This document shows, one piece after another, positions 1-64,000 of a stretch of 64,000 bases of DNA. How positions within the stretch are numbered: the stretch's first letter is position 1; each line of letters starts with the position of its first letter. Position numbers and translations under genes: made by a program. The notes under the pieces are model-generated. The model worked only from the letters and a program-made list of their open reading frames with translations, was not told where the DNA came from and searched no databases. Origin of the DNA: an uncultured Prevotellaceae bacterium (GTDB lineage Bacteria; Bacteroidota; Bacteroidia; Bacteroidales; Bacteroidaceae); NCBI GenBank assembly GCA_900315095.1, contig OMXS01000014.1, positions 30,131 through 94,130 on the forward strand, read 5' to 3'.

Positions 1-1014
1 AAGCGTGCAGACAGCATTTACAATGCCCTTCAGGGTGGCGGCGATTTTGAGGCACTTGCTAAGAAATATGGTCAGACAGGCGAGAAAATTTGGGTTACCA
101 CTCGTCAGTATCAGAATGCTACAGGCATCGATGCAGACTTCCGTTCTTATATCAAGGCCATCAATACCATGTCTGCAAATGAGACAAAGAATCTCCAGCT
201 TTCTGCTGGCAATATGATTGTTCAGGTTGTTGACCGTCGTGCAATGGTTACCAAGTACACCGCAGCTGTTATTTCTAAGAGCATAGATTTCTCTAAGGAC
301 ACATACAATGCTGCTTATAATAAGTTCAGTCAGTATGTTAGCGAGAGTCAGACCATCGAGGCATTGGAGAAGAATGCTGCTAAGTACGGTTATAAGGTAG
401 AGGAGCGCAAAGATCTCTCAAGCGCAGAGCATTATGTTGCAAATGTACCTAACACCCGCGATGCTATGAAGTGGATCTATGGTGCAAAGCAAAATGAGGT
501 TTCTCCACTTTATGAGTGCGGTAACAACGATAATCTCCTTGTGGTTGCACTTACAGGTGTTCATGAGGAAGGTGTTCGCAGTCTTGACGATGCAGCCGTT
601 AAAGAGTATGTAAAGAATGCTGTTCTTCGTGATAAGAAGGCAGAACAGATAATTGCAAACGTAAAAGACGTGAAGTCTGTTGATGCTGCAAAGGCAAAGG
701 GTGCACAGGTGAGCGAGGTTGCTCAGGTTACATTCGCAGCTCCTGTATTTGTTCAGGCAACAGGTGCAAGCGAGCCAGCACTTAGCGGTGCTGTTGCTGC
801 TACTGCTAAGGGTAAGTTCTCTGCTGCTCCTGTAAAGGGTAATGCAGGTGTTTATCTCTTCCAAGTAAAGGACAAGACTCAGCGTCCTGGCAAGTTCGAT
901 GAGAAGACTTATGCTCAGCGTCTTGGCCAGCGTGCAGCTCAGGCAGCCCAGCAAGCAATGCAAGAGTATTTCGTTAAGGCTGATGTTAAGGACAATCGTT
1001 ACCTGTTCTTCTAA
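1..1014 (+). CDS. Parvulin-type peptidylprolyl isomerase (SurA/PpiD-like), C-terminal part
   Basis: The reading frame is open from base 1, so the gene begins left of the window; 337 residues are visible. The first residues (DSIYNALQGGGDFEALAKKY) match the middle of a parvulin (PPIC) rotamase domain, where such a stretch precedes the substrate pocket. The rest is a long, Lys/Ala-rich, largely helical region ending in NRYLFF, as in large Bacteroidota PpiD-type foldases of about 700 residues. Such proteins are anchored in the inner membrane and help outer-membrane and secreted proteins fold in the periplasm. A hairpin terminator follows directly. The PPIase assignment is firm; whether the N-terminus carries a SurA_N domain and one TM helix cannot be seen. 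Confidence 0.8.
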   Translation, partial: KRADSIYNALQGGGDFEALAKKYGQTGEKIWVTTRQYQNATGIDADFRSYIKAINTMSANETKNLQLSAGNMIVQVVDRRAMVTKYTAAVISKSIDFSKDTYNAAYNKFSQYVSESQTIEALEKNAAKYGYKVEERKDLSSAEHYVANVPNTRDAMKWIYGAKQNEVSPLYECGNNDNLLVVALTGVHEEGVRSLDDAAVKEYVKNAVLRDKKAEQIIANVKDVKSVDAAKAKGAQVSEVAQVTFAAPVFVQATGASEPALSGAVAATAKGKFSAAPVKGNAGVYLFQVKDKTQRPGKFDEKTYAQRLGQRAAQAAQQAMQEYFVKADVKDNRYLFF

Positions 1015-1039
1015 GCACATTAGTTTTAATCACATATAT

Positions 1040-1071
1040 AACGACCATGACTTGTCTAAGGCATGGTCGTT
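1040..1071 (+). terminator. Rho-independent-like terminator after the PPIase gene
   Basis: A perfect 10-bp inverted repeat AACGACCATG / CATGGTCGTT (1040-1049 and 1062-1071) with a 12-nt loop lies 25 bases after the stop codon and is followed by a T/A-rich tract. Confidence 0.75.
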
Positions 1072-1128
1072 ATTATTATATATTAATGTGTACGTAATTT
1101 AATGTATTACCAAATACTTTATGTTTTT

Positions 1129-1160
1129 TTTGCAAATATCAAAAAATAAGATTAAATTTG
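1129..1160 (+). promoter_or_regulatory. Bacteroidota promoter for the export lipoprotein gene
   Basis: TTTG at 1129-1132 is followed after 20 bases by TAAATTTG at 1153-1160, matching the -33/-7 pattern of the phylum. The ATG lies 33 bases after the -7 box. Confidence 0.65.
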
Positions 1161-1193
1161 CAACCAAATAATAAACTAAACGAAAATACAATA

Positions 1194-1973
1194 ATGAAAA
1201 AGTTAATTCTCCCTGTAGTCATTATGGCTCTTATGGTAATCTTCGGCAGTTGCGGAAGTTCCAAGAAGATTGTTTACTTTCAAGGTGCAGACACAGCAGA
1301 TTTGTCTCGTTCTCGTTGGTTGTATGATGCACGCATCATGCCTAAAGACCTTATCAATATTAGGGTGAACACATCTGACCAGGATGCTGCAAAACCATTC
1401 AACCTTAATATGAATGAGGGTACCACTGGTAACCAGCAGGGACGTATTTATGGTTATCTCGTAGATAATCAGGGCAATATTAATTTCCCAATGGTTGGTT
1501 CTTTGCATGTTGAGGGACTTACAACTCGTGAGTGTGAGAATCTGATTCTTACAAAGATCAAACCCTATATGGCTGCAAATGAGAATCCTATTGTTACTGT
1601 TCGTATGGCAAGTTATCATGTGACGATTATCGGTGAGACAGGCTCACGCATTGTTCCTGTTACTACAGAGAAGATGAGCATCGTTGAGGCAATAGCTTCT
1701 GCTGGTGACCTTACAATGTACGGACGTCGTGATAACATTCTGCTCATTCGTGAAGACAAGACAGGTCAGAAGAGCACTCATCGCTTGGACATCAGTCAGG
1801 CTGAGATTCTGAACTCTCCTTACTATTATCTTCAGCAGAATGACATTATTTATATAGAGCCTAACAAGTCTAGAATTAACCGTCAGACTATCAGCAACAA
1901 CACTTGGTTCTTATCAACAGCTGCAAGTGTGATATCTTTCGGTACATTGCTCTATACAATTATTAAGAAGTAA
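1194..1973 (+). CDS. Polysaccharide export lipoprotein, Wza/BexD family
   Basis: This 259-residue protein begins MKKLILPVVIMALMVIFGSC, a type II signal peptide with a lipobox-like FGSC, so it should be lipid-anchored in the outer membrane. The ATG at 1194 is preferred over an in-frame TTG at 1158 because it starts the signal peptide and leaves the promoter box outside the gene. A polysaccharide export domain spans about residues 50-140 (with NFPMVGSLHVEGLT), then an SLBB-like ligand-binding fold about 140-190, and a hydrophobic C-terminal helix (about 232-255) that in Wza relatives spans the outer membrane. Family members form the exit pore for capsule or exopolysaccharide. No Wzc partner or glycosyltransferases are adjacent, so the gene stands alone between its own promoter and terminator. 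Confidence 0.85.
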   Translation: MKKLILPVVIMALMVIFGSCGSSKKIVYFQGADTADLSRSRWLYDARIMPKDLINIRVNTSDQDAAKPFNLNMNEGTTGNQQGRIYGYLVDNQGNINFPMVGSLHVEGLTTRECENLILTKIKPYMAANENPIVTVRMASYHVTIIGETGSRIVPVTTEKMSIVEAIASAGDLTMYGRRDNILLIREDKTGQKSTHRLDISQAEILNSPYYYLQQNDIIYIEPNKSRINRQTISNNTWFLSTAASVISFGTLLYTIIKK

Positions 1974-1998
1974 TGGCATAACGCCATATAAAATATAT

Positions 1999-2032
1999 AA
2001 CAGGGACGTGTATGCTTTTACATGTCCCTGTT
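1999..2032 (+). terminator. Terminator after the export lipoprotein gene
   Basis: A 14-bp stem with one G-T pair (1999-2012 with 2019-2032, outer arm AACAGGGAC / GTCCCTGTT) and a 6-nt loop ends in TTTT. It lies just ahead of yifB and rules out the in-frame ATG at 2022, which is inside the stem, as the yifB start. Confidence 0.75.
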
Positions 2033-2057
2033 TTCAACTAAAGCCTTTTTGCTAACT

Positions 2058-3599
2058 ATGCTTACCAAAACCTATTCCGCCGAAGTGACAGGTATGAATG
2101 TTGTCACAGTTACCATTGAAACTCACATGTCAAAGGGTGTTTTGCTACATGTGTCTGGTCTTGCTGACGCTGCAGTTAAAGAGAGTTTCGATCGTATAAA
2201 GGCGGCTATATCAAATATCGGTGGAAAGATGCCAGTTGCAGACCTAACGGTGAATCTGTCGCCAGCCGATATAAAGAAAGAGGGTAGTGGATATGACCTT
2301 CCTATGGCTATTGGGATATTGGGCGCATCAGAGAAAATCCGTACAGATATGCTCGGACAGTATATGATGGTAGGCGAGTTAGGTCTTGATGGCAGTTTGC
2401 GTCCTGTTCGAGGCGTGTTGCCGTTGGCCATAAAGGCACGTGCTGACAAGTTCAAAGGTCTTATTGTTCCAGCTGTAAATGGACGTGAAGCGGCAGTAGT
2501 TAACAATCTTGATGTGTACGGTATGGAATCTCTTGTTGATGTCATCAAATTCTTCAATGGAGAGAAATACGAACCGATAATTGTTGATACACGCAAGGAG
2601 TTTTATGAGAACCAGTCTCATTATGACCTAGACTATGCCGATGTGCGCGGACAGGAGAATGTGAAGCGTGCTCTAGAGATTGCTGCAGCTGGAGGACATA
2701 ATATGATTATGATAGGCCCTCCTGGTTCTGGAAAGTCCATGATGGCTAAACGTTTGCCGTCAATTCTCCCCCCGTTGACATTATCCGAGAGTCTTGAAAC
2801 CACTAAGGTATATTCTGTTGCCGGGAAATTGAGTCAAGGTACATCTCTTTTATATCAGCGCCCGTTCAGAAGTCCGCATCATAGCATATCCCAAGTTGCA
2901 CTTGTTGGTGGTGGGGTTAATCCTCGCCCAGGTGAAATCTCACTTGCGCATAATGGAGTGCTCTTTTGTGACGAGTTGCCAGAGTTCTCGCGAAGCGTGC
3001 TTGAGGTTATGCGCCAACCGCTTGAAGACCGCACCATTACCATCAGTCGTGCGAAGTATTCAATTGAGTTCCCTTGCTCTTTCATGTTCGTGGCATCAAT
3101 GAATCCCTGCCCATGTGGGTATTATGGCGACCCCACACATCATTGCGTATGCACTCCAGGACAAATACAGAGATATCTAAACAAGATTTCTGGTCCTTTA
3201 CTCGACCGTATCGACATTCAATGTGAAATACAGGCTGTGCCATTTGCTCAATTATCTCAGATGAAACCTGGCGAGTCTTCTGCAACTATACGTGAGCGTG
3301 TGATTGCCGCGCGCAAGATTCAGGAGGCGCGTTTCAAAGAACATAAAGGCATCCATTGTAACGCTATGATGACTGAAAATATGCTTCACAAGTATGCAGA
3401 GCCTGATGAGTCTTCGCTTAATATGCTCCGTATGGCGATGGAACGTTTGAAACTCTCTGCCCGTGCATATAGTCGTATCCTAAAGGTTGCCCGTACTATC
3501 GCCGACCTTGCTGGCAGCGAGAAGGTTGAAACCCCACATATTGCAGAAGCAATCGGTTACCGCAATCTAGATAGAGGTGACTGGGCGGAAAGAGGATGA
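2058..3599 (+). CDS. YifB/ComM family magnesium-chelatase-like AAA+ ATPase
   Basis: A 513-residue protein starting MLTKTYSAEVTGMN, the usual N-terminus of YifB/ComM. Residues 1-165 form the ChlI-like N-terminal domain (a Lon-protease-like fold), followed by the AAA+ core with Walker A GPPGSGKSM near residue 222 and the chelatase signature around RSPHHSISQVALVGGG. A zinc-type cluster follows (NPCPCGYYGDPTHHCVC), then the C-terminal lid domain with RAYSRILKVARTIADL. In Vibrio and Haemophilus, ComM is a hexameric helicase that drives branch migration during natural transformation; a role in recombination here is inference. It stands alone, with a terminator upstream and a repeat array downstream. 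Confidence 0.9.
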   Translation: MLTKTYSAEVTGMNVVTVTIETHMSKGVLLHVSGLADAAVKESFDRIKAAISNIGGKMPVADLTVNLSPADIKKEGSGYDLPMAIGILGASEKIRTDMLGQYMMVGELGLDGSLRPVRGVLPLAIKARADKFKGLIVPAVNGREAAVVNNLDVYGMESLVDVIKFFNGEKYEPIIVDTRKEFYENQSHYDLDYADVRGQENVKRALEIAAAGGHNMIMIGPPGSGKSMMAKRLPSILPPLTLSESLETTKVYSVAGKLSQGTSLLYQRPFRSPHHSISQVALVGGGVNPRPGEISLAHNGVLFCDELPEFSRSVLEVMRQPLEDRTITISRAKYSIEFPCSFMFVASMNPCPCGYYGDPTHHCVCTPGQIQRYLNKISGPLLDRIDIQCEIQAVPFAQLSQMKPGESSATIRERVIAARKIQEARFKEHKGIHCNAMMTENMLHKYAEPDESSLNMLRMAMERLKLSARAYSRILKVARTIADLAGSEKVETPHIAEAIGYRNLDRGDWAERG

Positions 3600-3613
3600 T
3601 ATCTTTTCGTTTG

Positions 3614-3718
3614 TTACAAATGGTTTGTAATGTTGTTACAAACCGCTTGTAATGGTATTACAGATGGCTTGTAATTGTGTTACAAACGGCTTGTAATAGT
3701 ATTCCAAAAATGTTGGAA
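3614..3718. repeat. Array A: five 17-bp palindromes at exactly 22-bp spacing
   Basis: Units start at 3614, 3636, 3658, 3680 and 3702, each 17 bp: TTACAAATGGTTTGTAA, TTACAAACCGCTTGTAA, TTACAGATGGCTTGTAA, TTACAAACGGCTTGTAA and TTCCAAAAATGTTGGAA. The arms are 6 bp with a 5-bp spacer. In the fifth unit both arms change together (A to C on the left, T to G on the right), so symmetry is kept. The array fills the convergent spacer between yifB and fmt. Confidence 0.9.
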
Positions 3719-3732
3719 TAGCTTGTAAAAAG

Positions 3733-3760
3733 ATTCCAGAGATTTCAAAATCTCTGGAAT
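3733..3760. terminator. Hairpin between convergent yifB and fmt
   Basis: A perfect 12-bp stem (3733-3744 with 3749-3760; ATTCCAGAGATT / AATCTCTGGAAT) with a TCAA tetraloop lies directly after array A and 27 bases from the fmt stop. It lacks a strong T run, so it is a likely but not classical bidirectional terminator. Confidence 0.6.
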
Positions 3761-3787
3761 GACTTTATATAAAGGGATTTGAAGGGT

Positions 3788-4738
3788 TTACAACTTTCTC
3801 CCGTTGAGGAAGTCCTTGGCACTCATTCTTTTCTTGCCACTCAGTTGTACGGACTTCAGTTCAAGCATTTCGCCGCCAGCTGATGCCATGAGGCGGCCTT
3901 CGTGCTGGAAGAATCTTCCGGCATGTTTGTCTGTTGCAAGGCCCGTAAGTCGCGAGTCGTATATTTTTATTGTCTGTTTGCCGTCAGTTCCAAAGGGCGT
4001 CCATGCACCAGGAATAGGGGAGAGGCCTCTGATGAAGTCGTGCACCTGCTTAGCACTTTTGTTCCAGTCGATAATGCAGTTCTCTTTGAACAGTTTGGGA
4101 GCGTTATGCAGTTCTTCACCACTTGTGGTCAGTTGCTCTTGCGGCATGCTTTCCACATGGCCGTTACCTTCAATAATCTTGTCGATGGTCTCAATGGCAA
4201 TTTCCGCTCCTTTTTCCATCAAGGCATCGTATACGGTTTCCACGTTGTCTTCAGGACCTATTGCTATTTCGTGTTGCATGATGATGCGTCCTGTGTCTAT
4301 CTCGTGGTCGAGGAAGAATGTTGTCACTCCAGTTCTTGTCTCTCCGTTTATTATTGCCCAGTTGATAGGGGCAGCACCTCTATATTGTGGCAGCAAAGCA
4401 GCATGCACGTTGAAAGTTCCGAAACGTGGCATAGCCCACACTATTTCTGGAAGCATACGGAAAGCCACCACTACTTGCAAGTCGGCATGGTATGACCTGA
4501 GTTGCTCAACGAATACCTCGTCCTTCATCTTAACGGGTTGCAGGACAGGTATTCCATGCTCTTGTGCATATACCTTCACCTGTGGCGGTTGAAGAGTGTC
4601 TTGGTGTCTACCAACGGGCTTATCTGGTTGCGTTACCACGCATACCACATTATATCCGCCATCGACAAGAGCCTTCAGAGTGCCTACAGCAAACTCTGGT
4701 GTTCCCATGAAAACAATTCTAAGGTCTTCTTTCTTCAT
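3788..4738 (-). CDS. fmt: Methionyl-tRNA formyltransferase
   Basis: 316 residues, the normal family length. It transfers a formyl group from 10-formyltetrahydrofolate to Met-tRNA(fMet) for translation initiation. The N-terminal formyltransferase domain starts with RIVFMGTPEFAVGTL; the catalytic segment reads NVHAALLPQYRGAAPINWAI near residues 108-127, holding the conserved Asn and His, and the catalytic Asp follows in DHEIDTGRI. The C-terminal OB-like domain contains GAWTPFG. It is the last gene of a leftward operon after uvrA (38-base gap) and ends toward array A. Confidence 0.97.
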   Translation of the reverse strand: MKKEDLRIVFMGTPEFAVGTLKALVDGGYNVVCVVTQPDKPVGRHQDTLQPPQVKVYAQEHGIPVLQPVKMKDEVFVEQLRSYHADLQVVVAFRMLPEIVWAMPRFGTFNVHAALLPQYRGAAPINWAIINGETRTGVTTFFLDHEIDTGRIIMQHEIAIGPEDNVETVYDALMEKGAEIAIETIDKIIEGNGHVESMPQEQLTTSGEELHNAPKLFKENCIIDWNKSAKQVHDFIRGLSPIPGAWTPFGTDGKQTIKIYDSRLTGLATDKHAGRFFQHEGRLMASAGGEMLELKSVQLSGKKRMSAKDFLNGRKL

Positions 4739-4776
4739 AATTATTATCTTTCGTTAGTGCTGCCATGCAGCATCGT

Positions 4777-7638
4777 TTAATGTTGACTGAGTTCTTTTTC
4801 AAGGAAATGTGCTGTGTAACCAACACCACTCTTTGCCACTTCCTCAGGCGTTCCGCATGCTACTAATTGTCCCCCGCGTCTTCCACCTTCAGGTCCCATA
4901 TCTATGATATGGTCAGCAAGCTTTATCACGTCAAGGTTATGCTCGATTATGATTACCGTGTTTCCCTTGCTTACAAGGCGCTGCAGCACTTCCATCAGTA
5001 TGCGTATGTCTTCGAAGTGTAGTCCTGTTGTTGGCTCGTCGAGGATGTATAAAGTCTTGCCTGTGTCCTTCTTGCTCAGTTCGGTTGCAAGTTTCACGCG
5101 CTGGCTCTCGCCGCCACTAAGTGTTGTTGACGGCTGACCAAGTTTTATGTAGCCCAATCCTACATCTTGAATTGTCTTTATCTTCCGCAGAATGTCAGGC
5201 ACATTCTCAAAGAACTCTACCGCTTGATTGATTGTCATGTCAAGGACATCGGCGATAGACTTGCCTTTATATCTCACTTCGAGAGTCTCTCGGTTGTATC
5301 GTTTGCCGTGACACACTTCACATGGCACCATGACATCGGGCAAGAAATTCATCTCGATGCTCTTGTATCCATTACCGCCACATGCCTCGCATCGTCCTCC
5401 CTTCACATTGAATGAAAACCTTCCAGGTTTATAACCACGTATTTTAGCCTCAGGAAGATTAACAAAAAGCGAGCGTATGTCGCTGAAGACGCCTGTATAT
5501 GTAGCAGGATTGCTGCGTGGAGTGCGCCCTAATGGCGTTTGGTCAACACTTACTACCTTGTCAACATTCTCAAGTCCCTCGATTGTATCATAGGACAGCG
5601 GCTTCTTAAGCGAACGGTAAAACTTCTGGCTAAGTATCGGTTGCAAGGTCTCGTTGACAAGAGTGGATTTGCCAGAGCCTGAAACTCCTGTAACAACGAT
5701 GAGTTTGCCGAGCGGGAACTCTATAGTGACATTTTTCAGGTTGTTGCCCCTTGCACCAGTTATCTTTAGTGTTTTGCCGTTGCCGACACGTCGTTCTGCA
5801 GGTACTTCAATCTTTTTCTCACCTTCAAGATACTGGGCCGTAAGTGTTGCTTTCTCGCTAAGCATACGTTCTGGAGTACCTTGGAACACAACTTCCCCTC
5901 CTTTTCGTCCTGCCTTAGGACCTATATCAATTATATAGTCGGCAGCAAGCATCATATCGCGGTCGTGCTCAACCACGATGACGGTATTGCCTAAGTCGCG
6001 CAGTTCCTTAAGAGATGTTATGAGCCTTTCATTATCTCTTTGATGCAATCCAATGCTTGGCTCGTCAAGAATATACAACACGTTGACAAGTTGAGAACCA
6101 ATTTGTGTGGCAAGACGTATGCGCTGGCTCTCTCCGCCTGACAACGAAGCCGATTGACGGTCAAGAGACAGGTAGTCAAGTCCTACTTCAAGCATGAAAC
6201 TTAGTCGCGTTTGTATCTCCTTAATGATTTCATCGGCTATTTGTTTTTGTTGGGTATCGAGATGCTTTTGTGCTTCGGTAAGCCAGTCTCTCAGTTCATT
6301 GATGTCCATTCTCGATACCTCGCTGATGTTCTTGTCCCATATCTTGTATGAAAGACTCTCGCGATTCAGTCGTTGACCATGACATTCAGGACACTCACAT
6401 GTGGCAAGAAACTGATCTGCCCATTTCTGTCCGCTTGTGCTGTCGTCGTTCTCAATCACATTTCGCAGATATTTTATCACGCCATTATATTCTACGAAAT
6501 AATCGCTTGACGTGTGAACAAGTTCCTTTTCTATCCTCACATTCTCGAGAGAACCATAAAGCACTTCGCTCATGGCTTCTTGCGGTATGTCTTTGATAGG
6601 TGTCTTGAGGTCGCACTCATACTTTTTAAGTATAGCTTCTATTTGCCAGAATATCATCTGGTTTTTGTACTTGCCAAGCGGAACTATTGCGCCATCATAT
6701 ATTGAAATCGTTTCGTCGGGTATAACCTTCTTGTTGTCTATCTGATTGATGACTCCCAAGCCTTTGCATACAGGGCATGCGCCTTCTGGAGAGTTAAATG
6801 AGAACTTGTTAGGAGCAGGGTCTCCATAACTGATACCTGAGGTGGGGCACATAAGCCTGCGGCTGAAATACTTAGCCTCTCCGCTGTCCTTGTCCATTAT
6901 CATTATGAGACCATCACCTTGCTTCATAGCAGTTGCAACGCTTTTCTTTAACCGTTCGTCGGTAATTGGTTGTCCGTCAGCATCTTTCTGTGGCTCTTTA
7001 ACAGCCATTTTATCGATTACTACCTCGATGTTATGGTTCTTGTAGCGGTCAACTTTCATGCCCCGAGTCACTTCAACAATCTCTCCGTCGACGCGCATAT
7101 ATAGATAACCTTTCTTGCGCATAGACTCAAAGAGTTCGCGATAATGTCCCTTGCGGTTTCTAACCAAAGGAGCGAGAATGTAGATGCGATGACCGGAGTA
7201 GTCGGTATTTATCATGTCAAGCACGCGCTCCTCGGTGTATCTCACCATCTTCTCGCCTGTCATATAACTATATGCTGTTCCGGCACGAGCGTAAAGCAAT
7301 CTCAAGAAGTCGTAAACTTCAGTTGTTGTTCCCACAGTCGAGCGAGGGTTCTTGTTGGTTGTTTTCTGCTCGATGCTGATTACAGGGCTTAGGCCAGTTA
7401 TCTTGTCAACATCAGGGCGCTCCATGCCACCAAGAAAGTTGCGTGCATATGCTGAGAAAGTCTCTATATATCGGCGTTGTCCCTCTGCGAATATAGTGTC
7501 GAATGCCAATGACGATTTGCCAGAACCACTCAGTCCTGTAATTACAGTAAGGCTGTCTCTTGGTATTTCGACGTTTATATTCTTTAAATTATGAACGCGA
7601 GCGCCCCAGACACTTATCTTTTCAGATTCTTTATTCAT
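4777..7638 (-). CDS. uvrA: Excinuclease ABC subunit A
   Basis: 953 residues, full length for UvrA, the damage-sensing ATPase of nucleotide excision repair. Two ABC modules are present: Walker [13 protein letters not shown] near residue 35 and [15 protein letters not shown] near residue 640, each paired with an LSGGESQR signature. Zinc-binding modules are visible: an incomplete-looking first one with ACPVCKGLG near residue 285, and a complete one with [11 protein letters not shown] and [10 protein letters not shown] near residue 745. The ATG is 8 bases downstream of the preceding secreted-protein gene, so the two are almost surely co-transcribed. A UvrA paralogue may exist elsewhere; this one has the canonical architecture. 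Confidence 0.97.
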
Positions 7639-7646
7639 ATGAACAA

Positions 7647-8375
7647 TTAGTTTTCGGTGGTGTTACTGCCACCGTTAGTATAATATCCACGCAGCAAGTT
7701 AACATCGCGTCGGATACTATACTTTCTGCCGTCGGAACCTTTTGCCCTTACCGACACATAGTATACGCCATCTTTAACAGGCTTCCCATTGAACGTTCCG
7801 TCCCATCCGCCTTCAGGATCATTCCATTCGTAAAGTTTCTGTCCCCATCGGTTGAATATGATGGCGTGGAATTCAACAAGGCTTTTAAACTTCTTCGCCT
7901 TGTAAATCTCGTTATCTCCATCGCCATTGGGCGAGAAGGCATTTGGCATTTCGAGCATGCTCTCGCTGACGATCACCTTTATTGGCGTTTTTTCTTCTTT
8001 CCAATACTCCTCCGTGTATTCATGCCTGTCGCTTCCATTGGTGAACACCGCATAACACACTATGCTGTGTGTGCCAGCCTCGGTAAAGGTGTAGTCGGTG
8101 TCTTCTTCATACCTTATAAGATATGGTTCGGTAGAACCCTCTTTGGTGAAGCGCCATTCGTAGTGTGCGTTATATGCCCCTTGGTTTTGTGGATTGGCTC
8201 GAAAATGAACTTCAAAGGGTGCATCACCAGAGAAAGAAGTACTGTCCACCTCTTCTCCATCCTTGTTAATGATGGAGGCAGTTGGCTCTATCGTTGGAAT
8301 GTCACTTTGTGAGAAAACACTTATGTGGATTAACAACAGAAGACCTAAAACGGCTATAAAACGTTGAGTTTTCAT
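7647..8375 (-). CDS. Secreted protein with type B T9SS (gliding-motility-type) C-terminal domain
   Basis: 242 residues starting MKTQRFIAVLGLLLLIHISV, a signal peptide ending near VFSQ. The in-frame TTG further upstream (8399) overlaps a promoter box and is rejected. Residues about 25-135 form a PKD-like beta-sandwich (APFEVHFRANPQN, then HYEWRF and THSIVCYAVFTNG). The C-terminal 90 residues carry the CHU_C/type B sorting signature: MPNAFSPNGDGDNEIYKAKK, FNRWGQKLYEWNDPEGGWDG and VKDGVYYVSVRAKG. Such domains direct export through the type IX secretion system. It is first in the operon with uvrA and fmt, an odd pairing of a surface protein with DNA repair and translation genes. Confidence 0.88.
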   Translation of the reverse strand: MKTQRFIAVLGLLLLIHISVFSQSDIPTIEPTASIINKDGEEVDSTSFSGDAPFEVHFRANPQNQGAYNAHYEWRFTKEGSTEPYLIRYEEDTDYTFTEAGTHSIVCYAVFTNGSDRHEYTEEYWKEEKTPIKVIVSESMLEMPNAFSPNGDGDNEIYKAKKFKSLVEFHAIIFNRWGQKLYEWNDPEGGWDGTFNGKPVKDGVYYVSVRAKGSDGRKYSIRRDVNLLRGYYTNGGSNTTEN

Positions 8376-8396
8376 TTTCTTTTCTTTTAATAGATG

Positions 8397-8404
8397 CAAA
8401 ATTA
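8397..8404 (-). promoter_or_regulatory. -7 box for the T9SS protein-uvrA-fmt operon
   Basis: On the minus strand this reads TAATTTTG. A TTGA lies about 19 bases upstream as a partial -33 element. It sits 21 bases before the ATG at 8375. Confidence 0.5.
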
Positions 8405-8437
8405 CAAAAAAACAGCGGTTAAATCAACTTTATTGCT

Positions 8438-8445
8438 TATTTTTG
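8438..8445 (+). promoter_or_regulatory. -7 box for the LysM protein operon
   Basis: TATTTTTG lies 37 bases before the ATG at 8483, in the divergent spacer. No good TTTG is found at the -33 position, so this is a weaker match. Confidence 0.4.
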
Positions 8446-8482
8446 CAAAAAATTTAGGGAAGTAAATAAGATTAAACAGATT

Positions 8483-9835
8483 ATGAGACATTTTTTTAGA
8501 TATTCGTTGGTGTTGGCTTTCTTCTTCGTATGTGCTTCTGCAAATGCGCAGATGAACAAATGGAGGGAGATGCATAAGGTGGCAAAAGGTGAGACCATAT
8601 ACGGCATATCGCGTGAATATGGCATCACAGAAGAGCAGTTGCGGGCTGCAAACCCCGACATGAATCAGCCTGGATACAAACTAAAGAAGGGCGATTTCAT
8701 CTTCATTCCGTATGCTTCAGAGGCTGAGGCCATCGCTGCTGCCGATAAGGTAGTGACTCGTGGTGACGAGAAGTCGGATGTTCGCAAGCGTGCCATTCGT
8801 ATGGGAGTGATGCTTCCTTTACATAATGTAGATGGTGACGGCAAGCGCATGGTGGAGTATTACCGTGGTTTGCTTTTGGCATGCGACCAGATGAAACGTG
8901 AAGGTATATCTGTTGATGTCTATGCTTGGAATGTTGACATAAATGCCGACATACGCATGACTTTGCTTAACAAGGGCGCCGATAAGTGTGACATTATCTT
9001 TGGTCCGTTATATACTAAGCAAGTAAAGGCGCTTGCTGACTTCGCTTCCATTTATGGAATTAAGATTGTAATACCGTTCTCTATCGAGAGCGACGCTGTG
9101 AACAGCAATCCTAACGTGTTCCAGGTGTATCAGAATCCAGTTTTCTTCAATCAGGAAGTTGTTGCTCAGTTTGTCAGCCGTTTCGGCTCTGCTCATCCTG
9201 TATTCATTGATTGTAATGATGAAAAGAGCACAAAGGGCAATTTCACAACTCAGTTGCGTAAGGAACTCGAGACACGCAACGTTGCTTACAGCATTACTAA
9301 CGTGAACTCTGAATGGCAGAACTTTGCACGCTCGTTCCTCGCAAACAAACAGAATGTAGTTGTGCTGAACTCTGAGAAATCGCCCTGTCTTAACCGCGTA
9401 ATATCACGCCTTGACTCTCTGCGCGCAGCAAATCCGCAGTTGCAGTTGACTCTCTTCGGTTATACCGAGTGGCTGATGTATGCTAAGTATAATGTAGAGA
9501 AGTATTGCATGTTCGACACATACATTCCATCTCATTTCTATTATAACTCACTCTCATCTGCAACAACATCGTTGGAGAGAAGTTACAAGCAATGGTTCCG
9601 TACCGAGATGCAGGACTATCTCCCACGTTTTGCCATAACAGGTTATGACCATGGCACCTATTTCCTTCGCGGACTCCACCGAGAAGGGGCAAAGTTTGCT
9701 GGCGCAGAGTCTGACAAGACCGCCTTGCAGACGCGCCTTCATTTTAAGAAAGTAGGCAAGGGAGGTTATCAGAACACAGGATTCCTTTTTGTTCACTACA
9801 ACAAGGATCATTCCATCTCAACCATTAATTTCTAA
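8483..9835 (+). CDS. LysM domain protein with periplasmic type-1 binding fold
   Basis: 450 residues. The signal peptide ends near ANAQ (residues 1-23). One LysM motif spans about residues 29-76 (HKVAKGETIYGISREYGI, then LRAANPDM and KLKKGDFIFIP), which binds peptidoglycan glycan chains. Residues about 98-450 resemble a periplasmic-binding-protein type I fold: IRMGVMLPLHN opens it, CDIIFGPLYTKQVKALADFA and IVIPFSIESDA follow, with a GYTEWL segment late. The LysM should tether it to the wall; the ligand is unknown. The next gene, a beta-barrel, begins 6 bases after its stop, suggesting a joint envelope function. Similar LysM/ABC-substrate-like proteins are common in Bacteroidales. Confidence 0.85.
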   Translation: MRHFFRYSLVLAFFFVCASANAQMNKWREMHKVAKGETIYGISREYGITEEQLRAANPDMNQPGYKLKKGDFIFIPYASEAEAIAAADKVVTRGDEKSDVRKRAIRMGVMLPLHNVDGDGKRMVEYYRGLLLACDQMKREGISVDVYAWNVDINADIRMTLLNKGADKCDIIFGPLYTKQVKALADFASIYGIKIVIPFSIESDAVNSNPNVFQVYQNPVFFNQEVVAQFVSRFGSAHPVFIDCNDEKSTKGNFTTQLRKELETRNVAYSITNVNSEWQNFARSFLANKQNVVVLNSEKSPCLNRVISRLDSLRAANPQLQLTLFGYTEWLMYAKYNVEKYCMFDTYIPSHFYYNSLSSATTSLERSYKQWFRTEMQDYLPRFAITGYDHGTYFLRGLHREGAKFAGAESDKTALQTRLHFKKVGKGGYQNTGFLFVHYNKDHSISTINF

Positions 9836-9841
9836 TTCTCT

Positions 9842-10594
9842 ATGAAAGTAAGGCAGAGAATTGTGTTCCTCATGCTTTGTCTGGGCATGGCGATGACATC
9901 TCACGCACAAGTGGGAGAGCATCGTAATGACCTTAGCGTGGGTTTCAATGCAGGTTATGTTCTCAGTAATGTCTCGTTCCAGCCAAAGGTGGGACAGACG
10001 ATGCATGGAGGAATAACAGGTGGTTTCACTTTCAAGTATGTCTGTGAGAAGTACTTCAAGACAATATGTGCCATTCAGGCTGAAGTGAATTATGCAAGCA
10101 TTGGATGGAAAGAGGAAATTCTTAATATTCATGACGCGCCTGTAATAAATACAGTTACAGGGCTGCCAGAGGAATACCAGCGTACGATAAACTACATTCA
10201 GGTTCCTGTCTTTGCACACCTTGGATGGGGTAAGGAGCAGAAAGGTCTGCAGTTCTTCTTTCAGGCAGGTCCGCAGTTTGGTTATTTCCTAAGTGAAAGC
10301 ACCAAGACAAACTTCAAAGTGGAGGAGCGGAACGCCGAGGAACGTGTAAATAATAATGTTGCACAAGACACTATGGTTGTGGAGCATAAGTTTGACTATG
10401 GTATCGCAGCGGGTGTCGGAATGGAGTACAGTCATCCCAAGATAGGAAGAATGATGCTTGAGGCACGCTACTATTATGGTTTAGGCAATATCTACGGCGA
10501 CTCCAAGCGTGACTACTTTGGAAGGAGTAATTTCGGCAACATCGTTGTGAAGTTCACCTACCTTTTCGACCTGATAAGAACCAAGCGTAAATAA
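9842..10594 (+). CDS. PorT-family outer-membrane beta-barrel protein
   Basis: 250 residues with a signal peptide ending near TSHAQ. The body shows alternating hydrophobic and aromatic strands typical of a small beta-barrel: LSVGFNAGYVLSNVSF, TGGFTFKYVCEKYF, INYIQVPVFAHLGW, FFFQAGPQFGYF, FDYGIAAGVGMEYSH and MLEARYYYGLGNI. The segment from YIQVPV to GPQFGYF is the hallmark of PorT-like (OMP_b-brl_2) proteins. It is coupled to the LysM gene (6-base gap) and followed 21 bases later by the POT transporter. Whether it is the true T9SS PorT or a paralogue cannot be told from sequence alone. Confidence 0.82.
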   Translation: MKVRQRIVFLMLCLGMAMTSHAQVGEHRNDLSVGFNAGYVLSNVSFQPKVGQTMHGGITGGFTFKYVCEKYFKTICAIQAEVNYASIGWKEEILNIHDAPVINTVTGLPEEYQRTINYIQVPVFAHLGWGKEQKGLQFFFQAGPQFGYFLSESTKTNFKVEERNAEERVNNNVAQDTMVVEHKFDYGIAAGVGMEYSHPKIGRMMLEARYYYGLGNIYGDSKRDYFGRSNFGNIVVKFTYLFDLIRTKRK

Positions 10595-10615
10595 ATCAAT
10601 CAAAATAACAGTACT

Positions 10616-12175
10616 ATGTTTAAAAACCATCCTAAAGGGCTGCTACAGGCAGCATTAAGCAACATGGGAGAGCGCTTCGGCTACTACATCATGAATGCGG
10701 TGCTCGTGCTTTTCCTTTGTTCAAAGTTCGGACTCTCTGATGAGACAAGTGGATTAATAGCGGCTTTCTTCCTCGCTGCTATTTATGTGTTAAGTCTTGT
10801 AGGCGGTATCATCGCCGATCGTACACGAAATTACAAGTCAACAATAGAGTGGGGACTCGTAATTATGGCTATCGGCTATGTAATACTTGCCATTCCAATA
10901 CTTGCAACGCCAAACAACAGTTCATGGCTTCTCACTTTAACGATTTTTGCTTTGACTCTTATTGCTTGCGGTAATGGTCTTTTCAAAGGAAACTTGCAGG
11001 CGATTGTTGGTCAGATGTATGATGACTTCGAGGCGGATGCAGCAAAGCAAGGACCTGAGAGACTAAAGTGGGCACAGGGACAGCGTGATGCTGGTTTCCA
11101 AATTTTCTATGTGTTCATTAACATTGGCGCTCTTGCCGCTCCTTTTATAGCTCCTTTGCTTAGAAGTTGGTGGTTGAAGAGTAACGGTTTTACATATAAT
11201 TCAGACCTTCCTAAGCTCTGTCATGAATATATTAATAAAGGCGGAAGCATAGCTGCCGACCAGATGCAGAACCTGACAGAACTTGTGGAAAAGGTAGGAG
11301 GCAGTACCGCCGACCTTTCTGCTTTCTGCACGAAGTATCTCGACATATTTAATACAGGTATCCATTACTCTTTCATAGCGTCAGTTGTAATGATGATTAT
11401 CTCACTCATCATCTTTGTGTCTTCAAAGAAACTATTCCCGACACCGGGAAAGAAAGAGGCTGCAGTAAATGTAGAGTACACAGAAGAGGAGAAGAAACAG
11501 CAGGCAACGGAGATTCGCCAGCGCCTTTATGCACTCTTTGCTGTACTTGGCATCGCCGTGTTCTTCTGGTTCTCGTTCCATCAGAATGGTCAGTCGTTGT
11601 CGTTCTTCGCCCGTGACTTCGTGCGTACAGATACCATTGCTCCAGAAATATGGCAGGCCGTTAATCCGTTCTTCGTCATTTTCCTGACACCAATTATAAT
11701 GTGGATATTCAGTTCGCTCACAGCTCGCGGTCGCGCTATAAGCACACCACGCAAGATTGCATATGGTATGGGCATCGCTGGTATAGCATATCTGTTCCTT
11801 ATGATATACTCTATGTCTCAGAATTATCCTTCGGCAGAGACATTCACAGCTATGGGCGACGCTTCAAAGGCTGCGTTGAAAGCAGGTCCTTGGGTGTTGA
11901 TTCTCACTTATTTCTTCCTTACAGTTGCCGAGCTGTTCATCTCTCCGCTCGGACTATCGTTCGTATCAAAGGTAGCACCTAAGCATCTGCAGGGATTGTG
12001 CCAGGGCTTGTGGCTCGGAGCGACAGCCGTAGGAAACCTTCTGCTTTGGATTGGTCCGCTGATGTATAACAAGTGGCCCATCTGGATATGCTGGGCAGTC
12101 TTCCTTGCCGTATGTCTCATCTCGATGGGCGTGATGTTCGGCATGGTGAAGTGGCTCGAAAGAGTGACTAAATAG
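10616..12175 (+). CDS. Peptide MFS transporter, POT/PTR2 family
   Basis: 519 residues with about 14 hydrophobic helices, importing di- and tripeptides with protons in characterised relatives. TM1 holds SNMGERFGYYIMNAV, which matches the POT motif ExxERFxYY except that the first glutamate is asparagine. The second family signature lies at QRDAGFQIFYVFINIGALAAP (about 160-180), and EIWQAVNPFFVIFLTP is the TM7 PTR2 region. A roughly 60-residue loop (about 195-250, with GGSIAADQMQN) separates helices in the middle. PEAELF-type TM10 sequence appears as TVAELFISPLGLSF. It shares a tight gene run with the LysM and barrel genes and ends at a strong terminator. Confidence 0.93.
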   Translation: MFKNHPKGLLQAALSNMGERFGYYIMNAVLVLFLCSKFGLSDETSGLIAAFFLAAIYVLSLVGGIIADRTRNYKSTIEWGLVIMAIGYVILAIPILATPNNSSWLLTLTIFALTLIACGNGLFKGNLQAIVGQMYDDFEADAAKQGPERLKWAQGQRDAGFQIFYVFINIGALAAPFIAPLLRSWWLKSNGFTYNSDLPKLCHEYINKGGSIAADQMQNLTELVEKVGGSTADLSAFCTKYLDIFNTGIHYSFIASVVMMIISLIIFVSSKKLFPTPGKKEAAVNVEYTEEEKKQQATEIRQRLYALFAVLGIAVFFWFSFHQNGQSLSFFARDFVRTDTIAPEIWQAVNPFFVIFLTPIIMWIFSSLTARGRAISTPRKIAYGMGIAGIAYLFLMIYSMSQNYPSAETFTAMGDASKAALKAGPWVLILTYFFLTVAELFISPLGLSFVSKVAPKHLQGLCQGLWLGATAVGNLLLWIGPLMYNKWPIWICWAVFLAVCLISMGVMFGMVKWLERVTK

Positions 12176-12199
12176 TCCTCAGACATCAATCATATAAAG

Positions 12200-12266
12200 A
12201 GTAAAGGAATTAAGTAAACTGCCTTCTTTTATACATTATTTGGCAACTTGATTCCTTTACTTTTTT
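12200..12266 (+). terminator. Terminator after the POT transporter
   Basis: AGTAAAGGAAT (12200-12210) pairs with ATTCCTTTACT (12251-12261), with a further inner GCC/GGC pair, and is followed by TTTTTT. Confidence 0.75.
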
Positions 12267-12333
12267 CTTTTTAATCTTACACAACTTTCGTTAACTCAAC
12301 GAAACTTTTACTTTGTTAATTCCGATTAAATAC

Positions 12334-12365
12334 TTTGGCGCAAACATAGTATAAGTTTACCTTTG
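12334..12365 (+). promoter_or_regulatory. Promoter for the small secreted protein gene
   Basis: TTTG at 12334-12337, then 20 bases, then TACCTTTG at 12358-12365. The ATG at 12393 lies 27 bases further on. Confidence 0.7.
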
Positions 12366-12392
12366 CAGCGGTGATTTAACACGTAATCATAG

Positions 12393-12869
12393 ATGCAACG
12401 AACCATTGTATTTATAACTGTCTTGCTGACGGCATTGTATGCGAGTGCGCAACGAAAAATAGTCGTTGTGGATATGGAAACGCATATTCCTATTGCAGGC
12501 GTGAGCGTCAAGACAGATTCCGCACATGCAGTTATGACAGACATTAACGGTATTGCTAATATCGCAGAACGGTTCGACAGCATCAGTTTCAACCATATGA
12601 AATATCTCTCGGACAAGGTTACGTTTGAGGAAATGAAAGATACCATGTTTCTCGTTCCGAAGAACCTGATGCTTCCAGATGTGGTTATTACGGGACTAAA
12701 TCCCGACCTTAAGAAGGCATTAAAGAAGAACCACGAGCGCATGTTGCAGCAACCTACATGGAAAGGTCTTACTTTCGACTTCGCAAACATGATTGACCGC
12801 CGCGCCCGTCGTGACCGCAAGCACTACAAGAAGGCAAAAAAGATACTTGAAGAGTGGGATGCAAAATGA
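12393..12869 (+). CDS. Secreted protein with carboxypeptidase-regulatory-like N-terminal domain
   Basis: 158 residues. The signal peptide ends near YASAQ (residue 19). Residues about 20-95 look like a CarboxypepD_reg-like beta-sandwich: RKIVVVDMETHIPIAGVSV, a TDINGIANI turn, and SISFNHMKYLS, as in the plug-preceding domain of TonB receptors. The C-terminal 60 residues are strongly basic (DRRARRDRKHYKKAKKIL), predicted helical and of unknown role. It has its own promoter and is followed by array B, which lies between it and the opposing YitT gene. I assign no function beyond a secreted, possibly envelope-bound protein. Confidence 0.75.
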   Translation: MQRTIVFITVLLTALYASAQRKIVVVDMETHIPIAGVSVKTDSAHAVMTDINGIANIAERFDSISFNHMKYLSDKVTFEEMKDTMFLVPKNLMLPDVVITGLNPDLKKALKKNHERMLQQPTWKGLTFDFANMIDRRARRDRKHYKKAKKILEEWDAK

Positions 12870-12892
12870 CGAGTGAGTATTGCCTTGTTTCC

Positions 12893-13070
12893 CACTTATG
12901 TCTTTTTGCTATGCCACTTGTGCTTCCTGAGGTTGTCACTTGTGCTTCCTGAGGTTGTCACTTGTGCCTTTTGACCACCTCACTTATATACATCTGACAG
13001 TCTCACTTATATACATTTGACCACCTCACTTGTGCCTCCTGACGGCATCACTTGTGGCATGTGACTTGCT
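12893..13070. repeat. Array B: eight tandem units of 22-23 bp beginning CACTT
   Basis: Units begin at 12893, 12915, 12937, 12959, 12981, 13004, 13027 and 13049. Six have a 22-base step and two (12981, 13004) have 23. Units 2 and 3 are identical (CACTTGTGCTTCCTGAGGTT plus GT). Units 5 and 6 share CACTTATATACAT. The array fills most of the convergent spacer between the small secreted protein gene and the YitT gene. Confidence 0.9.
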
Positions 13071-13087
13071 CAGATGCATGGAAGCGC

Positions 13088-13999
13088 TTATTCATTGGTA
13101 TGTTTTGACGATTTTCTTCGCTTCTGCTTAATCTTGTCGAAGCCTAAACCATAAACACCGATAACGGCACTTTGCGATACAAAAGCATTAGGGTCTATCT
13201 CGTTGATGAGAGAGAATATGCGGCCCGACTCGCTTTTCTTCGCCAGTACAAACAACATTTTAACCTCTTCGCCAGAGTAGAAACCGCTGCCGTTTATTAC
13301 GGTACATCCTCGTTGTGCAACCTCGTTAATCTGATGACCAATCTCTTCATGCTTCTTTGAAATGATGAAGAACTGCACCGAACTACGCGTGAGGTTTACC
13401 ACTTGGTCAATCATGAATGTGGAGATGTATAGCACAACATAACCGTAAATCACCTGTTCCCAACTTCGGAACACCAGATAGCCGGACGTGATGATGAGCA
13501 AGTCGGTTATAAGAAGCGCATGTCCCAAAGATATGTCACGATATTTGTTTATCATGGCTGCCACGATGTCGGTGCCGCCAGTACTGCCGTTTACGCTCAG
13601 GGCCATGCCGATGCCTGCTCCCCAGAAGCATCCTCCCAGCACGGCGGCAAGGAACAACTGGTCGTGAAGCATCTGTATGTCGCTCGTAAGTTTCTGTCCG
13701 TAATGCATGAAAATAGTTATAATGACGATTGCATACATCGTTTTGACGCAGAACTTGAAGCCCAGCACCTTAAGGGCAATAAGCAGCAGTATGCCATTGA
13801 TAATAACATAGGTTATTTCAACAGGAATGCCAGTACCCCAGAAAATAACAGAGGCGAGACCAGCTGTGCCTCCTGTAGTTATATGGTTAGGCAACATGAA
13901 CACGGTCCATCCCACAGTACAAAGGAACAGACCAACAGCAATCATAAGATAGTCGTGCAACTCTTTCCACACGACTTTCCCGTTAATAGACTTTTCCAT
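13088..13999 (-). CDS. YitT family membrane protein (DUF161/DUF2179)
   Basis: 303 residues from MEKSINGKVV; a longer TTG start at 14026 overlaps the -7 promoter box and is rejected. Five or six TM helices occupy residues about 15-200, including FMLPNHITTGGTAGLASVIF and the repeat-like GMALSVNGSTGGTDIVAAMI, whose GGT motifs are typical of the family. The C-terminal soluble DUF2179 domain (about 215-290) contains GCTVINGSGFYSGEEVKMLF, a fold related to ACT/PII-type regulators. Family transport substrates are not established. The very C-terminus is basic (KIKQKRRKSSK). It faces array B. Confidence 0.88.
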   Translation of the reverse strand: MEKSINGKVVWKELHDYLMIAVGLFLCTVGWTVFMLPNHITTGGTAGLASVIFWGTGIPVEITYVIINGILLLIALKVLGFKFCVKTMYAIVIITIFMHYGQKLTSDIQMLHDQLFLAAVLGGCFWGAGIGMALSVNGSTGGTDIVAAMINKYRDISLGHALLITDLLIITSGYLVFRSWEQVIYGYVVLYISTFMIDQVVNLTRSSVQFFIISKKHEEIGHQINEVAQRGCTVINGSGFYSGEEVKMLFVLAKKSESGRIFSLINEIDPNAFVSQSAVIGVYGLGFDKIKQKRRKSSKHTNE

Positions 14000-14023
14000 A
14001 TAGAGTGTGTAGTTTTTCGGGTG

Positions 14024-14031
14024 CAAATTTA
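14024..14031 (-). promoter_or_regulatory. -7 box for the YitT gene
   Basis: The minus strand reads TAAATTTG, with CTTG about 20 bases upstream. It lies 24 bases before the ATG at 13999. Confidence 0.6.
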
Positions 14032-14100
14032 TGCGAATAATTTTAATCTCGCAAGAAAAACAATGATAAATAACGTGCGGGTGATGACACTTATAAAAAA

Positions 14101-14157
14101 ACTATTTCACAATTCCGCTACTCGTAATAAAGAGTGATGACGGAATTGTGAAATAGT
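14101..14157 (-). terminator. Long hairpin after the MFS gene
   Basis: A perfect 17-bp inverted repeat (ACTATTTCACAATTCCG at 14101-14117 with its complement at 14141-14157) and a 23-nt loop lie 24 bases after the MFS stop. On the minus strand the distal arm is followed by TTTTTTTATAAG, fitting a terminator that separates the MFS gene from the YitT promoter. Confidence 0.75.
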
Positions 14158-14181
14158 GAAGTGTGTGTAATGATGATATGC

Positions 14182-15801
14182 TTACTTGATGTTTGGCTCT
14201 TCAAGGCCGAGACCTTTCTTGCGGTCGACAACCTTAAGCACCAATCCAAGCACAAGTGCTGCAACGCCAAGGAAAGCCAACATGACTAATGGCGCAGTAT
14301 AGTTCAACTTGTTCGGGTCGTCTACACCAGGATTTGTCTGGTCGAGAACTTTACCTATGAGTAGCGGGAAGAGCCACAATCCGATGTTCTGAATCCAGAA
14401 GATAAGTGCATAGGCAGAACCGATGACTTTGGCATCAACGAGCTTTGGAACACTTGGCCACAGCGATGCGGGCACGAGTGAGAACGATGCTCCAAGGATA
14501 AGAATGGTTACGTATGCTGTTACGATGCCGCCAATGTTGTTGCCCCTGAATGCTGGCAGGACAAATGCAAATGTCAGGTGACATGCAATGAGCAGCAGCG
14601 AACCGAGTACAAGCATGGATGCTGCCTTTCCCTTGTGGTCAACATAACTGCCAAGAATTGGGGTGATGAGCACGGCAAGCAATGGGAATACCGCGAAGAT
14701 ACTCTCTGCCGACTGGCGCATGTAACCCATGTAGCAGTATGTGATGAGTGAAGCAATGGAGATTCCCAGCAGAGTGTATTTCATGCCTTTGTTCTTCTGG
14801 AAGTTGCTTGCGAAACCTGCTGCAGCCACAACGAGCATGATTACATACTGTATGATAGTAACCGAACTGCCTGCCCAGAAAGAGTCGGCAGCGGGTTGTG
14901 TGAGGTCAAGGTTGCATTGCAGCATGTTGACGGCATACTTCTGGAATGGGAAGATAGCCGAATAGTAAAGCACGCACAGAAGAGCTACAATCCAGAAGCC
15001 GCTGTCGGTGAGAATCTTTCCAAGGTCGGAAATCTTGAATGGGTCGTCTTTTTCTTCGGCCTCGCCTGTCTGGGCATCGAGTTTCTTGTCCATGAAGAAA
15101 TAAACGATTGTCATAATGAGGGCGATACACATGAGAACAACGCCGAAAGCAACTGAACGTGACACGCTTACAGCACCGCCAAGACGTGCGAAGTATGGCG
15201 AGAAAATCATACATGTTGCAACTCCAAGACGAGCAAGTGCCATCTCAGAACCCATCGCTAGTGCCATCTCGCGTCCCTTGAACCACTTAACAATACCGCG
15301 GCTCACGGTGATACCGGCCATCTCACAACCGCAACCGAATATCATGAAACCGCATGCGGCGAACTTCGCAGATGCTGGCATCCCCTCATAGAATGGAGAA
15401 ACACCTAGTTCATCAAACAAAGGAATGTAGTTAAGGTTGTTGGTGAACCATGTCTCAAGGCCGCTTCCTGCAAAAGCATCGCTAACAGCATACCATTTGA
15501 TGATTGCTCCGATGAGCATGACTGCTGCTGAAAGAACTGCCGTGAAACGGACACCCATCTTATCAAGAATGATACCTGCGAAGATGAGGAAGAAAGCGAA
15601 GACGTTGAGGAACACCTCAGAGCCCTGCATTGTGCCGAAGGCTAATGAGTCCCAACCGCGTGTTTCCTGCATGAGGTCCTTGATAGGGGAGAGAATGTCC
15701 ATAAAGATATAACTGCAGAACATCGCTAATGCCAGCAGCAGGAGGGCAGTCCATCGCATGCCCGCCGAGTCTCTAAGTGTTTTCTTGATAACTTGTGTCA
15801 T
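14182..15801 (-). CDS. Major facilitator superfamily transporter
   Basis: 539 residues with 12 or more TM helices. The N-terminus MRWTALLLLALAMFCSYIFM leads to SPIKDLMQE and a motif A-like GIILDKMGVRF in loop 2-3. A long extra segment (about 100-140, with NNLNYIPLFDELG) lies between helices 3 and 4. GCGCEMAGITVSRGIVKWFKG resembles helix 5 and loop sequence of MFSD1-like and oxalate/formate-type carriers. The substrate cannot be inferred. It follows the S9 peptidase gene by 82 bases on the same strand, so uptake of peptide breakdown products is a possible but unproven link. The spacer carries a CGTTAT repeat rather than a recognisable promoter. Confidence 0.85.
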   Translation of the reverse strand: MTQVIKKTLRDSAGMRWTALLLLALAMFCSYIFMDILSPIKDLMQETRGWDSLAFGTMQGSEVFLNVFAFFLIFAGIILDKMGVRFTAVLSAAVMLIGAIIKWYAVSDAFAGSGLETWFTNNLNYIPLFDELGVSPFYEGMPASAKFAACGFMIFGCGCEMAGITVSRGIVKWFKGREMALAMGSEMALARLGVATCMIFSPYFARLGGAVSVSRSVAFGVVLMCIALIMTIVYFFMDKKLDAQTGEAEEKDDPFKISDLGKILTDSGFWIVALLCVLYYSAIFPFQKYAVNMLQCNLDLTQPAADSFWAGSSVTIIQYVIMLVVAAAGFASNFQKNKGMKYTLLGISIASLITYCYMGYMRQSAESIFAVFPLLAVLITPILGSYVDHKGKAASMLVLGSLLLIACHLTFAFVLPAFRGNNIGGIVTAYVTILILGASFSLVPASLWPSVPKLVDAKVIGSAYALIFWIQNIGLWLFPLLIGKVLDQTNPGVDDPNKLNYTAPLVMLAFLGVAALVLGLVLKVVDRKKGLGLEEPNIK

Positions 15802-15833
15802 TGTATTTTTTGATTAATTGTTTTTCTTTGTTT

Positions 15834-15867
15834 CGTTATGACGGCGTTACGTTATTCCGTTACAACG
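15834..15867. repeat. CGTTAT-type repeat, copy 1
   Basis: A 34-base stretch opening CGTTATGACGGCGTTACGTT and ending ACAACG matches the stretch at 57285-57318 at 25 of 34 positions, keeping CGTTAT, TTACGTTAT and the terminal CG. It lies between the S9 peptidase and MFS genes. Confidence 0.55.
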
Positions 15868-15883
15868 ACATGTTATGGTTTTA

Positions 15884-18082
15884 TTATTTCAACCACCTGT
15901 CTAACCAGTTGAAGAATGTGCGCTGCCAGAGTATTCCGTTCTGTGGTTTCAGCACCCAATGGTTCTCATCGGGGAAGATAAGCAGTTCGGCTGGGATACC
16001 GCGGAGGCGTGCTGCATTAAACGCTCCCATGCCTTGGTTGTAGTTGATGCGATAATCCTTCTCTCCATGAATGCAGAGTATAGGCGTATCCCATTTATCT
16101 ACAAACTTGTGAGGTGAGTTGTCGTATGTCTTCTTTGCATTTGCTGTCTGGTCTTTGTTCCAGAATGCATCGTCATATTCCCAGTTTGAGAACCACACCT
16201 CTTCGGTATCTGTGTACATCGACTCAAGGTTGAAAGCGCCATCGTGGGCAATGAAACACTTGAAACGCTTGTCGTGATGACCTGCCAAATAGTAAACCGA
16301 GAAACCGCCGAATGATGCGCCAACCGCGCCAAGACGGTCTTTGTCAACGTATGGCAAGTTGTTGGCGGCGTCATCGATAGCTGTAAGATAGTCATCCATG
16401 CATTGTCCTGTCCAGTCACCTGATATTTGCTCACACCATTCGCTGCCAAATCCAGGAAGTCCGTGGCGGTTAGGTGCTACAACAACATATCCCTGAGAAG
16501 CCATAATCATAAAGTTCCAACGATAACTCCAGAACTGGCTAACGGGACTTTGTGGTCCTCCTTCACAGAATAGTAATGTAGGATACTTCTTGTTCTCGTC
16601 AAAGTTAGGAGGCAGAATTACCCAATAGAGCATTTGCTTGCCATCAGTTGTGTTTACCCAACGCTGTTGTACTTTTGGCTTTCCGAGTTGTGAAAGGATA
16701 TGCTCATTCTCCTGAGTGATTTGTTTTATGTTTGAGGAAACCATTGGAAATGCATTATCGCTTTTCTTTGCTTTCCCAGGAGTAATCACGTAGAGGTCAG
16801 CGGGAGTCGTATAGGAATGACGTTCAGCGAGAATCTGCTTGCCGTTGTTCATCATTTGCAGGCTACCAAAGTCGGCCCAGTCAGAAGAAAGCTGTTTGAT
16901 TTCACCCTTCCAGTTGATGGAGTATAAGTTTTCTGTAGCGTGCCATACTCCGATGAAATATATCATTGCATCTTTGGTGTCGCTCCAGCAGAATTCATCA
17001 ACGTTAGAGTCAAATGATTCGGTCATGTATTTCTTGCTTCCTGTCTCGAAGTCATATACACAAAGTCTTTGGCGGTCACTTTCGTAACCGTTGCGAGCCA
17101 TTGACAACCAAGCAATATGCTTTCCGTCGGGAGAGAACTGCGGGTTCTGGTCGTATCCCGGGTTGTTCTTCATGTTCTCAGGTGCGTTGACACTCTGATA
17201 CTTCATTGTCTTTGTGGCGTCTATCTTTGGCTCAACATAACCTTCAGTCTTACAAAGATTAGTTGTTTCGCGCGTACCTATATTATATAAATATATGTCG
17301 GTGTCGGTGGAAATCATATATTCCACACCCACTTTCTTTCTGCTTGTATAGGCAATGCACTTTGAGTCAGGACTCCAGTCGATTTGCTCGATACCTCCGA
17401 AAGGCTTAACCGGGCACTCGAATGGTTCGTCCTTCATGATGTCTATGCCTTCAGAAATCTTGCCGTTTGCCACATCTGCCAAGAAAGGATGGGGTATAGT
17501 TTCCACATATTCGTCCCAATGGCGATAGTTAAGGTCGGTAACCAGTCGTCCTGTTGCTTTCGGCAGGTCCTCAGGATTCTCCTTGATGCTTTCGTGGAAA
17601 GGTATTTGTTTCACAAGCACCACATGCTTTCCGTCGGGTGAGAACTTAAAAGCATCGATGCCAGTTTCATCATTAGTCATTTGCTGGCGGTCGGTTCCGT
17701 CGGGCAACATGCTCCATATCTGACCACCTGTGATGAATGCTATTCGCTTTCCTCCCTCTATCCAAGCAGCATCGGTTTCACTCTTGGCAGAAGCGGTGAG
17801 CAGCTTTTGACCAGAGCCATCAGCATTCATAATGTACAAAACATGGTGACTCTTGTTTTCCTTAACGCTATAGTACGCCACGTTGTATACTATCTGCTTT
17901 CCGTCTGGCGATGAAGCATAGCCTCCTATGCGTCCCATAGCCCACAACGCCTCTGGTGTCATGCGGTCGCTTGCCAGTTTGATGTTGCTTTTAAGAATCG
18001 GTCGTGCCATCTCTTGTTGAGCATTAATCGTTGCTGCACTTGCTATTAGCATGGCGGCAGCCAAAGTCAGAGCCTTTTTCAT
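15884..18082 (-). CDS. S9 family prolyl-oligopeptidase-type dipeptidyl peptidase (DPP5-like)
   Basis: 732 residues. The signal peptide MKKALTLAAAMLIASAATINA directs it to the periplasm. A beta-propeller spans about 40-440 (ASSPDGKQIVYNVAYYSVKE, KFSPDGKHVVLVKQ, QFSPDGKHIAWLSMARNG), followed by an alpha/beta hydrolase domain. The catalytic Ser is in GASFGG, the Asp in HGEKDYR and the His in ENHWV near the C-terminus. The order and the HGEKD and FPDENHWV motifs match Porphyromonas DPP5, which removes dipeptides with hydrophobic P1 residues. ATG 18097 overlaps the yidC stop by ATGA, but ATG 18082 begins a proper signal peptide; both give the same mature protein. It is transcribed behind yidC. Confidence 0.93.
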   Translation of the reverse strand: MKKALTLAAAMLIASAATINAQQEMARPILKSNIKLASDRMTPEALWAMGRIGGYASSPDGKQIVYNVAYYSVKENKSHHVLYIMNADGSGQKLLTASAKSETDAAWIEGGKRIAFITGGQIWSMLPDGTDRQQMTNDETGIDAFKFSPDGKHVVLVKQIPFHESIKENPEDLPKATGRLVTDLNYRHWDEYVETIPHPFLADVANGKISEGIDIMKDEPFECPVKPFGGIEQIDWSPDSKCIAYTSRKKVGVEYMISTDTDIYLYNIGTRETTNLCKTEGYVEPKIDATKTMKYQSVNAPENMKNNPGYDQNPQFSPDGKHIAWLSMARNGYESDRQRLCVYDFETGSKKYMTESFDSNVDEFCWSDTKDAMIYFIGVWHATENLYSINWKGEIKQLSSDWADFGSLQMMNNGKQILAERHSYTTPADLYVITPGKAKKSDNAFPMVSSNIKQITQENEHILSQLGKPKVQQRWVNTTDGKQMLYWVILPPNFDENKKYPTLLFCEGGPQSPVSQFWSYRWNFMIMASQGYVVVAPNRHGLPGFGSEWCEQISGDWTGQCMDDYLTAIDDAANNLPYVDKDRLGAVGASFGGFSVYYLAGHHDKRFKCFIAHDGAFNLESMYTDTEEVWFSNWEYDDAFWNKDQTANAKKTYDNSPHKFVDKWDTPILCIHGEKDYRINYNQGMGAFNAARLRGIPAELLIFPDENHWVLKPQNGILWQRTFFNWLDRWLK

Positions 18083-18093
18083 ATTATAGATTA

Positions 18094-19989
18094 TCATTTC
18101 TTTTGCTGTTGTTCGCGCATGCGCCTCATCTCTTCAGCCTGCTTTTGCATCTGCTCTAAGCGGGCAGCAAATCCGCTCTGTTTCTTCGGATTGTTCTTGT
18201 TCTCCTTATAGCGAGCCTCCAAAATCGCAAGAAGTTTTTCGTCATTGGTTGTCTTGCGCAATGTCCACATGATGGCGGCACTAAAGAAGAGCGAGATGAA
18301 ATAGTAGAAGTTAAGACCTGATGAATAGTCGTTGAACATGAAGAAGAACATTACCGGCATAAGGTACATCATCCATTGCATCATCTTCATCTGCTCAGCC
18401 TGCTGGCCAACCATCTGGTCGCGCTGCTGGCGCATTGTCATCCATGAATAGAGAACGTTGGCAATACAGAAGAGAATACATGTGAGTGACAGGTGGTCTC
18501 CAATGAGCCAGAGATTCTTTCCCCATTCAATGATAGGGTCGTATGTAGAAAGGTCGTCAATCCAGAGGAAGCTCTCGCGACGCAATTGAATTGCGTTAGG
18601 CACGAAATTGAACATCGCAATCCAGATAGGCATTTGAATAAGCATAGGCAGACATCCGCTCAGAGGCGACACTCCATAACGAGAGTACATCTGCATCATA
18701 GCCTGTTGCTTCATCATCTGGTCCTCCGGTTTGTCGTACTGCTTTGTTGCCTCGTCGAGTTTCGGCTTCAGTACACGCATCTTTGCTGATGACATGTAGC
18801 TCTTCTTGACCATTGGGAACGTTATAACCTTAAGAAGCAGCGTTATAAGGATAAGCACGATGCCCATTGGAAGTCCCAGTTTGGTGAGCCAGTCGAAAAC
18901 ATAAAGCGTGAACCATCTGTTTATGATGCGGAAGAGAGGCCATCCGAGATATACCAAACGCTCAAGATCGAGGTCCTTGCCAAATGTGCTTTGCTTCTCT
19001 ACAGCCTGCAAGAGACGGAAGTCGTTAGGACCGAAATAGAACTCAAGTTCTGTTGGTGTGGCACCCTTCGGGTCGAATGTGGTCTTTACTTTAGCACCAT
19101 ATTGCTTAAGATAGTTTGACCCTTTCTCTTGCGGAAGTGATGTCATGAGCGAGTTGTTGGCAAAACCGTCCTTTGAAATCATCACAGCTGAGAAGAACTG
19201 ATTTTTGAAAGCCACCCAGTCGAGGGCCTCTTCTATCTTCTCGTCAGCATACTCCTTAGTTTCGTTAAGATAGTCGGTGCTGCCGCCTTTTTCTTTATAG
19301 GTGAGTGTAGAGTAGCGGTTCTCGAATGTAAAACCTCTCTCTTGTTGTTTGCAACGCTCGTCCCATTGGATGTCAACGCTGTTCATTGTCGGTGGGAAGA
19401 GTCCTTCCATACCCTTGGCAACAATTGACATGTGTAGCATATAGTCCTTTCCGAGCAGGTATTTCATTTCGAGTGTCTTGCCGTTTGCTGCTTGTGCGGT
19501 CAGCGTTACGGTAGTGTCTGTTTGCTCGGAAGGGGTGAAATACATGTCGGCGGTATTGATGTTAATGTCCTTTCCGGCAAGCATGAACTTCAGTTGCTGG
19601 TCGTTTTTATCGAAAAGAATGAGGTCCTTGTTGTTCTCTCGGTCCTCAAAGTCTTTGATGACGGCCTTGTTTACTGTTCCGCCCTTTGTTCCCAAGGTCA
19701 GTTCCACCTTTGAGTTCTTAAGAACAATAGGAGCATCTGTGCCGCTAAGTGCATTGTGGAATAGGGCAGAAGTGTCCTTCAAGGCTTCCTTTATCTTGTC
19801 GTTTTCTTTCTCTTTTTCCGACTTTGCCTTGTCAGCCAGTTCCTTTTCTGCCTTTTCTTTGTTCACCTGTGCTATTGAGTCCTGTATCATCTGCTGCCTT
19901 ATCTGCTCCTCTGACGGGCGATTCCACCAGCTGAATCCGATGAACACAAGTGCTATGAGCACAAATCCAATGATAGTTTTCTTGTCCAT
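18094..19989 (-). CDS. yidC: Membrane protein insertase YidC
   Basis: 631 residues from MDKKTIIGFVLIALVFIGFS (TM1); the frame extends further upstream but this ATG starts the conserved N-terminus. A large periplasmic beta-supersandwich domain spans about 85-370 (LKNSKVELTLGTKGGTVNKA opens it). The insertase core follows: GIVLILITLLLKVITFPMVK (TM2, with the region of the conserved hydrophilic-groove Arg replaced by Lys), CLPMLIQMPIWIAMF, and later helices with PVMFFFMFNDYSSGLNFYYF. The tail is basic and Gln/Met-rich (about 590-631). It inserts proteins into the inner membrane with or without SecYEG. In this phylum it is often separate from rpmH-rnpA, as here. The gene has a near-perfect promoter and is followed by the S9 peptidase with a 4-base ATGA overlap. 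Confidence 0.96.
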   Translation of the reverse strand: MDKKTIIGFVLIALVFIGFSWWNRPSEEQIRQQMIQDSIAQVNKEKAEKELADKAKSEKEKENDKIKEALKDTSALFHNALSGTDAPIVLKNSKVELTLGTKGGTVNKAVIKDFEDRENNKDLILFDKNDQQLKFMLAGKDININTADMYFTPSEQTDTTVTLTAQAANGKTLEMKYLLGKDYMLHMSIVAKGMEGLFPPTMNSVDIQWDERCKQQERGFTFENRYSTLTYKEKGGSTDYLNETKEYADEKIEEALDWVAFKNQFFSAVMISKDGFANNSLMTSLPQEKGSNYLKQYGAKVKTTFDPKGATPTELEFYFGPNDFRLLQAVEKQSTFGKDLDLERLVYLGWPLFRIINRWFTLYVFDWLTKLGLPMGIVLILITLLLKVITFPMVKKSYMSSAKMRVLKPKLDEATKQYDKPEDQMMKQQAMMQMYSRYGVSPLSGCLPMLIQMPIWIAMFNFVPNAIQLRRESFLWIDDLSTYDPIIEWGKNLWLIGDHLSLTCILFCIANVLYSWMTMRQQRDQMVGQQAEQMKMMQWMMYLMPVMFFFMFNDYSSGLNFYYFISLFFSAAIMWTLRKTTNDEKLLAILEARYKENKNNPKKQSGFAARLEQMQKQAEEMRRMREQQQKK

Positions 19990-20066
19990 TTCTTTATTTT
20001 GTTTTTTCTTTTTCGATATTATTAGTCGTTTACATTCAACAAAGTTGAATTTTGCAATACAAAGTG

Positions 20067-20097
20067 CAAAATTACAAATTTTCTCTAACATGACAAA
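20067..20097 (-). promoter_or_regulatory. Consensus promoter for yidC
   Basis: On the minus strand TTTG (20094-20097), exactly 19 bases, then TAATTTTG (20067-20074). The leader before the ATG is about 70 bases and holds a small palindrome, TTCAACAAAGTTGAA (20035-20049). Confidence 0.75.
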
Positions 20098-20233
20098 ACT
20101 TAAACATATGTTTTGGCAAAATAATTTTCCATTGCCAGGCAAAGAGATAGTTGACAGCAACATATTTTGACATGCTTAGCATGCCATTTACTTATATTTT
20201 CCATTTTATTTTCCTATTACAAAATATTATTTG

Positions 20234-20241
20234 TATCTTTG
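20234..20241 (+). promoter_or_regulatory. -7 box for the DUF3857-DUF3078 operon
   Basis: TATCTTTG lies 29 bases before the ATG at 20271. No clear TTTG is found at the -33 position. Confidence 0.5.
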
Positions 20242-20270
20242 CAGGGTCATAAATTAAAAACATTGTGCAA

Positions 20271-21260
20271 ATGAAAACAAGGTATTCAATATTCCGGTAT
20301 TTATTATTGTTCGCATTCTTTGTCTGCGGAAGTGTTGCGAATGCACAGTTGCCTAATGAGAAGTTTGGTAAGCCATCAAGTATGGAATGGGAATTTTCAG
20401 GTTGGGGAGATGCTGTTGGCGCTGACGCCATCGTCTTGTGCAAGACGATGAATGTGACTTATCAGCTTTTAGACCAAGTATCTAACTACAATCAGTCGGA
20501 CTCTGAACTTGGCTCTGATAATATTACGGATTTCAGCAAGAATCAGATTGACGACAGCAGTATCCTTGTTAAATATGAGTTCAGGTTACGCACAAAGATA
20601 TTGAAGCCAGAAGGCGCCAAGCATGCAAATATTGACATCGTTTACTTTAATATCGATGATAAAAGGATTATCAGCGCAGATGAAATCACGGACATGAAAG
20701 TTCGGGTCTTCACCAAGAACGAGAAGGGAAAGGTGGAGAAAAGAAACGTAGATGTAACCTCATTTGAGAGTGAGCGTGTTGATGAAAACTACATGGTGAT
20801 TCACGTGAACGTGCCTGATGTTCAGGCTGGAAGCATCATCGAATACCAGTATAACATCACGAGCTCCCGTCCGTCTTTCCTTTACGATTGGGTATTCCAG
20901 GAGTGCATACCAACGTTACATACTAAATGTGATATAGACATCCCTGCTATGTTGCAGTTCAATATGAATGCTCCTATCAACAAACTTATAAAGTCGAACG
21001 TTGTGGTGGGACAGCTGGCATATGACGTAAACAGGTCTGACTTGAAGCGAGCCAAGACTTGCTGGACCAACCACTATACAATTGTTGGTGACTATATTCT
21101 TCCTGAAGGCATGCAGATGGGACGCAATCAGAATGGTGCTGGCGGCGAGAAGGAAGTGACGGCAGAGAAAATTGCCAACTTCACAAGCAAGATAACCAAT
21201 CCTAACGTCACGCTTCCTGCCTATATACCTGAAGGCAGTACACACCTGAAAATCAAATAA
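20271..21260 (+). CDS. DUF3857 domain secreted protein, short form
   Basis: 329 residues from MKTRYSIFRYLLLFAFFVCG, a signal peptide ending near NAQ. A GTG six bases earlier is an alternative start. The body is DUF3857-like: WEFSGWGDAVGADAIVLCKT, then VKYEFRLRTKILKPEGAKHA, and the conserved core VPDVQAGSIIEYQYNITSSR followed by the WVFQECIPTLHTKCDIDIP segment. Many DUF3857 proteins go on into a transglutaminase-like domain for a total of about 630 residues; this one stops at THLKIK, so it carries only the beta-sandwich part. It lies 14 bases ahead of the DUF3078 gene, in an operon whose role is unknown. Confidence 0.82.
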   Translation: MKTRYSIFRYLLLFAFFVCGSVANAQLPNEKFGKPSSMEWEFSGWGDAVGADAIVLCKTMNVTYQLLDQVSNYNQSDSELGSDNITDFSKNQIDDSSILVKYEFRLRTKILKPEGAKHANIDIVYFNIDDKRIISADEITDMKVRVFTKNEKGKVEKRNVDVTSFESERVDENYMVIHVNVPDVQAGSIIEYQYNITSSRPSFLYDWVFQECIPTLHTKCDIDIPAMLQFNMNAPINKLIKSNVVVGQLAYDVNRSDLKRAKTCWTNHYTIVGDYILPEGMQMGRNQNGAGGEKEVTAEKIANFTSKITNPNVTLPAYIPEGSTHLKIK

Positions 21261-21274
21261 TTGCTAGTGCTTTT

Positions 21275-22522
21275 ATGAACAAATTGTTTATCTCTTCTTT
21301 GCTTGCTTTGCTGCCTTGCGTTTCGTTTGGAGCGCCGTCTGACTCGTTAATAGTCAAGCAGTACATGGATTCCTTATACAAGTGTAAGGAGGTAATTGAC
21401 AATACCGATTATCCAGATGTTGATGCAAGATATTACCGACTCTTTGCGCCGCCAACGTTCTATCATTCTCCTGCAAGTAAGGGATTGAGTTTCAGAGGCG
21501 CGTCACTCAGCGGCGACGAGGTAGACAATGCTATCGACAAGGCTCTGCTCTCGATGTATCTTAGGCGTCCAGATTTGCTTGAAAATAGCGAGAACCATCT
21601 GACGGCTTCTGGCGGAGTAGACGGGAACCTCGTACAACCTATAAAGCAAGATGTGGTGTTGGCCGACAAGGTTGACCCCATTATAGAAGACCCTGTGACT
21701 GAACCGGTTGAAGTGTTGGTTACAAAACCTAACTTCTGGGTGTTCAAGGGCGACTATTCGTTGCAGTTCCTTCAGAACTACATTTCAAGCAACTGGTATA
21801 AGGGTGGTGAGAGTAACTACTCTATGCTTGGTATTGTGACGATGGAAGCCAATTACAACAACAAGCAGAAGGTGAAGTGGGACAACAAGCTTGAGCTGAA
21901 AATGGGCTTCATGACATCGCGAAGTGACTCTCTGCACAGGTTTAAGACATCAGAAGACCTCATCCGTCTTACGTCAAAACTTGGTTTGCAGGCCTCAAAG
22001 AGGTGGTACTATACATTGCAGATGATTGCTGAAACGCAGTTCACGAAGGGTTACAAGAGCAACGACCCGATGGTTTATAGCGACTTCCTCTCGCCTTTCA
22101 AGCTCAACCTCTCTCTCGGTATGGCTTATAACGTGGAGTGGTTTAAGAAGAAGCTGACGGGAAATATCAACATTTCTCCTATCGCCTACAACTTCCGATA
22201 TGTTGACCGCGTGGCGCTTGCACCATATTTTGGTTTAAAGGAAGGCCGTCATGTGCTTCACGACATCGGTTCTTCGTTGACGGCAGACCTCACTTGGCAA
22301 ATAGCGGAGAACATAAAATGGAAGACTCGTCTCTATGCCTTCACGTCATACAAACGTGCCGAAATAGAGTGGGAGAACACGTTCTCGTTCATGTTCAACA
22401 AGTATATCTCGGCCAATCTCTTTGTTTATCCACGCTTCGACGATGGCGTTACGCGTGACGGCCATCATGGATACTTCCAGCTGAAGGAATACTTCTCGCT
22501 CGGATTTAATTATTCCTTCTAG
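21275..22522 (+). CDS. DUF3078 domain protein, probable outer-membrane barrel
   Basis: 415 residues with a signal peptide ending near SFGA. Residues 20-145 are soluble (DSLIVKQYMDSLYKCKEVI). From about 150 the DUF3078 signature appears: FWVFKGDYSLQFLQNYISSN, WYKGGESNYSMLGIVTMEAN, then W-DN-LELKMGF and SDSLHRFKTSEDLIRLTSKL. Alternating strands continue to the C-terminus FSLGFNYSF, which ends in phenylalanine as many beta-barrels do. It probably sits in the outer membrane. Operonic with the DUF3857 gene. It is followed by the convergent array C and a terminator. Confidence 0.85.
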   Translation: MNKLFISSLLALLPCVSFGAPSDSLIVKQYMDSLYKCKEVIDNTDYPDVDARYYRLFAPPTFYHSPASKGLSFRGASLSGDEVDNAIDKALLSMYLRRPDLLENSENHLTASGGVDGNLVQPIKQDVVLADKVDPIIEDPVTEPVEVLVTKPNFWVFKGDYSLQFLQNYISSNWYKGGESNYSMLGIVTMEANYNNKQKVKWDNKLELKMGFMTSRSDSLHRFKTSEDLIRLTSKLGLQASKRWYYTLQMIAETQFTKGYKSNDPMVYSDFLSPFKLNLSLGMAYNVEWFKKKLTGNINISPIAYNFRYVDRVALAPYFGLKEGRHVLHDIGSSLTADLTWQIAENIKWKTRLYAFTSYKRAEIEWENTFSFMFNKYISANLFVYPRFDDGVTRDGHHGYFQLKEYFSLGFNYSF

Positions 22523-22525
22523 TCT

Positions 22526-22657
22526 CACTTGTGTCCTTTGGCATTCTCAGAGATGCCCTTTTGCATTGTCAAAGATGTCCTTTCGCATTGCCAAAAGGCA
22601 TCTCTTGGAACATGAAAGATATACCTTTGAGAATTCGGCGATATGCTTTTCGCTAGT
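22526..22657. repeat. Array C: about six 22-bp units
   Basis: Units at 22526, 22548, 22570, 22592, 22614 and 22636, all 22 bases apart. The first three read CACTTGTGTCCTTTGGCATT, CAGAGATGCCCTTTTGCATT and CAAAGATGTCCTTTCGCATT plus two bases each. The later ones are more diverged, and some look partly inverted (AAGGCATCTC against GAGATGCC). The array fills the convergent spacer after DUF3078. Confidence 0.8.
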
Positions 22658-22667
22658 GAAAACAAAA

Positions 22668-22697
22668 ACACCTTTCAGGCAGATGCCCGAAAGGTGT
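22668..22697. terminator. Bidirectional terminator between DUF3078 and DUF1573 genes
   Basis: ACACCTTTC (22668-22676) pairs with GAAAGGTGT (22689-22697) over a 12-nt loop that itself contains GGC-AGAT-GCC. It is flanked by A-rich sequence on the left and TTGTTTT on the right. Confidence 0.75.
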
Positions 22698-22723
22698 CGT
22701 TGTTTTATATCTAACGACGTTGC

Positions 22724-23107
22724 TTATTCTGTCATCTCGCCTTCTATGTAAAGACGAGTCATCTCTACAGCGCCGTTAGTTCTAACTGTAATATTCTTCT
22801 TGAAATGACCAAATGGCTTTCCTGTGCCGTTATATGTAACACTTACTTCTCCCTTCTGACCAGGAGCAATAGGTGTCTTGGTATAGGCAGCGACGGTACA
22901 ACCGCAACTTGCAACTGCCTGATTGATTACCAACGGAGCATTCCCGACATTGGTAAACGTGAACGTGCATTTCTGAACTGGAGACTTCTCGGAGAAAGTT
23001 CCAAAGTTGTGTGTTGTCTTGTCGAACTTGATGTCTGCCTTGTTTTGAGCTGATGCATAGCCAAAAGTGCAGAGCATCATCAATGTCATAATGATAATCT
23101 TTTTCAT
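22724..23107 (-). CDS. DUF1573 domain secreted protein
   Basis: 127 residues, a short single-domain member. The signal peptide is MKKIIIMTLMMLCTFGYASA. The DUF1573 Ig-like fold is clear: HNFGTFSEKSPVQKCTFTFT, NVGNAPLVINQAVASCGCTV, then PIAPGQKGEVSVTYNGTGK and FGHFKKNITVRTN. The CGC pair in SCGCT is near-invariant in this family and may bind metal or form a disulfide; the function is unknown. It is monocistronic and convergent to the DUF3078 gene. Confidence 0.88.
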   Translation of the reverse strand: MKKIIIMTLMMLCTFGYASAQNKADIKFDKTTHNFGTFSEKSPVQKCTFTFTNVGNAPLVINQAVASCGCTVAAYTKTPIAPGQKGEVSVTYNGTGKPFGHFKKNITVRTNGAVEMTRLYIEGEMTE

Positions 23108-23183
23108 CTTTATAAGTGTTTAATTCGTTTATACTGCTTTGTTGACAATATGACTATTTTGCAAGTCAATGGTTTAACGTTTG

Positions 23184-23191
23184 CAAAAGTA
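23184..23191 (-). promoter_or_regulatory. Possible -7 box for the DUF1573 gene
   Basis: The minus strand reads TACTTTTG, giving a leader of about 70 bases before the ATG at 23107. No convincing -33 element is seen. Confidence 0.35.
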
Positions 23192-23272
23192 ATAATTTAT
23201 TATGAATGATGTTTCCTCTGGCTCAATTATTATCATTATTTAATATTTAACGGGTATAAAAATGCGGAAAAT

Positions 23273-23303
23273 TTTGCTCTTTGGGCAGAAATGATTACCT
23301 TTG
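23273..23303 (+). promoter_or_regulatory. Consensus promoter for aspS
   Basis: TTTG (23273-23276), exactly 19 bases, then TACCTTTG (23296-23303). It lies 25 bases before the ATG and therefore excludes the upstream TTG at 23281 as the start. Confidence 0.8.
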
Positions 23304-23328
23304 CATTCAAATTATTCTAAGATATAAA

Positions 23329-25089
23329 ATGTACAGAACAAACACATGTGGAGAATTGCGCCTGACCGACGCTGGCAAGGAGGTTACTCTTGCTGGATGG
23401 GTGCAACGCGTGAGAAAGATGGGCGGAATGACATTCGTGGATGTACGCGATCGTTACGGCATCACCCAGATAGTTTTCAATGAGTCGGTAGATGCTGACT
23501 TGTGCGCTATGGCTAATAAGCTCGGACGCGAGTATTGCATACAGATTAAAGGTGTGGTAAGCGAGCGTCAGAGCAAGAATCCTAAGATGCCGACTGGTGA
23601 CATTGAGATTCTTGCAAAGCAACTCAATATTCTCAGCGAGAGCATAACGCCTCCTTTCACTATCGAGGACAATACTGATGGCGGCGACGACATTCGCATG
23701 AAGTATCGCTATCTTGACCTTCGCCGCTCGGCGGTAAGGAAGAATCTGGAACTTCGCCATAGAATGACTATTCTCATCCGTAACTTCCTCGACTCAAAGG
23801 AGTTCATTGAGGTGGAAACACCTATTCTTATAGGTTCTACTCCTGAAGGAGCGCGCGATTTCGTTGTGCCTTCAAGAATGAATCCCGGACAGTTCTATGC
23901 TTTGCCGCAAAGTCCGCAGACGTTGAAGCAATTGCTTATGGTGAGTGGTTTCGACCGTTATTTCCAGATTGCTAAGTGCTTCCGCGACGAGGACCTTCGT
24001 GCTGACCGTCAGCCAGAGTTTACTCAAATTGACTGCGAGATGTCATTTGTTGACCAGGACGATGTCATCGACCTCTTTGAGGATATGGCTCGTCATCTGT
24101 TCAAGGAGGTGCGCGGCGTTGAGCTGCCTGCAAAACTTCAGCAGATGTCTTGGCATGAGGCGATGAAGCGTTTCGGTTCTGACAAGCCCGATCTTCGCTT
24201 CGGAATGGAGTTTGTTGAGCTTATGGACGTGCTTAAAGGTACGGGTTCATTCCCCGTGTTCAATGATGCTAATTACATAGGTGGCATCTGCGTTCCTGGA
24301 TGTGCTAACTATACTCGCAAGCAACTCGACCAACTTACCGACTTCGTTAAGTCGCAACAGGTTGGCGCAAAAGGTCTTGTATACGTTAAGTTCAACGAAG
24401 ACGGAACCGTAAAGAGCAGCATAGACAAGTTCTATACACCAGAGGTATGGCAGTCGTTGAAGGAAAAAGTGGGCGCAAATGATGGTGACCTCGTGCTTAT
24501 ACTGAGTGGAGACAATGCTAATAAGACACGCGTTCAACTTTGTGCACTTCGTCTTGAAATGGGTGACAGGTTAGGATTGCGCGACAAGAACAAGTTTGAG
24601 TGCCTGTGGATAATCGACTTCCCGTTGTTCGAGTGGAGTGATGAAGAACAGCGACTCATGGCAACGCACCATCCGTTCACGATGCCTAATCCTGATGATA
24701 TTCCTCTCCTTGAAGAGCATCCAGAGCGAGTGAGGGCCAAGGCGTACGACTTTGTCTGCAACGGCATTGAAGTGGGTGGCGGTTCTCTGCGTATTCACGA
24801 CGGCAAACTTCAAGAAAAGATGTTCCAGATATTGGGGTTCACGCCAGAAAAGGCGATGGCTCAGTTTGGATTCCTTATAAATGCGTTTAAATATGGAGCT
24901 CCGCCACATGCTGGTCTTGCTTTCGGCCTTGATCGCTTCGTAAGCATTATGGCCGGTTTAGACAGCATTCGCGACTGTATTGCGTTCCCAAAGAACAATA
25001 GTGGTCGTGACGTGATGCTCGATGCACCAGGATACCTCGATCCAAAACAATTGGAGGAATTGAATCTCGAATTAAAACTCGAAGAATAA
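23329..25089 (+). CDS. aspS: Aspartyl-tRNA synthetase
   Basis: 586 residues, bacterial type length. The anticodon-binding OB fold is at about 1-105 ([20 protein letters not shown]). The class II core follows: motif 1 near [20 protein letters not shown], motif 2 at [20 protein letters not shown], the bacterial GAD insertion at about 290-410, and motif 3 with [20 protein letters not shown]. The residue pair just after motif 2 supports AspRS rather than AsnRS, as does the GAD insert. It is monocistronic with a consensus promoter. Whether it is discriminating or also charges tRNA(Asn) depends on gatCAB, which is not in this window. Confidence 0.97.
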
Positions 25090-25178
25090 CTGCACTTCCA
25101 TCTTTGATGTATGTCAAGAAAATGACGTAAATTGCTGAAAATCTGCTGTTATGTGGTAATAGGATTGAACATTTTTAC

Positions 25179-25186
25179 TACCTTTG
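25179..25186 (+). promoter_or_regulatory. -7 box for the KA-rich winged-helix gene
   Basis: TACCTTTG lies 61 bases before the ATG at 25248. The -33 region has only TGTGG. The leader of about 55 bases is A-rich. Confidence 0.55.
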
Positions 25187-25247
25187 CACTCAGAAAATTA
25201 AGGTTGAATAAGATTCAATCAGGATTAATAATAATTTCAAAAATAAC

Positions 25248-25547
25248 ATGGCAGAAAAGAAAGCAACAAAGGCAGCAGCTACAACAACAAAGAAGGCTGC
25301 AGCTCCAAAGAAGGAAACAGTAAAGAAAGTAGCAGCAAAGAAGGCTGAACTCGTTATCAACGCTGAGAACGTAGGTTTCAAGGCAGGTGATGTTTATCAG
25401 GCTCTCGCATCAGAGGCAAAGGCACTTACCGTTGCAGAGATTGCGAAGGTGGCTAAGATCAGCAATGAGGAGGTTCTCCTCGGTCTTGGATGGCTGCTTA
25501 AGGAGGGTAAGGTAAAGGACGAGGCTAACAAGGTTGTTCTTGCCTAA
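25248..25547 (+). CDS. Winged-helix protein with histone-H1-like Lys/Ala-rich N-terminus
   Basis: 99 residues. Residues 1-32 are built of Lys, Ala and Thr (MAEKKATKAAATTTKKAAAP), like the tails of histone H1-like bacterial proteins. Residues about 38-99 form a winged helix-turn-helix of the PF10771 type: NAENVGFKAGDVYQALASEA, LTVAEIAKVAKISNEEVLLG and a short wing. Proteins of this kind probably bind DNA non-specifically through the tail, with the wing helix for shape or sequence; a nucleoid role is inference. Its own terminator follows, so it is monocistronic and likely well expressed. Confidence 0.82.
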   Translation: MAEKKATKAAATTTKKAAAPKKETVKKVAAKKAELVINAENVGFKAGDVYQALASEAKALTVAEIAKVAKISNEEVLLGLGWLLKEGKVKDEANKVVLA

Positions 25548-25579
25548 TTACAGAGAAAGAGATTTCATTTCAAATATGG

Positions 25580-25623
25580 GAAGAACTGGGTGCACAATGC
25601 ATTCCGGTTCTTCTTTTGTTTTT
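25580..25623 (+). terminator. Terminator after the winged-helix gene
   Basis: GAAGAACTGG (25580-25589) pairs with CCGGTTCTTC (25604-25613) with one G-T pair, followed by TTTTGTTTTT. It excludes start codons inside it (for example 25576) for the next gene. Confidence 0.85.
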
Positions 25624-25629
25624 AAGACG

Positions 25630-25965
25630 ATGGCTTCAAATTACGATAATACGATACTTAAAGTTCTCGCAGAGGCAGGAGACACAGGCATGAGCGTGCA
25701 GAAAATAGCGCGTCATGTGTTTAATGCTTCTAATTCGTTCTTTGAACCTGTTGCTTACGATGATGTGCGTCGTTATGTACAGCAATATGTGCTCCGCAAT
25801 TCTAAAGGAACAGATGCTTTGCTTCTGAATAATGGACAACGGGGAACATATAAGATTAATCCTAATTCAGCGCAATCTCAGCAATTAATGCTGATGTTCT
25901 CAGATGATGAAGATGAAGATACTGGGAAATGTGATGATAAAGATCTCTCGTTGTCTTTGTTCTGA
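25630..25965 (+). CDS. Small helix-turn-helix-like protein
   Basis: 111 residues from MASNYDNTILKVLAEAGDTG. The start is set by the terminator just upstream. The N-terminal part suggests a winged helix: TILKVLAEAGDTGMSVQKIA, then HVFNASNSFF and YDDVRRYVQQYVL, with a basic turn and the wing-like QRGTYKINPNSAQSQQL. The C-terminus is very acidic (FSDDEDEDTG). I do not know a named family for it. It lies behind the KA-rich winged-helix gene and 49 bases ahead of menB. Either read-through or an unseen promoter drives it. Confidence 0.7.
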   Translation: MASNYDNTILKVLAEAGDTGMSVQKIARHVFNASNSFFEPVAYDDVRRYVQQYVLRNSKGTDALLLNNGQRGTYKINPNSAQSQQLMLMFSDDEDEDTGKCDDKDLSLSLF

Positions 25966-26014
25966 ACTATTACCTTAACTCGGAAATAATAATATAACTA
26001 AAACTTTAAATACT

Positions 26015-26833
26015 ATGCAAAGAGAATGGAAAACAATAAAGGACTTCAAGGAGATTCTTTTCGAGAAGTATAACCACATTGCGAAGATTACAATCAACCG
26101 TCCTCGTTATCGTAATGCCTTTACTCCATTGACAACACTTGAGTTGTCGCAGGCTTTCAGTTATTGCCGTGAATCGTCAGACATTCGTGTAGTTATACTT
26201 ACAGGAGCAGGAGATAAGGCTTTCTGCTCAGGAGGCGACATGCATGTAAAAGGTCGTGGCGGTTATATTGACGAACAAGGAATGCCTCGTTTGAGCGTCC
26301 TTGATGTGCAGATGCAGATACGCCGGCTTCCAAAGCCTGTAATTGCAATGGTTAATGGATATGCTATTGGAGGCGGTCACGTTCTTCATGTTGTTTGTGA
26401 CCTTACCATAGCATCTGAGAATGCTATCTTCGGACAGACAGGTCCTAAAGTCGGATCTTTTGATGCAGGTTTCGGCTCAAGTTATCTTGCAAGAATTGTT
26501 GGCCAAAAGAAAGCTCGTGAGATATGGTTCCTTTGCAAACAGTATGATGCTCAAGAGGCAGAGCGCATGGGACTTGTCAATAAAGTGGTTCCTTTTGATC
26601 AACTTGAAGACACTTGTGTAGAATGGGCAGAGATTATGATGGAGCGTTCGCCACTTGCATTACGCATGATTAAGGCAGGACTTAATGCCGAACTTGATGG
26701 TCAGGCAGGCATACAGGAACTTGCGGGTGATGCAACTATGCTTTACTATACTATGGATGAAGCCCAAGAAGGAGGCAAGGCATTCCTGGAAAAGCGCAAG
26801 CCCGATTTCGAGAAGTATCCATATTTCCCATAA
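26015..26833 (+). CDS. menB: 1,4-dihydroxy-2-naphthoyl-CoA synthase
   Basis: 272 residues, a crotonase-fold enzyme of menaquinone synthesis that cyclises o-succinylbenzoyl-CoA. Visible features: [20 protein letters not shown], the oxyanion-hole segment [40 protein letters not shown], the catalytic-Asp region [20 protein letters not shown], and the MenB-specific C-terminus [13 protein letters not shown]. The VGSFDAG motif distinguishes MenB from other crotonases. menC follows after 31 bases, so the two probably share a transcript. Neither menD, menF nor menE is adjacent. Confidence 0.97.
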
Positions 26834-26864
26834 GAAGCGTCTTAATCGATTTAATTCAAGTAGT

Positions 26865-27884
26865 ATGCGATTTGAGATAAAGGAGAAAACGTTACACTTT
26901 AAACAACCAGCAGGCACTTCGCGAGGTGTTTATACTACGCGCCGTTCATGGTTTGTCACGTTGAGAGACGATGAGGGAAATCGCGGAGTGGGAGAGTGCG
27001 CCCCGTTGCCAAACCTCTCTTGTGACGACATTCCTGAATATTACAATATACTCTATGGTTTTGCCAAGAGCTTGTGTGATAATGGCGAACTTTCAATAAA
27101 TGATTTAAGGCATTATCCTTCCATGTTGTTTGGTCTTGAAACGGCATTGATGTCTTTATGCCCTAATAATCATCACTTGTTCGACACTCCGTTTGCTAAA
27201 GGCAAGGAAGGTATTCCCATTAATGGACTCGTATGGATGGGCAGTTACGAGGAAATGCTGCCACGTATGGAAGAGAAACTAAGGCTTGGTTTTAGATGTG
27301 TGAAGATAAAGATAGGTGCTATTGATTTTGATGATGAGTTAAGGTTGTTGTCCCTCATACGCAAACGTTTCTCAAAAGAAACTATCGAATTGCGAGTAGA
27401 TGCAAATGGCGCATTTGCCCCTTCAGAAGCACTTAAGAAGATTGAACAATTGTCACGTTATGATATACATTCAATCGAACAACCGATAAAACAAGGTCAA
27501 TGGGAGGCTATGTCAAGGCTTTGTAAAAGTGCATCCCTGCCTATCGCACTTGACGAGGAACTTATTGGTATTAATGATATAGAAAAGAAGGAAGAGCTGC
27601 TTGATGTTATACGTCCTCAATATATTGTTCTTAAACCATCCCTTCATGGTGGTATGGTGGGCACGCGAGAGTGGATAAAGCTTGCAGAACAACGAGGCAT
27701 TGGCTCATGGATTACAAGCGCACTTGAAAGTAATGTCGGTCTTAATGCTATTGCTCTTCTTTGTGCAGATGTTTATGGTCCTAAGATAACATTTCCGCAA
27801 GGACTTGGTACAGGACAACTGTTCACCGACAATATTCCGATGCCTTTGAAGATATGCGGCGATGAATTGTGGATTAGCGAGTGA
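26865..27884 (+). CDS. menC: o-Succinylbenzoate synthase
   Basis: 339 residues of the enolase superfamily (muconate-lactonising type), which dehydrates SHCHC to o-succinylbenzoate. Catalytic residues can be read: the KxK pair in CVKIKIG, metal ligands in RVDANGAF, SIEQPI and ALDEE, and the second-strand Lys in IVLKPSLHGG. SALESNVGLNAIA is the C-terminal barrel signature. ATG 26865 is chosen because upstream codons overlap menB. A dipeptide-epimerase function is the main alternative; placement behind menB favours MenC strongly. Confidence 0.94.
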   Translation: MRFEIKEKTLHFKQPAGTSRGVYTTRRSWFVTLRDDEGNRGVGECAPLPNLSCDDIPEYYNILYGFAKSLCDNGELSINDLRHYPSMLFGLETALMSLCPNNHHLFDTPFAKGKEGIPINGLVWMGSYEEMLPRMEEKLRLGFRCVKIKIGAIDFDDELRLLSLIRKRFSKETIELRVDANGAFAPSEALKKIEQLSRYDIHSIEQPIKQGQWEAMSRLCKSASLPIALDEELIGINDIEKKEELLDVIRPQYIVLKPSLHGGMVGTREWIKLAEQRGIGSWITSALESNVGLNAIALLCADVYGPKITFPQGLGTGQLFTDNIPMPLKICGDELWISE

Positions 27885-27903
27885 TAATGTAACATTAGGA
27901 CAG

Positions 27904-28281
27904 ATGGAGATATTTAACAAGAAACTATTTGGTCAGGCCATCCGATTTTGTATTGTAGGAGTTATGGCCGTTGCGATTCATTATGCTATTTATCTACTGT
28001 TAAAACAGTGGATGGTTCATGTGGTTGCTTTCGCAATAGGATACTTCATTAGTTTTATTGCTAATTTCTTCATGACCGCAAAGTTCACATTCAAGAAGGA
28101 TGCGACAACAAAAAAAGGAGTGGGCTTTTTAGGTGCCCATATCATTAATTTCATCCTTCAGACATCTTTGCTTCAACTGTTCTTGTGGTTAGGAGTTAAC
28201 GAGAATTTTGCCCCGATACCGGTTTATTGTATTGCTGTTCCCGTTAACTTCATGCTTGTGAGGTTTGTCTTTAGAAAGTAA
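27904..28281 (+). CDS. GtrA family membrane protein
   Basis: 125 residues with four TM helices: FCIVGVMAVAIHYAIYLLL, VVAFAIGYFISFIANFFMT, GFLGAHIINFILQTSLLQLF and PVYCIAVPVNFMLVRFVF. The GYFISFIANFFM segment followed by a basic KFTFKK stretch is the GtrA signature. GtrA proteins help move polyprenyl-linked sugars or act with glycosyltransferases on the envelope. It lies 19 bases after menC, in place of the menE acyl-CoA ligase found there in some relatives. Link to menaquinone synthesis is positional only. Confidence 0.88.
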   Translation: MEIFNKKLFGQAIRFCIVGVMAVAIHYAIYLLLKQWMVHVVAFAIGYFISFIANFFMTAKFTFKKDATTKKGVGFLGAHIINFILQTSLLQLFLWLGVNENFAPIPVYCIAVPVNFMLVRFVFRK

Positions 28282-28332
28282 AAGACCATGTTTCGTAGAG
28301 TGATTAGGGTATAATCGCTATCTCATAGATGC

Positions 28333-28373
28333 CAAAACGCGTAATGATTAGGCCTTAATCACTACGCGTTTTG
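28333..28373. terminator. Bidirectional terminator between gtrA and hisB
   Basis: CAAAACGCGTA (28333-28343) pairs with TACGCGTTTTG (28363-28373); the loop holds a second TGATTA/TAATCA pair. A similar but weaker TGATTAGG...ATAATC palindrome lies just upstream at 28297-28315. Confidence 0.8.
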
Positions 28374-28397
28374 ATATATATAGCATACCTGCTGGTA

Positions 28398-29465
28398 TTA
28401 TAGCATGCCTTTAGTTGATGGCAACTGGAAATGATTAACATCACGACGTACCGCCATCTTTAACGCTCTTGCCAATGCTTTGAATATTCCTTCAATCTTA
28501 TGATGCTCGTTTGTGCCCTCAGCCTTAATGTTGAGATTCATTCGGGCAGAATCTGAAAGACTCTTGAAGAAATGTAGGAACATCTCTGTTGGCATTTCGC
28601 CAATGCGCTCACGATGGAACTCTGCATCCCACACCAGCCACGGTCGACCGCCGAAATCGAGTGCCACTTGGCAAAGACAGTCGTCCATAGGCAAACAATA
28701 TCCATATCTCTCTATTCCTCTTTTGTCTCCCAGCGCTTTGCTTATGCATTCGCCGAGAGCAAGTGCCGTGTCTTCTATTGTGTGATGTTCATCCACATTC
28801 AAATCTCCATTCACTTTAATGTCAAGGTCAATCATTCCGTGACGTGCAATTTGCTCTAGCATGTGGTCAAAGAATCCTAGACCTGTAGAGATGTTACTCT
28901 TTCCATTACCGTCAAGATTCAGCGAGATGTCTATATCCGTCTCGGCGGTTGTGCGTTTCACGCTTGCTTTGCGTTCGCCAGCAAATACAATCTCTGCAAT
29001 CTTGTCCCAAGTCATGTTGTCACCAAGAATCAATGACTTGGCGCCAAGGTTTTGTGCTAACTGCCTGTCGGTTTCTCGGTCGCCAATAACATAGCTTTCT
29101 GCCATGTTATATTCAGGATTGTTTATGTAATTGACTAACATTCCGATACCTGGTTTGCGGTTTGGGTGGTTGTCCTCGGGGAAATGACGGTCAATCAGTT
29201 GGTCCGCAAACTTTATTCCTTCGCCTTCAAGCGTCTTAATGATGAAATTATGCACCGGCCAGAATGTGTCTTCTGGGAACGACGGAGTGCCAAGTCCATC
29301 CTGGTTGCTAACCATTATAAGTTCGTAGTCGGTATGTTTGCTTATAAAAGAAAGTGCACCAATAGCGCCTTCTACAAACTCCAGTTTCTCAAAAGAATCT
29401 ATTTGCTCGTCGGCAGGTTCCTTGATAAGCGTGCCGTCACGGTCAATCATTAATAGCTTTTTCAT
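28398..29465 (-). CDS. hisB: Bifunctional histidinol-phosphatase / imidazoleglycerol-phosphate dehydratase
   Basis: 355 residues. Residues 1-165 are a HAD-type histidinol-phosphatase with the nucleophile motif DRDGTLI and VIGDRETD. Residues about 170-355 are IGPD, with metal motifs [29 protein letters not shown] and [16 protein letters not shown]. The two act at steps 8 and 6 of histidine synthesis. The zinc loop of E. coli HisB-N, which holds three Cys and a His, is here [12 protein letters not shown] with no Cys. No other his genes are nearby. The start overlaps the preceding membrane-protein gene by 23 bases, suggesting translational coupling. Confidence 0.95.
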
Positions 29466-30315
29466 ATTCCTTTATTCTTGTTGTTATAGAACCATATTGA
29501 TAGTAAATGCAGAAGAACTGCCATAACCATATGAATGAACATGCAATTGTGGCAATAAAGGCGGCGAGGAATATTAACAAAGGTTGGGTTGCTGGCATTC
29601 CTGAAGGATCGCCAAGGTATATGCCAAGCGCATCTTGCATGCTTGCCATTACAATTACACCGAGAGGAGCGGCAAGAAGCGATGCCAACAGCATGCTGAT
29701 AAGCATTACCACGAAGACGGTTAGGAACAAGCGCCAGAAGTGACGCAAGCCAATGAGATAGTTCTTTCCAAACACACTACCCAGTTTCAAGTCGTCTTCG
29801 GCAAGATATCTCATACCGCTGTAGCATACCGGAAGCATAATTATCATTCCGAGCAGCATTAAACCGAAGGCGATAAGTATGTGTATGTATAGCACTCCAA
29901 TATTCCAGATTAAAACGAGAGATATGCTGATGGCATAATAAACTATCAAGAAAGCGATGTAAATGAGCGCAAATAATAATGCAAGGCGCAATGCCCTCAT
30001 GATGTTTGGTTTTGTCTTCTGTTCTTTCAATGCTGCCATGATGCTGCCGGAAGCACATGCGTAAAGGAATATCTCGGCAATCACAGCCACGAAAGCAATG
30101 CCCCATAGCACCAAAGTCGTGGTGGGATTCTTCTCTGACATTATCATCGTGCATGCACTATATACGATGCCAGATGCCACAGCAAATCCAATGACCCACG
30201 GCCACAAGCGTCGCATCCATAGTTTCATGTTCTGGGACAACAACCTATAAGCAGTTGCCGTGATAGCCGAAAGGCTTCGGCTTTTCATGTGGTTCTCTAT
30301 TTTCAGTTTGTTCAT
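29443..30315 (-). CDS. Uncharacterised multi-pass membrane protein
   Basis: 290 residues from [20 protein letters not shown]; the next Met (MKSRS) is an alternative. Six hydrophobic stretches are visible, among them [100 protein letters not shown] and [21 protein letters not shown] do not recognise a named family. It lies 25 bases after feoB and runs 23 bases into hisB, so it is a middle gene of a leftward unit feoB, this gene, hisB. Confidence 0.8.
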
Positions 30316-30340
30316 AATGTTTTTGTAATTATTATCTTGT

Positions 30341-32740
30341 TTAGAATCCAATGGCTTTTCCCGCTTGATAAACTATTGCAGAGACAATCCAAGCCAGTCC
30401 AGTAGTGTAACATGCGGTGAAAAGTGCCCATTTCCATGAACCAGTTTCACCTTTTATTGCCGCAATCGTTGCGATGCACGGGAAATAGATGAGCACGAAG
30501 AGCAGATAGGCAAAGGCAATGAGCGGAGTGATGCCGTCTGCCGTCATCTTTTGCCTAAGGTTAGCGTACCTTTCACTTTGGTCTTCAATAGTGTCGTCGG
30601 CAACTTCCTCATCATTGGCATACAGCACTCCCATAGTGGAAGCAACGATTTCCTTAGCGCCAACGCCAGCAATTAGAGACACATCCAGTTTCCAGTCAAA
30701 CCCCTGTGGTCTGAACACAGGTTCTATGGTCTTTCCAATCCTTCCTATATAACTTTGCTCTTGTTGCTCCTGTTGTGGCAGAGAGTCGTCGTGAGGGAAG
30801 TATCCCAACGCCCAAACGATGATACTTGCCACGAGGATAATGCCTCCCATCTTCTTCAGGTATTGCTTTCCTTTTTCCCAGGTATGTCTGCCAATGGCTT
30901 TAGCAGTAGGGAAACGGTAGGGCGGCAACTCCATTACAAAGGGCGTGTCTTCACCTTTGATTAGGAATTTGCTGAACACTCGGCTCATCAGCACAGCCAG
31001 AATGATACCTATTGAATATAGCAGAATCATTATAGGTGTCTGATATTTCACGGCGGAGAATGTTCCCACTATCATAATATAAATAGGTAAGCGGGCGGAA
31101 CAACTCATCAATGGAAGCACGAGCATAGTGATCAGCCTTGAGCGTCTGCTTTCAATAGTCCTTGTGGCCATAACTGCTGGCACGTTACATCCGAATCCCA
31201 TAATCAACGGAATGAATGATTTGCCGTGAACGCCCATACTATGCATCAACTTGTCCATAATGAAAGCGGCGCGCGCCATGTATCCAGAATCCTCCATAAA
31301 GGAGATGAACATATAGAGGATAAGTATCTGCGGGAGGAATATAATCACCGACCCTACACCAGCAATAGCGCCATCAACAATCATCGCACGCAGCGGTCCT
31401 TCGGGCATAATGCCGTTAAGCCAGTCGGAAAGTGCGCCGACTCCTGCATCAATCCAGTCCATCGGGTATTGTCCGATGTTGAATGTCACGAAGAACATGA
31501 AGAATATAAGCAGGAAGAATAACGGGAATCCAAGCCACTTATGCGTGACTAAAGCGTCAATCTTGTGTGTAATCTTGTAGTTGTCGGTATCTTTTCCTGT
31601 TGCATATCCAATTTCTTTCAGCGCTCCATGAATGAAACCATATTTAGCATCCATCACGGCCGTTTCAGAATCTTCGTGCGTTTCCTCTTTCAATCGCTCT
31701 GCCGCATCGTCACGATGCTTTATTATCTCGTCGTAGTCGGGCAGTTTACTAATGGCATTCTCAATCTCCTTGTCGTGCTCGAGCAATTTTATGGCAAGAT
31801 AGCGCGTGGAGAATTGACGTCTCACCTCCCTGTATTGCTTAAGGTGCTCCTGCATTTCGGCTATTGCATTCTCGATGTAGGTGCCGTGATTGATGTGTAT
31901 ATGTCGAACAGGAGTTTTCTTATAGGTTCCCTCATACACCTGAATTATGGTGGTGAATAGCTCTTCAACGCCGTCGCCCGACTTGAATACAGTAGGCACA
32001 AGCGGGAATCCGAGCAACTCACTCAGCTTATTGCTATCGAGCCTGTCGCCTCTTGTTTCAATCTCGTCATACATATTGAGCGCACCCACCATAAGAATGT
32101 TCATATCAATGAGTTGCGTTGTCAAGTATAAGTTTCGCTCGAGGTTGCTCGTGTCGATAACATTCAGTACGATATCAGGCGTTTTTTCAACTATTTGCTT
32201 TCTCACATAAAGTTCCTCTGGGGAATATGCTGAGAGTGAATAAGTGCCTGGCAGGTCAACGAGATTGAACTTGTAACCTTTGAAAATGGCAACTCCTTCC
32301 TTAGCATCTACGGTTACTCCAGAGTAGTTTCCGACTCTCTCATGCGCTCCGCTGGCAAAGTTGAAAAGCGAAGTCTTGCCGCAATTCGGGTTGCCTACAA
32401 GCGCCACGTTTATCTCACGATGTTTTTCAAGCGCTTGCGAGTGATACTTTACCTTGTCGCTACCTATTGTCAGGTGTCCTTCTTCTACATCATAATTCTC
32501 GTGGGGCATCTCGCTTAAGGTCTTGACCACCTCAACCTGGGCGGCTTCGGTATGTCTCAATGAGATTTCATAACCCATAATCTTGTATTTGACTGGGTCT
32601 TTTAGAGGGGCATTGACCAACACCTCAACGGTCTTCCCCTTGATGAATCCCATCTCAATGATACGTTTTCGGAATCCTCCATGTCCGGATACCTTAACGA
32701 TAATTCCTTTTTCGCCTGTCTTTAACTCTGATAATTGCAT
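30341..32740 (-). CDS. feoB: Ferrous iron transporter, fused FeoA-FeoB
   Basis: 799 residues. Residues 1-75 are a FeoA SH3-like domain (LKTGEKGIIVKVSGHGGFRK). From about 110 the G-domain follows: G1 GNPNCGKTSLFN, G2 area with VGNYSGVTVD, G3 DLPGTYSLSAYSPEE and a G4-like ALNMYDE. A GDI helix region reaches about 375, and the membrane part spans 390-799 with two gate repeats, including SCSARLPIYIMIVGTFS and FIPLIMGFGCNVPAVMATRT, whose Cys residues line the path. GAKEIVASTMGVLY follows late. It imports Fe(II) across the inner membrane. Fusion of FeoA to FeoB is common in Bacteroidota. Confidence 0.96.
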   Translation of the reverse strand: MQLSELKTGEKGIIVKVSGHGGFRKRIIEMGFIKGKTVEVLVNAPLKDPVKYKIMGYEISLRHTEAAQVEVVKTLSEMPHENYDVEEGHLTIGSDKVKYHSQALEKHREINVALVGNPNCGKTSLFNFASGAHERVGNYSGVTVDAKEGVAIFKGYKFNLVDLPGTYSLSAYSPEELYVRKQIVEKTPDIVLNVIDTSNLERNLYLTTQLIDMNILMVGALNMYDEIETRGDRLDSNKLSELLGFPLVPTVFKSGDGVEELFTTIIQVYEGTYKKTPVRHIHINHGTYIENAIAEMQEHLKQYREVRRQFSTRYLAIKLLEHDKEIENAISKLPDYDEIIKHRDDAAERLKEETHEDSETAVMDAKYGFIHGALKEIGYATGKDTDNYKITHKIDALVTHKWLGFPLFFLLIFFMFFVTFNIGQYPMDWIDAGVGALSDWLNGIMPEGPLRAMIVDGAIAGVGSVIIFLPQILILYMFISFMEDSGYMARAAFIMDKLMHSMGVHGKSFIPLIMGFGCNVPAVMATRTIESRRSRLITMLVLPLMSCSARLPIYIMIVGTFSAVKYQTPIMILLYSIGIILAVLMSRVFSKFLIKGEDTPFVMELPPYRFPTAKAIGRHTWEKGKQYLKKMGGIILVASIIVWALGYFPHDDSLPQQEQQEQSYIGRIGKTIEPVFRPQGFDWKLDVSLIAGVGAKEIVASTMGVLYANDEEVADDTIEDQSERYANLRQKMTADGITPLIAFAYLLFVLIYFPCIATIAAIKGETGSWKWALFTACYTTGLAWIVSAIVYQAGKAIGF

Positions 32741-32761
32741 AATAATTTGGGTTTAATCATG

Positions 32762-32769
32762 CAAAGTTA
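32762..32769 (-). promoter_or_regulatory. -7 box for the feoB operon
   Basis: The minus strand reads TAACTTTG, 21 bases ahead of the ATG at 32740. The -33 region is a poor match. No obvious Fur-box palindrome was recognised here. Confidence 0.5.
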
Positions 32770-32811
32770 CGTATTAATAGCGAGATTGCGTTTGTTTCTT
32801 TATTAAAATAC

Positions 32812-33567
32812 CTACAAATTATGAGTCGTGAGGAAGGTTTCTGCACGTTTCAAATCATCAGGTGTGTCGATGCCTATGGTCTCAGCATCGGTAATGCCAA
32901 CCTTGATTGTGTAGCCGTTCTGGAGCCACCGCAATTGCTCAAGACTTTCCGCAATTTCGAGTGAAGATTGTGGAAGTGAGGTTATCTCTTGAAGCACTTC
33001 TCTGCGATAGGCATAAAGTCCGATATGCTTAAGGAACGGGAATGATTTCAGCCATTCGGCCTTCTCCTTTCCTCTAATGAAAGGAATGATGCTTCGGCTG
33101 AAGTACATAGCGCGACTATTGTTGTCTACTACAATCTTCGGAGAGTTGGGATTGAGCAGCATTTCGAAGTCTTGTTCTTCTGTAAAAGGTTTTCCGAGGG
33201 TCGCTATTTGTGTGCTCTCGTCGTCGAAACAACGGCATACTGTCTCTATCTGCTCGGGCAGAATGAATGGCTCGTCGCCCTGAACGTTGATAATAACGTC
33301 GGCATCTGTGCCCAGTTTTTCAGCCGCCTCCTTTATTCTGTCGGTACCGCTCTTGTGGTTAGAGGATGTCATTACCGCCTTTCCTCCAAAACTTTCGACT
33401 GTGCCGAATATGCGCTCGTCGTCTGTGGCGACATAAACCTCGCCGAGAGTCTTGTTCACTTGCTCGTAAACTCTTTGTATGATAGGTTTGCCTCCCAGCA
33501 TAGCGAGCGGCTTGCCTGGGAACCTTGTCGACGCGTAACGTGCCGGTATAATAGCGATAAACTTCAT
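32812..33567 (-). CDS. kdsB: 3-Deoxy-manno-octulosonate cytidylyltransferase
   Basis: 251 residues; activates Kdo as CMP-Kdo for lipid A-core assembly. The N-terminus FIAIIPARYASTRFPGKPLA is the nucleotide-binding signature. INVQGDEPFI carries the metal-binding Asp, and HIGLYAYRREVL plus LEQLRWLQNGYTIKV are further family blocks. Full length, with a divergent promoter facing the MORN-protein gene. Alone among LPS genes in the window. Confidence 0.97.
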   Translation of the reverse strand: MKFIAIIPARYASTRFPGKPLAMLGGKPIIQRVYEQVNKTLGEVYVATDDERIFGTVESFGGKAVMTSSNHKSGTDRIKEAAEKLGTDADVIINVQGDEPFILPEQIETVCRCFDDESTQIATLGKPFTEEQDFEMLLNPNSPKIVVDNNSRAMYFSRSIIPFIRGKEKAEWLKSFPFLKHIGLYAYRREVLQEITSLPQSSLEIAESLEQLRWLQNGYTIKVGITDAETIGIDTPDDLKRAETFLTTHNL

Positions 33568-33605
33568 AATGCAGATTTTAAAAGAATGCGTTCAGTTTAA
33601 TGGTG

Positions 33606-33613
33606 CAAAGATA
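33606..33613 (-). promoter_or_regulatory. -7 box for kdsB
   Basis: The minus strand reads TATCTTTG, 38 bases ahead of the ATG at 33567; the -33 position has only an A/T run. Confidence 0.5.
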
Positions 33614-33663
33614 ATTAAAAAAATAAAATAAGAAAAAAGTATTCTGAATTTACGTCGTTTTCT

Positions 33664-33694
33664 TTTGTTATATTATGACATTTTTATAAATTTG
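33664..33694 (+). promoter_or_regulatory. Consensus promoter for the MORN-repeat gene
   Basis: TTTG (33664-33667), exactly 19 bases, then TAAATTTG (33687-33694). The ATG at 33723 follows 28 bases later. Confidence 0.8.
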
Positions 33695-33722
33695 CGTCTT
33701 GAAACAATATATTTAATGCGTA

Positions 33723-34826
33723 ATGAAGAAATTAATACTGGCATTTGCACTTGCTTTACCGCTCGTTTCTAATGCCCAAAAGATAACACTCGGTTCTTGT
33801 ACAATGAAAGATGGCGCCATATATAAAGGCGAAATGTCTGGTGGAAAACCTAACGGGAAAGGAACGGCGACATACAAGAACGGCGACATCTACGAAGGAG
33901 AGTTTGTTAAGGGAAAACGTCAGGGCGAGGGAACTTACACCTTTTCTGATGGCGGAAAGTATGAAGGACAATGGTTTCAGGACCAGCAACATGGTCAAGG
34001 AACGCTATACGACCCCGATAATAATAAATATGTAGGTCTTTGGTATCGCGACTATCAGGAAGGACACGGCGTGAAATACTATTATAACGGCGACGTCTAT
34101 GATGGCGAATGGTATCATGACAACCGTCAGGGTTACGGAAAGTACACCTTTGCAAGTGGTGCCTACTATTCTGGCGAATGGAAAAACGACATGCGTGACG
34201 GCACGGGTAAGTTCGACTGGGGTGACGGCTCTTCTTACGATGGCGCTTGGCTTGCCAACCAGATGAATGGCAAGGGCACTTTCAAATATGCTTCTGGCGA
34301 CTCTTATACCGGCGACTTCAAGGACGGAAAGATGCACGGCAAAGGCATCTACCGCTTCCAGAACGGCGATGTTTACGAAGGAGTCTACTTTAATGGCGAG
34401 CGTACTGGCGACGGCATATTCCGCTATGCTTCGGGTGATGTTTATACAGGCCATTTCGTACAGGGCGAGAAAGACGGAATGGGAACATTGAAGTGGCAGA
34501 ACGGCGACGTTTATGTAGGCCAATGGAAGAATGACCAAGAGAACGGCCAGGGCAAGCTTACGAAGAAAGAAGGCGATGTTTTTGAGGGCAACTTCAAGAA
34601 CGGCAACGTTGAGGGCGAAGTGATTATACACTACGCTAACGGCAGTAAGTTCCGCGGAGTTTACAAGAACGGCAAGCGCAACGGCAAGGCCATAGAGGTG
34701 GACAAGGCAGGAAACCGCTTCGAAGGCAGTTACAACGACGACGTCAGAGACGGCAAGTATGTTGAGAAAGACCGCAATGGCAACATCGTAAGCGAGGGAA
34801 CATACGTTAGAGGACGCAAACAATGA
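33723..34826 (+). CDS. Secreted MORN-repeat protein
   Basis: 367 residues with a signal peptide ending near SNAQ. From about residue 33 the protein is made of 14 consecutive 23-residue MORN-type repeats with almost no interruption: the unit reads like DIYEGEFVKGKRQGEGTYTF plus three residues. The first eleven keep the YxGxW/F...G.G.. pattern; the last three lose the second glycine pair (EGEVIIHYANG, NGKAIEVDKAG, DGKYVEKDRNG). Repeats form an extended beta-hairpin sheet. MORN repeats in eukaryotes bind lipids or serve as scaffolds; in bacteria the role is unclear. The export signal would place it in the periplasm or at the surface. The YhcH-like gene starts 7 bases after its stop. Confidence 0.93.
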   Translation: MKKLILAFALALPLVSNAQKITLGSCTMKDGAIYKGEMSGGKPNGKGTATYKNGDIYEGEFVKGKRQGEGTYTFSDGGKYEGQWFQDQQHGQGTLYDPDNNKYVGLWYRDYQEGHGVKYYYNGDVYDGEWYHDNRQGYGKYTFASGAYYSGEWKNDMRDGTGKFDWGDGSSYDGAWLANQMNGKGTFKYASGDSYTGDFKDGKMHGKGIYRFQNGDVYEGVYFNGERTGDGIFRYASGDVYTGHFVQGEKDGMGTLKWQNGDVYVGQWKNDQENGQGKLTKKEGDVFEGNFKNGNVEGEVIIHYANGSKFRGVYKNGKRNGKAIEVDKAGNRFEGSYNDDVRDGKYVEKDRNGNIVSEGTYVRGRKQ

Positions 34827-34833
34827 TAATATT

Positions 34834-35280
34834 ATGATTATAGACACATTAGAAAACTTGGGTTTTTATGCAGGCATAAACCCATTATTCAAGGACGTCA
34901 TCGAGTTCTTGAAGACAAACGACTTAAATGCACTTGAAGAAGGAAAGTACCCAATCAAGGGCGCCGACCTCTTCCTTAATCTTACTACAGCAAAGGGAAA
35001 GACCGCCAAAGAGGCGGTAATGGAGACTCACAAGGTGATGCTCGACATTCAGATACCCCTCTCTGGTCCTGAGACTTACGGCTATATTCCGCTTTCCAAA
35101 CTGCCCGACATCGAGTATAACGAGGCAAAGGACATCACAAAGTATCCTGAAGTGGAGGCCGAGTCGTATGTCACATGCCAGCCAGGAGAGTTTGCTATAT
35201 TCTTCCCTCAAGACGGTCATGCTCCTTGCATCAGCCAGGAGGAAGGCATTAAGAAGGCCATTTTCAAGGTAAAAGCATAA
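34834..35280 (+). CDS. YhcH/YjgK/YiaL family protein (DUF386)
   Basis: 148 residues of a cupin-like fold. The conserved blocks are EGKYPIKGADLFLNLTTAKG, KEAVMETHKVMLDIQIPLSG with GPETYGY, and CQPGEFAIFFPQDGHAPCIS. His and Glu residues in METHKVMLDIQ and DGHAP can bind metal. Homologues are linked to sialic-acid and galactoside catabolism (anomerase activity has been reported for some). Here it pairs with the MORN gene (7-base gap) and precedes array D and glgB; no sialic-acid genes are seen. Confidence 0.9.
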   Translation: MIIDTLENLGFYAGINPLFKDVIEFLKTNDLNALEEGKYPIKGADLFLNLTTAKGKTAKEAVMETHKVMLDIQIPLSGPETYGYIPLSKLPDIEYNEAKDITKYPEVEAESYVTCQPGEFAIFFPQDGHAPCISQEEGIKKAIFKVKA

Positions 35281-35358
35281 CTCTCAAACATTGAACTTTT
35301 AGCTTTTAGCTTTGAACTTTTGGCTTCTTGCATCGCGAAAGCATATCTCTGGCACTCT

Positions 35359-35467
35359 CAAGAGGCACAAGTGAGCACCTCACTTGTATACATCTGACCA
35401 CCTCACTTATATACATCTGAGCATGTCAGAAGACACAAGTGAGAAGCCAAGGAAGCACAAGTGAGAA
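35359..35467. repeat. Array D: five units of 21-23 bp in both orientations
   Basis: Units start at 35359, 35381, 35404, 35427 and 35448. Two units read CACTTGTATACATCTGACCA and CACTTATATACATCTGAGCA (plus three bases each). The other three carry the reverse complement ACAAGTGAG near their 3' ends, so neighbouring units can pair (ACAAGTGAG-CAC-CTCACTTGT at 35368-35388). It shares CACTTATATACATCTGA with array B. The array lies between co-directional yhcH-like and glgB genes. Confidence 0.85.
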
Positions 35468-35507
35468 CATAAGACAATAACAGTAACAAAATCAAAAACA
35501 AATCAAT

Positions 35508-37544
35508 ATGGCTAAGAAAGAAACAAAACAACCGAAGCATATAGGTCTCGTGAAGAACGACGGCTATCTGGAACCGTTCGAAGACGCTATTCGTGGACGC
35601 CACGACCATGCTGCATGGAAGATAAACCAGCTGACGCAAAACGGCAAGCAGACTCTTAACGACTTTGCAAACGGCTATGTTTATTATGGTCTTCATCGCA
35701 ATGCACGCGGAGGATGGGTATTCCGCGAGTGGGCACCTAATGCAACTGAGATATATCTTGTTGGTGATTTCAACGACTGGAAGGAAGACGAGAAATACAA
35801 GGCAAAGCGCATTGAGGGTACAGGCAACTGGGAACTGAAACTCCCGAAGAAAGCAATGAAGCACGGCGACCTGTTCAAGATGCACGTTAAGTGGAACGGT
35901 GGCGAGGGCGAGCGCATACCTGCATGGGCTAACAGAGTGGTGCAAGACGAGCAAACAAAGATTTTCTCTGCCCAGGTTTGGGCTCCAGAGAAGGAGTATG
36001 AGTGGAAAAAGAAGTCGTTCAAACCAAACAAGAACCCTCTGCTCATATATGAGTGCCACATCGGAATGGGCGAAGATGCCGAAAAGGTGGGCACATATAA
36101 CGAGTTCCGCGAGAATGTTCTGCCGCGTGTAATCAAGGATGGTTACAACTGTATTCAGATAATGGCAATCCAAGAGCACCCATATTATGGCTCGTTCGGC
36201 TATCATGTGAGTTCTTTCTTCGCTCCTTCAAGCCGATTTGGAACACCCGAAGAACTGAAGGAACTTATCGATACCGCGCATAAGAACGGCGTGGCGGTAA
36301 TCATGGATATCGTTCATTCACATGCCGTTAAGAACGAGATAGAAGGCCTGGGCAACCTTGCTGGCGACCCTAACCAATACTTCTATCCTGGCGATCGTCA
36401 TGAGCACCCAGCATGGGATTCGCTTTGCTTCGACTATGGAAAGGATGAGGTGATCCATTTCTTGCTCTCCAATTGCAAGTACTGGCTCTCGGAGTTCCAT
36501 TTCGACGGCTTCCGTTTCGACGGAGTTACTTCGATGCTATATTACAGTCATGGACTTGGCGAGGCATTTACCAACTATGGCGACTACTTCAACGGCCATC
36601 AGGACGATAACGCAATATGTTACCTGACGCTTGCAAACAGCCTTATACACGAGGTTAACCCACAGGCAATAACCATTGCCGAAGAAGTGAGCGGAATGCC
36701 AGGCCTTGCCGCTAAGTTCGAAGATGGCGGTTTCGGCTTCGACTACCGCATGGCGATGAACATTCCAGACTATTGGATTAAGACCATTAAGGAGCAGGCA
36801 GACGAGAACTGGAAACCAAGCAGTATCTTCTGGGAGGTTAAGAACCGCCGTCCTGACGAGAAGACAATCTCTTATTGCGAGAGTCACGACCAGGCACTTG
36901 TGGGCGACAAAACTATCATCTTCCGCCTCATTGATGCCGATATGTATTGGCACTTCGCAAAGAAAGACATCAACGGAGTTGCTGAGCGTGGTATCGCCCT
37001 GCATAAGATGATACGTCTCGTAACGGCAGCTGCCATCAATGGAGGATACCTTAACTTCATGGGCAACGAGTTTGGACACCCAGAATGGATAGACTTCCCA
37101 CGTGAAGGCAACGGCTGGAGTTATAAGTACGCTCGCCGCCAATGGAGTCTTGTTGACAATAAAGACCTTTGTTATCATTGGCTTGGCGACTTCGACCGCG
37201 AGATGTTGCGTGTAATCAAGAGTGAGAAGAATTTCTTGAAGACACCAGTTCAAGAGATATGGCACAACGACGGCGACCAAGTGCTCGCCTTCATGAGAGG
37301 CGACCTGATTTTCGTATTTAATTTCTCGCCAACGCGTTCGTTCACCGATTATGGTTTCCTTGTGCCTACAGGCTCATACGATGTGGTGCTTAACACCGAC
37401 TCTACCGACTTCGGAGGTCATGGCTTTGCTGATGACAGCGTGACACATCTCACCAACTATGACCCGCTCTATGTAAACGACCACAAGGAATGGCTTAAAC
37501 TCTATATCCCAGCACGTAGTGCAGTAGTTTTAAAGAAGAATTAA
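35508..37544 (+). CDS. glgB: 1,4-alpha-glucan branching enzyme, eukaryote-like type
   Basis: 678 residues, GH13 family; forms alpha-1,6 branches in glycogen. A CBM48 domain is at about 60-150 (FREWAPNATEIYLVGDFNDW). The barrel carries the four GH13 regions: DIVHSHAVKN, GFRFDGVTSMLYYSHG (nucleophile Asp), ITIAEEVSGMPG (acid Glu) and YCESHDQALVGDK (third Asp). GFDYRMAMNIPDYWIKTIKE and YLNFMGNEFGHPEWIDFPRE are close to the human and plant branching enzymes (GH13_8) rather than to E. coli-type GlgB. The C-terminal all-beta domain follows. Upstream is array D, not an obvious promoter. The next gene begins with GTG directly after its stop. Confidence 0.96.
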   Translation: MAKKETKQPKHIGLVKNDGYLEPFEDAIRGRHDHAAWKINQLTQNGKQTLNDFANGYVYYGLHRNARGGWVFREWAPNATEIYLVGDFNDWKEDEKYKAKRIEGTGNWELKLPKKAMKHGDLFKMHVKWNGGEGERIPAWANRVVQDEQTKIFSAQVWAPEKEYEWKKKSFKPNKNPLLIYECHIGMGEDAEKVGTYNEFRENVLPRVIKDGYNCIQIMAIQEHPYYGSFGYHVSSFFAPSSRFGTPEELKELIDTAHKNGVAVIMDIVHSHAVKNEIEGLGNLAGDPNQYFYPGDRHEHPAWDSLCFDYGKDEVIHFLLSNCKYWLSEFHFDGFRFDGVTSMLYYSHGLGEAFTNYGDYFNGHQDDNAICYLTLANSLIHEVNPQAITIAEEVSGMPGLAAKFEDGGFGFDYRMAMNIPDYWIKTIKEQADENWKPSSIFWEVKNRRPDEKTISYCESHDQALVGDKTIIFRLIDADMYWHFAKKDINGVAERGIALHKMIRLVTAAAINGGYLNFMGNEFGHPEWIDFPREGNGWSYKYARRQWSLVDNKDLCYHWLGDFDREMLRVIKSEKNFLKTPVQEIWHNDGDQVLAFMRGDLIFVFNFSPTRSFTDYGFLVPTGSYDVVLNTDSTDFGGHGFADDSVTHLTNYDPLYVNDHKEWLKLYIPARSAVVLKKN

Positions 37545-38702
37545 GTGGCAGACATTACATATAATAACAGGAACAATAGCACCGCCGCGATAAGAGTGGC
37601 GTGTGCTATTGTTTTCTTGATTTTCACGTTTTGCTATCTCTATTTCTATCAATGTGACTTGTTAGGAGCGCAGCAACATGTGCTCTCGGGAGGGCAGACA
37701 ACCTATTCAAGAATCATAGGAGCGATAATAATAACTGGCGTTTTATATCTGCTCCACTTAGGTGTCTTCGCCATTACCAAGCTCACCAAGCATGCACATG
37801 CGCTGACCTATTTCCCTTCGTTTTTGGCATTGTGTATATTGACAAGCCCAAGCGACAACTTCGACCAGCATTTCTCATTGAGTTTTTGGACGTGGTTCGC
37901 CCCTCTTCTGCTCATCGTTTATGTCATCATAGTATATTCCTCAATGCAATGGCAGCCGTATGTGTCGGAGAAGAGTGGCACAGGTCTCTTTTCGGGAATG
38001 TCGTGGGTGAACATGATGATTATGGCTTTCATGTTCATGTTTGTGGGCATTTTCAGCAACGGTAACGATGTCTTGCACTATCGCTTGCACATGGAGAGAT
38101 GTCTAAAGAACAAAGATTATGAAGGCGCCTTGAAGGTGGGGGAGCGCTCGTTGGCTACAGACAGTTCGCTGGTGATGCTTCGTGCATGTGCCCTTGCACG
38201 TACTAATATGCTGGCAGAGCATCTTTTTGAGTATCCTCTTGTCGGCGGTTCGGCATCATTATTGCCCAACGGAACAAGTGTGAGGTGTGTTTCGCACGAC
38301 CCAGGTGACATTTATCGTCCTGTGGGAGCAATTCCAAAGAACAAGATGACGGTAGAAGAATATCTCAAAACTATCAAGATTACCCATCAGACGAGGGGCG
38401 CTTATCGCGACTATCTCTTATGTTCCTACTTGCTTGACAAGAAAATTGACAAGTTCGCAAGCGAACTGAGAAATTACTATAAGGTAGATTCCGCAACCGT
38501 ATTGCCAAAACACTATCGTGAAGCATTGACTCTTTATAAGCACCAACATGCCTCCAAGTACGAAGGTTTTGTTGATGATGTGAGCGAAGCAGATTACGAA
38601 GACTTGTTGGCAATGCGCAAGAAATACCATAACGAGCAAGAGCGTCAGACACGTTTGCGAGATGCTTACGGCAAGACTTATTGGTATTATTATCTATATT
38701 GA
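37545..38702 (+). CDS. Uncharacterised membrane protein
   Basis: 385 residues starting at a GTG that abuts the glgB stop codon (taaGTG), so it is probably translated by re-initiation. Residues 1-180 hold about five TM helices: IRVACAIVFLIFTFCYLYFY, IIGAIIITGVLYLLHLGVFA, TYFPSFLALCILTSP, SFWTWFAPLLLIVYVIIVY and VNMMIMAFMFMFVGIFS. The C-terminal soluble part (about 185-385) resembles a TPR-like helical region (LHMERCLKNKDYEGALKVGE, then SSLVMLRACALARTNM). It is similar to large Bacteroidales membrane proteins of unknown role (a DUF6057-type assignment is possible but unsure). A terminator follows. Confidence 0.7.
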   Translation: MADITYNNRNNSTAAIRVACAIVFLIFTFCYLYFYQCDLLGAQQHVLSGGQTTYSRIIGAIIITGVLYLLHLGVFAITKLTKHAHALTYFPSFLALCILTSPSDNFDQHFSLSFWTWFAPLLLIVYVIIVYSSMQWQPYVSEKSGTGLFSGMSWVNMMIMAFMFMFVGIFSNGNDVLHYRLHMERCLKNKDYEGALKVGERSLATDSSLVMLRACALARTNMLAEHLFEYPLVGGSASLLPNGTSVRCVSHDPGDIYRPVGAIPKNKMTVEEYLKTIKITHQTRGAYRDYLLCSYLLDKKIDKFASELRNYYKVDSATVLPKHYREALTLYKHQHASKYEGFVDDVSEADYEDLLAMRKKYHNEQERQTRLRDAYGKTYWYYYLY

Positions 38703-38730
38703 TAATCATTCAAGACTTAAGAACAATGAG

Positions 38731-38768
38731 AAAATAGGACAGTTATAGTTAAAAACTGGTCCTATTTT
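38731..38768 (+). terminator. Terminator after the membrane protein gene
   Basis: AAAATAGGAC (38731-38740) pairs with GTCCTATTTT (38759-38768), with a further AGTT/AACT inside. Its T run also supplies the -33 TTTG of the next promoter. Confidence 0.8.
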
Positions 38769-38798
38769 TTGTTTTTCTCAACTTTTTTATTACCTTTG
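38768..38798 (+). promoter_or_regulatory. Consensus promoter overlapping the terminator
   Basis: TTTG (38768-38771), exactly 19 bases, then TACCTTTG (38791-38798), only 16 bases before the ATG at 38815. The transcript leader would be about 10 bases. Confidence 0.75.
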
Positions 38799-38814
38799 TT
38801 GCAACCAAATAATA

Positions 38815-39507
38815 ATGAATATGGAAAACATTAAGAATATAACTCCTGAGAACTTCGATGATGTTTTCATCGATGAAATAGAGATTCGGCAGATAGACAA
38901 GTTCGTCTGCGGCGAAATGGGGAGGCAGATACACCGCTATATAAAGGGAATGCGAGGCACCAAGACTATGATGGAGAACTTCGAGAAGGCTATATCTACG
39001 CTTTCTGTTCCCGAAAAGGAGGTAGCCATAGCTCGTTATATCGACCTCAACCGCAAGGTTCTTAGTGGACTTGACTTTAAGATAATACTTGCAAGGTCTA
39101 TCGCCAACTATTGCGACACCTTCGATTACATGCTCACTATGATTAACGACAAGCGCCGTATGGCATTCTATCTTGACCGAATAAAGTCAAAATATGTCAG
39201 GTATCATGTGGTGTATGAGGAGAATGGCAAGTACGGAATGAAAGACTATGAAGGTAATGTGATTGTGAAACCAGAGTATGATTTCCTGCGTACATGTTAT
39301 GTCTATGTCGACGACCTCGTAATGATGCCTGTTATTGCTGAGAAAGATGGTAAACTCGGACTTATTCTCCCTGATGGCATTAACACCGTGGTGGCAGACT
39401 TTATCTACGACGATATCTACCTCCGTGATGAGTATCCATATTTCGAGGCAAAGAAGGGACGCAAGAAGGTGTTGTTGAACGAGAAAGGCGAAGAGTGCAG
39501 TATTTAA
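38815..39507 (+). CDS. WG-repeat-like protein of unknown function
   Basis: 230 residues; an in-frame ATG two codons later is an alternative start. Residues 1-120 are charged and helical (FVCGEMGRQIHRYIKGMRGT, SVPEKEVAIARYIDLNRKVL). From about 128 the sequence looks like degenerate WG repeats: ENGKYGMKDYEGNVIVKPEY, EKDGKLGLILPDGINTVVAD with YDDIYLRDEYPYFEAKKG, and GRKKVLLNEKGEE. No signal peptide or TM helix is seen, so it should be cytoplasmic. It has its own promoter and terminator. The role is unknown. Confidence 0.72.
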   Translation: MNMENIKNITPENFDDVFIDEIEIRQIDKFVCGEMGRQIHRYIKGMRGTKTMMENFEKAISTLSVPEKEVAIARYIDLNRKVLSGLDFKIILARSIANYCDTFDYMLTMINDKRRMAFYLDRIKSKYVRYHVVYEENGKYGMKDYEGNVIVKPEYDFLRTCYVYVDDLVMMPVIAEKDGKLGLILPDGINTVVADFIYDDIYLRDEYPYFEAKKGRKKVLLNEKGEECSI

Positions 39508-39578
39508 GTATCTCTTCGCTATTATTTTATGTAATGGGGTGAGATTATTCCTTAGCTTTACATGTACAACCAAAATAT

Positions 39579-39610
39579 AAGGCAGAAACTCTAACGTGAG
39601 TCTCTGCCTT
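39579..39610. terminator. Bidirectional terminator
   Basis: AAGGCAGA-AACTC (39579-39591) pairs with GAGT-CTCTGCCTT (39598-39610) with one mismatch, then TTTTGATT. It lies between the convergent WG-repeat gene and the tlpA-like gene. Confidence 0.75.
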
Positions 39611-39646
39611 TTGATTAGTCGTTGATGGTTCTTTATGATGTAGGGG

Positions 39647-40219
39647 TTACTCGATGAAGTCGGAAATGAATTCCTCTAGTTGCTGTCCTCTTAAGTCCTC
39701 TGCCAGAATGTGACCTTCGTTGTCAAGGATTAAGGTGTGCGGAATGGCATCTACTTGGTAAAGTTGGGCGGCTGCGTTTTCCCATCCTTTAAGGTCGGAT
39801 ACCTGCACCCATTTCATTCCCATTGCTTCTACAGCATTCTGCCATGACTTTTTATCGTTGTCAAGAGAAACTCCTATAATTTGAAGTCCATCATCGTTAT
39901 AGTTCTCATATATGTTAACGAGGTTAGGCATCTCACTCATACATGGCGGACACCAGCTTGCCCAGAAATCGAGGATGGTTATTTTGCTTTCAGATACCAC
40001 CTTCATGAGACTCACCTTGTTGCCTTTCATGTCATTAAGGGTGAAGTCTTTTGCGACTGGCAACTTGGACACGTCAATGTCGTTATTGTCCTTTTCTGTT
40101 ACCTCTGTGTCGTTTCCGTTTGGAGTATTGTCTACTTTTTCTGTCTTGTCGAAGAAGAAGCAAGAGGACAATGATAGCGAAAATGCCGCAAGTGTGATAA
40201 ATGCCTTAACCTTGTTCAT
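39647..40219 (-). CDS. TlpA-like thiol:disulfide oxidoreductase lipoprotein
   Basis: 190 residues. A lipoprotein signal ends in SLSLSSC (Cys at residue 20), followed by an acidic linker (DNTPNGNDTEVTEKDNNDID). The thioredoxin fold has the active site DFWASWCPPCMSEMPNL and the cis-Pro loop DAIPHTLILDNEG. The WCPPC redox pair suits a periplasmic reductase that keeps substrate thiols reduced, as TlpA/ResA proteins do. It is the last gene of the thiE-like, prs, tlpA unit, with only 7 bases after prs. Confidence 0.93.
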   Translation of the reverse strand: MNKVKAFITLAAFSLSLSSCFFFDKTEKVDNTPNGNDTEVTEKDNNDIDVSKLPVAKDFTLNDMKGNKVSLMKVVSESKITILDFWASWCPPCMSEMPNLVNIYENYNDDGLQIIGVSLDNDKKSWQNAVEAMGMKWVQVSDLKGWENAAAQLYQVDAIPHTLILDNEGHILAEDLRGQQLEEFISDFIE

Positions 40220-40226
40220 ACTTATA

Positions 40227-41165
40227 CTAAATTATATACTGGTCGCTGATACTCTTGTTTTCGAGCACTCGGCGTATAGTCTCAGCAAACATGTCAGCAA
40301 CGCAAAGTTGCTTTACCTTGGTGCAGTTTTGAGTATATGGAATAGAGTTTGTGAAGACTATCTCTTCGAGAGCGCTGTTCTGAACTCTTTCGCTGGCAGG
40401 ACCGCTCATAACGCAATGGCTTGCACAAGCTCTTACGCTCTTTGCACCGGCCTTCATCATTATGTCGGCTGCTTTGGTTATTGTGCCTGCGGTGTCAACC
40501 ATATCGTCAACGATAACCACATTCTTGCCATTTACATCACCTATAATCTGCATGCTTTCCACCACGTTCGCCCTTGCTCTTGTTTTGTTGCAAAGAACGA
40601 GTGGGCAGCCAAGATACTTTGCGAAAGTGTTAGCGCGTTTGCTGCCGCCGACATCGGGTGATGCAATTACCAAGTCTTCAAGTCCTAAGCCTTGCAGGTA
40701 AGGTAATATTACACCAGATGCATAGAGATGGTCAACGGGAACATCGAAGAATCCCTGTATCTGGTCGGCATGCAAGTCCATAGTGATAAGACGGTCGATG
40801 CCAGCCGCGCTTAAGAGGTCGGCAACAAGTTTAGCACCAATGCTGACACGTGGTTTGTCTTTCCTGTCTTGTCTTGCCCATCCGAAATACGGAATTACGG
40901 CGTTAATGCTCTTAGCCGAAGCACGCTTTGCTGCATCTATCATCAGCAAGAGCTCCATCAGGTTGTCCGATGGCGGGAAGGTGCTCTGTACTAGGAAGAT
41001 GTCTCGCCCTCTTATCGACTGCTCGTAAGAAACAGCGAACTCTCCATCAGAGAACTTTGTCATAACAAGGTTTCCTAACGGACAGCCTAAACTTCTGCAA
41101 ATCTTTTCTGCCAGGTATTTCGTGTTTGTTCCCGAGAATACCATGAAAGAATTCTGGTCAATCAT
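40227..41165 (-). CDS. prs: Ribose-phosphate pyrophosphokinase
   Basis: 312 residues of class I PRPP synthase, which makes PRPP from ribose 5-phosphate and ATP. ATP-binding AVIPYFGWARQDRKDKPR, the MDLHADQIQGFFDVPVDHLY block, the flexible-loop region, and the PRPP loop NVVIVDDMVDTAGTI are all present. The N-terminus DQNSFMVFSGTNTKYLAEKI is normal. Cotranscribed after the thiE-like gene (42-base gap). Confidence 0.97.
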   Translation of the reverse strand: MIDQNSFMVFSGTNTKYLAEKICRSLGCPLGNLVMTKFSDGEFAVSYEQSIRGRDIFLVQSTFPPSDNLMELLLMIDAAKRASAKSINAVIPYFGWARQDRKDKPRVSIGAKLVADLLSAAGIDRLITMDLHADQIQGFFDVPVDHLYASGVILPYLQGLGLEDLVIASPDVGGSKRANTFAKYLGCPLVLCNKTRARANVVESMQIIGDVNGKNVVIVDDMVDTAGTITKAADIMMKAGAKSVRACASHCVMSGPASERVQNSALEEIVFTNSIPYTQNCTKVKQLCVADMFAETIRRVLENKSISDQYII

Positions 41166-41207
41166 TGGTTCTTTTATTTTGTAAATGAGAAATTTATTTA
41201 TTGGTTG

Positions 41208-41816
41208 TTAATCAACTATTTTCTTTATCTTTATGAAATGGTTAAGCAGTTCTTTGTAATCTTGCTGATTGTGAATGTTGAAGCGTTTCCAGATGTCGCC
41301 ACATACAACCACACCGCCGAATCCTATTTGCTTAAGCTCTTTCAGATTGTCAATCTTAACCCCTCCGAGGGCATATACATGTTTGTCGATAAGTCCTTGC
41401 TTGCGAGCCTCTAACAGTTGATCTATGGTGAAACCGCTCTTCTTGTCTGGTTCAGAGTAAGAGTCATAGATATATTTCAGGAAAACATACTCAGACTTCT
41501 TTTTAGCCTCTTTCAAGTCTTCTATGGATGTGCATGTCCTGGAGAACTTTCCTTTATATCCTGCGGGCAGAGGTGCTAAAGGCTCGTCAATGTGTATGCC
41601 TCGCAAACCATATTCTTCCTTCAAGTAGTAGTGCTCATGAACCACCATTTTCTTGTAATACTCCTCCGGCAACAACGAAAGAAGTCTTTCTAAGAACATA
41701 GGTGATGATTCAGGCTTATATATATGAAGAATATCCATGCCTTCATCAAGAAGGTTGGATAGTATTTTATCTTCTTCCACAAAGAATGTGGGCTTAGTCA
41801 TTAAAACGAGTTTCAT
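41208..41816 (-). CDS. ThiE/TenI-superfamily protein, likely not a classical ThiE
   Basis: 202 residues with the TIM-barrel outline of thiamine-phosphate synthase: start KLVLMTKPTFF, middle RGIHIDEPLAPLP, end YALGGVKIDNLKELKQIGFG. Several catalytic ThiE blocks are changed: HIYKPES takes the place of the RxK strand, GIHIDEP replaces VHLGQ-D, SRTCTSIEDL replaces the GxSxH loop, and KYIYDSYSEPDKKSGF replaces the GP-F-T-TK loop. TenI-like aminopyrimidine or thiazole aromatase roles, or a different substrate, are possible. First gene in a unit with prs and tlpA. No thi cluster is nearby and no TPP riboswitch was recognised. Confidence 0.75.
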   Translation of the reverse strand: MKLVLMTKPTFFVEEDKILSNLLDEGMDILHIYKPESSPMFLERLLSLLPEEYYKKMVVHEHYYLKEEYGLRGIHIDEPLAPLPAGYKGKFSRTCTSIEDLKEAKKKSEYVFLKYIYDSYSEPDKKSGFTIDQLLEARKQGLIDKHVYALGGVKIDNLKELKQIGFGGVVVCGDIWKRFNIHNQQDYKELLNHFIKIKKIVD

Positions 41817-41839
41817 TATGAATTAAGATTACCACACCG

Positions 41840-41870
41840 CAAAGGTATGAAAAAAAAAGCATACGCCAAC
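41840..41870 (-). promoter_or_regulatory. Promoter for the thiE-like, prs, tlpA operon
   Basis: On the minus strand GTTG (41867-41870), 19 bases, then TACCTTTG (41840-41847). The ATG at 41816 is 23 bases downstream. Confidence 0.65.
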
Positions 41871-41942
41871 ATTTTTGCATATAAATCTTTCATTAAATAG
41901 TTTTAAATTGAGCATAGTCAAATTAATTGGTCTTGCGCTTTA

Positions 41943-41974
41943 TTTGTTTACACGATAAAAAAGTATTAACTTTG
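41943..41974 (+). promoter_or_regulatory. Promoter for nspC
   Basis: TTTG (41943-41946), 20 bases, then TAACTTTG (41967-41974). The ATG at 41997 follows after 22 bases. Confidence 0.7.
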
Positions 41975-41996
41975 CAAACGTAATAGATATGCAACT

Positions 41997-43184
41997 ATGA
42001 GAATAGACAATCGCACCTATGAAGGACTTCAGCGTCCTTGTTACGTTCTTGAAGAGGAACGTTTAAGACGGAATTTGGCTCTTATTGCCGATGTTTCCCG
42101 ACAAGCGGACGCCGAGATAATATTGGCATTCAAGGCTTATGCCCTATGGAAAACCTTTCCGATATTCAAGGAGTTTATTTCTGCTACAACTGCTAGTTCG
42201 CTTTATGAAGCCCGACTTGCGTTCGAAGAGTTCGGTAGTCATGCCCATACGTTCTCGCCTGCATATACTGACTATGAGATAGATGAAATTGCACGTTGTT
42301 CAAGTCATCTTACCTTTAACTCTCTGTCTCAATATAACCGTTATTGTGAGCGTGCATTGTCTGCAAATAGTTCTTTGAGCATTGGTGTAAGGGTAAATCC
42401 TGAATATTCTGAAGTGGGAACGGAACTATATAACCCTTGTGCACCGGGTTCTCGTTTCGGCATAACGGCTGACAAACTGCCAGACCAATTGCCTAGTCAC
42501 ATAGAAGGTTTTCATTGCCATTGCCATTGTGAGAGTGGGGCAGACGTTCTTGAGCGTACACTTGTTCACATTGAAGAAAAGTTCTCAAGATGGTTTCCTC
42601 AGTTGAAATGGTTGAATCTTGGTGGAGGACATCTTATGACACGAAAGGATTATGATGTTCCGCACCTTATTAATATTATAAAGGGATTACACCAACGATA
42701 CCCGTGGCTAAAGATTATCCTTGAACCAGGAAGTGCGTTTGCGTGGCAGATTGGACCTCTTGTCTCTCAGGTCGTTGATGTGGTTGAAGATAAAGGAATC
42801 CATACAGCCATCCTAAATGTAAGTTTCACTTGTCACATGCCTGATTGCCTCGAAATGCCTTATATGCCTGATGTGCGCGGGGCAGAAACCATAGATGACG
42901 TGTCGTTAGATGATGCGAAGAGACTGTATGAAAAGCATGGTTATGTTTACCGATTGGGAGGCAACAGTTGTTTAAGTGGCGACTTTATGGGGTACTGGCG
43001 TTTCGACCACGAATTGCAAATCGGGGAGAATGTCATTTTTGAGGACATGTTGCACTACACGACAGTTAAGACCTGTATGTTTAACGGAATCACTCATCCT
43101 TCTATATGTTTATTGAAATGTGATGGTGAACTGATAACATTACGAGAATATTGCTATGAAGACTATCGCGACCGGATGGATTGA
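41997..43184 (+). CDS. nspC: Carboxynorspermidine / carboxyspermidine decarboxylase
   Basis: 395 residues of the fold-III PLP decarboxylase family (alanine-racemase-type barrel plus beta-domain). The PLP lysine lies in LAFKAYALW near residue 46; GFHCHCHCESGAD, LNLGGGHLMTRKDY and EPGSAFAWQIGPLV are the cofactor and phosphate-binding blocks. The C-terminal substrate site has GGNSCLSGDFMGYWRF. It makes spermidine (or norspermidine) in Bacteroidetes, which lack SpeD-type synthesis. The usual partner, carboxyspermidine dehydrogenase, is not in the window. Monocistronic with its own promoter. Confidence 0.95.
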   Translation: MRIDNRTYEGLQRPCYVLEEERLRRNLALIADVSRQADAEIILAFKAYALWKTFPIFKEFISATTASSLYEARLAFEEFGSHAHTFSPAYTDYEIDEIARCSSHLTFNSLSQYNRYCERALSANSSLSIGVRVNPEYSEVGTELYNPCAPGSRFGITADKLPDQLPSHIEGFHCHCHCESGADVLERTLVHIEEKFSRWFPQLKWLNLGGGHLMTRKDYDVPHLINIIKGLHQRYPWLKIILEPGSAFAWQIGPLVSQVVDVVEDKGIHTAILNVSFTCHMPDCLEMPYMPDVRGAETIDDVSLDDAKRLYEKHGYVYRLGGNSCLSGDFMGYWRFDHELQIGENVIFEDMLHYTTVKTCMFNGITHPSICLLKCDGELITLREYCYEDYRDRMD

Positions 43185-43252
43185 CTATCATGGATTTATG
43201 TTCCGGTTTCCAATGTTGTTAAAAAATGAAATGAAAAAAAACGGCGAAAAAG

Positions 43253-43283
43253 TTTGTGAGTTCAAAAAAAAGCATTACCTTTG
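43253..43283 (+). promoter_or_regulatory. Consensus promoter for the tRNA cluster
   Basis: TTTG (43253-43256), exactly 19 bases, then TACCTTTG (43276-43283). The first tRNA begins 42 bases later. Confidence 0.8.
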
Positions 43284-43324
43284 CACCGCATTTAGAGAAA
43301 TGCACCTATAAAAAGGGTTACAAT

Positions 43325-43400
43325 GCGGAAATAGCTCAGTTGGTAGAGCACAACCTTGCCAAGGTTGGGGTCGCGGGTCCGAGTCCCGTTTTCCGCTCCA
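43325..43400 (+). tRNA. tRNA-Gly(GCC)
   Basis: 76 nt with acceptor GCGGAAA/TTTCCGC, anticodon loop TTGCCAA, T arm GGGTCCGAGTCCC, and an encoded CCA end. Identical to the copy at 43637. Confidence 0.95.
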
Positions 43401-43427
43401 CATTCTGAACAAGAGTTACCAGTAATT

Positions 43428-43509
43428 GCCCAGGTGGCGGAATTGGTAGACGCGCACGTTTCAGGTGCGTGTGCCGCAAGGCGTGCAGGTTCGAGTCCTG
43501 TTCTGGGCA
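43428..43509 (+). tRNA. tRNA-Leu(CAG)
   Basis: 82 nt, class II with a long variable arm (GCC-GCAA-GGC). Acceptor GCCCAGG pairs with TCTGGGC. The anticodon stem CACGT/GCGTG frames the loop TTCAGGT, anticodon CAG. CCA is not encoded. Confidence 0.93.
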
Positions 43510-43536
43510 CTGTTTTGTTTAGAATGTTTACATGTT

Positions 43537-43620
43537 GGAGAGGTGGCGGAATTGGTAGACGCGCTACTTTGAGGGGGTAGTGTCAATTGCGACGTGGGAG
43601 TTCGAGTCTCCTCCTCTTCA
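43537..43620 (+). tRNA. tRNA-Leu(GAG)
   Basis: 84 nt, class II with variable arm GTC-AATTGC-GAC. Acceptor GGAGAGG pairs with CCTCTTC (one G-T). The anticodon stem CTACT/GGTAG frames TTGAGGG, anticodon GAG. CCA is not encoded. Confidence 0.93.
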
Positions 43621-43636
43621 CTCATTTATTCAGGTT

Positions 43637-43712
43637 GCGGAAATAGCTCAGTTGGTAGAGCACAACCTTGCCAAGGTTGGGGTCGCGGGTCCGAGTCCCG
43701 TTTTCCGCTCCA
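43637..43712 (+). tRNA. tRNA-Gly(GCC), second copy
   Basis: 76 nt, identical to 43325-43400 over its whole length including the encoded CCA, but with unrelated flanks. A T-rich tract follows. Confidence 0.95.
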
Positions 43713-43794
43713 TTTTTATTTGTAGACTCAGTTTTCTTTCTTTATTTTTATCAGGGAATATGAGTCAATTGTTATTATTAGAAAAACAAAACAC

Positions 43795-44346
43795 ATGAAT
43801 CTCTATTTAAGATATTTCGACAAAGAGACATTAGTGCACAATGTTGACGAAGCTTTGGATTTCTTGGCTTCAATACCAGAAATTGGTCTTAACGAAGAAC
43901 TGGAGATGGACCTTCGTGACTATGCAAATAGCGAGGTTTATTATCCAAAGAGATACAAGGTACGTCCCAGAGTTTATTTTATTGTAATTAAGACCGAGGC
44001 TGCCACAATGCTTGACTTTAAACAGAAGAAGGCTTTGCGTTCAAATACTGCTGAGGCAAATCATCGTGATGTTATTCCTCCATCAGTTGCTAGATTGAGT
44101 GAGATTCGTGAGGGATGGTATGAAGGAAGCGTTGATTTCAAGCGTGTTGTTCTTGTGCCAACAACTGGTAAGCACGAGTATCGTGACACACATTTTGTTG
44201 TGTTTTGTAAAGCAAATTCTGGTATCGACTGCTACAACCGCATGATTGAACATCTGCGTTCACGTGTTGATAGCCGTAGTCAGTTCCCATCTGCGAAGGG
44301 TAAGAACTTCAAGTTCCGTTTCCTTGGAAGGTGGAAAGAAGCATAA
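43795..44346 (+). CDS. Conserved-looking protein of unknown function, upstream of ssb
   Basis: 183 residues starting MNLYLRYFDKETLVHNVDEA. It has no signal peptide or TM helix. Charged central region KTEAATMLDFKQKKALRSNT is followed by EGWYEGSVDFKRVVLVPTTG, then a C-terminus rich in basic and aromatic residues (GKNFKFRFLGRWKE). I do not recognise a family. It lies 27 bases ahead of ssb, with regular codon use and stable reading frame, so it is a real gene. Nucleic-acid contact would fit the ssb neighbour and the basic C-terminus, but that is a guess. Confidence 0.75.
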   Translation: MNLYLRYFDKETLVHNVDEALDFLASIPEIGLNEELEMDLRDYANSEVYYPKRYKVRPRVYFIVIKTEAATMLDFKQKKALRSNTAEANHRDVIPPSVARLSEIREGWYEGSVDFKRVVLVPTTGKHEYRDTHFVVFCKANSGIDCYNRMIEHLRSRVDSRSQFPSAKGKNFKFRFLGRWKEA

Positions 44347-44373
44347 TATTAAGTAAGAAAGGAGAATTAAGAT

Positions 44374-44784
44374 ATGAATAAGGTAATGCTGATTGGAAAC
44401 GTTGGCAAAGAGCCTGAAGTTAGATATTACGATCATGACCAGGCTTATGCTACGGTGAGACTTGCGACAAAGGAAAGAGGTTACACTTTGCAGAATGGTA
44501 CACAAGTGCCTGATCGTACCGATTGGCATACTATTCGCCTTTGGAATAACCTTGCAAAAATAGTTGAAAGGTATGTTCATACTGGTGATAAACTTTATAT
44601 TGAAGGCAGAATCCGGTATGTAAGTTATGATGACAAGAAAGGTCAGCGACATTACACAACGGAGATATATGCCGAAAACTTGGAGTTGCTGTCTCCCAAG
44701 CCAACTGTACAACCACAACAATCTACACCTTCTCAACAGGAAAGCCAAAAATCGGAAGAAGAGGACGACGGCATGCCCTTTTGA
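44374..44784 (+). CDS. ssb: Single-stranded DNA-binding protein
   Basis: 136 residues with an OB fold over about 1-108 (MNKVMLIGNVGKEPEVRYYD, DWHTIRLWNNLAKIVERYVH, GDKLYIEGRIRYVSYDD), a Gln/Ser/Pro-rich linker and the acidic protein-interaction tip DDGMPF. Tetramers coat ssDNA in replication and repair. Followed by a gldE-like gene 21 bases later. Confidence 0.96.
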   Translation: MNKVMLIGNVGKEPEVRYYDHDQAYATVRLATKERGYTLQNGTQVPDRTDWHTIRLWNNLAKIVERYVHTGDKLYIEGRIRYVSYDDKKGQRHYTTEIYAENLELLSPKPTVQPQQSTPSQQESQKSEEEDDGMPF

Positions 44785-44805
44785 AAACTATAAACATTAA
44801 GTATT

Positions 44806-46128
44806 TTGGACTTTACATTTATAACAAACGCATTTAGCGAGGTTACATTGGTGGAACCTACTGCTGGCGTATATGTGGCAGCCATCTTGGCTGCCATACT
44901 GCTTATTATGTCAGGTTTCGCAAGTGGTTCAGAGATTGCGTTTTTCAGTCTTACCCCAAAAGACATAAGCGAAATAGATGCGGAACGTATTCCGGTAGAC
45001 AAAAAGATAGAATACCTGAGAGGGGAGAGTGAGCGCACTCTTGCGACGATATTGATTACAAACAATTTCGTTAATGTTACTATAATCATGCTCTGTAATT
45101 TTGTATTCGCACGAGTTGTTGATTTTGGTAATGCTTATTGGCTTCAGTTTCTATGTATAACTATTATTCTTACGTTCCTCTTGCTACTGTTCGGAGAGAT
45201 AATGCCAAAGATCTATGCACGTCAGAACCCGCTTTCGTTTTGTAGAAAGGTTGCTGGCGGAATTAGTTTTCTCATGAAGTTGTTCTGGCCATTAGAGACA
45301 ATCCTCCTTCGAAGTGGTATTCTTGCCGAAAAGGTTGTTCAGCCTGAGACTCATGTTTTAAGTGTGGATGATCTTGAACAGGCGTTGGAACTGACGGACA
45401 AAGAAGACATAAAGGATGAGCAGAGCATTCTTCAGGGAATTATCCGCTTTGGCGATGAAACAGCAAAGGAGGTGATGACCAGCCGGCAAGACGTTGTGGA
45501 TCTCGATATAAAAAGCACATTTGCAGAAGTGCTTCATTGCATCGTGGAGAACAACTATAGCCGCATCCCTGTTTATCAGGAAAATAGTGATAACATCAGA
45601 GGTATCCTTTACATTAAAGACTTACTGCCACATCTTGGCAAACCAGACAACTTCAGGTGGCAAAGTCTGATACGTCCGCCGTATTTTGTGCCAGAAACGA
45701 AGAAGATAGACGATTTGCTACGTGAGTTCCAAGAGAATAAGGTACACATTGCAATAGTTGTAGATGAGTATGGCGGTACAAGCGGAATTGTTACTCTTGA
45801 GGACATTTTGGAAGAAATAGTTGGAGAGATTAACGATGAATATGACGAAGAAGAAAAGTTCTATACACGCTTGAATCGTAACACATATGTCTTTGAGGGT
45901 AAGACTCTTATGTCAGACTTCTGCAAAACTCTTGAGATTGATGACGAGGAGTTCAGCGATGTTGAAGGTGATGCCGACACTCTTGCAGGACTTATGCTTG
46001 AACTGAAGGGTGATTTCCCTGTTATTCATGAGAAACTCGAGTATAAGAATTATCTCTTCGAGATTCTTGATATCGAAGAGAGACGTATCTCTAAAGTAAA
46101 GGTAGTCTTAAAGAATAGCGAGCATTAA
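44806..46128 (+). CDS. gldE: GldE-like CNNM/CorC membrane protein
   Basis: 440 residues. The start is a TTG at 44806; no ATG lies ahead of the first TM helix. The DUF21/CNNM domain at about 20-190 has four helices (VAAILAAILLIMSGFASGSE, IILTFLLLLFGEIMPKIYA), two CBS domains span about 200-330 (EVMTSRQDVVDLD, YSRIPVYQENSDNIRGILYI and VVDEYGGTSGIVTLEDILEE), and a CorC_HlyC domain ends it. Gene position right after ssb is the arrangement of gldE in gliding Bacteroidota, where GldE is needed for gliding together with GldD. Relatives move Mg or Co ions; function here is inferred. A PPTase gene follows by 9 bases. Confidence 0.87.
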   Translation: MDFTFITNAFSEVTLVEPTAGVYVAAILAAILLIMSGFASGSEIAFFSLTPKDISEIDAERIPVDKKIEYLRGESERTLATILITNNFVNVTIIMLCNFVFARVVDFGNAYWLQFLCITIILTFLLLLFGEIMPKIYARQNPLSFCRKVAGGISFLMKLFWPLETILLRSGILAEKVVQPETHVLSVDDLEQALELTDKEDIKDEQSILQGIIRFGDETAKEVMTSRQDVVDLDIKSTFAEVLHCIVENNYSRIPVYQENSDNIRGILYIKDLLPHLGKPDNFRWQSLIRPPYFVPETKKIDDLLREFQENKVHIAIVVDEYGGTSGIVTLEDILEEIVGEINDEYDEEEKFYTRLNRNTYVFEGKTLMSDFCKTLEIDDEEFSDVEGDADTLAGLMLELKGDFPVIHEKLEYKNYLFEILDIEERRISKVKVVLKNSEH

Positions 46129-46137
46129 TCATTACTT

Positions 46138-46728
46138 ATGCCTTTATTGAGGATAATTAAACGTGACGAAGCTACAATCGGACTCTGGGAAATGGTTGAT
46201 GGAGAGTTCGATACGTGTACTAATGATTATCTCAGAGATGCCATTAGAGAGGCAGAAAAGAGGTATAAGAGCAATGCCCGCCGTATGGAATATATCTGTG
46301 AACGGGCTTTGTTGAAAGACATGATGAATGGCAAAATCGTGAAGATATTCCATAATGAAGATGGGAAACCGATGCTTAATAACGGTTTGAACATAAGCAT
46401 CAGTCATACTCGTGGTTATATTGCTATTATTTTGTCTGAAACTAAAAACGTAGGCATAGATATCGAATATGTTAGCGATAGGGTTGAGAAAATAGCAAGC
46501 AGATTTATACGTGAAGATGAAAGTGCAGATGACATTATGTCTTTATTAGTACATTGGTGCGCTAAAGAAACCTTATATAAACTTTTTTCATCAGAACATC
46601 TTGACTTTATGAATATTAAAGTTAATATAGATGAGACTGTTTCTGCAACTAACTTGTTCGACAATATAACCGTGCCACTTTATGTGGAATCTACTTCCAA
46701 TTATGTGTTGACTTATTCAATGTTGTAA
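46138..46728 (+). CDS. 4'-Phosphopantetheinyl transferase
   Basis: 196 residues, Sfp-like superfamily. Motifs: NISISHTRGYIAIIL (His and Ser of the CoA site), VGIDIEY (metal-binding Asp) and HWCAKETLYKLFS (WxxKEA-like, with the second metal ligand). It moves phosphopantetheine from CoA to a carrier protein. No carrier or polyketide gene is near; it sits in the ssb-gldE operon, as in other Bacteroidota where gldE, gldD and a PPTase cluster. Confidence 0.9.
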   Translation: MPLLRIIKRDEATIGLWEMVDGEFDTCTNDYLRDAIREAEKRYKSNARRMEYICERALLKDMMNGKIVKIFHNEDGKPMLNNGLNISISHTRGYIAIILSETKNVGIDIEYVSDRVEKIASRFIREDESADDIMSLLVHWCAKETLYKLFSSEHLDFMNIKVNIDETVSATNLFDNITVPLYVESTSNYVLTYSML

Positions 46729-46769
46729 TGTTTGTTTTTAATGGTATTGCATATTTCTTAAACTTTTCG

Positions 46770-46777
46770 TAAATTTG
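46770..46777 (+). promoter_or_regulatory. -7 box for rsmA
   Basis: TAAATTTG lies 21 bases before the ATG at 46799, with TTG 20 bases upstream (46747-46749). Confidence 0.55.
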
Positions 46778-46798
46778 CACCATTAAAAACATAAGTGA

Positions 46799-47599
46799 AT
46801 GAAACAAGTTAGACCTAAGAAAAACCTTGGACAGCACTTTCTCATTGACCTTGGCATAGCAAAGAGAATAGCAGACACGGTTGATGCTTACCCTGATATT
46901 CCTGTTCTTGAGGTGGGTCCAGGTATGGGCGTTATGACGCAATATCTTGTTGATAAACCTCGTGACCTTAAAGTCGTGGAAATAGACAGGGAGAGCGTGG
47001 CTTATCTTAACGAACATTTTCCTCGTCTGCAACAAAACATTATTGGTGCAGACTTCTTGCGCATGTCATTGGATGATGTTTTTGATGGTCGTCAGTTTGT
47101 TCTTACAGGCAATTACCCCTACGACATTTCCTCACAGATATTCTTTAAGATGATAGACAACAAGGACCTTATACCATGTTGTACAGGAATGATACAGCGG
47201 GAGGTGGCATTGCGTATAGCTTCAGAACCAGGGAACAAGGCTTATGGTATCTTGAGTGTCTTGATACAAGCTTGGTATGATGTGGAGTATTTGTTTACCG
47301 TTGATGAAACAGTCTTCAATCCGCCTCCAAAGGTGAAGAGTGCCGTTATCAGAATGACCAGAAACAAAGTAACTAATCTTGGATGTGACGAAAAACTCTT
47401 TAAGCGCCTTGTTAAAACGGTTTTCAACCAGCGAAGGAAAATGCTTAGAGTCAGCCTTCGCCAGATGTTTACAACGCCTCCTTCCAATGGGTTCTATCAG
47501 CAGGAGGTTATGACGAAACGTCCAGAGCAACTTAGTGTTTCGCAATTTGTTGAACTCACCAATATTGTGCAGGCAGAAATGCAGAAGTCAGAATCGTGA
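46799..47599 (+). CDS. rsmA: 16S rRNA dimethyladenosine transferase
   Basis: 266 residues (KsgA); dimethylates A1518 and A1519 in 16S rRNA. The N-terminus KKNLGQHFLIDLGIAKRIAD, SAM site VLEVGPGMGVMTQYL, catalytic LTGNYPYDISSQIFFKM (NxPY) and FNPPPKVKSAVIRM are all present, plus the C-terminal helical domain with FNQRRKMLRVSLR. The fRMsr gene starts 13 bases after its stop. Confidence 0.97.
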   Translation: MKQVRPKKNLGQHFLIDLGIAKRIADTVDAYPDIPVLEVGPGMGVMTQYLVDKPRDLKVVEIDRESVAYLNEHFPRLQQNIIGADFLRMSLDDVFDGRQFVLTGNYPYDISSQIFFKMIDNKDLIPCCTGMIQREVALRIASEPGNKAYGILSVLIQAWYDVEYLFTVDETVFNPPPKVKSAVIRMTRNKVTNLGCDEKLFKRLVKTVFNQRRKMLRVSLRQMFTTPPSNGFYQQEVMTKRPEQLSVSQFVELTNIVQAEMQKSES

Positions 47600-47612
47600 C
47601 ATTATTAGTTTT

Positions 47613-48080
47613 ATGACGAACAAAGAAGAAACATACGAAATGCTTCTATGTCAGGTGGAAAGCCTGATAGAAGGAGAAGATAACGAGACAGGAGTGCTTG
47701 CTAATGTTAGTGCGGCTCTTGCGAGCGCTATGCCGCAATTCTTTTGGACAGGCTTTTATCTTGTTAAAGGTGAAGAACTGTGTTTAGGTCCATTCCAAGG
47801 AACGGTGGCTTGTTACCGTATTCCTTATAACAAGGGCGTTTGCGGAACGGCATGGGCTAAACGAGAGACGTTGGTTGTGCCTGATGTGGATGCTTTTCCA
47901 GGACATATTGCATGTAGCAGTCTTTCCCGTTCAGAGATAGTATTGCCTCTTTATAAAGCTGATGGTAATGTGTGGGGTGTACTAGACATAGACAGCAAGG
48001 AGTTGTCTGCATTTGATGAAACTGACAAGAAATACCTTGAAAAAGTGACATCATTGTTGTCAAAACACCTTGCAAAGTGA
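47613..48080 (+). CDS. Free methionine-R-sulfoxide reductase (GAF domain)
   Basis: 155 residues, a single GAF domain of the fRMsr group. The three cysteines of the catalytic cycle are present: VACYRIPYNKGVCGTAW holds two and HIACSSLSRSEIVLP the third. FFWTGFYLVKGEELCLGPFQ and VWGVLDIDSKELSAFDETD are typical blocks. It reduces free Met-R-sulfoxide. Start ATG 47613 is chosen because earlier codons overlap rsmA. Confidence 0.93.
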   Translation: MTNKEETYEMLLCQVESLIEGEDNETGVLANVSAALASAMPQFFWTGFYLVKGEELCLGPFQGTVACYRIPYNKGVCGTAWAKRETLVVPDVDAFPGHIACSSLSRSEIVLPLYKADGNVWGVLDIDSKELSAFDETDKKYLEKVTSLLSKHLAK

Positions 48081-48120
48081 TTTTTTTTTAATTTTTGTTG
48101 CGAATATGAAATTAATATTA

Positions 48121-48128
48121 TAATTTTG
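48121..48128 (+). promoter_or_regulatory. -7 box for frr
   Basis: TAATTTTG, with GTTG at 48097-48100 about 20 bases upstream and the ATG at 48156. Confidence 0.5.
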
Positions 48129-48155
48129 TCATTTGGAAACCTAATATTACGAAAT

Positions 48156-48716
48156 ATGATTGACGTAAAAGCAACCTTAAAGGAAAGTGAAGAGAGAATG
48201 GAAATGGCTGCAATGTTCCTTGACGACCAACTCGCCAAGATACGTGCAGGACGTGCAAACGTCGCTATTCTTTCAGGAATAAAAGTCAGCAGTTATGGTG
48301 AGATGGTGCCACTCAATCAGGTGGCAAGCGTCACCGTGCCAGATGCTCGTACTATTGCTATCAAACCATGGGACCGGAAGGCTATTCGCGACATCGAGAA
48401 GGCCATAATGGCAAGCGATGTAGGCATTACGCCTGAGAACAACGGCGAGGTTATCCGTCTCGCTATTCCGCAACCAACCGAGGAACGCCGTAAGGAACTT
48501 GTTAAGCAATGCAATAAGATAGGCGAAAAGACCAAGGTTGAAGTGCGCAATGTCAGGAGCGAAATAAAGGACAAACTGAAGAAAGCCATCAAAGACGGAC
48601 TTAGTGAAGACAACGAGAAGGATGCAGAGGCCGAACTTCAGAAACTTCATGACAAGTTTATCAAGAAGATTGACGACTTGTTGGCAGCAAAGACAAAGGA
48701 GATAATGACGGTATAG
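48156..48716 (+). CDS. frr: Ribosome recycling factor
   Basis: 186 residues, normal length. Helical domain I and beta domain II carry QLAKIRAGRANVAILSGIKV, SYGEMVPLNQVASVTVPDAR, and TEERRKELVKQCNKIGEKTK. It splits post-termination ribosomes with EF-G. The next gene, rsgA, starts after 30 bases. Confidence 0.98.
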   Translation: MIDVKATLKESEERMEMAAMFLDDQLAKIRAGRANVAILSGIKVSSYGEMVPLNQVASVTVPDARTIAIKPWDRKAIRDIEKAIMASDVGITPENNGEVIRLAIPQPTEERRKELVKQCNKIGEKTKVEVRNVRSEIKDKLKKAIKDGLSEDNEKDAEAELQKLHDKFIKKIDDLLAAKTKEIMTV

Positions 48717-48746
48717 CATGCCGCTGTTCTCTAAAACAAATTGCTG

Positions 48747-49679
48747 ATGAACGGACTTGTAATCAAAAACACGGGTTCTTGGTATTCGGTGCTTACTGAT
48801 GAAGGCGATGTTGTCGAGTCGAAGATAAAAGGCAACTTTCGTCTTAAGGGTATTAGAAGCACAAATCCTGTTGCTGTTGGTGACAGAGTCAACATAACAG
48901 TCAACAAAGAAGGCACGGCTTTCATAACAGAGATTCTTGACAGGCGTAATTACATAATACGCAAGTCGCCGAATCTTAGCAAGCAAAGTCATATCATCGC
49001 AGCCAACGTTGACCAGGTGTTGTTGATTGTAACGGTAAACTATCCGGAAACAAGCACCACGTTCATTGACCGTTTCCTTGCTTCTGCAGAGGCCTACAGA
49101 ATACCTGTGGTATTGGTGTTCAACAAGACCGACCTTCTCAATGACGACGAGAGACGTTATCAGGAGATGATGGTCAACCTCTATGAAACCATTGGTTATA
49201 AATGCATGCAAATCTCTGCCACGCTTCCAGATACGTTATCGTTGATGGAACCGCTGCTCAAAGATAAAATAACTCTTTTTAGTGGCAATAGCGGAGTGGG
49301 GAAGAGCACATTGCTAAACCAGCTTATTCCGGGAGTTAATCTAAAGACTGCAGAAATCAGCGACGCTCATAACACGGGAATGCACACGACAACATTCAGC
49401 GAGATGTTGCGTCTGCCATTCGGAGGATGGGCAATAGACACTCCAGGAATCAAGGGCTTCGGAACGTTTGATATGGAACCCGAAGAGATATGCGGTTACT
49501 TTAAGGAGATATTCCGATTCTCTAAAGATTGCAAGTTCGCCAACTGTACTCATACACACGAACCAAATTGCGCTGTCAGGAAAGCTGTTGAGGAACATTA
49601 TATTAGCGAAAGCCGCTATAACAGTTACCTCAGCATGCTTGAAGACAAGGAAGAAGGAAAATACAGAGAGGCATTTTAA
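48747..49679 (+). CDS. rsgA: Small ribosomal subunit biogenesis GTPase
   Basis: 310 residues, YjeQ family. An OB fold is at the N-terminus ([20 protein letters not shown]). The GTPase is circularly permuted: G4 VFNKTDLL precedes G1 [16 protein letters not shown] and G3 DTPGIKGFG. The C-terminal zinc domain has [14 protein letters not shown]. It acts in late 30S maturation. ATG 48747 is preferred to a TTG two codons upstream. Operon with frr. Confidence 0.97.
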
Positions 49680-49721
49680 TAAGGAACATATTATTCATTT
49701 TAATTTATAAACTTAAAACTT

Positions 49722-51077
49722 ATGGCTTACACAACAACTACAACGACGAGCTATGGCTCGAGAGTTAAAAACTCATGTGGCGGTATCTTTGGAGGTATTG
49801 CCCTGTTTTTGGCAGGTACTGCGCTCCTTTGGTGGAACGAAGGCAATGCTGTTGCCAACGCGAAACTTCTGGAAGAAGTAAGTGAGACTGCTGTCGACAT
49901 GGAAAACATCAACAAGATTAACCCTGAGTTCGATGGACAACTGGTTCATGCTACAGGAGATGCGAAGACTGATGACATGCTTAAGGATCCTACATTCGGA
50001 TTCGAGGTAAACGCAATTAACCTCCAGCGTAGCGTGCAGTACTATCAATGGGTAGAGCACCAAAAGCAGGAGAAACGCGATAAACTGGGTGGAAGTGAAG
50101 AGACTATCACCACCTACACCTATGACAAGCAATGGGTATCAAGTCCTGTAAACTCTTCAAACTTCGCTGACCCTCAGTATGCAAACATTTTCAATGGTGT
50201 TCTTGCTTCCATCGAGAACAACGCGTTGTATGCAGAGAATGTAACCTTCGGCGCATATAAGTTGCCAGAGTTTATTATCCACTCTATTGGTGGTTCAGAG
50301 GCAGCTCCTATCAGCATTACTGATGACCAGCTCCGTCAACTCGACGACCAGGTTGCACGTACCGTATCAAGTTTCGGCGGTCGCTATAATGGTGTTGCAG
50401 CAGCTCAGCCACAGCCACAGGCTCAAGCACAACCACAACCGCAGGCTCAGGCTGCTCAGAACGACTCTACAGCCAATGACTCTATAAAGGAATTTGTTCC
50501 TGTTGAGACAAACAACAAGTACAAGGCACGCTATATCCACCAGGGTGATGGTGAGATTTACATTGGTGCATCTCCTTCTGCTCCTCAGGTGGGTGATGTT
50601 CGTGTAGCGTTCACCGTTGTTAAGCCTCACAAGATTTCTCTTATCTCTAAGGTAAAGGGCGACACCTTCCAGAAGTATGTTGGAAAGAACAAGAAGGAGT
50701 TCACACGTGTTGAGAGCGGTGACGTTTCTAAGGAAGAGATGTTTGCACATCAGGAGAGCGAGAACAACATGCTGAAGTGGGGTCTTCGCATCCTCGGTTT
50801 CATCATGGTATTCCTCGGATTGAAGGGCGTCTTCGGCTTCCTTGTAACAATTGCAAAGGTTGTTCCGTTTATTGCTAACATCCTCAACTTCGGTGTTAAC
50901 CTCATCTGCGGTATCTTCGCGTTCGTATGGAGCTTGCTGATTATTGCAATCGCATGGATATTCTATCGTCCGCTTATCGGTATCCCGTTGCTGCTGATTA
51001 TCATCGGAACCATTGTCTTCTTCGCCGTTAAGGGAAAGAAGAAGGGCGCACAGGTTCCACCAGCACCAGGAGTATAA
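49722..51077 (+). CDS. TMEM43 family membrane protein
   Basis: 451 residues. TM1 lies at about 20-38 (GGIFGGIALFLAGTALLWWN, with the family WWNE motif), then a large extracytoplasmic domain (about 40-345), then three or four C-terminal TM helices (ILGFIMVFLGLKGVFGFLVT, VNLICGIFAFVWSLLIIAIA, IGIPLLLIIIGTIVFFAVKG). It is homologous to eukaryotic TMEM43/LUMA in layout. A Gln/Pro/Ala-rich insertion at about 226-246 (AAQPQPQAQAQPQPQAQAAQ) interrupts the big domain. Function in bacteria is unknown. It lies 42 bases after rsgA and ends at a strong terminator. Confidence 0.85.
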   Translation: MAYTTTTTTSYGSRVKNSCGGIFGGIALFLAGTALLWWNEGNAVANAKLLEEVSETAVDMENINKINPEFDGQLVHATGDAKTDDMLKDPTFGFEVNAINLQRSVQYYQWVEHQKQEKRDKLGGSEETITTYTYDKQWVSSPVNSSNFADPQYANIFNGVLASIENNALYAENVTFGAYKLPEFIIHSIGGSEAAPISITDDQLRQLDDQVARTVSSFGGRYNGVAAAQPQPQAQAQPQPQAQAAQNDSTANDSIKEFVPVETNNKYKARYIHQGDGEIYIGASPSAPQVGDVRVAFTVVKPHKISLISKVKGDTFQKYVGKNKKEFTRVESGDVSKEEMFAHQESENNMLKWGLRILGFIMVFLGLKGVFGFLVTIAKVVPFIANILNFGVNLICGIFAFVWSLLIIAIAWIFYRPLIGIPLLLIIIGTIVFFAVKGKKKGAQVPPAPGV

Positions 51078-51099
51078 ATCATTTATTTAATTATTCTTA

Positions 51100-51133
51100 G
51101 AGGGTTGGGCATCATGTTCCAACCCTCTTTTTT
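51100..51133 (+). terminator. Terminator after the TMEM43-like gene
   Basis: GAGGGTTGG (51100-51108) pairs with CCAACCCTC (51119-51127) over a 10-nt loop, followed by six Ts. Confidence 0.9.
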
Positions 51134-51189
51134 CGTTGATTGTTTCGGCTGTTTAATTGAATTTATTTCGTGTTTCATCTTTATCCTTT

Positions 51190-51197
51190 TATATTTG
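51190..51197 (+). promoter_or_regulatory. -7 box for the beta-helix lipoprotein gene
   Basis: TATATTTG, with TTCG (51167-51170) 19 bases upstream as an imperfect -33 element. The leader to the ATG at 51248 is about 45 bases. Confidence 0.5.
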
Positions 51198-51247
51198 CAG
51201 ACATCAAAACGATAGGATTATTTTTTAACTTCTAAAACGTGTCAATT

Positions 51248-53086
51248 ATGAAAAGGATAACTTATTTGCTTATTTCATTCTTTGTGCTTGCATCGTGCAC
51301 AGAGGATAATGTTATTACTCCCGACTATTCGGACATTGTTATTCCTGGTGGAGGAACCATTCCTGGCGGTGGTGGATCATCGTCGGCAACAAATGTCTAT
51401 GGCAATCTGGCAACATTCGCCATTGCCGTGAACACCGAGGCGCTGTCTGAAACTGAGACAATAACCACCGATGAGACTGATGAATATTACGGCGAGTATT
51501 GGGAGAACGATTTCTCTGAAAAAACAACCGTAACACTAAACTATTCTGAGGGCAATGTTACAATAGACGGCACGGCTGAAGGAGTTGACGTTAGCGTCGA
51601 TGGCGCCCATGCCGTTATTAATGCCACAGCAAAAGGTCTTGTGTTAAAGGTGTGTGGCACCACAACAGACGGCTCGTTGAAGATTTACAGCGACAAGAAG
51701 TTCAAACTCGTCTTGTCTGATGCTAATATCACCAACCCCACTGGACCAGCCATCAACATACAAAACGGTAATGCCTTTGTGGTTGCAGAAGATGGCACGA
51801 CCAATACCCTTGCTGACGGAGCCAACTATGTGGTTGCCGATGGCGAGGATGCCAAGGGAGCATTCTTCAGCGAAGATAAGTTACGCTTCTCTGGCAGCGG
51901 CGAACTCTTTGTGTTCGGATATTACAAAAACGGTATCTGCTCAGACGATTACATCTATATCCGCCCTAACACAAACATCTATGTGAAGTCGGTGGCAGGA
52001 CATGGAATAAAGACCAACGACGGCGTGATTATTCGTGGCGGCGTGCTCAATGTGGAAGTGTCTGCACAGGCGTCGAAGGCCATTAACACTGAGGGCTATT
52101 TCTTCAAGGACGGCGGTCGCACAACACTCATTTCGTCGGGCAATGCCGAATATGATTCCGAAGAAAATGATGTTACAGGCGCTGCAGGACTTAAGGTTGA
52201 CAGCATCTTCACAATGGCTGGTGGCGAACTCAATGCCAAGAGCACCGGCAAGGGTGGCAAGGCTATCAGTGTTGACCAGACATTCACCATCACAGACGGC
52301 ACCATTAATGTAATCACCGAAGGCAGCACATACACCTACAACTCATCGCTCGACTCCAAGGCGAAGGGCATTAAGGCAGACGGCGCAATGAGCATTGCCG
52401 GCGGCAACATCATGGTTCGTGCCCTCGGCGGTGAAGGTTGCGAGGGAATAGAGTCGAAGTCAACGATGACCATCTCTGGCGGCGAAATCGCCACATATAC
52501 TTATGATGACGGCATTAACTCCAAGGGCGACCTCACCATCTCTGGCGGTCAGGTGTATTGTCTGGCAATAGGCAACGACGGCATCGACTCCAACGGGAAC
52601 TTCTACATAACAGGTGGAGTGGTCATTGGAATAGGCAGCAGCGGTGCCGAAGAGGGACTTGATGTCTATGAAGGCAAAACTATGAGCATCACCGGCGGGA
52701 CCGTTATCGGTTTGGGAGGTGGCAACGAGGCTGCCTCGGGTTCACAACAGAAAGCAGTGGCGAAGGGCATCACAGCATCGTCGGGTAGTTATCTCGCCAT
52801 CACCGATGGCACCAACTGCATTTTTGCACTTGCATTGCCGCGGTCGCTTAACAACGAGACACTGGTCGTGAGCAGTCCTTCGTTCAAGAGCAGCATCACA
52901 TATTCCATATATACAGCAACGTCGGCAACAGGAACATCGTTCTATGGCTTCGTGCCTGCGGCAACACTTAGTGGCACCTCGAACAATCCTCTTGGCACGT
53001 TCACCACAGGCACCACCATCTCTGGCGGAATGGGAGGCGGCATGGGCGGTGGAATGGGTGGCCCCGGTGGCGGAGGATTCCACTAA
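51248..53086 (+). CDS. Carbohydrate-binding beta-helix lipoprotein (Cthe_2159-like)
   Basis: 612 residues. The lipoprotein signal ends in FFVLASC (Cys 17). A Gly/Ser linker (GGGTIPGGGGSSS) follows. From about 60 to 555 the sequence builds a right-handed beta-helix of short turns: VTIDGTAEGVDVSVDGAHAV, KGIKADGAMSIAGGNIMVRA, STMTISGGEIATYTYDDGIN, NGNFYITGGVVIGIGSSGAE. This matches the Cthe_2159 carbohydrate-binding family, which binds cellulose-like polymers and calcium. The C-terminus is a Gly/Met tail (GGMGGGMGGGMGGPGGGGFH). It stands upstream of a LytS-LytTR pair, 74 bases before it and likely on one transcript. Confidence 0.87.
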   Translation: MKRITYLLISFFVLASCTEDNVITPDYSDIVIPGGGTIPGGGGSSSATNVYGNLATFAIAVNTEALSETETITTDETDEYYGEYWENDFSEKTTVTLNYSEGNVTIDGTAEGVDVSVDGAHAVINATAKGLVLKVCGTTTDGSLKIYSDKKFKLVLSDANITNPTGPAINIQNGNAFVVAEDGTTNTLADGANYVVADGEDAKGAFFSEDKLRFSGSGELFVFGYYKNGICSDDYIYIRPNTNIYVKSVAGHGIKTNDGVIIRGGVLNVEVSAQASKAINTEGYFFKDGGRTTLISSGNAEYDSEENDVTGAAGLKVDSIFTMAGGELNAKSTGKGGKAISVDQTFTITDGTINVITEGSTYTYNSSLDSKAKGIKADGAMSIAGGNIMVRALGGEGCEGIESKSTMTISGGEIATYTYDDGINSKGDLTISGGQVYCLAIGNDGIDSNGNFYITGGVVIGIGSSGAEEGLDVYEGKTMSITGGTVIGLGGGNEAASGSQQKAVAKGITASSGSYLAITDGTNCIFALALPRSLNNETLVVSSPSFKSSITYSIYTATSATGTSFYGFVPAATLSGTSNNPLGTFTTGTTISGGMGGGMGGGMGGPGGGGFH

Positions 53087-53160
53087 TCGCCGAGTTCCTG
53101 TTGGCAATAATACCGACTGACGCAATTTTTAATGCAAGTCCACGTTATAATTAATACACT

Positions 53161-54267
53161 ATGAGACTTTTGAAACATAACACACATAGGGAAAACCTGA
53201 TTTATCTCGCTATATGGGTGGTGCTCTTGGCAGCACCGCTCATAAGCCTTGTTGCCACCTCCATTATTGATGAAAAGGTGGAGTTCGGGTGGAACAAGAT
53301 ATTGCATATCTGGGCGTTATATCTCGTTTATCTCGTCGTGTTTTTGTTTCACAACGCTCTCTTGGCACCTCTCTTTGTCTATAAGAACAAGAAGAAAATT
53401 TATTTCATCGGTGTTGCATGCCTCCTGGCATTGTTCGTGGCATACCAGTGCACTCACGGTCCGGGCCCCGATAGGGGCGAACCAAAGCCTATGATGCACG
53501 AGATGCCACCGCCCCAAAGACCTCACGACCCCATGCCACCGCCACCCAATGCCGGACTTGAACATGTATTCTCGTTCGTGCTGGTGTGTATGATGCTCGG
53601 CATTAACGTCGGTATCAAGCAGATGTTCAAGAACGAGGAAGACCGCAAAGCGATGGAAGAACTCGAGAAAGAGAACCTTCGCCAGCGCCTCGACTATCTG
53701 AAGTACCAGATAAACCCGCACTTCTTCATGAACACGCTGAACAATATCCATGCGCTTGTTGACATCGACCCCGAGAAGTCGAAAGAGGCGATAGTGCTGC
53801 TGTCCAAGATTATGCGCTATGTTCTTTACGATGGTGAGCGCAACGTTATTCCCATCCGCCACGAAGTGGACTTCATCACAAGTTACATCTCGCTGATGCG
53901 ACTGCGCTATTCATCTGATGTCAGCGTCGCTTTCAATGTTCAAGAAGGTCTCCCCGACGGCGAAATACCACCCCTGTTGCTGTTGACCTTTGTCGAGAAT
54001 GCCTTCAAGCATGGCATCAGTTATCGTCAGTCGTCGTTCGTCGATATCGACATCCGCGAGAACGAGGGGTGTTTTGTGTTTACATGCCGTAACAGCAAAC
54101 ACCCGAAACCGCAAAACAATATTGCCGAAGAGGGTGGTGTGGGACTGAAAAATGTCAGACAACGACTGGCGTTGCTTTATGGCAACGACTACGACCTCGA
54201 TATTGACGACCATGACAATGAGTATTCCATAGTATTAAAACTAAACAAACTGTTTGTTGAAAAATGA
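53161..54267 (+). CDS. LytS-type sensor histidine kinase
   Basis: 368 residues. Three TM helices are at about 13-100, then a Pro/Met/His-rich loop (about 98-130: HGPGPDRGEPKPMMHEMPPP, then RPHDPMPPPP), then a fourth helix (about 134-150). A coiled-coil linker follows (about 153-180). The His_kinase domain (PF06580) has QINPHFFMNTLNNIHALVD, with the phospho-acceptor His, and the ATPase lid VGLKNVRQRLALLYG with LLLLTFVENAFKHGI as the N box. It phosphorylates the LytTR regulator encoded next, which overlaps it by 4 bases (ATGA). Confidence 0.93.
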   Translation: MRLLKHNTHRENLIYLAIWVVLLAAPLISLVATSIIDEKVEFGWNKILHIWALYLVYLVVFLFHNALLAPLFVYKNKKKIYFIGVACLLALFVAYQCTHGPGPDRGEPKPMMHEMPPPQRPHDPMPPPPNAGLEHVFSFVLVCMMLGINVGIKQMFKNEEDRKAMEELEKENLRQRLDYLKYQINPHFFMNTLNNIHALVDIDPEKSKEAIVLLSKIMRYVLYDGERNVIPIRHEVDFITSYISLMRLRYSSDVSVAFNVQEGLPDGEIPPLLLLTFVENAFKHGISYRQSSFVDIDIRENEGCFVFTCRNSKHPKPQNNIAEEGGVGLKNVRQRLALLYGNDYDLDIDDHDNEYSIVLKLNKLFVEK

Positions 54268-54986
54268 TAAAGTGTATAGCAATAGACGATGAACCTTTCG
54301 CCCTGCAGAAACTTGGCGCATATATAAAAAAGGTACCCTATCTGGAACTTGTGGCTGAATGTCAGAGTACATTCGAGGCTTCCGAGATACTGAAGAACGA
54401 GAGCATAGACGCCATTTTCTGCGACATCCAGATGCCTGATGTTAACGGCATGGAGTTTGTCAAGTCACTACCGGTAGCCCCGATAGTTGTTTTCGTAACG
54501 GCATACAGCGACTATGCCGTCGAAGGTTATTCCGTCGATGCCGTTGCCTATTTGCTGAAACCCTACAACGAGGATGATTTCGCGAAGGCGGCGGATAAAG
54601 TGCGCCAGAGATACGAAATGCTGAACACCGCCTCTCTGTCATCTGTTGATGCCGACGATGCCATATTCCTGAAGACCGAATACCGCATCGTGCGCCTCCA
54701 ACTGTCAGACATACAGTATGTCGAGGGCATGAGCGAATATCTCAAGATTTATGCCGAACATCGCGAGAAACCCATTGTTGTGCTTCTGTCGATGAAGAAA
54801 CTCGAGGAGCGTCTGCCTTCTAATATGTTCATGCGCATACACCGGAGTTACATCATCAATCTCCGCGCCATTCTCGAAGTGAACAAGAACCGAGTCATAA
54901 TGCCCGGTGAGGCGTACATTCCCATAGGGGAAAACTACAGGGAGCAGTTCAACGAATACATCTCCTCTAAGTTTCTGGGCAAGTAA
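54264..54986 (+). CDS. LytTR-family response regulator
   Basis: 240 residues. The receiver (1-118) has DDEP, phospho-acceptor Asp in DAIFCDIQMPDVNGMEFV, and the KPYNEDDF lysine. The LytTR DNA-binding domain (about 135-238) has IFLKTEYRIVRLQLSDIQYV, EGMSEYLKIYAEHREK and MRIHRSYIINLRAI. Likely target: the lipoprotein gene upstream or its own operon; I found no convincing pair of LytTR 9-bp sites in the 51134-51247 spacer. Confidence 0.95.
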   Translation: MIKCIAIDDEPFALQKLGAYIKKVPYLELVAECQSTFEASEILKNESIDAIFCDIQMPDVNGMEFVKSLPVAPIVVFVTAYSDYAVEGYSVDAVAYLLKPYNEDDFAKAADKVRQRYEMLNTASLSSVDADDAIFLKTEYRIVRLQLSDIQYVEGMSEYLKIYAEHREKPIVVLLSMKKLEERLPSNMFMRIHRSYIINLRAILEVNKNRVIMPGEAYIPIGENYREQFNEYISSKFLGK

Positions 54987-55027
54987 ACACATCCTCTTAG
55001 AAACCCGAAAACATCTACTTGCCGCCC

Positions 55028-55180
55028 CACTTGTAACTTCTTGGATACCAAGGAGATACAAGTGGGGTAACAAAGTTAATAACTTTGTTCAACAATCCTA
55101 TTAACTTTGTTCCCTCACTTGATACTCCTGACACCCTCACTTGATACTTCTTGCATCATCAGGAGATATATCTACTATCC
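55028..55180. repeat. Array E: seven units of 21-23 bp with a strong hairpin
   Basis: Units start with CA at 55028, 55049, 55071, 55093, 55116, 55138 and 55160. The first two pair fully: CCCCACTTGTA (55025-55035) with TACAAGTGGGG (55057-55067), and inner CTTCTTGG with CCAAGGAG (one mismatch). The third unit contains AACAAAGTTA-A-TAACTTTGTT. The fifth and sixth read CACTTGATACTCCTGACACC and CACTTGATACTTCTTGCATC. Convergent spacer between the response regulator and the aldose epimerase genes. Confidence 0.85.
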
Positions 55181-56050
55181 TATTTCGATGGTATATTCGC
55201 TAAGGAATGATGCTCCGGGTTGCAGATGGTTCATAAGATACTTGTCGCGGAACTCTCCCTTGAACTCTGCAAAGTCGTGAATGCCGTACCAAGGTTCGAT
55301 GCACACGAATGGCGCATGCTTGCCGTAAGGACTCCATATACCGACTGCGGGCGAGCGGAAGTTGAGTGTTACGGCAGGATTGTCTTCCTCATCGAGCAGA
55401 GAAATTGACTTTATCTGGCTTTGGTCGAAGATAACGGCATCGTCCTTGAAACTCTCTTCGTTGAACTCCCATATAGAGTTCTCTGTTGGAACTTCATGAT
55501 GTCCGGGGATAATACATCCACCCACATTGCCGAAGATACGTTCAACGGGCTTCTCATTGTGAAGGTCGAGTTTTCCTTTGAGTGGTTCCCCTGCGTTACA
55601 ACCGGGAACACAGAATGCCGGGTGACCGCCTATCTGGAAGTGAATCTCCTGTGTGTCGGTGTTATGTACATGCCAAATAACATGTATGGTGTTCTTCTCC
55701 AGACGATATGTTATGCTGAGCATGAAACGATAAGGATATAGTTTCATCGTATCCTCAGAGTCTTTCAGGACATATGTCAGACGGTCGTCAGTCTTGCGGA
55801 TGAGTTCAAACTCTGTGTCTCGAGCGAAACCGTGACGCTCCATCTTGAACGTCTGACCTTCTGTGCGGTATTGTCCTTGCCACAATCCGCACACAATAGG
55901 GAACAGAATAGGAGAGCGGCGTCCCCAGAACTCGGGATTGCCGTCCCACAGATATTCTTTGCCATTGCTGTCCTTGATACTTTGCAGTTCTGCTCCGAGT
56001 GAAGCCACAGATACTTCGAGGAATTGGTTTTTTAAAGTTTCCACAGTCAT
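55175..56050 (-). CDS. Aldose 1-epimerase family protein (LacX/GalM-like)
   Basis: 291 residues of the galactose-mutarotase fold. Recognisable blocks: LGAELQSIKDSNGKEYLWDG, RRSPILFPIVCGLW, MERHGFARDTEFELI (the first catalytic-site His), QIGGHPAFCVP (second His) and FVCIEPWYGIHD (catalytic Glu). The RSPILFP and GGHPAF motifs match the LacX-like branch, whose substrates are less certain than those of true GalM. Divergent from mnmA; convergent to the response regulator across array E. Confidence 0.9.
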   Translation of the reverse strand: MTVETLKNQFLEVSVASLGAELQSIKDSNGKEYLWDGNPEFWGRRSPILFPIVCGLWQGQYRTEGQTFKMERHGFARDTEFELIRKTDDRLTYVLKDSEDTMKLYPYRFMLSITYRLEKNTIHVIWHVHNTDTQEIHFQIGGHPAFCVPGCNAGEPLKGKLDLHNEKPVERIFGNVGGCIIPGHHEVPTENSIWEFNEESFKDDAVIFDQSQIKSISLLDEEDNPAVTLNFRSPAVGIWSPYGKHAPFVCIEPWYGIHDFAEFKGEFRDKYLMNHLQPGASFLSEYTIEIG

Positions 56051-56099
56051 AGTATATTAATTTTGTTTTGAGTTTATAGATTAGGGGATTATTCCAAGG

Positions 56100-56107
56100 C
56101 AAAGATA
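56100..56107 (-). promoter_or_regulatory. -7 box for the aldose epimerase gene
   Basis: The minus strand reads TATCTTTG, 49 bases before the ATG at 56050. A weak TTTG lies closer than usual. Confidence 0.45.
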
Positions 56108-56182
56108 GCCTTTTTCTTTGACAAATAGTGTATTGTAGAATTAAAAAAACATAAAATGACTTATTATGTTATTTTAAAGAAG

Positions 56183-56190
56183 TATCTTTG
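56183..56190 (+). promoter_or_regulatory. -7 box directly before mnmA
   Basis: TATCTTTG ends only 4 bases before the ATG at 56195, which would make the transcript nearly leaderless. The -33 position is a poor match, so confidence is moderate. Confidence 0.5.
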
Positions 56191-56194
56191 CACT

Positions 56195-57274
56195 ATGAAA
56201 AAGGAAGAATTAGAAGGAAAGCGAATTGCCGTGCTGCTCTCGGGAGGAGTGGATAGTTCTGTTGTTGTCCATGAGTTTGCGTCACTCGGCTTGTCGCCCG
56301 ATTGCTTTTATATCAAGATAGGTCCTGAGGAGACGGAGGAATGGGATTGCTCATCAGAGGAAGACCTTGAGATGGCAACGGCTGTGGCCGCCCGCTATGG
56401 GTGTAAGTTGCAGGTGGTGGATTGTCACAAGGAATATTGGGACAAAGTGACGAGATATACTATGGATAAGGTGCGCGCAGGCTTCACCCCTAATCCTGAT
56501 GTCATGTGCAACCGCCTTATAAAGTTTGGTGCTTTCGACGAGAAGGTAGGTCATCAGTATGACCTAATAGCAACTGGACATTATGCGCAGACGGAATGGA
56601 TAGACGGCAAGAAATGGCTTACTACAAGTCCTGACCCCGTTAAGGACCAGACAGACTTTCTCGCTCAGATATACGATTGGCAACTGAAGAAAGCCATCTT
56701 CCCAATAGGTCATTACATGAAAGATGAGGTGCGAGAGATTGCTGAGCGTGAGCATCTCGTTAACGCCAAGCGCAAAGACTCACAAGGCATCTGTTTCCTT
56801 GGAAAGATAAACTATAACGACTATATTAAGAGATATCTTGGCGAGAATCCAGGAGATGTGGTTGACATCGCAACTGGCAAGGTGCTAGGCAAGCATAAGG
56901 GGTTGTGGTTCCATACCATTGGCCAGCGTCACGGCTTAGGATTCGGTGGCGGTCCTTGGAATGTAGTGCGCAAGGACATAGAAAACAATATCCTTTATGT
57001 TGCTAATGGCTATGAACCTCGTCAGGCATGGCGTAAAGATTTTGGTGTGCGTGACTTCCATTATCTTACAGAAAAAGAACTGCCAGCAGATGTTACGTTC
57101 AAGATACGCCATACGCCTGAGTTCCATAAGGCAAAGTTGCGTGACCTGGGCAATGGCTCATACGAGATAAATGCAGAGGAGATGATACAAGGCGTGGCTC
57201 CTGGCCAGTTCTGTGTTATTTATGATGACGAGCATCATAAATGTTATGGAAGCGGCGAAATTGCCGTTATGTAA
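56195..57274 (+). CDS. mnmA: tRNA-specific 2-thiouridylase
   Basis: 359 residues; thiolates U34 of tRNA(Lys, Glu, Gln). The PP-loop is VLLSGGVDSSVV, the first catalytic Cys lies in NPDVMCNRLIKF and the second in KDSQGICFLGKI. ATGHYAQTE and FHTIGQRHGLGFGGGPWNVV are typical. ATG 56195 starts the normal N-terminus; the upstream ATG at 56156 would add 13 residues and read through a promoter-like box. Confidence 0.96.
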   Translation: MKKEELEGKRIAVLLSGGVDSSVVVHEFASLGLSPDCFYIKIGPEETEEWDCSSEEDLEMATAVAARYGCKLQVVDCHKEYWDKVTRYTMDKVRAGFTPNPDVMCNRLIKFGAFDEKVGHQYDLIATGHYAQTEWIDGKKWLTTSPDPVKDQTDFLAQIYDWQLKKAIFPIGHYMKDEVREIAEREHLVNAKRKDSQGICFLGKINYNDYIKRYLGENPGDVVDIATGKVLGKHKGLWFHTIGQRHGLGFGGGPWNVVRKDIENNILYVANGYEPRQAWRKDFGVRDFHYLTEKELPADVTFKIRHTPEFHKAKLRDLGNGSYEINAEEMIQGVAPGQFCVIYDDEHHKCYGSGEIAVM

Positions 57275-57284
57275 CGTAACATCT

Positions 57285-57318
57285 CGTTATAACGCAATTA
57301 CGTTATATCATTATATCG
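57285..57318. repeat. CGTTAT-type repeat, copy 2
   Basis: A 34-base stretch opening CGTTATAACGCAATTACGTT and ending ATATCG, the counterpart of 15834-15867 (25 of 34 identical). It lies in the convergent spacer between mnmA and the HAD gene. Confidence 0.55.
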
Positions 57319-57333
57319 AATTAAAGGGAATAA

Positions 57334-57372
57334 CACTTTACGAGAAAATCTCTTCCCATTTCTCGTAAAGTG
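57334..57372. terminator. Hairpin overlapping the end of the HAD gene
   Basis: A perfect 14-bp inverted repeat (CACTTTACGAGAAA at 57334-57347, complement at 57359-57372) with an 11-nt loop. The HAD stop codon (57338-57340) lies inside the left arm, so the stem is partly coding. It can serve mnmA and the HAD gene from both sides. Confidence 0.65.
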
Positions 57373-58054
57373 TCTTGATGCTATCCAAAACCATGTCAGC
57401 GCCAGCATCCCATAATGCAGAGTCGGGCAGGGGACCTGTATTTGCAGCTATTGTGAACGCCTTTGATGCCGCGCCAGACATCACGCCGAGGGGTGCGTTC
57501 TCCACAACAATAGTCTCCCATGGCATAACGTCACATTTCTTCATTCCTGCCAGATAAGGGTCGGGGAGTGGTTTGCCGTTTTTCACATCATATGCCGTTA
57601 CAAGTCGTTCTTTTGTCACTCTTGGGAATTCCTCAAGAAGTCTGTTTATCAAAGGACGTTGCCCGCTACCTGTAACGATGCATATTTGAAGTCCTGCATG
57701 GAAAATCTTTTCATGTAGTTCAAGAGCAAAATCCATTATGTTTGGCTTAGGAAGCATTCCGAACTGACGTGTCTTTTCATCGTACATTCGTTGCGACTCT
57801 TCCTCGTCAATGTCTCTTCCTTGCTGTATTTTCACCATTTTCCTTATCGTGTCAACGCCCCTTGCCCCCTCGGTAGCGTAAGCATCTTCCTTACTCATGT
57901 TTATTCCGAAAGAGGCCATTGAACGTTGCCATGCGATGGCATGGTTAGGCATGCTGTTAATGAGAACGCCATCCATATCAAAAAGAACTGCTTTAGGGTT
58001 TAATTCCCTAAAGCCAGTCCTTTCAAGATATTTATTTATTGTCTTACTGTCCAT
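57338..58054 (-). CDS. HAD-superfamily phosphatase, beta-phosphoglucomutase-like
   Basis: 238 residues. Motif I FDMDGVLINSMPNH, the small cap (about 35-110, with RGVDTIRKMVKI), motif II VTGSG, motif III Lys in NGKPLPDPYL and motif IV ENAPLGVMSGAAS. Subfamily IA; sugar phosphatase or phosphoglucomutase activity is likely, consistent with its position directly behind pgi (TAATG, one shared base). Confidence 0.9.
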   Translation of the reverse strand: MDSKTINKYLERTGFRELNPKAVLFDMDGVLINSMPNHAIAWQRSMASFGINMSKEDAYATEGARGVDTIRKMVKIQQGRDIDEEESQRMYDEKTRQFGMLPKPNIMDFALELHEKIFHAGLQICIVTGSGQRPLINRLLEEFPRVTKERLVTAYDVKNGKPLPDPYLAGMKKCDVMPWETIVVENAPLGVMSGAASKAFTIAANTGPLPDSALWDAGADMVLDSIKTLYEKWEEIFS

Positions 58055-59409
58055 TATCCTTCAGCCATCAGCCTTTCCTTGATAGCCTTTGAGTCTTCTT
58101 CATATCCTGGTTTGTCGAGCAAGGCAAACATGTTCTTCTTATATGCCTCAACGCCAGGCTGGTTGAATGGGTTCACGCCTAATACGTTGCCGCTAATGCC
58201 ACATGCTATCTCGAAGAAATAAATAATCTGTCCGAGATACTGCTCGTTGAGTTTAGGCATGGTGATGCGGATGTTAGGAACGCCTCCGTCAACGTGTGCC
58301 AGACGAGTTCCAAGTTCTGCCATCTTGTTCACTTCGTCAACACGTTTGCCTGCAAGGAAGTTCAGGCCATCGAGATTCTCATCATCGCTAGGGAAGAGCA
58401 GTTTCTTGTTTGGCTCTTCAACGCTTATTACTGTCTCAAAGATTGTACGCTCGCCGTCCTGAATCCATTGGCCCATTGAGTGCAAGTCGGTTGTGAAGTC
58501 GCAAGATGCAGGGAAGATACCCTTCTTGTCCTTGCCCTCGCTTTCGCCGTAGAGTTGCTTCCACCATTCGCTCATGAAGTGGAGTTTCGGCTGGAAGTTC
58601 ACCATTATCTCTATCTTCTTGCCATTCTGGTAAAGGCCGTTGCGCACGGCAGCATATTGTGCTGCTGGGTTCTCTGCAAAAGGAACATCCTTTCCACATG
58701 CCTTTTCCATCTCTTGAGCACCCTTCACGAGAGCCTTGATGTCGAAACCAGCACATGCTATTGGGAGCAATCCTACAGGAGTGAGCACCGAGAAACGACC
58801 GCCCACATTGTCAGGAATGATGAAACTCTTGTAGCCTTCCTTGTCAGCACAAGTACGGGCAGCACCCTTCTTAGCATCTGTGATTGCTACAATCACCTTC
58901 TTTGCTTCCTCTTTGCCGACTTGGTCTTCACATTGTTTCTTCAGCAGACGGAAGGTAAGAGCTGTTTCTGTTGTTGTTCCACTCTTAGAGATGTTGATAA
59001 CGCCGAATTTCTTTCCCTTAAGATATTCCGTGAGTTCGCTCAGATAGTCTTCGCCGATATTGTTGCCAGCGAAAAGAATGGTAGGAGATTTCTTGTCGCC
59101 CACAAGCCATGCAAAACTATTGCTAAGTGCTTCGATTACAGCCTTTGCACCAAGATAAGAACCTCCGATACCTGCAATTACAACAGCCTCGCAATTGTCA
59201 CGAAGCACTTTTGCTGTCTGCTCAATCTCATTAAGAAACTCTTCTGTTATGCTTGAAGGCAAGTGCAACCATCCCAAGAAATCGTTTCCTGGGCACGTTC
59301 CGTTCTCCAAAGCCTCTTGTGCGGCTTTCACCTTAGGCTCGAAAGCCTCTACTGCTCCTGCTTCAAGAAAGCAAGCAGCCTTTGTAATGTCAAGTTTGAT
59401 GTTGCTCAT
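58054..59409 (-). CDS. pgi: Glucose-6-phosphate isomerase
   Basis: 451 residues, the short bacterial PGI type. SIS folds are at about 70-225 and 255-440. Phosphate-binding [29 protein letters not shown] and catalytic Glu/His area [20 protein letters not shown] are visible. [16 protein letters not shown] lies near the C-terminus with the conserved Lys. It interconverts glucose- and fructose-6-phosphate. First gene of a two-gene operon with the HAD gene. Confidence 0.97.
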
Positions 59410-59465
59410 AATATTCTTAGTTTTTCGTTTAAATAGTTCTCTAAGAGAATTTAGATTTCTAAGTG

Positions 59466-59496
59466 CAAAGTTACATTATTTTTTTTGCCCACCAAA
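59466..59496 (-). promoter_or_regulatory. Consensus promoter for pgi
   Basis: On the minus strand TTTG (59493-59496), exactly 19 bases, then TAACTTTG (59466-59473), 56 bases before the ATG at 59409. Confidence 0.8.
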
Positions 59497-59666
59497 TAAA
59501 CACTCGAACAAAACCCATAAAATTCTGTTAAAAAGCAAAATTATAAGGTTAGTTCTTACATGACAATATATCATATTTTACAAAAGCATTTCCATTCGCG
59601 TTATTAATACTATTAAAAATAGACTTAAATATGACTGCAAAATCGATAGTTTTAAAGAAATATTAC

Positions 59667-59674
59667 TATATTTG
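59667..59674 (+). promoter_or_regulatory. -7 box for the ridA operon
   Basis: TATATTTG, giving a leader of about 85 bases before the ATG at 59766. The -33 position is a poor match. Confidence 0.5.
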
Positions 59675-59765
59675 CACCAACAATCATTTGCGTCAAACTC
59701 AATAGAAGATGCCTTGATAAAGTCCAAAGAGAATAATCTTGATGATATCTTAAAATACTTCTAAT

Positions 59766-60149
59766 ATGAAAAAGGTGATTAAAACAACAAAGGCACCCGC
59801 CGCCATTGGCCCATATAATCAGGCCATACAAGTAGGAAATCTTGTTTACACTTCTGGCCAGATTCCAATAGACCCTGCCACAGGAAACTTTGTAGAGGGC
59901 GGCATCAAGGAGCAAACGCGCCAGTCGTTGCTTAATGTGAAGGCCATCCTTGAAGAGGCGGGACTCACAATGAGTGATGTGATAAAAACTACGGTATTCA
60001 TGGCAGACATGAACGACTTCTCCGATATGAATGCGGTATATTCAGAGTTCTTCCCCGAACCATATCCTGCACGTTCTGCCGTTGCCGTAAAGACGCTGCC
60101 GAAGGGTGCATTAGTTGAGATTGAAGTTGTTGCCGGCGTATCATTATGA
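59766..60149 (+). CDS. ridA: RidA family enamine/imine deaminase
   Basis: 127 residues. AIGPYNQAIQVGNLVYTSGQ, DVIKTTVFMADMNDFSDMNA, the catalytic Arg in PYPARSAVAV, and the C-terminal Glu in LVEIEVVA match active RidA. Trimers hydrolyse reactive 2-aminoacrylate-type enamines made by PLP enzymes. The aldo/keto reductase gene overlaps its end by 4 bases (ATGA). Confidence 0.95.
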   Translation: MKKVIKTTKAPAAIGPYNQAIQVGNLVYTSGQIPIDPATGNFVEGGIKEQTRQSLLNVKAILEEAGLTMSDVIKTTVFMADMNDFSDMNAVYSEFFPEPYPARSAVAVKTLPKGALVEIEVVAGVSL

Positions 60150-60979
60150 GACAGAAGACAATCAGACTAAACAATGGTTTGGACATCCCTCAGATAGGAG
60201 TCGGGACCTGGACATTACGTGGGGATATGGCACGACAGAACGTGTGCCTGGCTTTGAAAGTCGGATTCCGTCATGTCGACACGGCTCAGGGCTATGAGAA
60301 TGAATCGGAAGTAGGGCAAGGCATCATAGATAGCGGCGTGCCGCGTCATGAGATATTTGTTACAACCAAAGTGGCTACAAATATCATGCGTGAGGGTAGG
60401 GATGCCGTTCGCCAGTCCATCGACGAGAGTATTGCTAAACTAAAGACGGACTACATAGACCTTTTACTTATCCATTGGCCTGTGAAGGACTGCGTGAAAG
60501 ACACTTGGCAGGTGATGGAGGACTATGTGCGTCAGGGCAAGGTGCGTTCCATTGGCGTGAGCAACTTCAACCGCCACCATCTAGAAGATTTGCTCGCTTA
60601 TGCAGAAATACGTCCTGTCATTAACCAAATTGAGGTTCATCCCTTGATGACACAGGAGGAGAACATCGCATATAACCACGAGCTGGGAATACAGGTAGAA
60701 GCCTGGGGACCTTTCGGTCAAGGAGATATTGATGTCGTGGGCCATCCGTTGCTGCAGTCTTTGGCACGGAAATACCAGAAGACTGCCTCGCAGATTGTTC
60801 TCCGATGGATTGTGCAACGCGACCTGATAACCATTCCTCGTGCCAAGCCCAATCACTTTGCCGAGAATCAGGAAATCATGACATTCTCACTCTCCGATGA
60901 GGATATGCAGGCCATTAGCGGTTTAAATCAAAACCTGCGTTCTAACGTGCTCAACGATCCAGAGACTTTCCCGTGGTAA
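60146..60979 (+). CDS. Aldo/keto reductase
   Basis: 277 residues, single-domain AKR5-like (2,5-diketogluconate reductase type). The catalytic tetrad is readable: Asp and Tyr in FRHVDTAQGYENE, Lys in VTTKV, and His in LLIHWP. NADPH-binding IPRAKPNHFAEN follows at about 233. GVGTWTLRGD near the start shows an altered strand-1 region. It reduces carbonyls of unknown identity. Coupled to ridA; the SDR gene starts 33 bases after. Confidence 0.93.
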   Translation: MRQKTIRLNNGLDIPQIGVGTWTLRGDMARQNVCLALKVGFRHVDTAQGYENESEVGQGIIDSGVPRHEIFVTTKVATNIMREGRDAVRQSIDESIAKLKTDYIDLLLIHWPVKDCVKDTWQVMEDYVRQGKVRSIGVSNFNRHHLEDLLAYAEIRPVINQIEVHPLMTQEENIAYNHELGIQVEAWGPFGQGDIDVVGHPLLQSLARKYQKTASQIVLRWIVQRDLITIPRAKPNHFAENQEIMTFSLSDEDMQAISGLNQNLRSNVLNDPETFPW

Positions 60980-61012
60980 GTTTCTTTTCAAGAAATAGAC
61001 ATTTAATCGAGT

Positions 61013-61723
61013 ATGACTGATTTCAAAGATAAAGTAGTCGTTGTGACAGGTGGCGCGCAAGGCATAGGCCGTTGCATCGCCGAAGAGTTCCTTAAAGCAG
61101 GAGCTCATGTTTGCGTGATTGATAAGCAACAAGGGGAACATTTCGTTGGTGATATTGCTGACAAGCACGTTCTGGAACGATTTGCCGAAGAGGTACTCGG
61201 AAAGTATGGTCATGTGGACTACTTGATAAATAATGCCTTGCCTTTGATGAAGGGCATCGATGAATGCGGTTACGAGGAGTTTCAGTATGCTTTGAGTGTT
61301 GGAGTCACAGCCCCGTTCTATCTTGCGAAACTTTTTGCACGGCATTTTGCCGAGGGTGCTGCCATTGTGAACATCTCTTCTTCGCGCGACCGCATGAGTC
61401 AGCCGCAGACAGAGAGTTACACGGCAGCAAAGGGTGGCATAGCAGCCCTGACACATGCCTTGGCCGTCAGCCTTGCCGGACGTGTTCGAGTCAACTCCAT
61501 CTCTCCTGGATGGATAGATACTACCTACACCATATATGAAGGTCCCGATGCTGTTCAGCAGCCCGCAGGACGTGTGGGCAATCCTATGGATATTGCCAAT
61601 ATGGTGTTGTATCTCTGTTCCGATAAGGCAGGTTTCATCACGGGTGAGAACATCTGCATCGACGGTGGCATGACACGCCAGATGATATATCATGGAGATA
61701 ACGGATGGAAGTTAGAATCATAA
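61013..61723 (+). CDS. SDR family oxidoreductase
   Basis: 236 residues. Cofactor motif TGGAQGIGRC, the NNAG motif is NNAL here, the active site has Ser in VNISSSRDR and YTAAK (Tyr and Lys), and SPGWIDT ends the core. Classical SDR of unknown substrate, NAD(H) or NADP(H) not resolved (VIDKQQ at strand 2 suggests NAD). The next gene's start lies 11 bases after the stop. Confidence 0.92.
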   Translation: MTDFKDKVVVVTGGAQGIGRCIAEEFLKAGAHVCVIDKQQGEHFVGDIADKHVLERFAEEVLGKYGHVDYLINNALPLMKGIDECGYEEFQYALSVGVTAPFYLAKLFARHFAEGAAIVNISSSRDRMSQPQTESYTAAKGGIAALTHALAVSLAGRVRVNSISPGWIDTTYTIYEGPDAVQQPAGRVGNPMDIANMVLYLCSDKAGFITGENICIDGGMTRQMIYHGDNGWKLES

Positions 61724-61734
61724 AACTATCAAAT

Positions 61735-62751
61735 ATGAACATTAAATCTTTACTCGTGCTCCTTTTATGTGGAGCAAGTTTATTCTGCTATGCTCAGCAA
61801 CAAGACAAGCAGGGGTCAAACGCAACTAAAACGAATGAAAATATGACTAACGTAGAATTAAGAGAGAAAATAGTAATGGCTTTGGACGACATGAAAGCCA
61901 AGGCAATAGAGATGGGTATCGAAGGTGTGGCAACAGCCTCTGTTCTTAACAAGGGTGAGACTGTCGACTGGATAGGTGAAATGAGGGTTGTCGGAACTCC
62001 TCTTGACACGAAAGGCGGCTATAATCTCGTGGCCGTAGCATGGTCGAAGTGCGGAGAAGTAATCGCTACCGGGGCCGACAGCGGCAATCCTAACCATAAG
62101 ACGATGACGGGCGAACTGGGATATGCTGGTGGTGCCTACGACGAGTACAAAGGCTGTAAGATGGCTTTTGCCTTTAGTGGTGCCACTTCGGAAGAAGACC
62201 TAGTTGTGTCCAAATACGGCATCGAGCGTATGAAAGGGTACATCTCAGAAAAACAGGTTGCTGAAACATCCGTAACATACAATCCTTTGGCCACTCCTTT
62301 AACGAAAGACCAGTTTATACAGGTAACTATTGTGGTGAATGACATCCGTCGCGCCGCCAAGGCATGGGCCGCTCTGCTTGGCGTTCCAGAGCCCGAGATA
62401 TGGGTGAATCATTTGGAGAGCAACGGAGATTATCCATATACCTACCGCGGCAAGGATAACATGCCATGCGATTTGCAGATGTGTGTCATAGAGATGGGCA
62501 ACTGGGTGCTTGAACTGCACCAGATAGACAATAACCCCAGCACATTCCGTGAGTTCATAAACAAACATGGTCAAGGCGTACACCACTTAGGCTTCGAGGT
62601 GGGTGATGCACGTGACGAAGTGATTAAGGAATTGAAAGAACTGGGTTTCGATACAGAGCGCACCATAGGCATCTATCCTGGCAGCAGCTGGACTATTGTG
62701 GACTCGGAGGACGTGCTGGGTGTGAACCTGAACATTAAACCGAAACGGTAG
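61735..62751 (+). CDS. Secreted HbpS/GlcG-like plus VOC domain fusion
   Basis: 338 residues from MNIKSLLVLLLCGASLFCYA, a signal peptide ending near CYAQ. Residues about 45-170 look like a GlcG/HbpS (PF03928) fold: ALDDMKAKAIEMGIEGVATA, GMTGELGYAGGA-like turns and FSGATSEEDLVVSKYGIERM, the family's late G-T-EED-V--YG block. Residues about 190-338 form a VOC (glyoxalase/bleomycin) domain: QVTIVVNDIRRAAKAWAALL, NWVLELHQID and VHHLGFEVGD, where Glu and His are metal ligands. An upstream in-frame ATG-less extension (from 61705) overlaps the SDR gene. Periplasmic role unknown; heme-degrading or aromatic-cleaving chemistry is possible. Confidence 0.78.
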   Translation: MNIKSLLVLLLCGASLFCYAQQQDKQGSNATKTNENMTNVELREKIVMALDDMKAKAIEMGIEGVATASVLNKGETVDWIGEMRVVGTPLDTKGGYNLVAVAWSKCGEVIATGADSGNPNHKTMTGELGYAGGAYDEYKGCKMAFAFSGATSEEDLVVSKYGIERMKGYISEKQVAETSVTYNPLATPLTKDQFIQVTIVVNDIRRAAKAWAALLGVPEPEIWVNHLESNGDYPYTYRGKDNMPCDLQMCVIEMGNWVLELHQIDNNPSTFREFINKHGQGVHHLGFEVGDARDEVIKELKELGFDTERTIGIYPGSSWTIVDSEDVLGVNLNIKPKR

Positions 62752-62753
62752 TT

Positions 62754-62792
62754 ATGAAGGTAATCATTCTCTACGGCAGCCCGAAAGCCTAG
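62754..62792 (+). pseudogene. Truncated start of a flavodoxin-fold reductase gene
   Basis: ATG two bases after the previous stop opens MKVIILYGSPKA and then a TAG. The twelve residues match the first beta-strand and phosphate loop of flavodoxin/NADPH-FMN reductase proteins (typically MKVLIINGSPR). The rest of the gene is missing or replaced by repeat-rich sequence. Confidence 0.6.
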
Positions 62793-63075
62793 CGGGGGGA
62801 GGCAGGAGGGGGATTGTCTTTCTTGGCGCGGATTACACGGAAAAACACGGAAAAAATTTTAATTTAACTTGTAGGGGCGTTCCCCCGTGTGCGCCTCTAG
62901 CCCCTTAAGATAGTGGGTTGGGGGTCTGAACGTCACATTTGGTGATACAATTCCGCCCCTTGGTAAGGGGAGGCTGGAGGGGATTGTCTCGAGAATAGAT
63001 GTCAGTTAATCAATCCCCTTCTAACTCCCCCTTCTTGCTATGGCAAGCGGCGAAGCCGAGCGACTAAAGGGGAGA
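62793..63075. repeat. GC-rich dispersed-type repeats in the gap before the MBL gene
   Basis: GGGGGAGGCAGGAGGGGGAT (62794-62814) and GGGGAGGCTGGAGGGGATTG (62967-62986) are near-direct copies, both followed by TGTCT or TGTCTC. AATCCCCTTCTAACTCCCCC (63012-63031) is an inverted relative. TAGGGGCGTTCCCCCGTG and ACACGGAAAAACACGGAAAA lie between. This composition differs sharply from the flanking genes. Confidence 0.65.
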
Positions 63076-63085
63076 AATGTACTGA

Positions 63086-63187
63086 GATATTGCATCAATC
63101 TCTAATGATGAACTGGAGCGTGTATTGCAGCTGTAGGACATAGAGACGGAATGGATACATGTAGGTCATCTTCAGATTCCTGGTTGA
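63086..63187 (+). other. Possible decayed coding remnant
   Basis: One frame reads DIASISNDELERVLQL, a TAG at 63134, then DIETEWIHVGHLQIPG and a TGA at 63185. The residue pattern looks protein-like and may be the worn 3' part of the truncated reductase gene, but I cannot match it to a family. Confidence 0.3.
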
Positions 63188-63235
63188 TAAAAATCCGTTT
63201 ACACCTTGAAGATGCTGGTCCACGGGGTAAAGTGA

Positions 63236-64000
63236 TTATTTCATTCCCGTCCGGCTACTGAAGTTGATACGGACGCCCTTGTCATCAACCATCATGTCCA
63301 TGCCTCCGTTGTTACCGTTGCTGGCGGTCGGCTTGCGTTCCCCGTCAAGTATCTCGCGGCACATGTCCTTAATATCCGTAACACGCTGGAGAGTCTCTAG
63401 GTTGTCGCCACTATAATGACCTGGGAAGAGGAACCGAATATCGTTCTTCTTCATATAGTTTTCAATTCTTTCGGCCGTGTACATTTCGGTTGAAAGGTTG
63501 GTGAATACCAGCAGGTTGGTAGAGCCGAAAGCATCTCCGCTGAATCCATAGTGCCGTGCCTTGTCAAAGAAAGTGGCACTTCCCGCAGTATGGCCGGGAG
63601 TGAAGATTACTTCTATCTCACGGCCGCCAAGGTCTATCACCTCTCCGTCATGAAGATACCTTATCTGTCCCTTATAGTTGCGCATGTTATTCGGGACAAT
63701 AGGCATGTCGCCGGCATTCAGAAAGACCTCTGGGAAAGGACCTATGCCACCCACATGGTCGCCATGTGCATGGGTTGCCATCATGGTGACTGGCTTGGAT
63801 GTAATCTTTGCCACAATCTTATCCAACTCAGGTATATATGTCCCTGCATCAATCAGAAGTGCGCGTTCATTACCCTCAACTAGGTAGAGTGACTCGTTAT
63901 AGACTCTATGTCCGTTGCCTATCCATGTATGCTCGTCAAGCTGGCGGAACACCACCTCATCATCCTGGTAAACCACTTTTCCGCGAAGGTCACGGCTGTT
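63236..64000 (-). CDS. MBL-fold metallo-hydrolase, N-terminus outside the window
   Basis: The frame stays open to base 64000, so the start is beyond the right edge; 254 residues are seen. Metal motif ATHAHGDHVGGIGPF (HxHxDH), third His in FTPGHTAGS, Asp in FSGDAF and final His in LFPGHYSGD. Beta-lactamase-fold hydrolase of unknown substrate; SLYLVEGNERALLIDAGTYI is the usual entry. The C-terminal 40 residues (ASNGNNGGMDMMVDDKG) are a Gly/Asn/Met-rich tail region. Convergent to the HbpS-VOC gene. Confidence 0.88.
   Translation of the reverse strand, partial: NSRDLRGKVVYQDDEVVFRQLDEHTWIGNGHRVYNESLYLVEGNERALLIDAGTYIPELDKIVAKITSKPVTMMATHAHGDHVGGIGPFPEVFLNAGDMPIVPNNMRNYKGQIRYLHDGEVIDLGGREIEVIFTPGHTAGSATFFDKARHYGFSGDAFGSTNLLVFTNLSTEMYTAERIENYMKKNDIRFLFPGHYSGDNLETLQRVTDIKDMCREILDGERKPTASNGNNGGMDMMVDDKGVRINFSSRTGMK

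Follow-up and report, generated by a model that had tools for sequence, protein, structure and literature searches.

Intergenic arrays with a 22-bp period and many texts in Bacteroidales: a possible lattice of two-fold symmetric sites

Repeat families are usually recognised by the letters that their copies have in common, so that neither sequence searches nor repeat libraries would pick up a class whose only constant features are its spacing and its symmetry. The window analysed here, a stretch of 64,000 nucleotides, raises the question of what is kept in such a case: five of its intergenic spacers carry arrays of short contiguous units (Table 1) with nearly the same spacing and different letters. 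We tentatively favour the reading, to which we give rather less than even odds, that these arrays are parts of MITE-like dispersing elements in which sites for protein dimers form a lattice with a 22-bp step.

The arrays of the window and their texts

The five periodic arrays had been proposed by an initial annotation of the window, and all five are real in the sequence (best lags 22, 22, 22, 23 and 22), as seen in a lag scan of 180 spacers from the window and from 20 stretches of 20 kb of its own genome. After dinucleotide shuffling of the spacers, only 0–1 of the 180 reached a score of 14 at lag 21–23 in each of 10 rounds. The units are contiguous, and no CRISPR-like unique spacers lie between the repeats of any of the five. 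Rfam 15, applied to the whole window at gathering score, matched only four tRNAs and no array family, in line with the initial annotation, which named no described family with exactly these properties.

Table 1. Arrays and neighbouring features of the window
Feature	Position	Strand	Period or step	Lag-scan match	Remarks
Array 1, text C, units TTACAAACGGCTTGTAATGGTG	3611..3721	.	period 22, ~4-5 units	3611-3721, lag 22, score 49	two-fold symmetry, TTACAA...TTGTAA; in the convergent spacer that separates a gene with a Mg-chelatase ChlI domain from an fmt-like formyltransferase gene
Terminator-like hairpin, both strands	3733..3760	.			next to array 1, beyond its periodic part
Array 2, text A, CACTTGTGCTTCCTGAGGTTGT / CTCACTTATATACATCTGACCAC	12912..13085	.	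period 22-23	12912-12985, lag 22, score 34	convergent spacer preceding a YitT-family gene
Array 3, TCTCACTTGTGTCCTTTGGCATT / GTCAAAGATGTCCTTTCGCATT	22523..22610	.	period 22	22523-22595, lag 22, score 29	convergent spacer
Terminator-like hairpin, 14 pairs	22667..22698	.			in the spacer of array 3, outside the array
Array 4, text A, both orientations	35367..35470	.	best lag 23	35367-35428, lag 23, score 25	codirectional spacer
Left flank of B-type element	55025..55067	.			inverted repeat CCCCACTTGTAACTTCTTGG / CCAAGGAGATACAAGTGGGG
Array 5, text B, two palindromic units AACAAAGTTAWTAACTTTGTT	55069..55111	.	step exactly 22 bp	55069-55173, lag 22, score 23
Right flank of B-type element, text A units CCTCACTTGATACTCCTGACA / CCTCACTTGATACTTCTTGCA	55112..55165	.			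inverted relative to the left flank

The annotation had also described every array as phased by a CA dinucleotide, and this holds for text A (CTCACTTGT...) but fails for the 3.6 kb array (TTACAAACGGCTTGTAA) and for the partly palindromic array at 55.1 kb. Because these two arrays differ from text A, the window contains several texts with one period. Its broader description of a dispersed family in which spacing is kept and text drifts is borne out, period 22 being dominant and each of the three texts recurring elsewhere in the genome: text C gives 15 matches at about nine places (array 1 included), text A, as in array 2, recurs at about 40 places (44 matches, from the scoring of 40 out of 80 candidates), and the text B unit occurs at 75 sites with two or fewer mismatches versus a single site for the reversed control pattern. 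Within the genus, text A was present in 3 of 61 genomes and the composite of A and B in 5 of 299 (best two candidates per genome scored, two of the five matches short), the window's own genome being counted in both. Inverted flanks of about 13 bp, like GATACAAGTGGGG / CCCTCACTTGATAC, are common to many of 27 text B elements, and in these the flanks pair slightly better with their own partners than with shuffled ones (8.33 versus 7.69 of 16, p=0.017), a hint of base-paired structure at the level of the whole element.

The period within and beyond Bacteroidales

The wider scans covered spacers only, with a minimum length of 60 or 80 bp and a maximum of 1200 bp and delimited by our own non-standard, hexamer-based gene caller, and for Tandem Repeats Finder (TRF) intergenic matches only. 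Array-blind sampling means that positions were evenly spaced or lay around fmt; the stretches from the own genome and from the related genome G028 came from contigs already known from array matches. A few records in the Bacteroidales set carry no closer title than Bacteroidia or Prolixibacteraceae, and “other orders” refers to 14 genomes labelled as the same class. Two loci that hold none of the arrays counted below (L101 and L113) were removed from the period counts and are part of the gene-orientation spacer counts.

In 1065 array-blind spacers, mostly from Bacteroidales, 64 arrays had lags of 20 to 24, distributed as 1, 6, 48, 6 and 3, with seven further arrays at periods of 12–19 and seven at 25–32. 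Period 22 was found in none of 277 spacers from other orders of the class. TRF gave a similar picture, with 84 intergenic arrays at period 22 in 2.85 Mb (3 at 20, 18 at 21 and 7 at 23); 0.72 Mb from the other orders yielded one array of that period. Small controls from farther away comprised four stretches outside the class but within the phylum, where none of two arrays lay at 21–23, and 50 kb of E. coli, which held no array; at seven loci outside the order (the five outside the class and two fmt loci) TRF reported five arrays, none at 22 and three at 21.

Clustering by text divides the 64 arrays into 32 groups with indels permitted and into 35 to 39 with indels excluded. A looser cut leaves 19 clusters and chains 41 of the 64 arrays into one, so the texts may be distantly akin. 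A near-constant spacing of about 22 with species-specific letters suggests that spacing and two-fold symmetry are kept rather than one fixed sequence. We accordingly entertain, with more reserve than the reading given at the outset, an order-wide class set by geometry: a symmetric two-turn lattice whose text is rewritten between species, even in one orthologous spacer, and which would be read by a fast-diversifying putative DNA-binding system, either a selfish mobiliser or a nucleoid protein. Should the lattice prove real throughout the order, arrays that act as, or betray, such a system would be present in many gut bacteria, and they would be ready bait for finding the candidate protein.

Two-fold symmetry and a candidate protein lattice

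By column permutation (p<0.05), two-fold symmetry is significant in 43 of the 64 arrays at lags 20–24 and in 24 of 37 when one array is taken per text cluster. It recurs at twice the period (9 of 13 arrays at 41–46) and is scarce at other periods up to 40 (4 of 95: 2/77 at 6–11, 1/7 at 12–19 and 1/11 at 25–40), and none of 11 arrays from other orders has it. The remaining 21 of the 64, which include most text A arrays, lack significant symmetry, which means that the case for a dimer does not extend to every array. Symmetric partner columns are conserved together (correlation 0.36, n=39; permutation of the columns gives 0.04 with sd 0.05), and the paired letters do not compensate one another (1544 of 2239 cells versus 1566.5 expected, z=-2.1, 41 arrays). 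The half-sites within text B units even mismatch each other more than by chance (1.85 versus 1.41, 15 arrays). Joint conservation without compensation is more easily reconciled with symmetric half-sites for a protein than with hairpins in RNA, and for want of compensation hairpins within units were rejected as the selected structure. Text B had also suggested a unit of one conserved 11-bp half and one variable half, which failed as a general rule (3 of 54 arrays at p<0.05, combined p=0.63).

Our preferred reading joins two ideas of the initial annotation, a replicating repeat that tolerates changes of text and a protein bound at fixed helical phase. The arrays would be the interiors of small MITE-like intergenic elements, widespread in Bacteroidales, whose families would have in common that sites, most of them with two-fold symmetry, recur as a lattice at every second helical turn (about 22 bp). 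Each unit would bind one dimer, or possibly another oligomer, of a DNA-binding protein, with all dimers on one face of the helix, and the protein would drive the spread of the elements or benefit from it. Elements would move between spacers and slippage would alter the number of units, while the text could change freely as specificities or families turn over and the geometry of one dimer per two turns stays.

Hairpin-stabilised slippage could also give symmetry without a binding protein. Under such a scheme the arrays would be neutral minisatellites with neither function nor binder, in which a looped-out stretch of some 22 nt folds back, so that symmetric 22-mers are preferentially duplicated in Bacteroidales. 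We regard this as unlikely but worth serious attention: it accounts for the independence from text, for symmetry only in arrays of about 22 and 44 bp and for the missing compensation, yet not for symmetric columns being conserved together beyond permutation. Text B with similar flanks at many loci is beyond the reach of local slippage, the same period occurs in texts without significant symmetry, and the near absence of the arrays from other orders would demand order-specific enzymology.

Direct repeats about two helical turns apart, with the protein on one face, are also known from plasmid iterons and from the 22-bp transposase sites at Tn7 and Mu ends. Those are confined to one origin or to the ends of an element and have one text, whereas the arrays here have many texts and are scattered along the chromosome. 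Closer in kind is an element of Porphyromonas gingivalis, a species of the same order as the window's host. The portions of the report considered here describe BrickBuilt as a 23-nt minisatellite inside a MITE, with tandem, spacer-less, imperfect units of conserved and non-conserved positions, flanks with inverted-repeat ends, 19 dispersed, always intergenic loci, bidirectional promoter activity and a unit number that varies by strain (PMC4596501). By that description the contiguous imperfect units of our arrays (period 21–23, mode 22) are alike, but BrickBuilt is a single element of limited host range with a leader and tail of up to ~300 nt (PMC4596501), whereas here there are tens of texts order-wide, mostly two-fold symmetric, and text that differs at one orthologous site. 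Were the order-wide class real, BrickBuilt would become one member of it. In the parts of the literature covered by our search (PMC4596501, PMC5771137, PMC3733652 and PMC10969869 included), BrickBuilt came nearest and no Bacteroidales-wide 22-bp class appeared; an earlier description may exist.

Symmetric short intergenic repeats are a hallmark of REP elements, and the window's genome has one Y1_Tnp gene, so that mobilisation by a REP-associated tyrosine transposase (RAYT), as in REP/BIME elements, deserves mention. REP/BIME repeats are described, in the portion of the source used, as short and palindromic, with many copies that are sometimes in tandem, GTAG or CGTC tags and RAYT transposases, and that description includes no strict 22-bp tandem lattice (PMC3733652). 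This origin is very improbable for our arrays: the inverted repeat in front of the genome's Y1_Tnp gene is of another kind and GTAG-ended, and Y1_Tnp was found in 7 of 12 genomes searched and not in G024, G370, G372, G373 and G375 (completeness unstated for four of the five), each of which has at least one array of 20–24 bp. RAYT was therefore rejected as a general mobiliser. In the 64 arrays with 30 bp flanks, GTAG (either strand) occurred in 14 and CGTC in 33, counts that come without a chance control. The Mu-transpos_C profile (PF09299) matched nowhere, and as the 14 controls were likewise unmatched this negative carries no weight. The searches found no binding protein or transposase for the arrays.

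Position relative to genes and orthologous spacers

Four of the five window arrays do lie in tail-to-tail spacers, as had been annotated, and within the window arrays occupy four of seven convergent spacers of at least 80 bp. The general enrichment at convergent gene ends that had been proposed from this does not hold outside the window, where arrays occur in 13 of 154 convergent, 37 of 678 codirectional and 14 of 249 divergent spacers. In this array-blind sample, 13/154 against 51/927 gives an odds ratio of 1.58 (p=0.19), and a special location at convergent ends was rejected. The excess is absent from 32 other stretches of the own genome (2/32 convergent, 12/149 codirectional, 5/48 divergent). 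A sample with array-selected loci and a segment syntenic with the window gave an odds ratio of 2.7 (p=0.0014), which we discount because it included loci fetched for matching arrays.

Blocking of read-through, another suggested role, finds no support in most results and keeps some from the position of arrays and the orientation of text A. A terminator scan of four array spacers (3.6, 12.9, 22.5 and 55.1 kb) found strong terminator-like hairpins in two, outside the array, and none at 12.9 and 55.1 kb; inside the arrays of these four the sole match, a weak one of 6 pairs in array 3, is no strong intrinsic terminator (a stable hairpin with a T run after it). It is thus decidedly unlikely that the arrays are 3′-end structures acting in RNA, such as tandem hairpins that terminate transcription or stabilise mRNA, the more so as units lack compensatory pairing, divergent and codirectional spacers carry arrays equally often, and hairpins have no need of a 22-bp step. 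What speaks for such structures is that 28 of 37 arrays in codirectional spacers occupy the half on the side of the upstream stop codon, that 9 of the 11 codirectional spacers with text A in the own genome have it in sense orientation (p=0.065), and that long quasi-palindromes occur at 3.6, 22.5 and 55.1 kb. Exclusion from promoters may alone account for the 3′ bias. The orientation bias of text A is not predicted by a symmetric role in DNA, such as the lattice.

A lattice could also serve the host as chromosome-architecture sites bound by a nucleoid-associated or condensin-loading protein, a possibility that we rate as improbable, by the barest amount less so than structures in RNA. The fixed two-turn phase, the presence of arrays in all three spacer types and a density of 19 in 640 kb, which extrapolates to about 96 per genome, are all compatible with it; several texts per genome, and species at 87% nucleotide identity that differ in text and in array presence, are not what it would lead one to expect. 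The same-genus genome G024, moreover, has few arrays (one at lag 20–24 in 200 kb), so the arrays seem dispensable.

Orthologous spacers illustrate how the text changes. At 12.9 kb, the G028 ortholog has a 22-bp array of unrelated text, whereas array 3 is kept there and the array 4 spacer keeps a weaker form (lag 23, score 15). That last spacer has another text in G044 (lag 22, score 12), possibly unrelated to that of the window. A clean empty site for any 22-bp array was absent from the one syntenic segment compared. Comparison of the orthologous spacer by way of fmt failed because the named genomes do not preserve the gene beyond it; the hairpin next to array 1 is nearly identical in text in G028. 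At the site of array 5, text B is kept in G028 with four units where the window has two.

Period and extent of the arrays

All five intergenic tandem arrays reported in the initial annotation are real and correctly placed, standing far above chance level in a scan of unit spacing (lag) against shuffled spacers, with best lags of 22, 22, 22, 23 and 22; none or 1 of 180 shuffled spacers passed the threshold in each of 10 rounds. They do not share a single text: several unit sequences (texts A, B and C) occur in the window, each recurring at other loci of the 3.24-Mb genome: text C has 15 matches at about 9 places, text A 44 matches at about 40 places (40 of 80 candidates scored), and text B 75 unit sites vs 1 for a reversed control pattern.

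The same period, written in different letters, was found at 80 loci of named records, mostly Bacteroidales, anchored on fmt, the formyltransferase-like gene beside the 3.6-kb array, and in stretches of same-genus genomes. By fmt the closest named relative is Prevotella koreensis (83% protein identity), the genome's own record being possibly absent from the set. Among 1065 spacers, arrays numbered 48 at lag 22, 6 each at 21 and 23, 1 at 20 and 3 at 24, with 7 at lags 12–19 and 7 at 25–32. Lags 20–24 thus account for 64/1065 spacers vs 4/277 in other orders (14 genomes labelled “same class”; 3 at lag 21, 1 at 24, 0 at 22; p = 0.001). Period-22 intergenic arrays counted by TRF, an independent detector, number 84 in 2.85 Mb (with 18 of period 21, 7 of 23 and 3 of 20) and 1 in 0.72 Mb from other orders. 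Arrays built of 7- and 8-bp units, present in both sets, are a separate matter; common here and in related genomes, they make up a second peak in the distribution of periods.

A literature search found no order-wide description of such arrays. According to PMC4596501, BrickBuilt of Porphyromonas gingivalis consists of 23-nt units in tandem, a minisatellite carried by a MITE and present at 19 intergenic loci; judged by that description, it appears to be an already reported member of the 22-bp class.

Genomic location and text turnover

The tail-to-tail placement noted at the outset describes four of the five arrays within the window but does not generalise outside it. Across 32 other stretches of this genome, arrays at lag 20–24 occupy 2/32 of the convergent spacers, 12/149 of the codirectional and 5/48 of the divergent ones, and eight pooled sets sampled without regard to arrays gave 13/154, 37/678 and 14/249, respectively (convergent vs rest, p = 0.19). 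An earlier pooled excess (p = 0.0014) was discounted, as that sample held array-picked loci and the stretch syntenic with the window. Of the 37 arrays in codirectional spacers, 28 are closer to the upstream stop, a bias that may be explicable by promoter avoidance. Among the 11 codirectional spacers of this genome with text A, those of the window included, 9 have it in the sense orientation (p = 0.065); should this hold, it would speak for a directional role or one at the RNA level.

When indels are permitted, the 64 arrays at lag 20–24 fall into 32 text clusters, at a cut passed by about 0.1% of column-permuted comparisons; a looser 1% cut chains 41 arrays into one and leaves 19 clusters in all, and disallowing indels gives 35 to 39. 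Counting the genome itself, text A is present in 3/61 genomes of the genus and an A+B composite in 5/299. The relative G028, 87% identical in DNA across most of the compared segment, retains the 3.6- and 22.5-kb arrays (scores 40 and 24) and, in weaker form, the one at 35.3 kb (score 15), has 4 B units vs 2 in the window at 55.1 kb, and is alone in carrying an array at 39.5 kb. At 12.9 kb, with the same genes on either side, text A of the window has as its counterpart in G028 a 22-bp array of unrelated sequence (AGTCCGAACGCCACGTACT...). A further genome, G044, has a spacer of 27 bp at 12.9 kb and a different text, with a lag score of only 12, at 35.3 kb.

Symmetry of the unit and competing readings

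Our preferred reading, held tentatively, is that these are dispersing MITE-like elements whose interior would form a lattice of putative dimer-binding sites, one predicted per two helical turns. It joins two roles initially proposed as alternatives, a replicating repeat and a helically phased protein; the protein would bind the lattice, elements would move between spacers, slippage would alter unit number, and new texts would displace older ones.

Two-fold symmetry within the period is significant in 43/64 arrays at lag 20–24 (24/37 with one array per text cluster) and 9/13 at 41–46, and rare elsewhere (2/77 at lags 6–11, 1/7 at 12–19, 1/11 at 25–40; 0/11 in other orders). Symmetric partner columns are co-conserved (0.36 vs 0.04, n = 39). 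Neutral slippage stabilised by hairpins explains much of the data, but it leaves both this co-conservation and the dispersal of texts unexplained, and we consider it unlikely. Letter compensation between symmetric columns is absent across 41 arrays taken together, pairs falling slightly below the independence expectation (1544/2239 vs 1566.5, z = -2.1). A terminator or other RNA-level role, kept alive by the upstream-stop bias and the orientation of text A, is weakened by this result and by hairpin scans of array spacers, and appears less probable still. Most text B units join a consensus half, AACAAAGTTA, to a variant half, so the mismatch between halves exceeds chance (1.85 vs 1.41, 15 arrays). 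Such a pattern would be expected of two recognition half-sites, not of hairpin selection. Against a neat story count the third or so of the 64 arrays without significant symmetry, the failure, when tested, of a general conserved-half rule, and a result on 27 B elements, whose inverted flanks pair slightly better with their own partners than with shuffled ones (p = 0.017).

That a REP-associated tyrosine transposase (RAYT) accounts for the arrays is very improbable: Y1_Tnp genes were found in only some array-bearing genomes, and the genome's own is preceded by an inverted repeat unlike the 22-bp arrays.

Further repeats and insertions

The 44-bp-spaced palindrome, which alternates with text A in G028, is perhaps a double-step form of the lattice. 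Alignment with contig C4 of G028 revealed two insertions missing from the window: the shorter resembles a REP pair or a MITE bearing GTAG tags, its empty site visible, and the longer is likely a small transposed element.

Coordinates of arrays and neighbouring features (L, sampled sequence stretches)
Feature	Position	Sequence or remark
Array, text C	window 3.6 kb	TTACAAACGGCTTGTAATGGTG
Arrays, text A	window 12.9, 35.3 kb; partly 22.5, 55.1 kb	CTCACTTGT...
Array, text B	window 55.1 kb	palindrome AACAAAGTTAWTAACTTTGTT
Four-tRNA-gene cluster	window 43325-43709	610-bp spacer
Clean ~110-bp insertion, G028	orthologous to window 51199-51201	inverted repeat, GTAG-like ends, GTAGGAGGTGACGTG...CACGTCACCTCCTAC
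~150-bp insertion, G028	orthologous to window 53087-53160	8-base-type repeats; inverted ends AACTTTCGCAA / TTGCGAAACTTC; bordered by 11-base direct duplication AATTAATACAC
Sole Y1_Tnp (RAYT-like) gene found in own genome	L134:1360-1899 (G000:C26 ~61.5 kb)	179 aa
Inverted repeat ahead of it	L134:1245-1350	GGGCGCACACGGTGGTACGCCCCTAC / GTAGGGGCGTACCACCGTGTGCGCCC
44-bp-spaced palindrome, two species (G028, G024)	L211:15699-15795, L140:15932-16011	GTGATTAGACCCTAATCAC
Long intergenic 7-/8-base arrays	L021:10554-10735, L021:13018-13117, L035:6389-6458, L036:7748-7865
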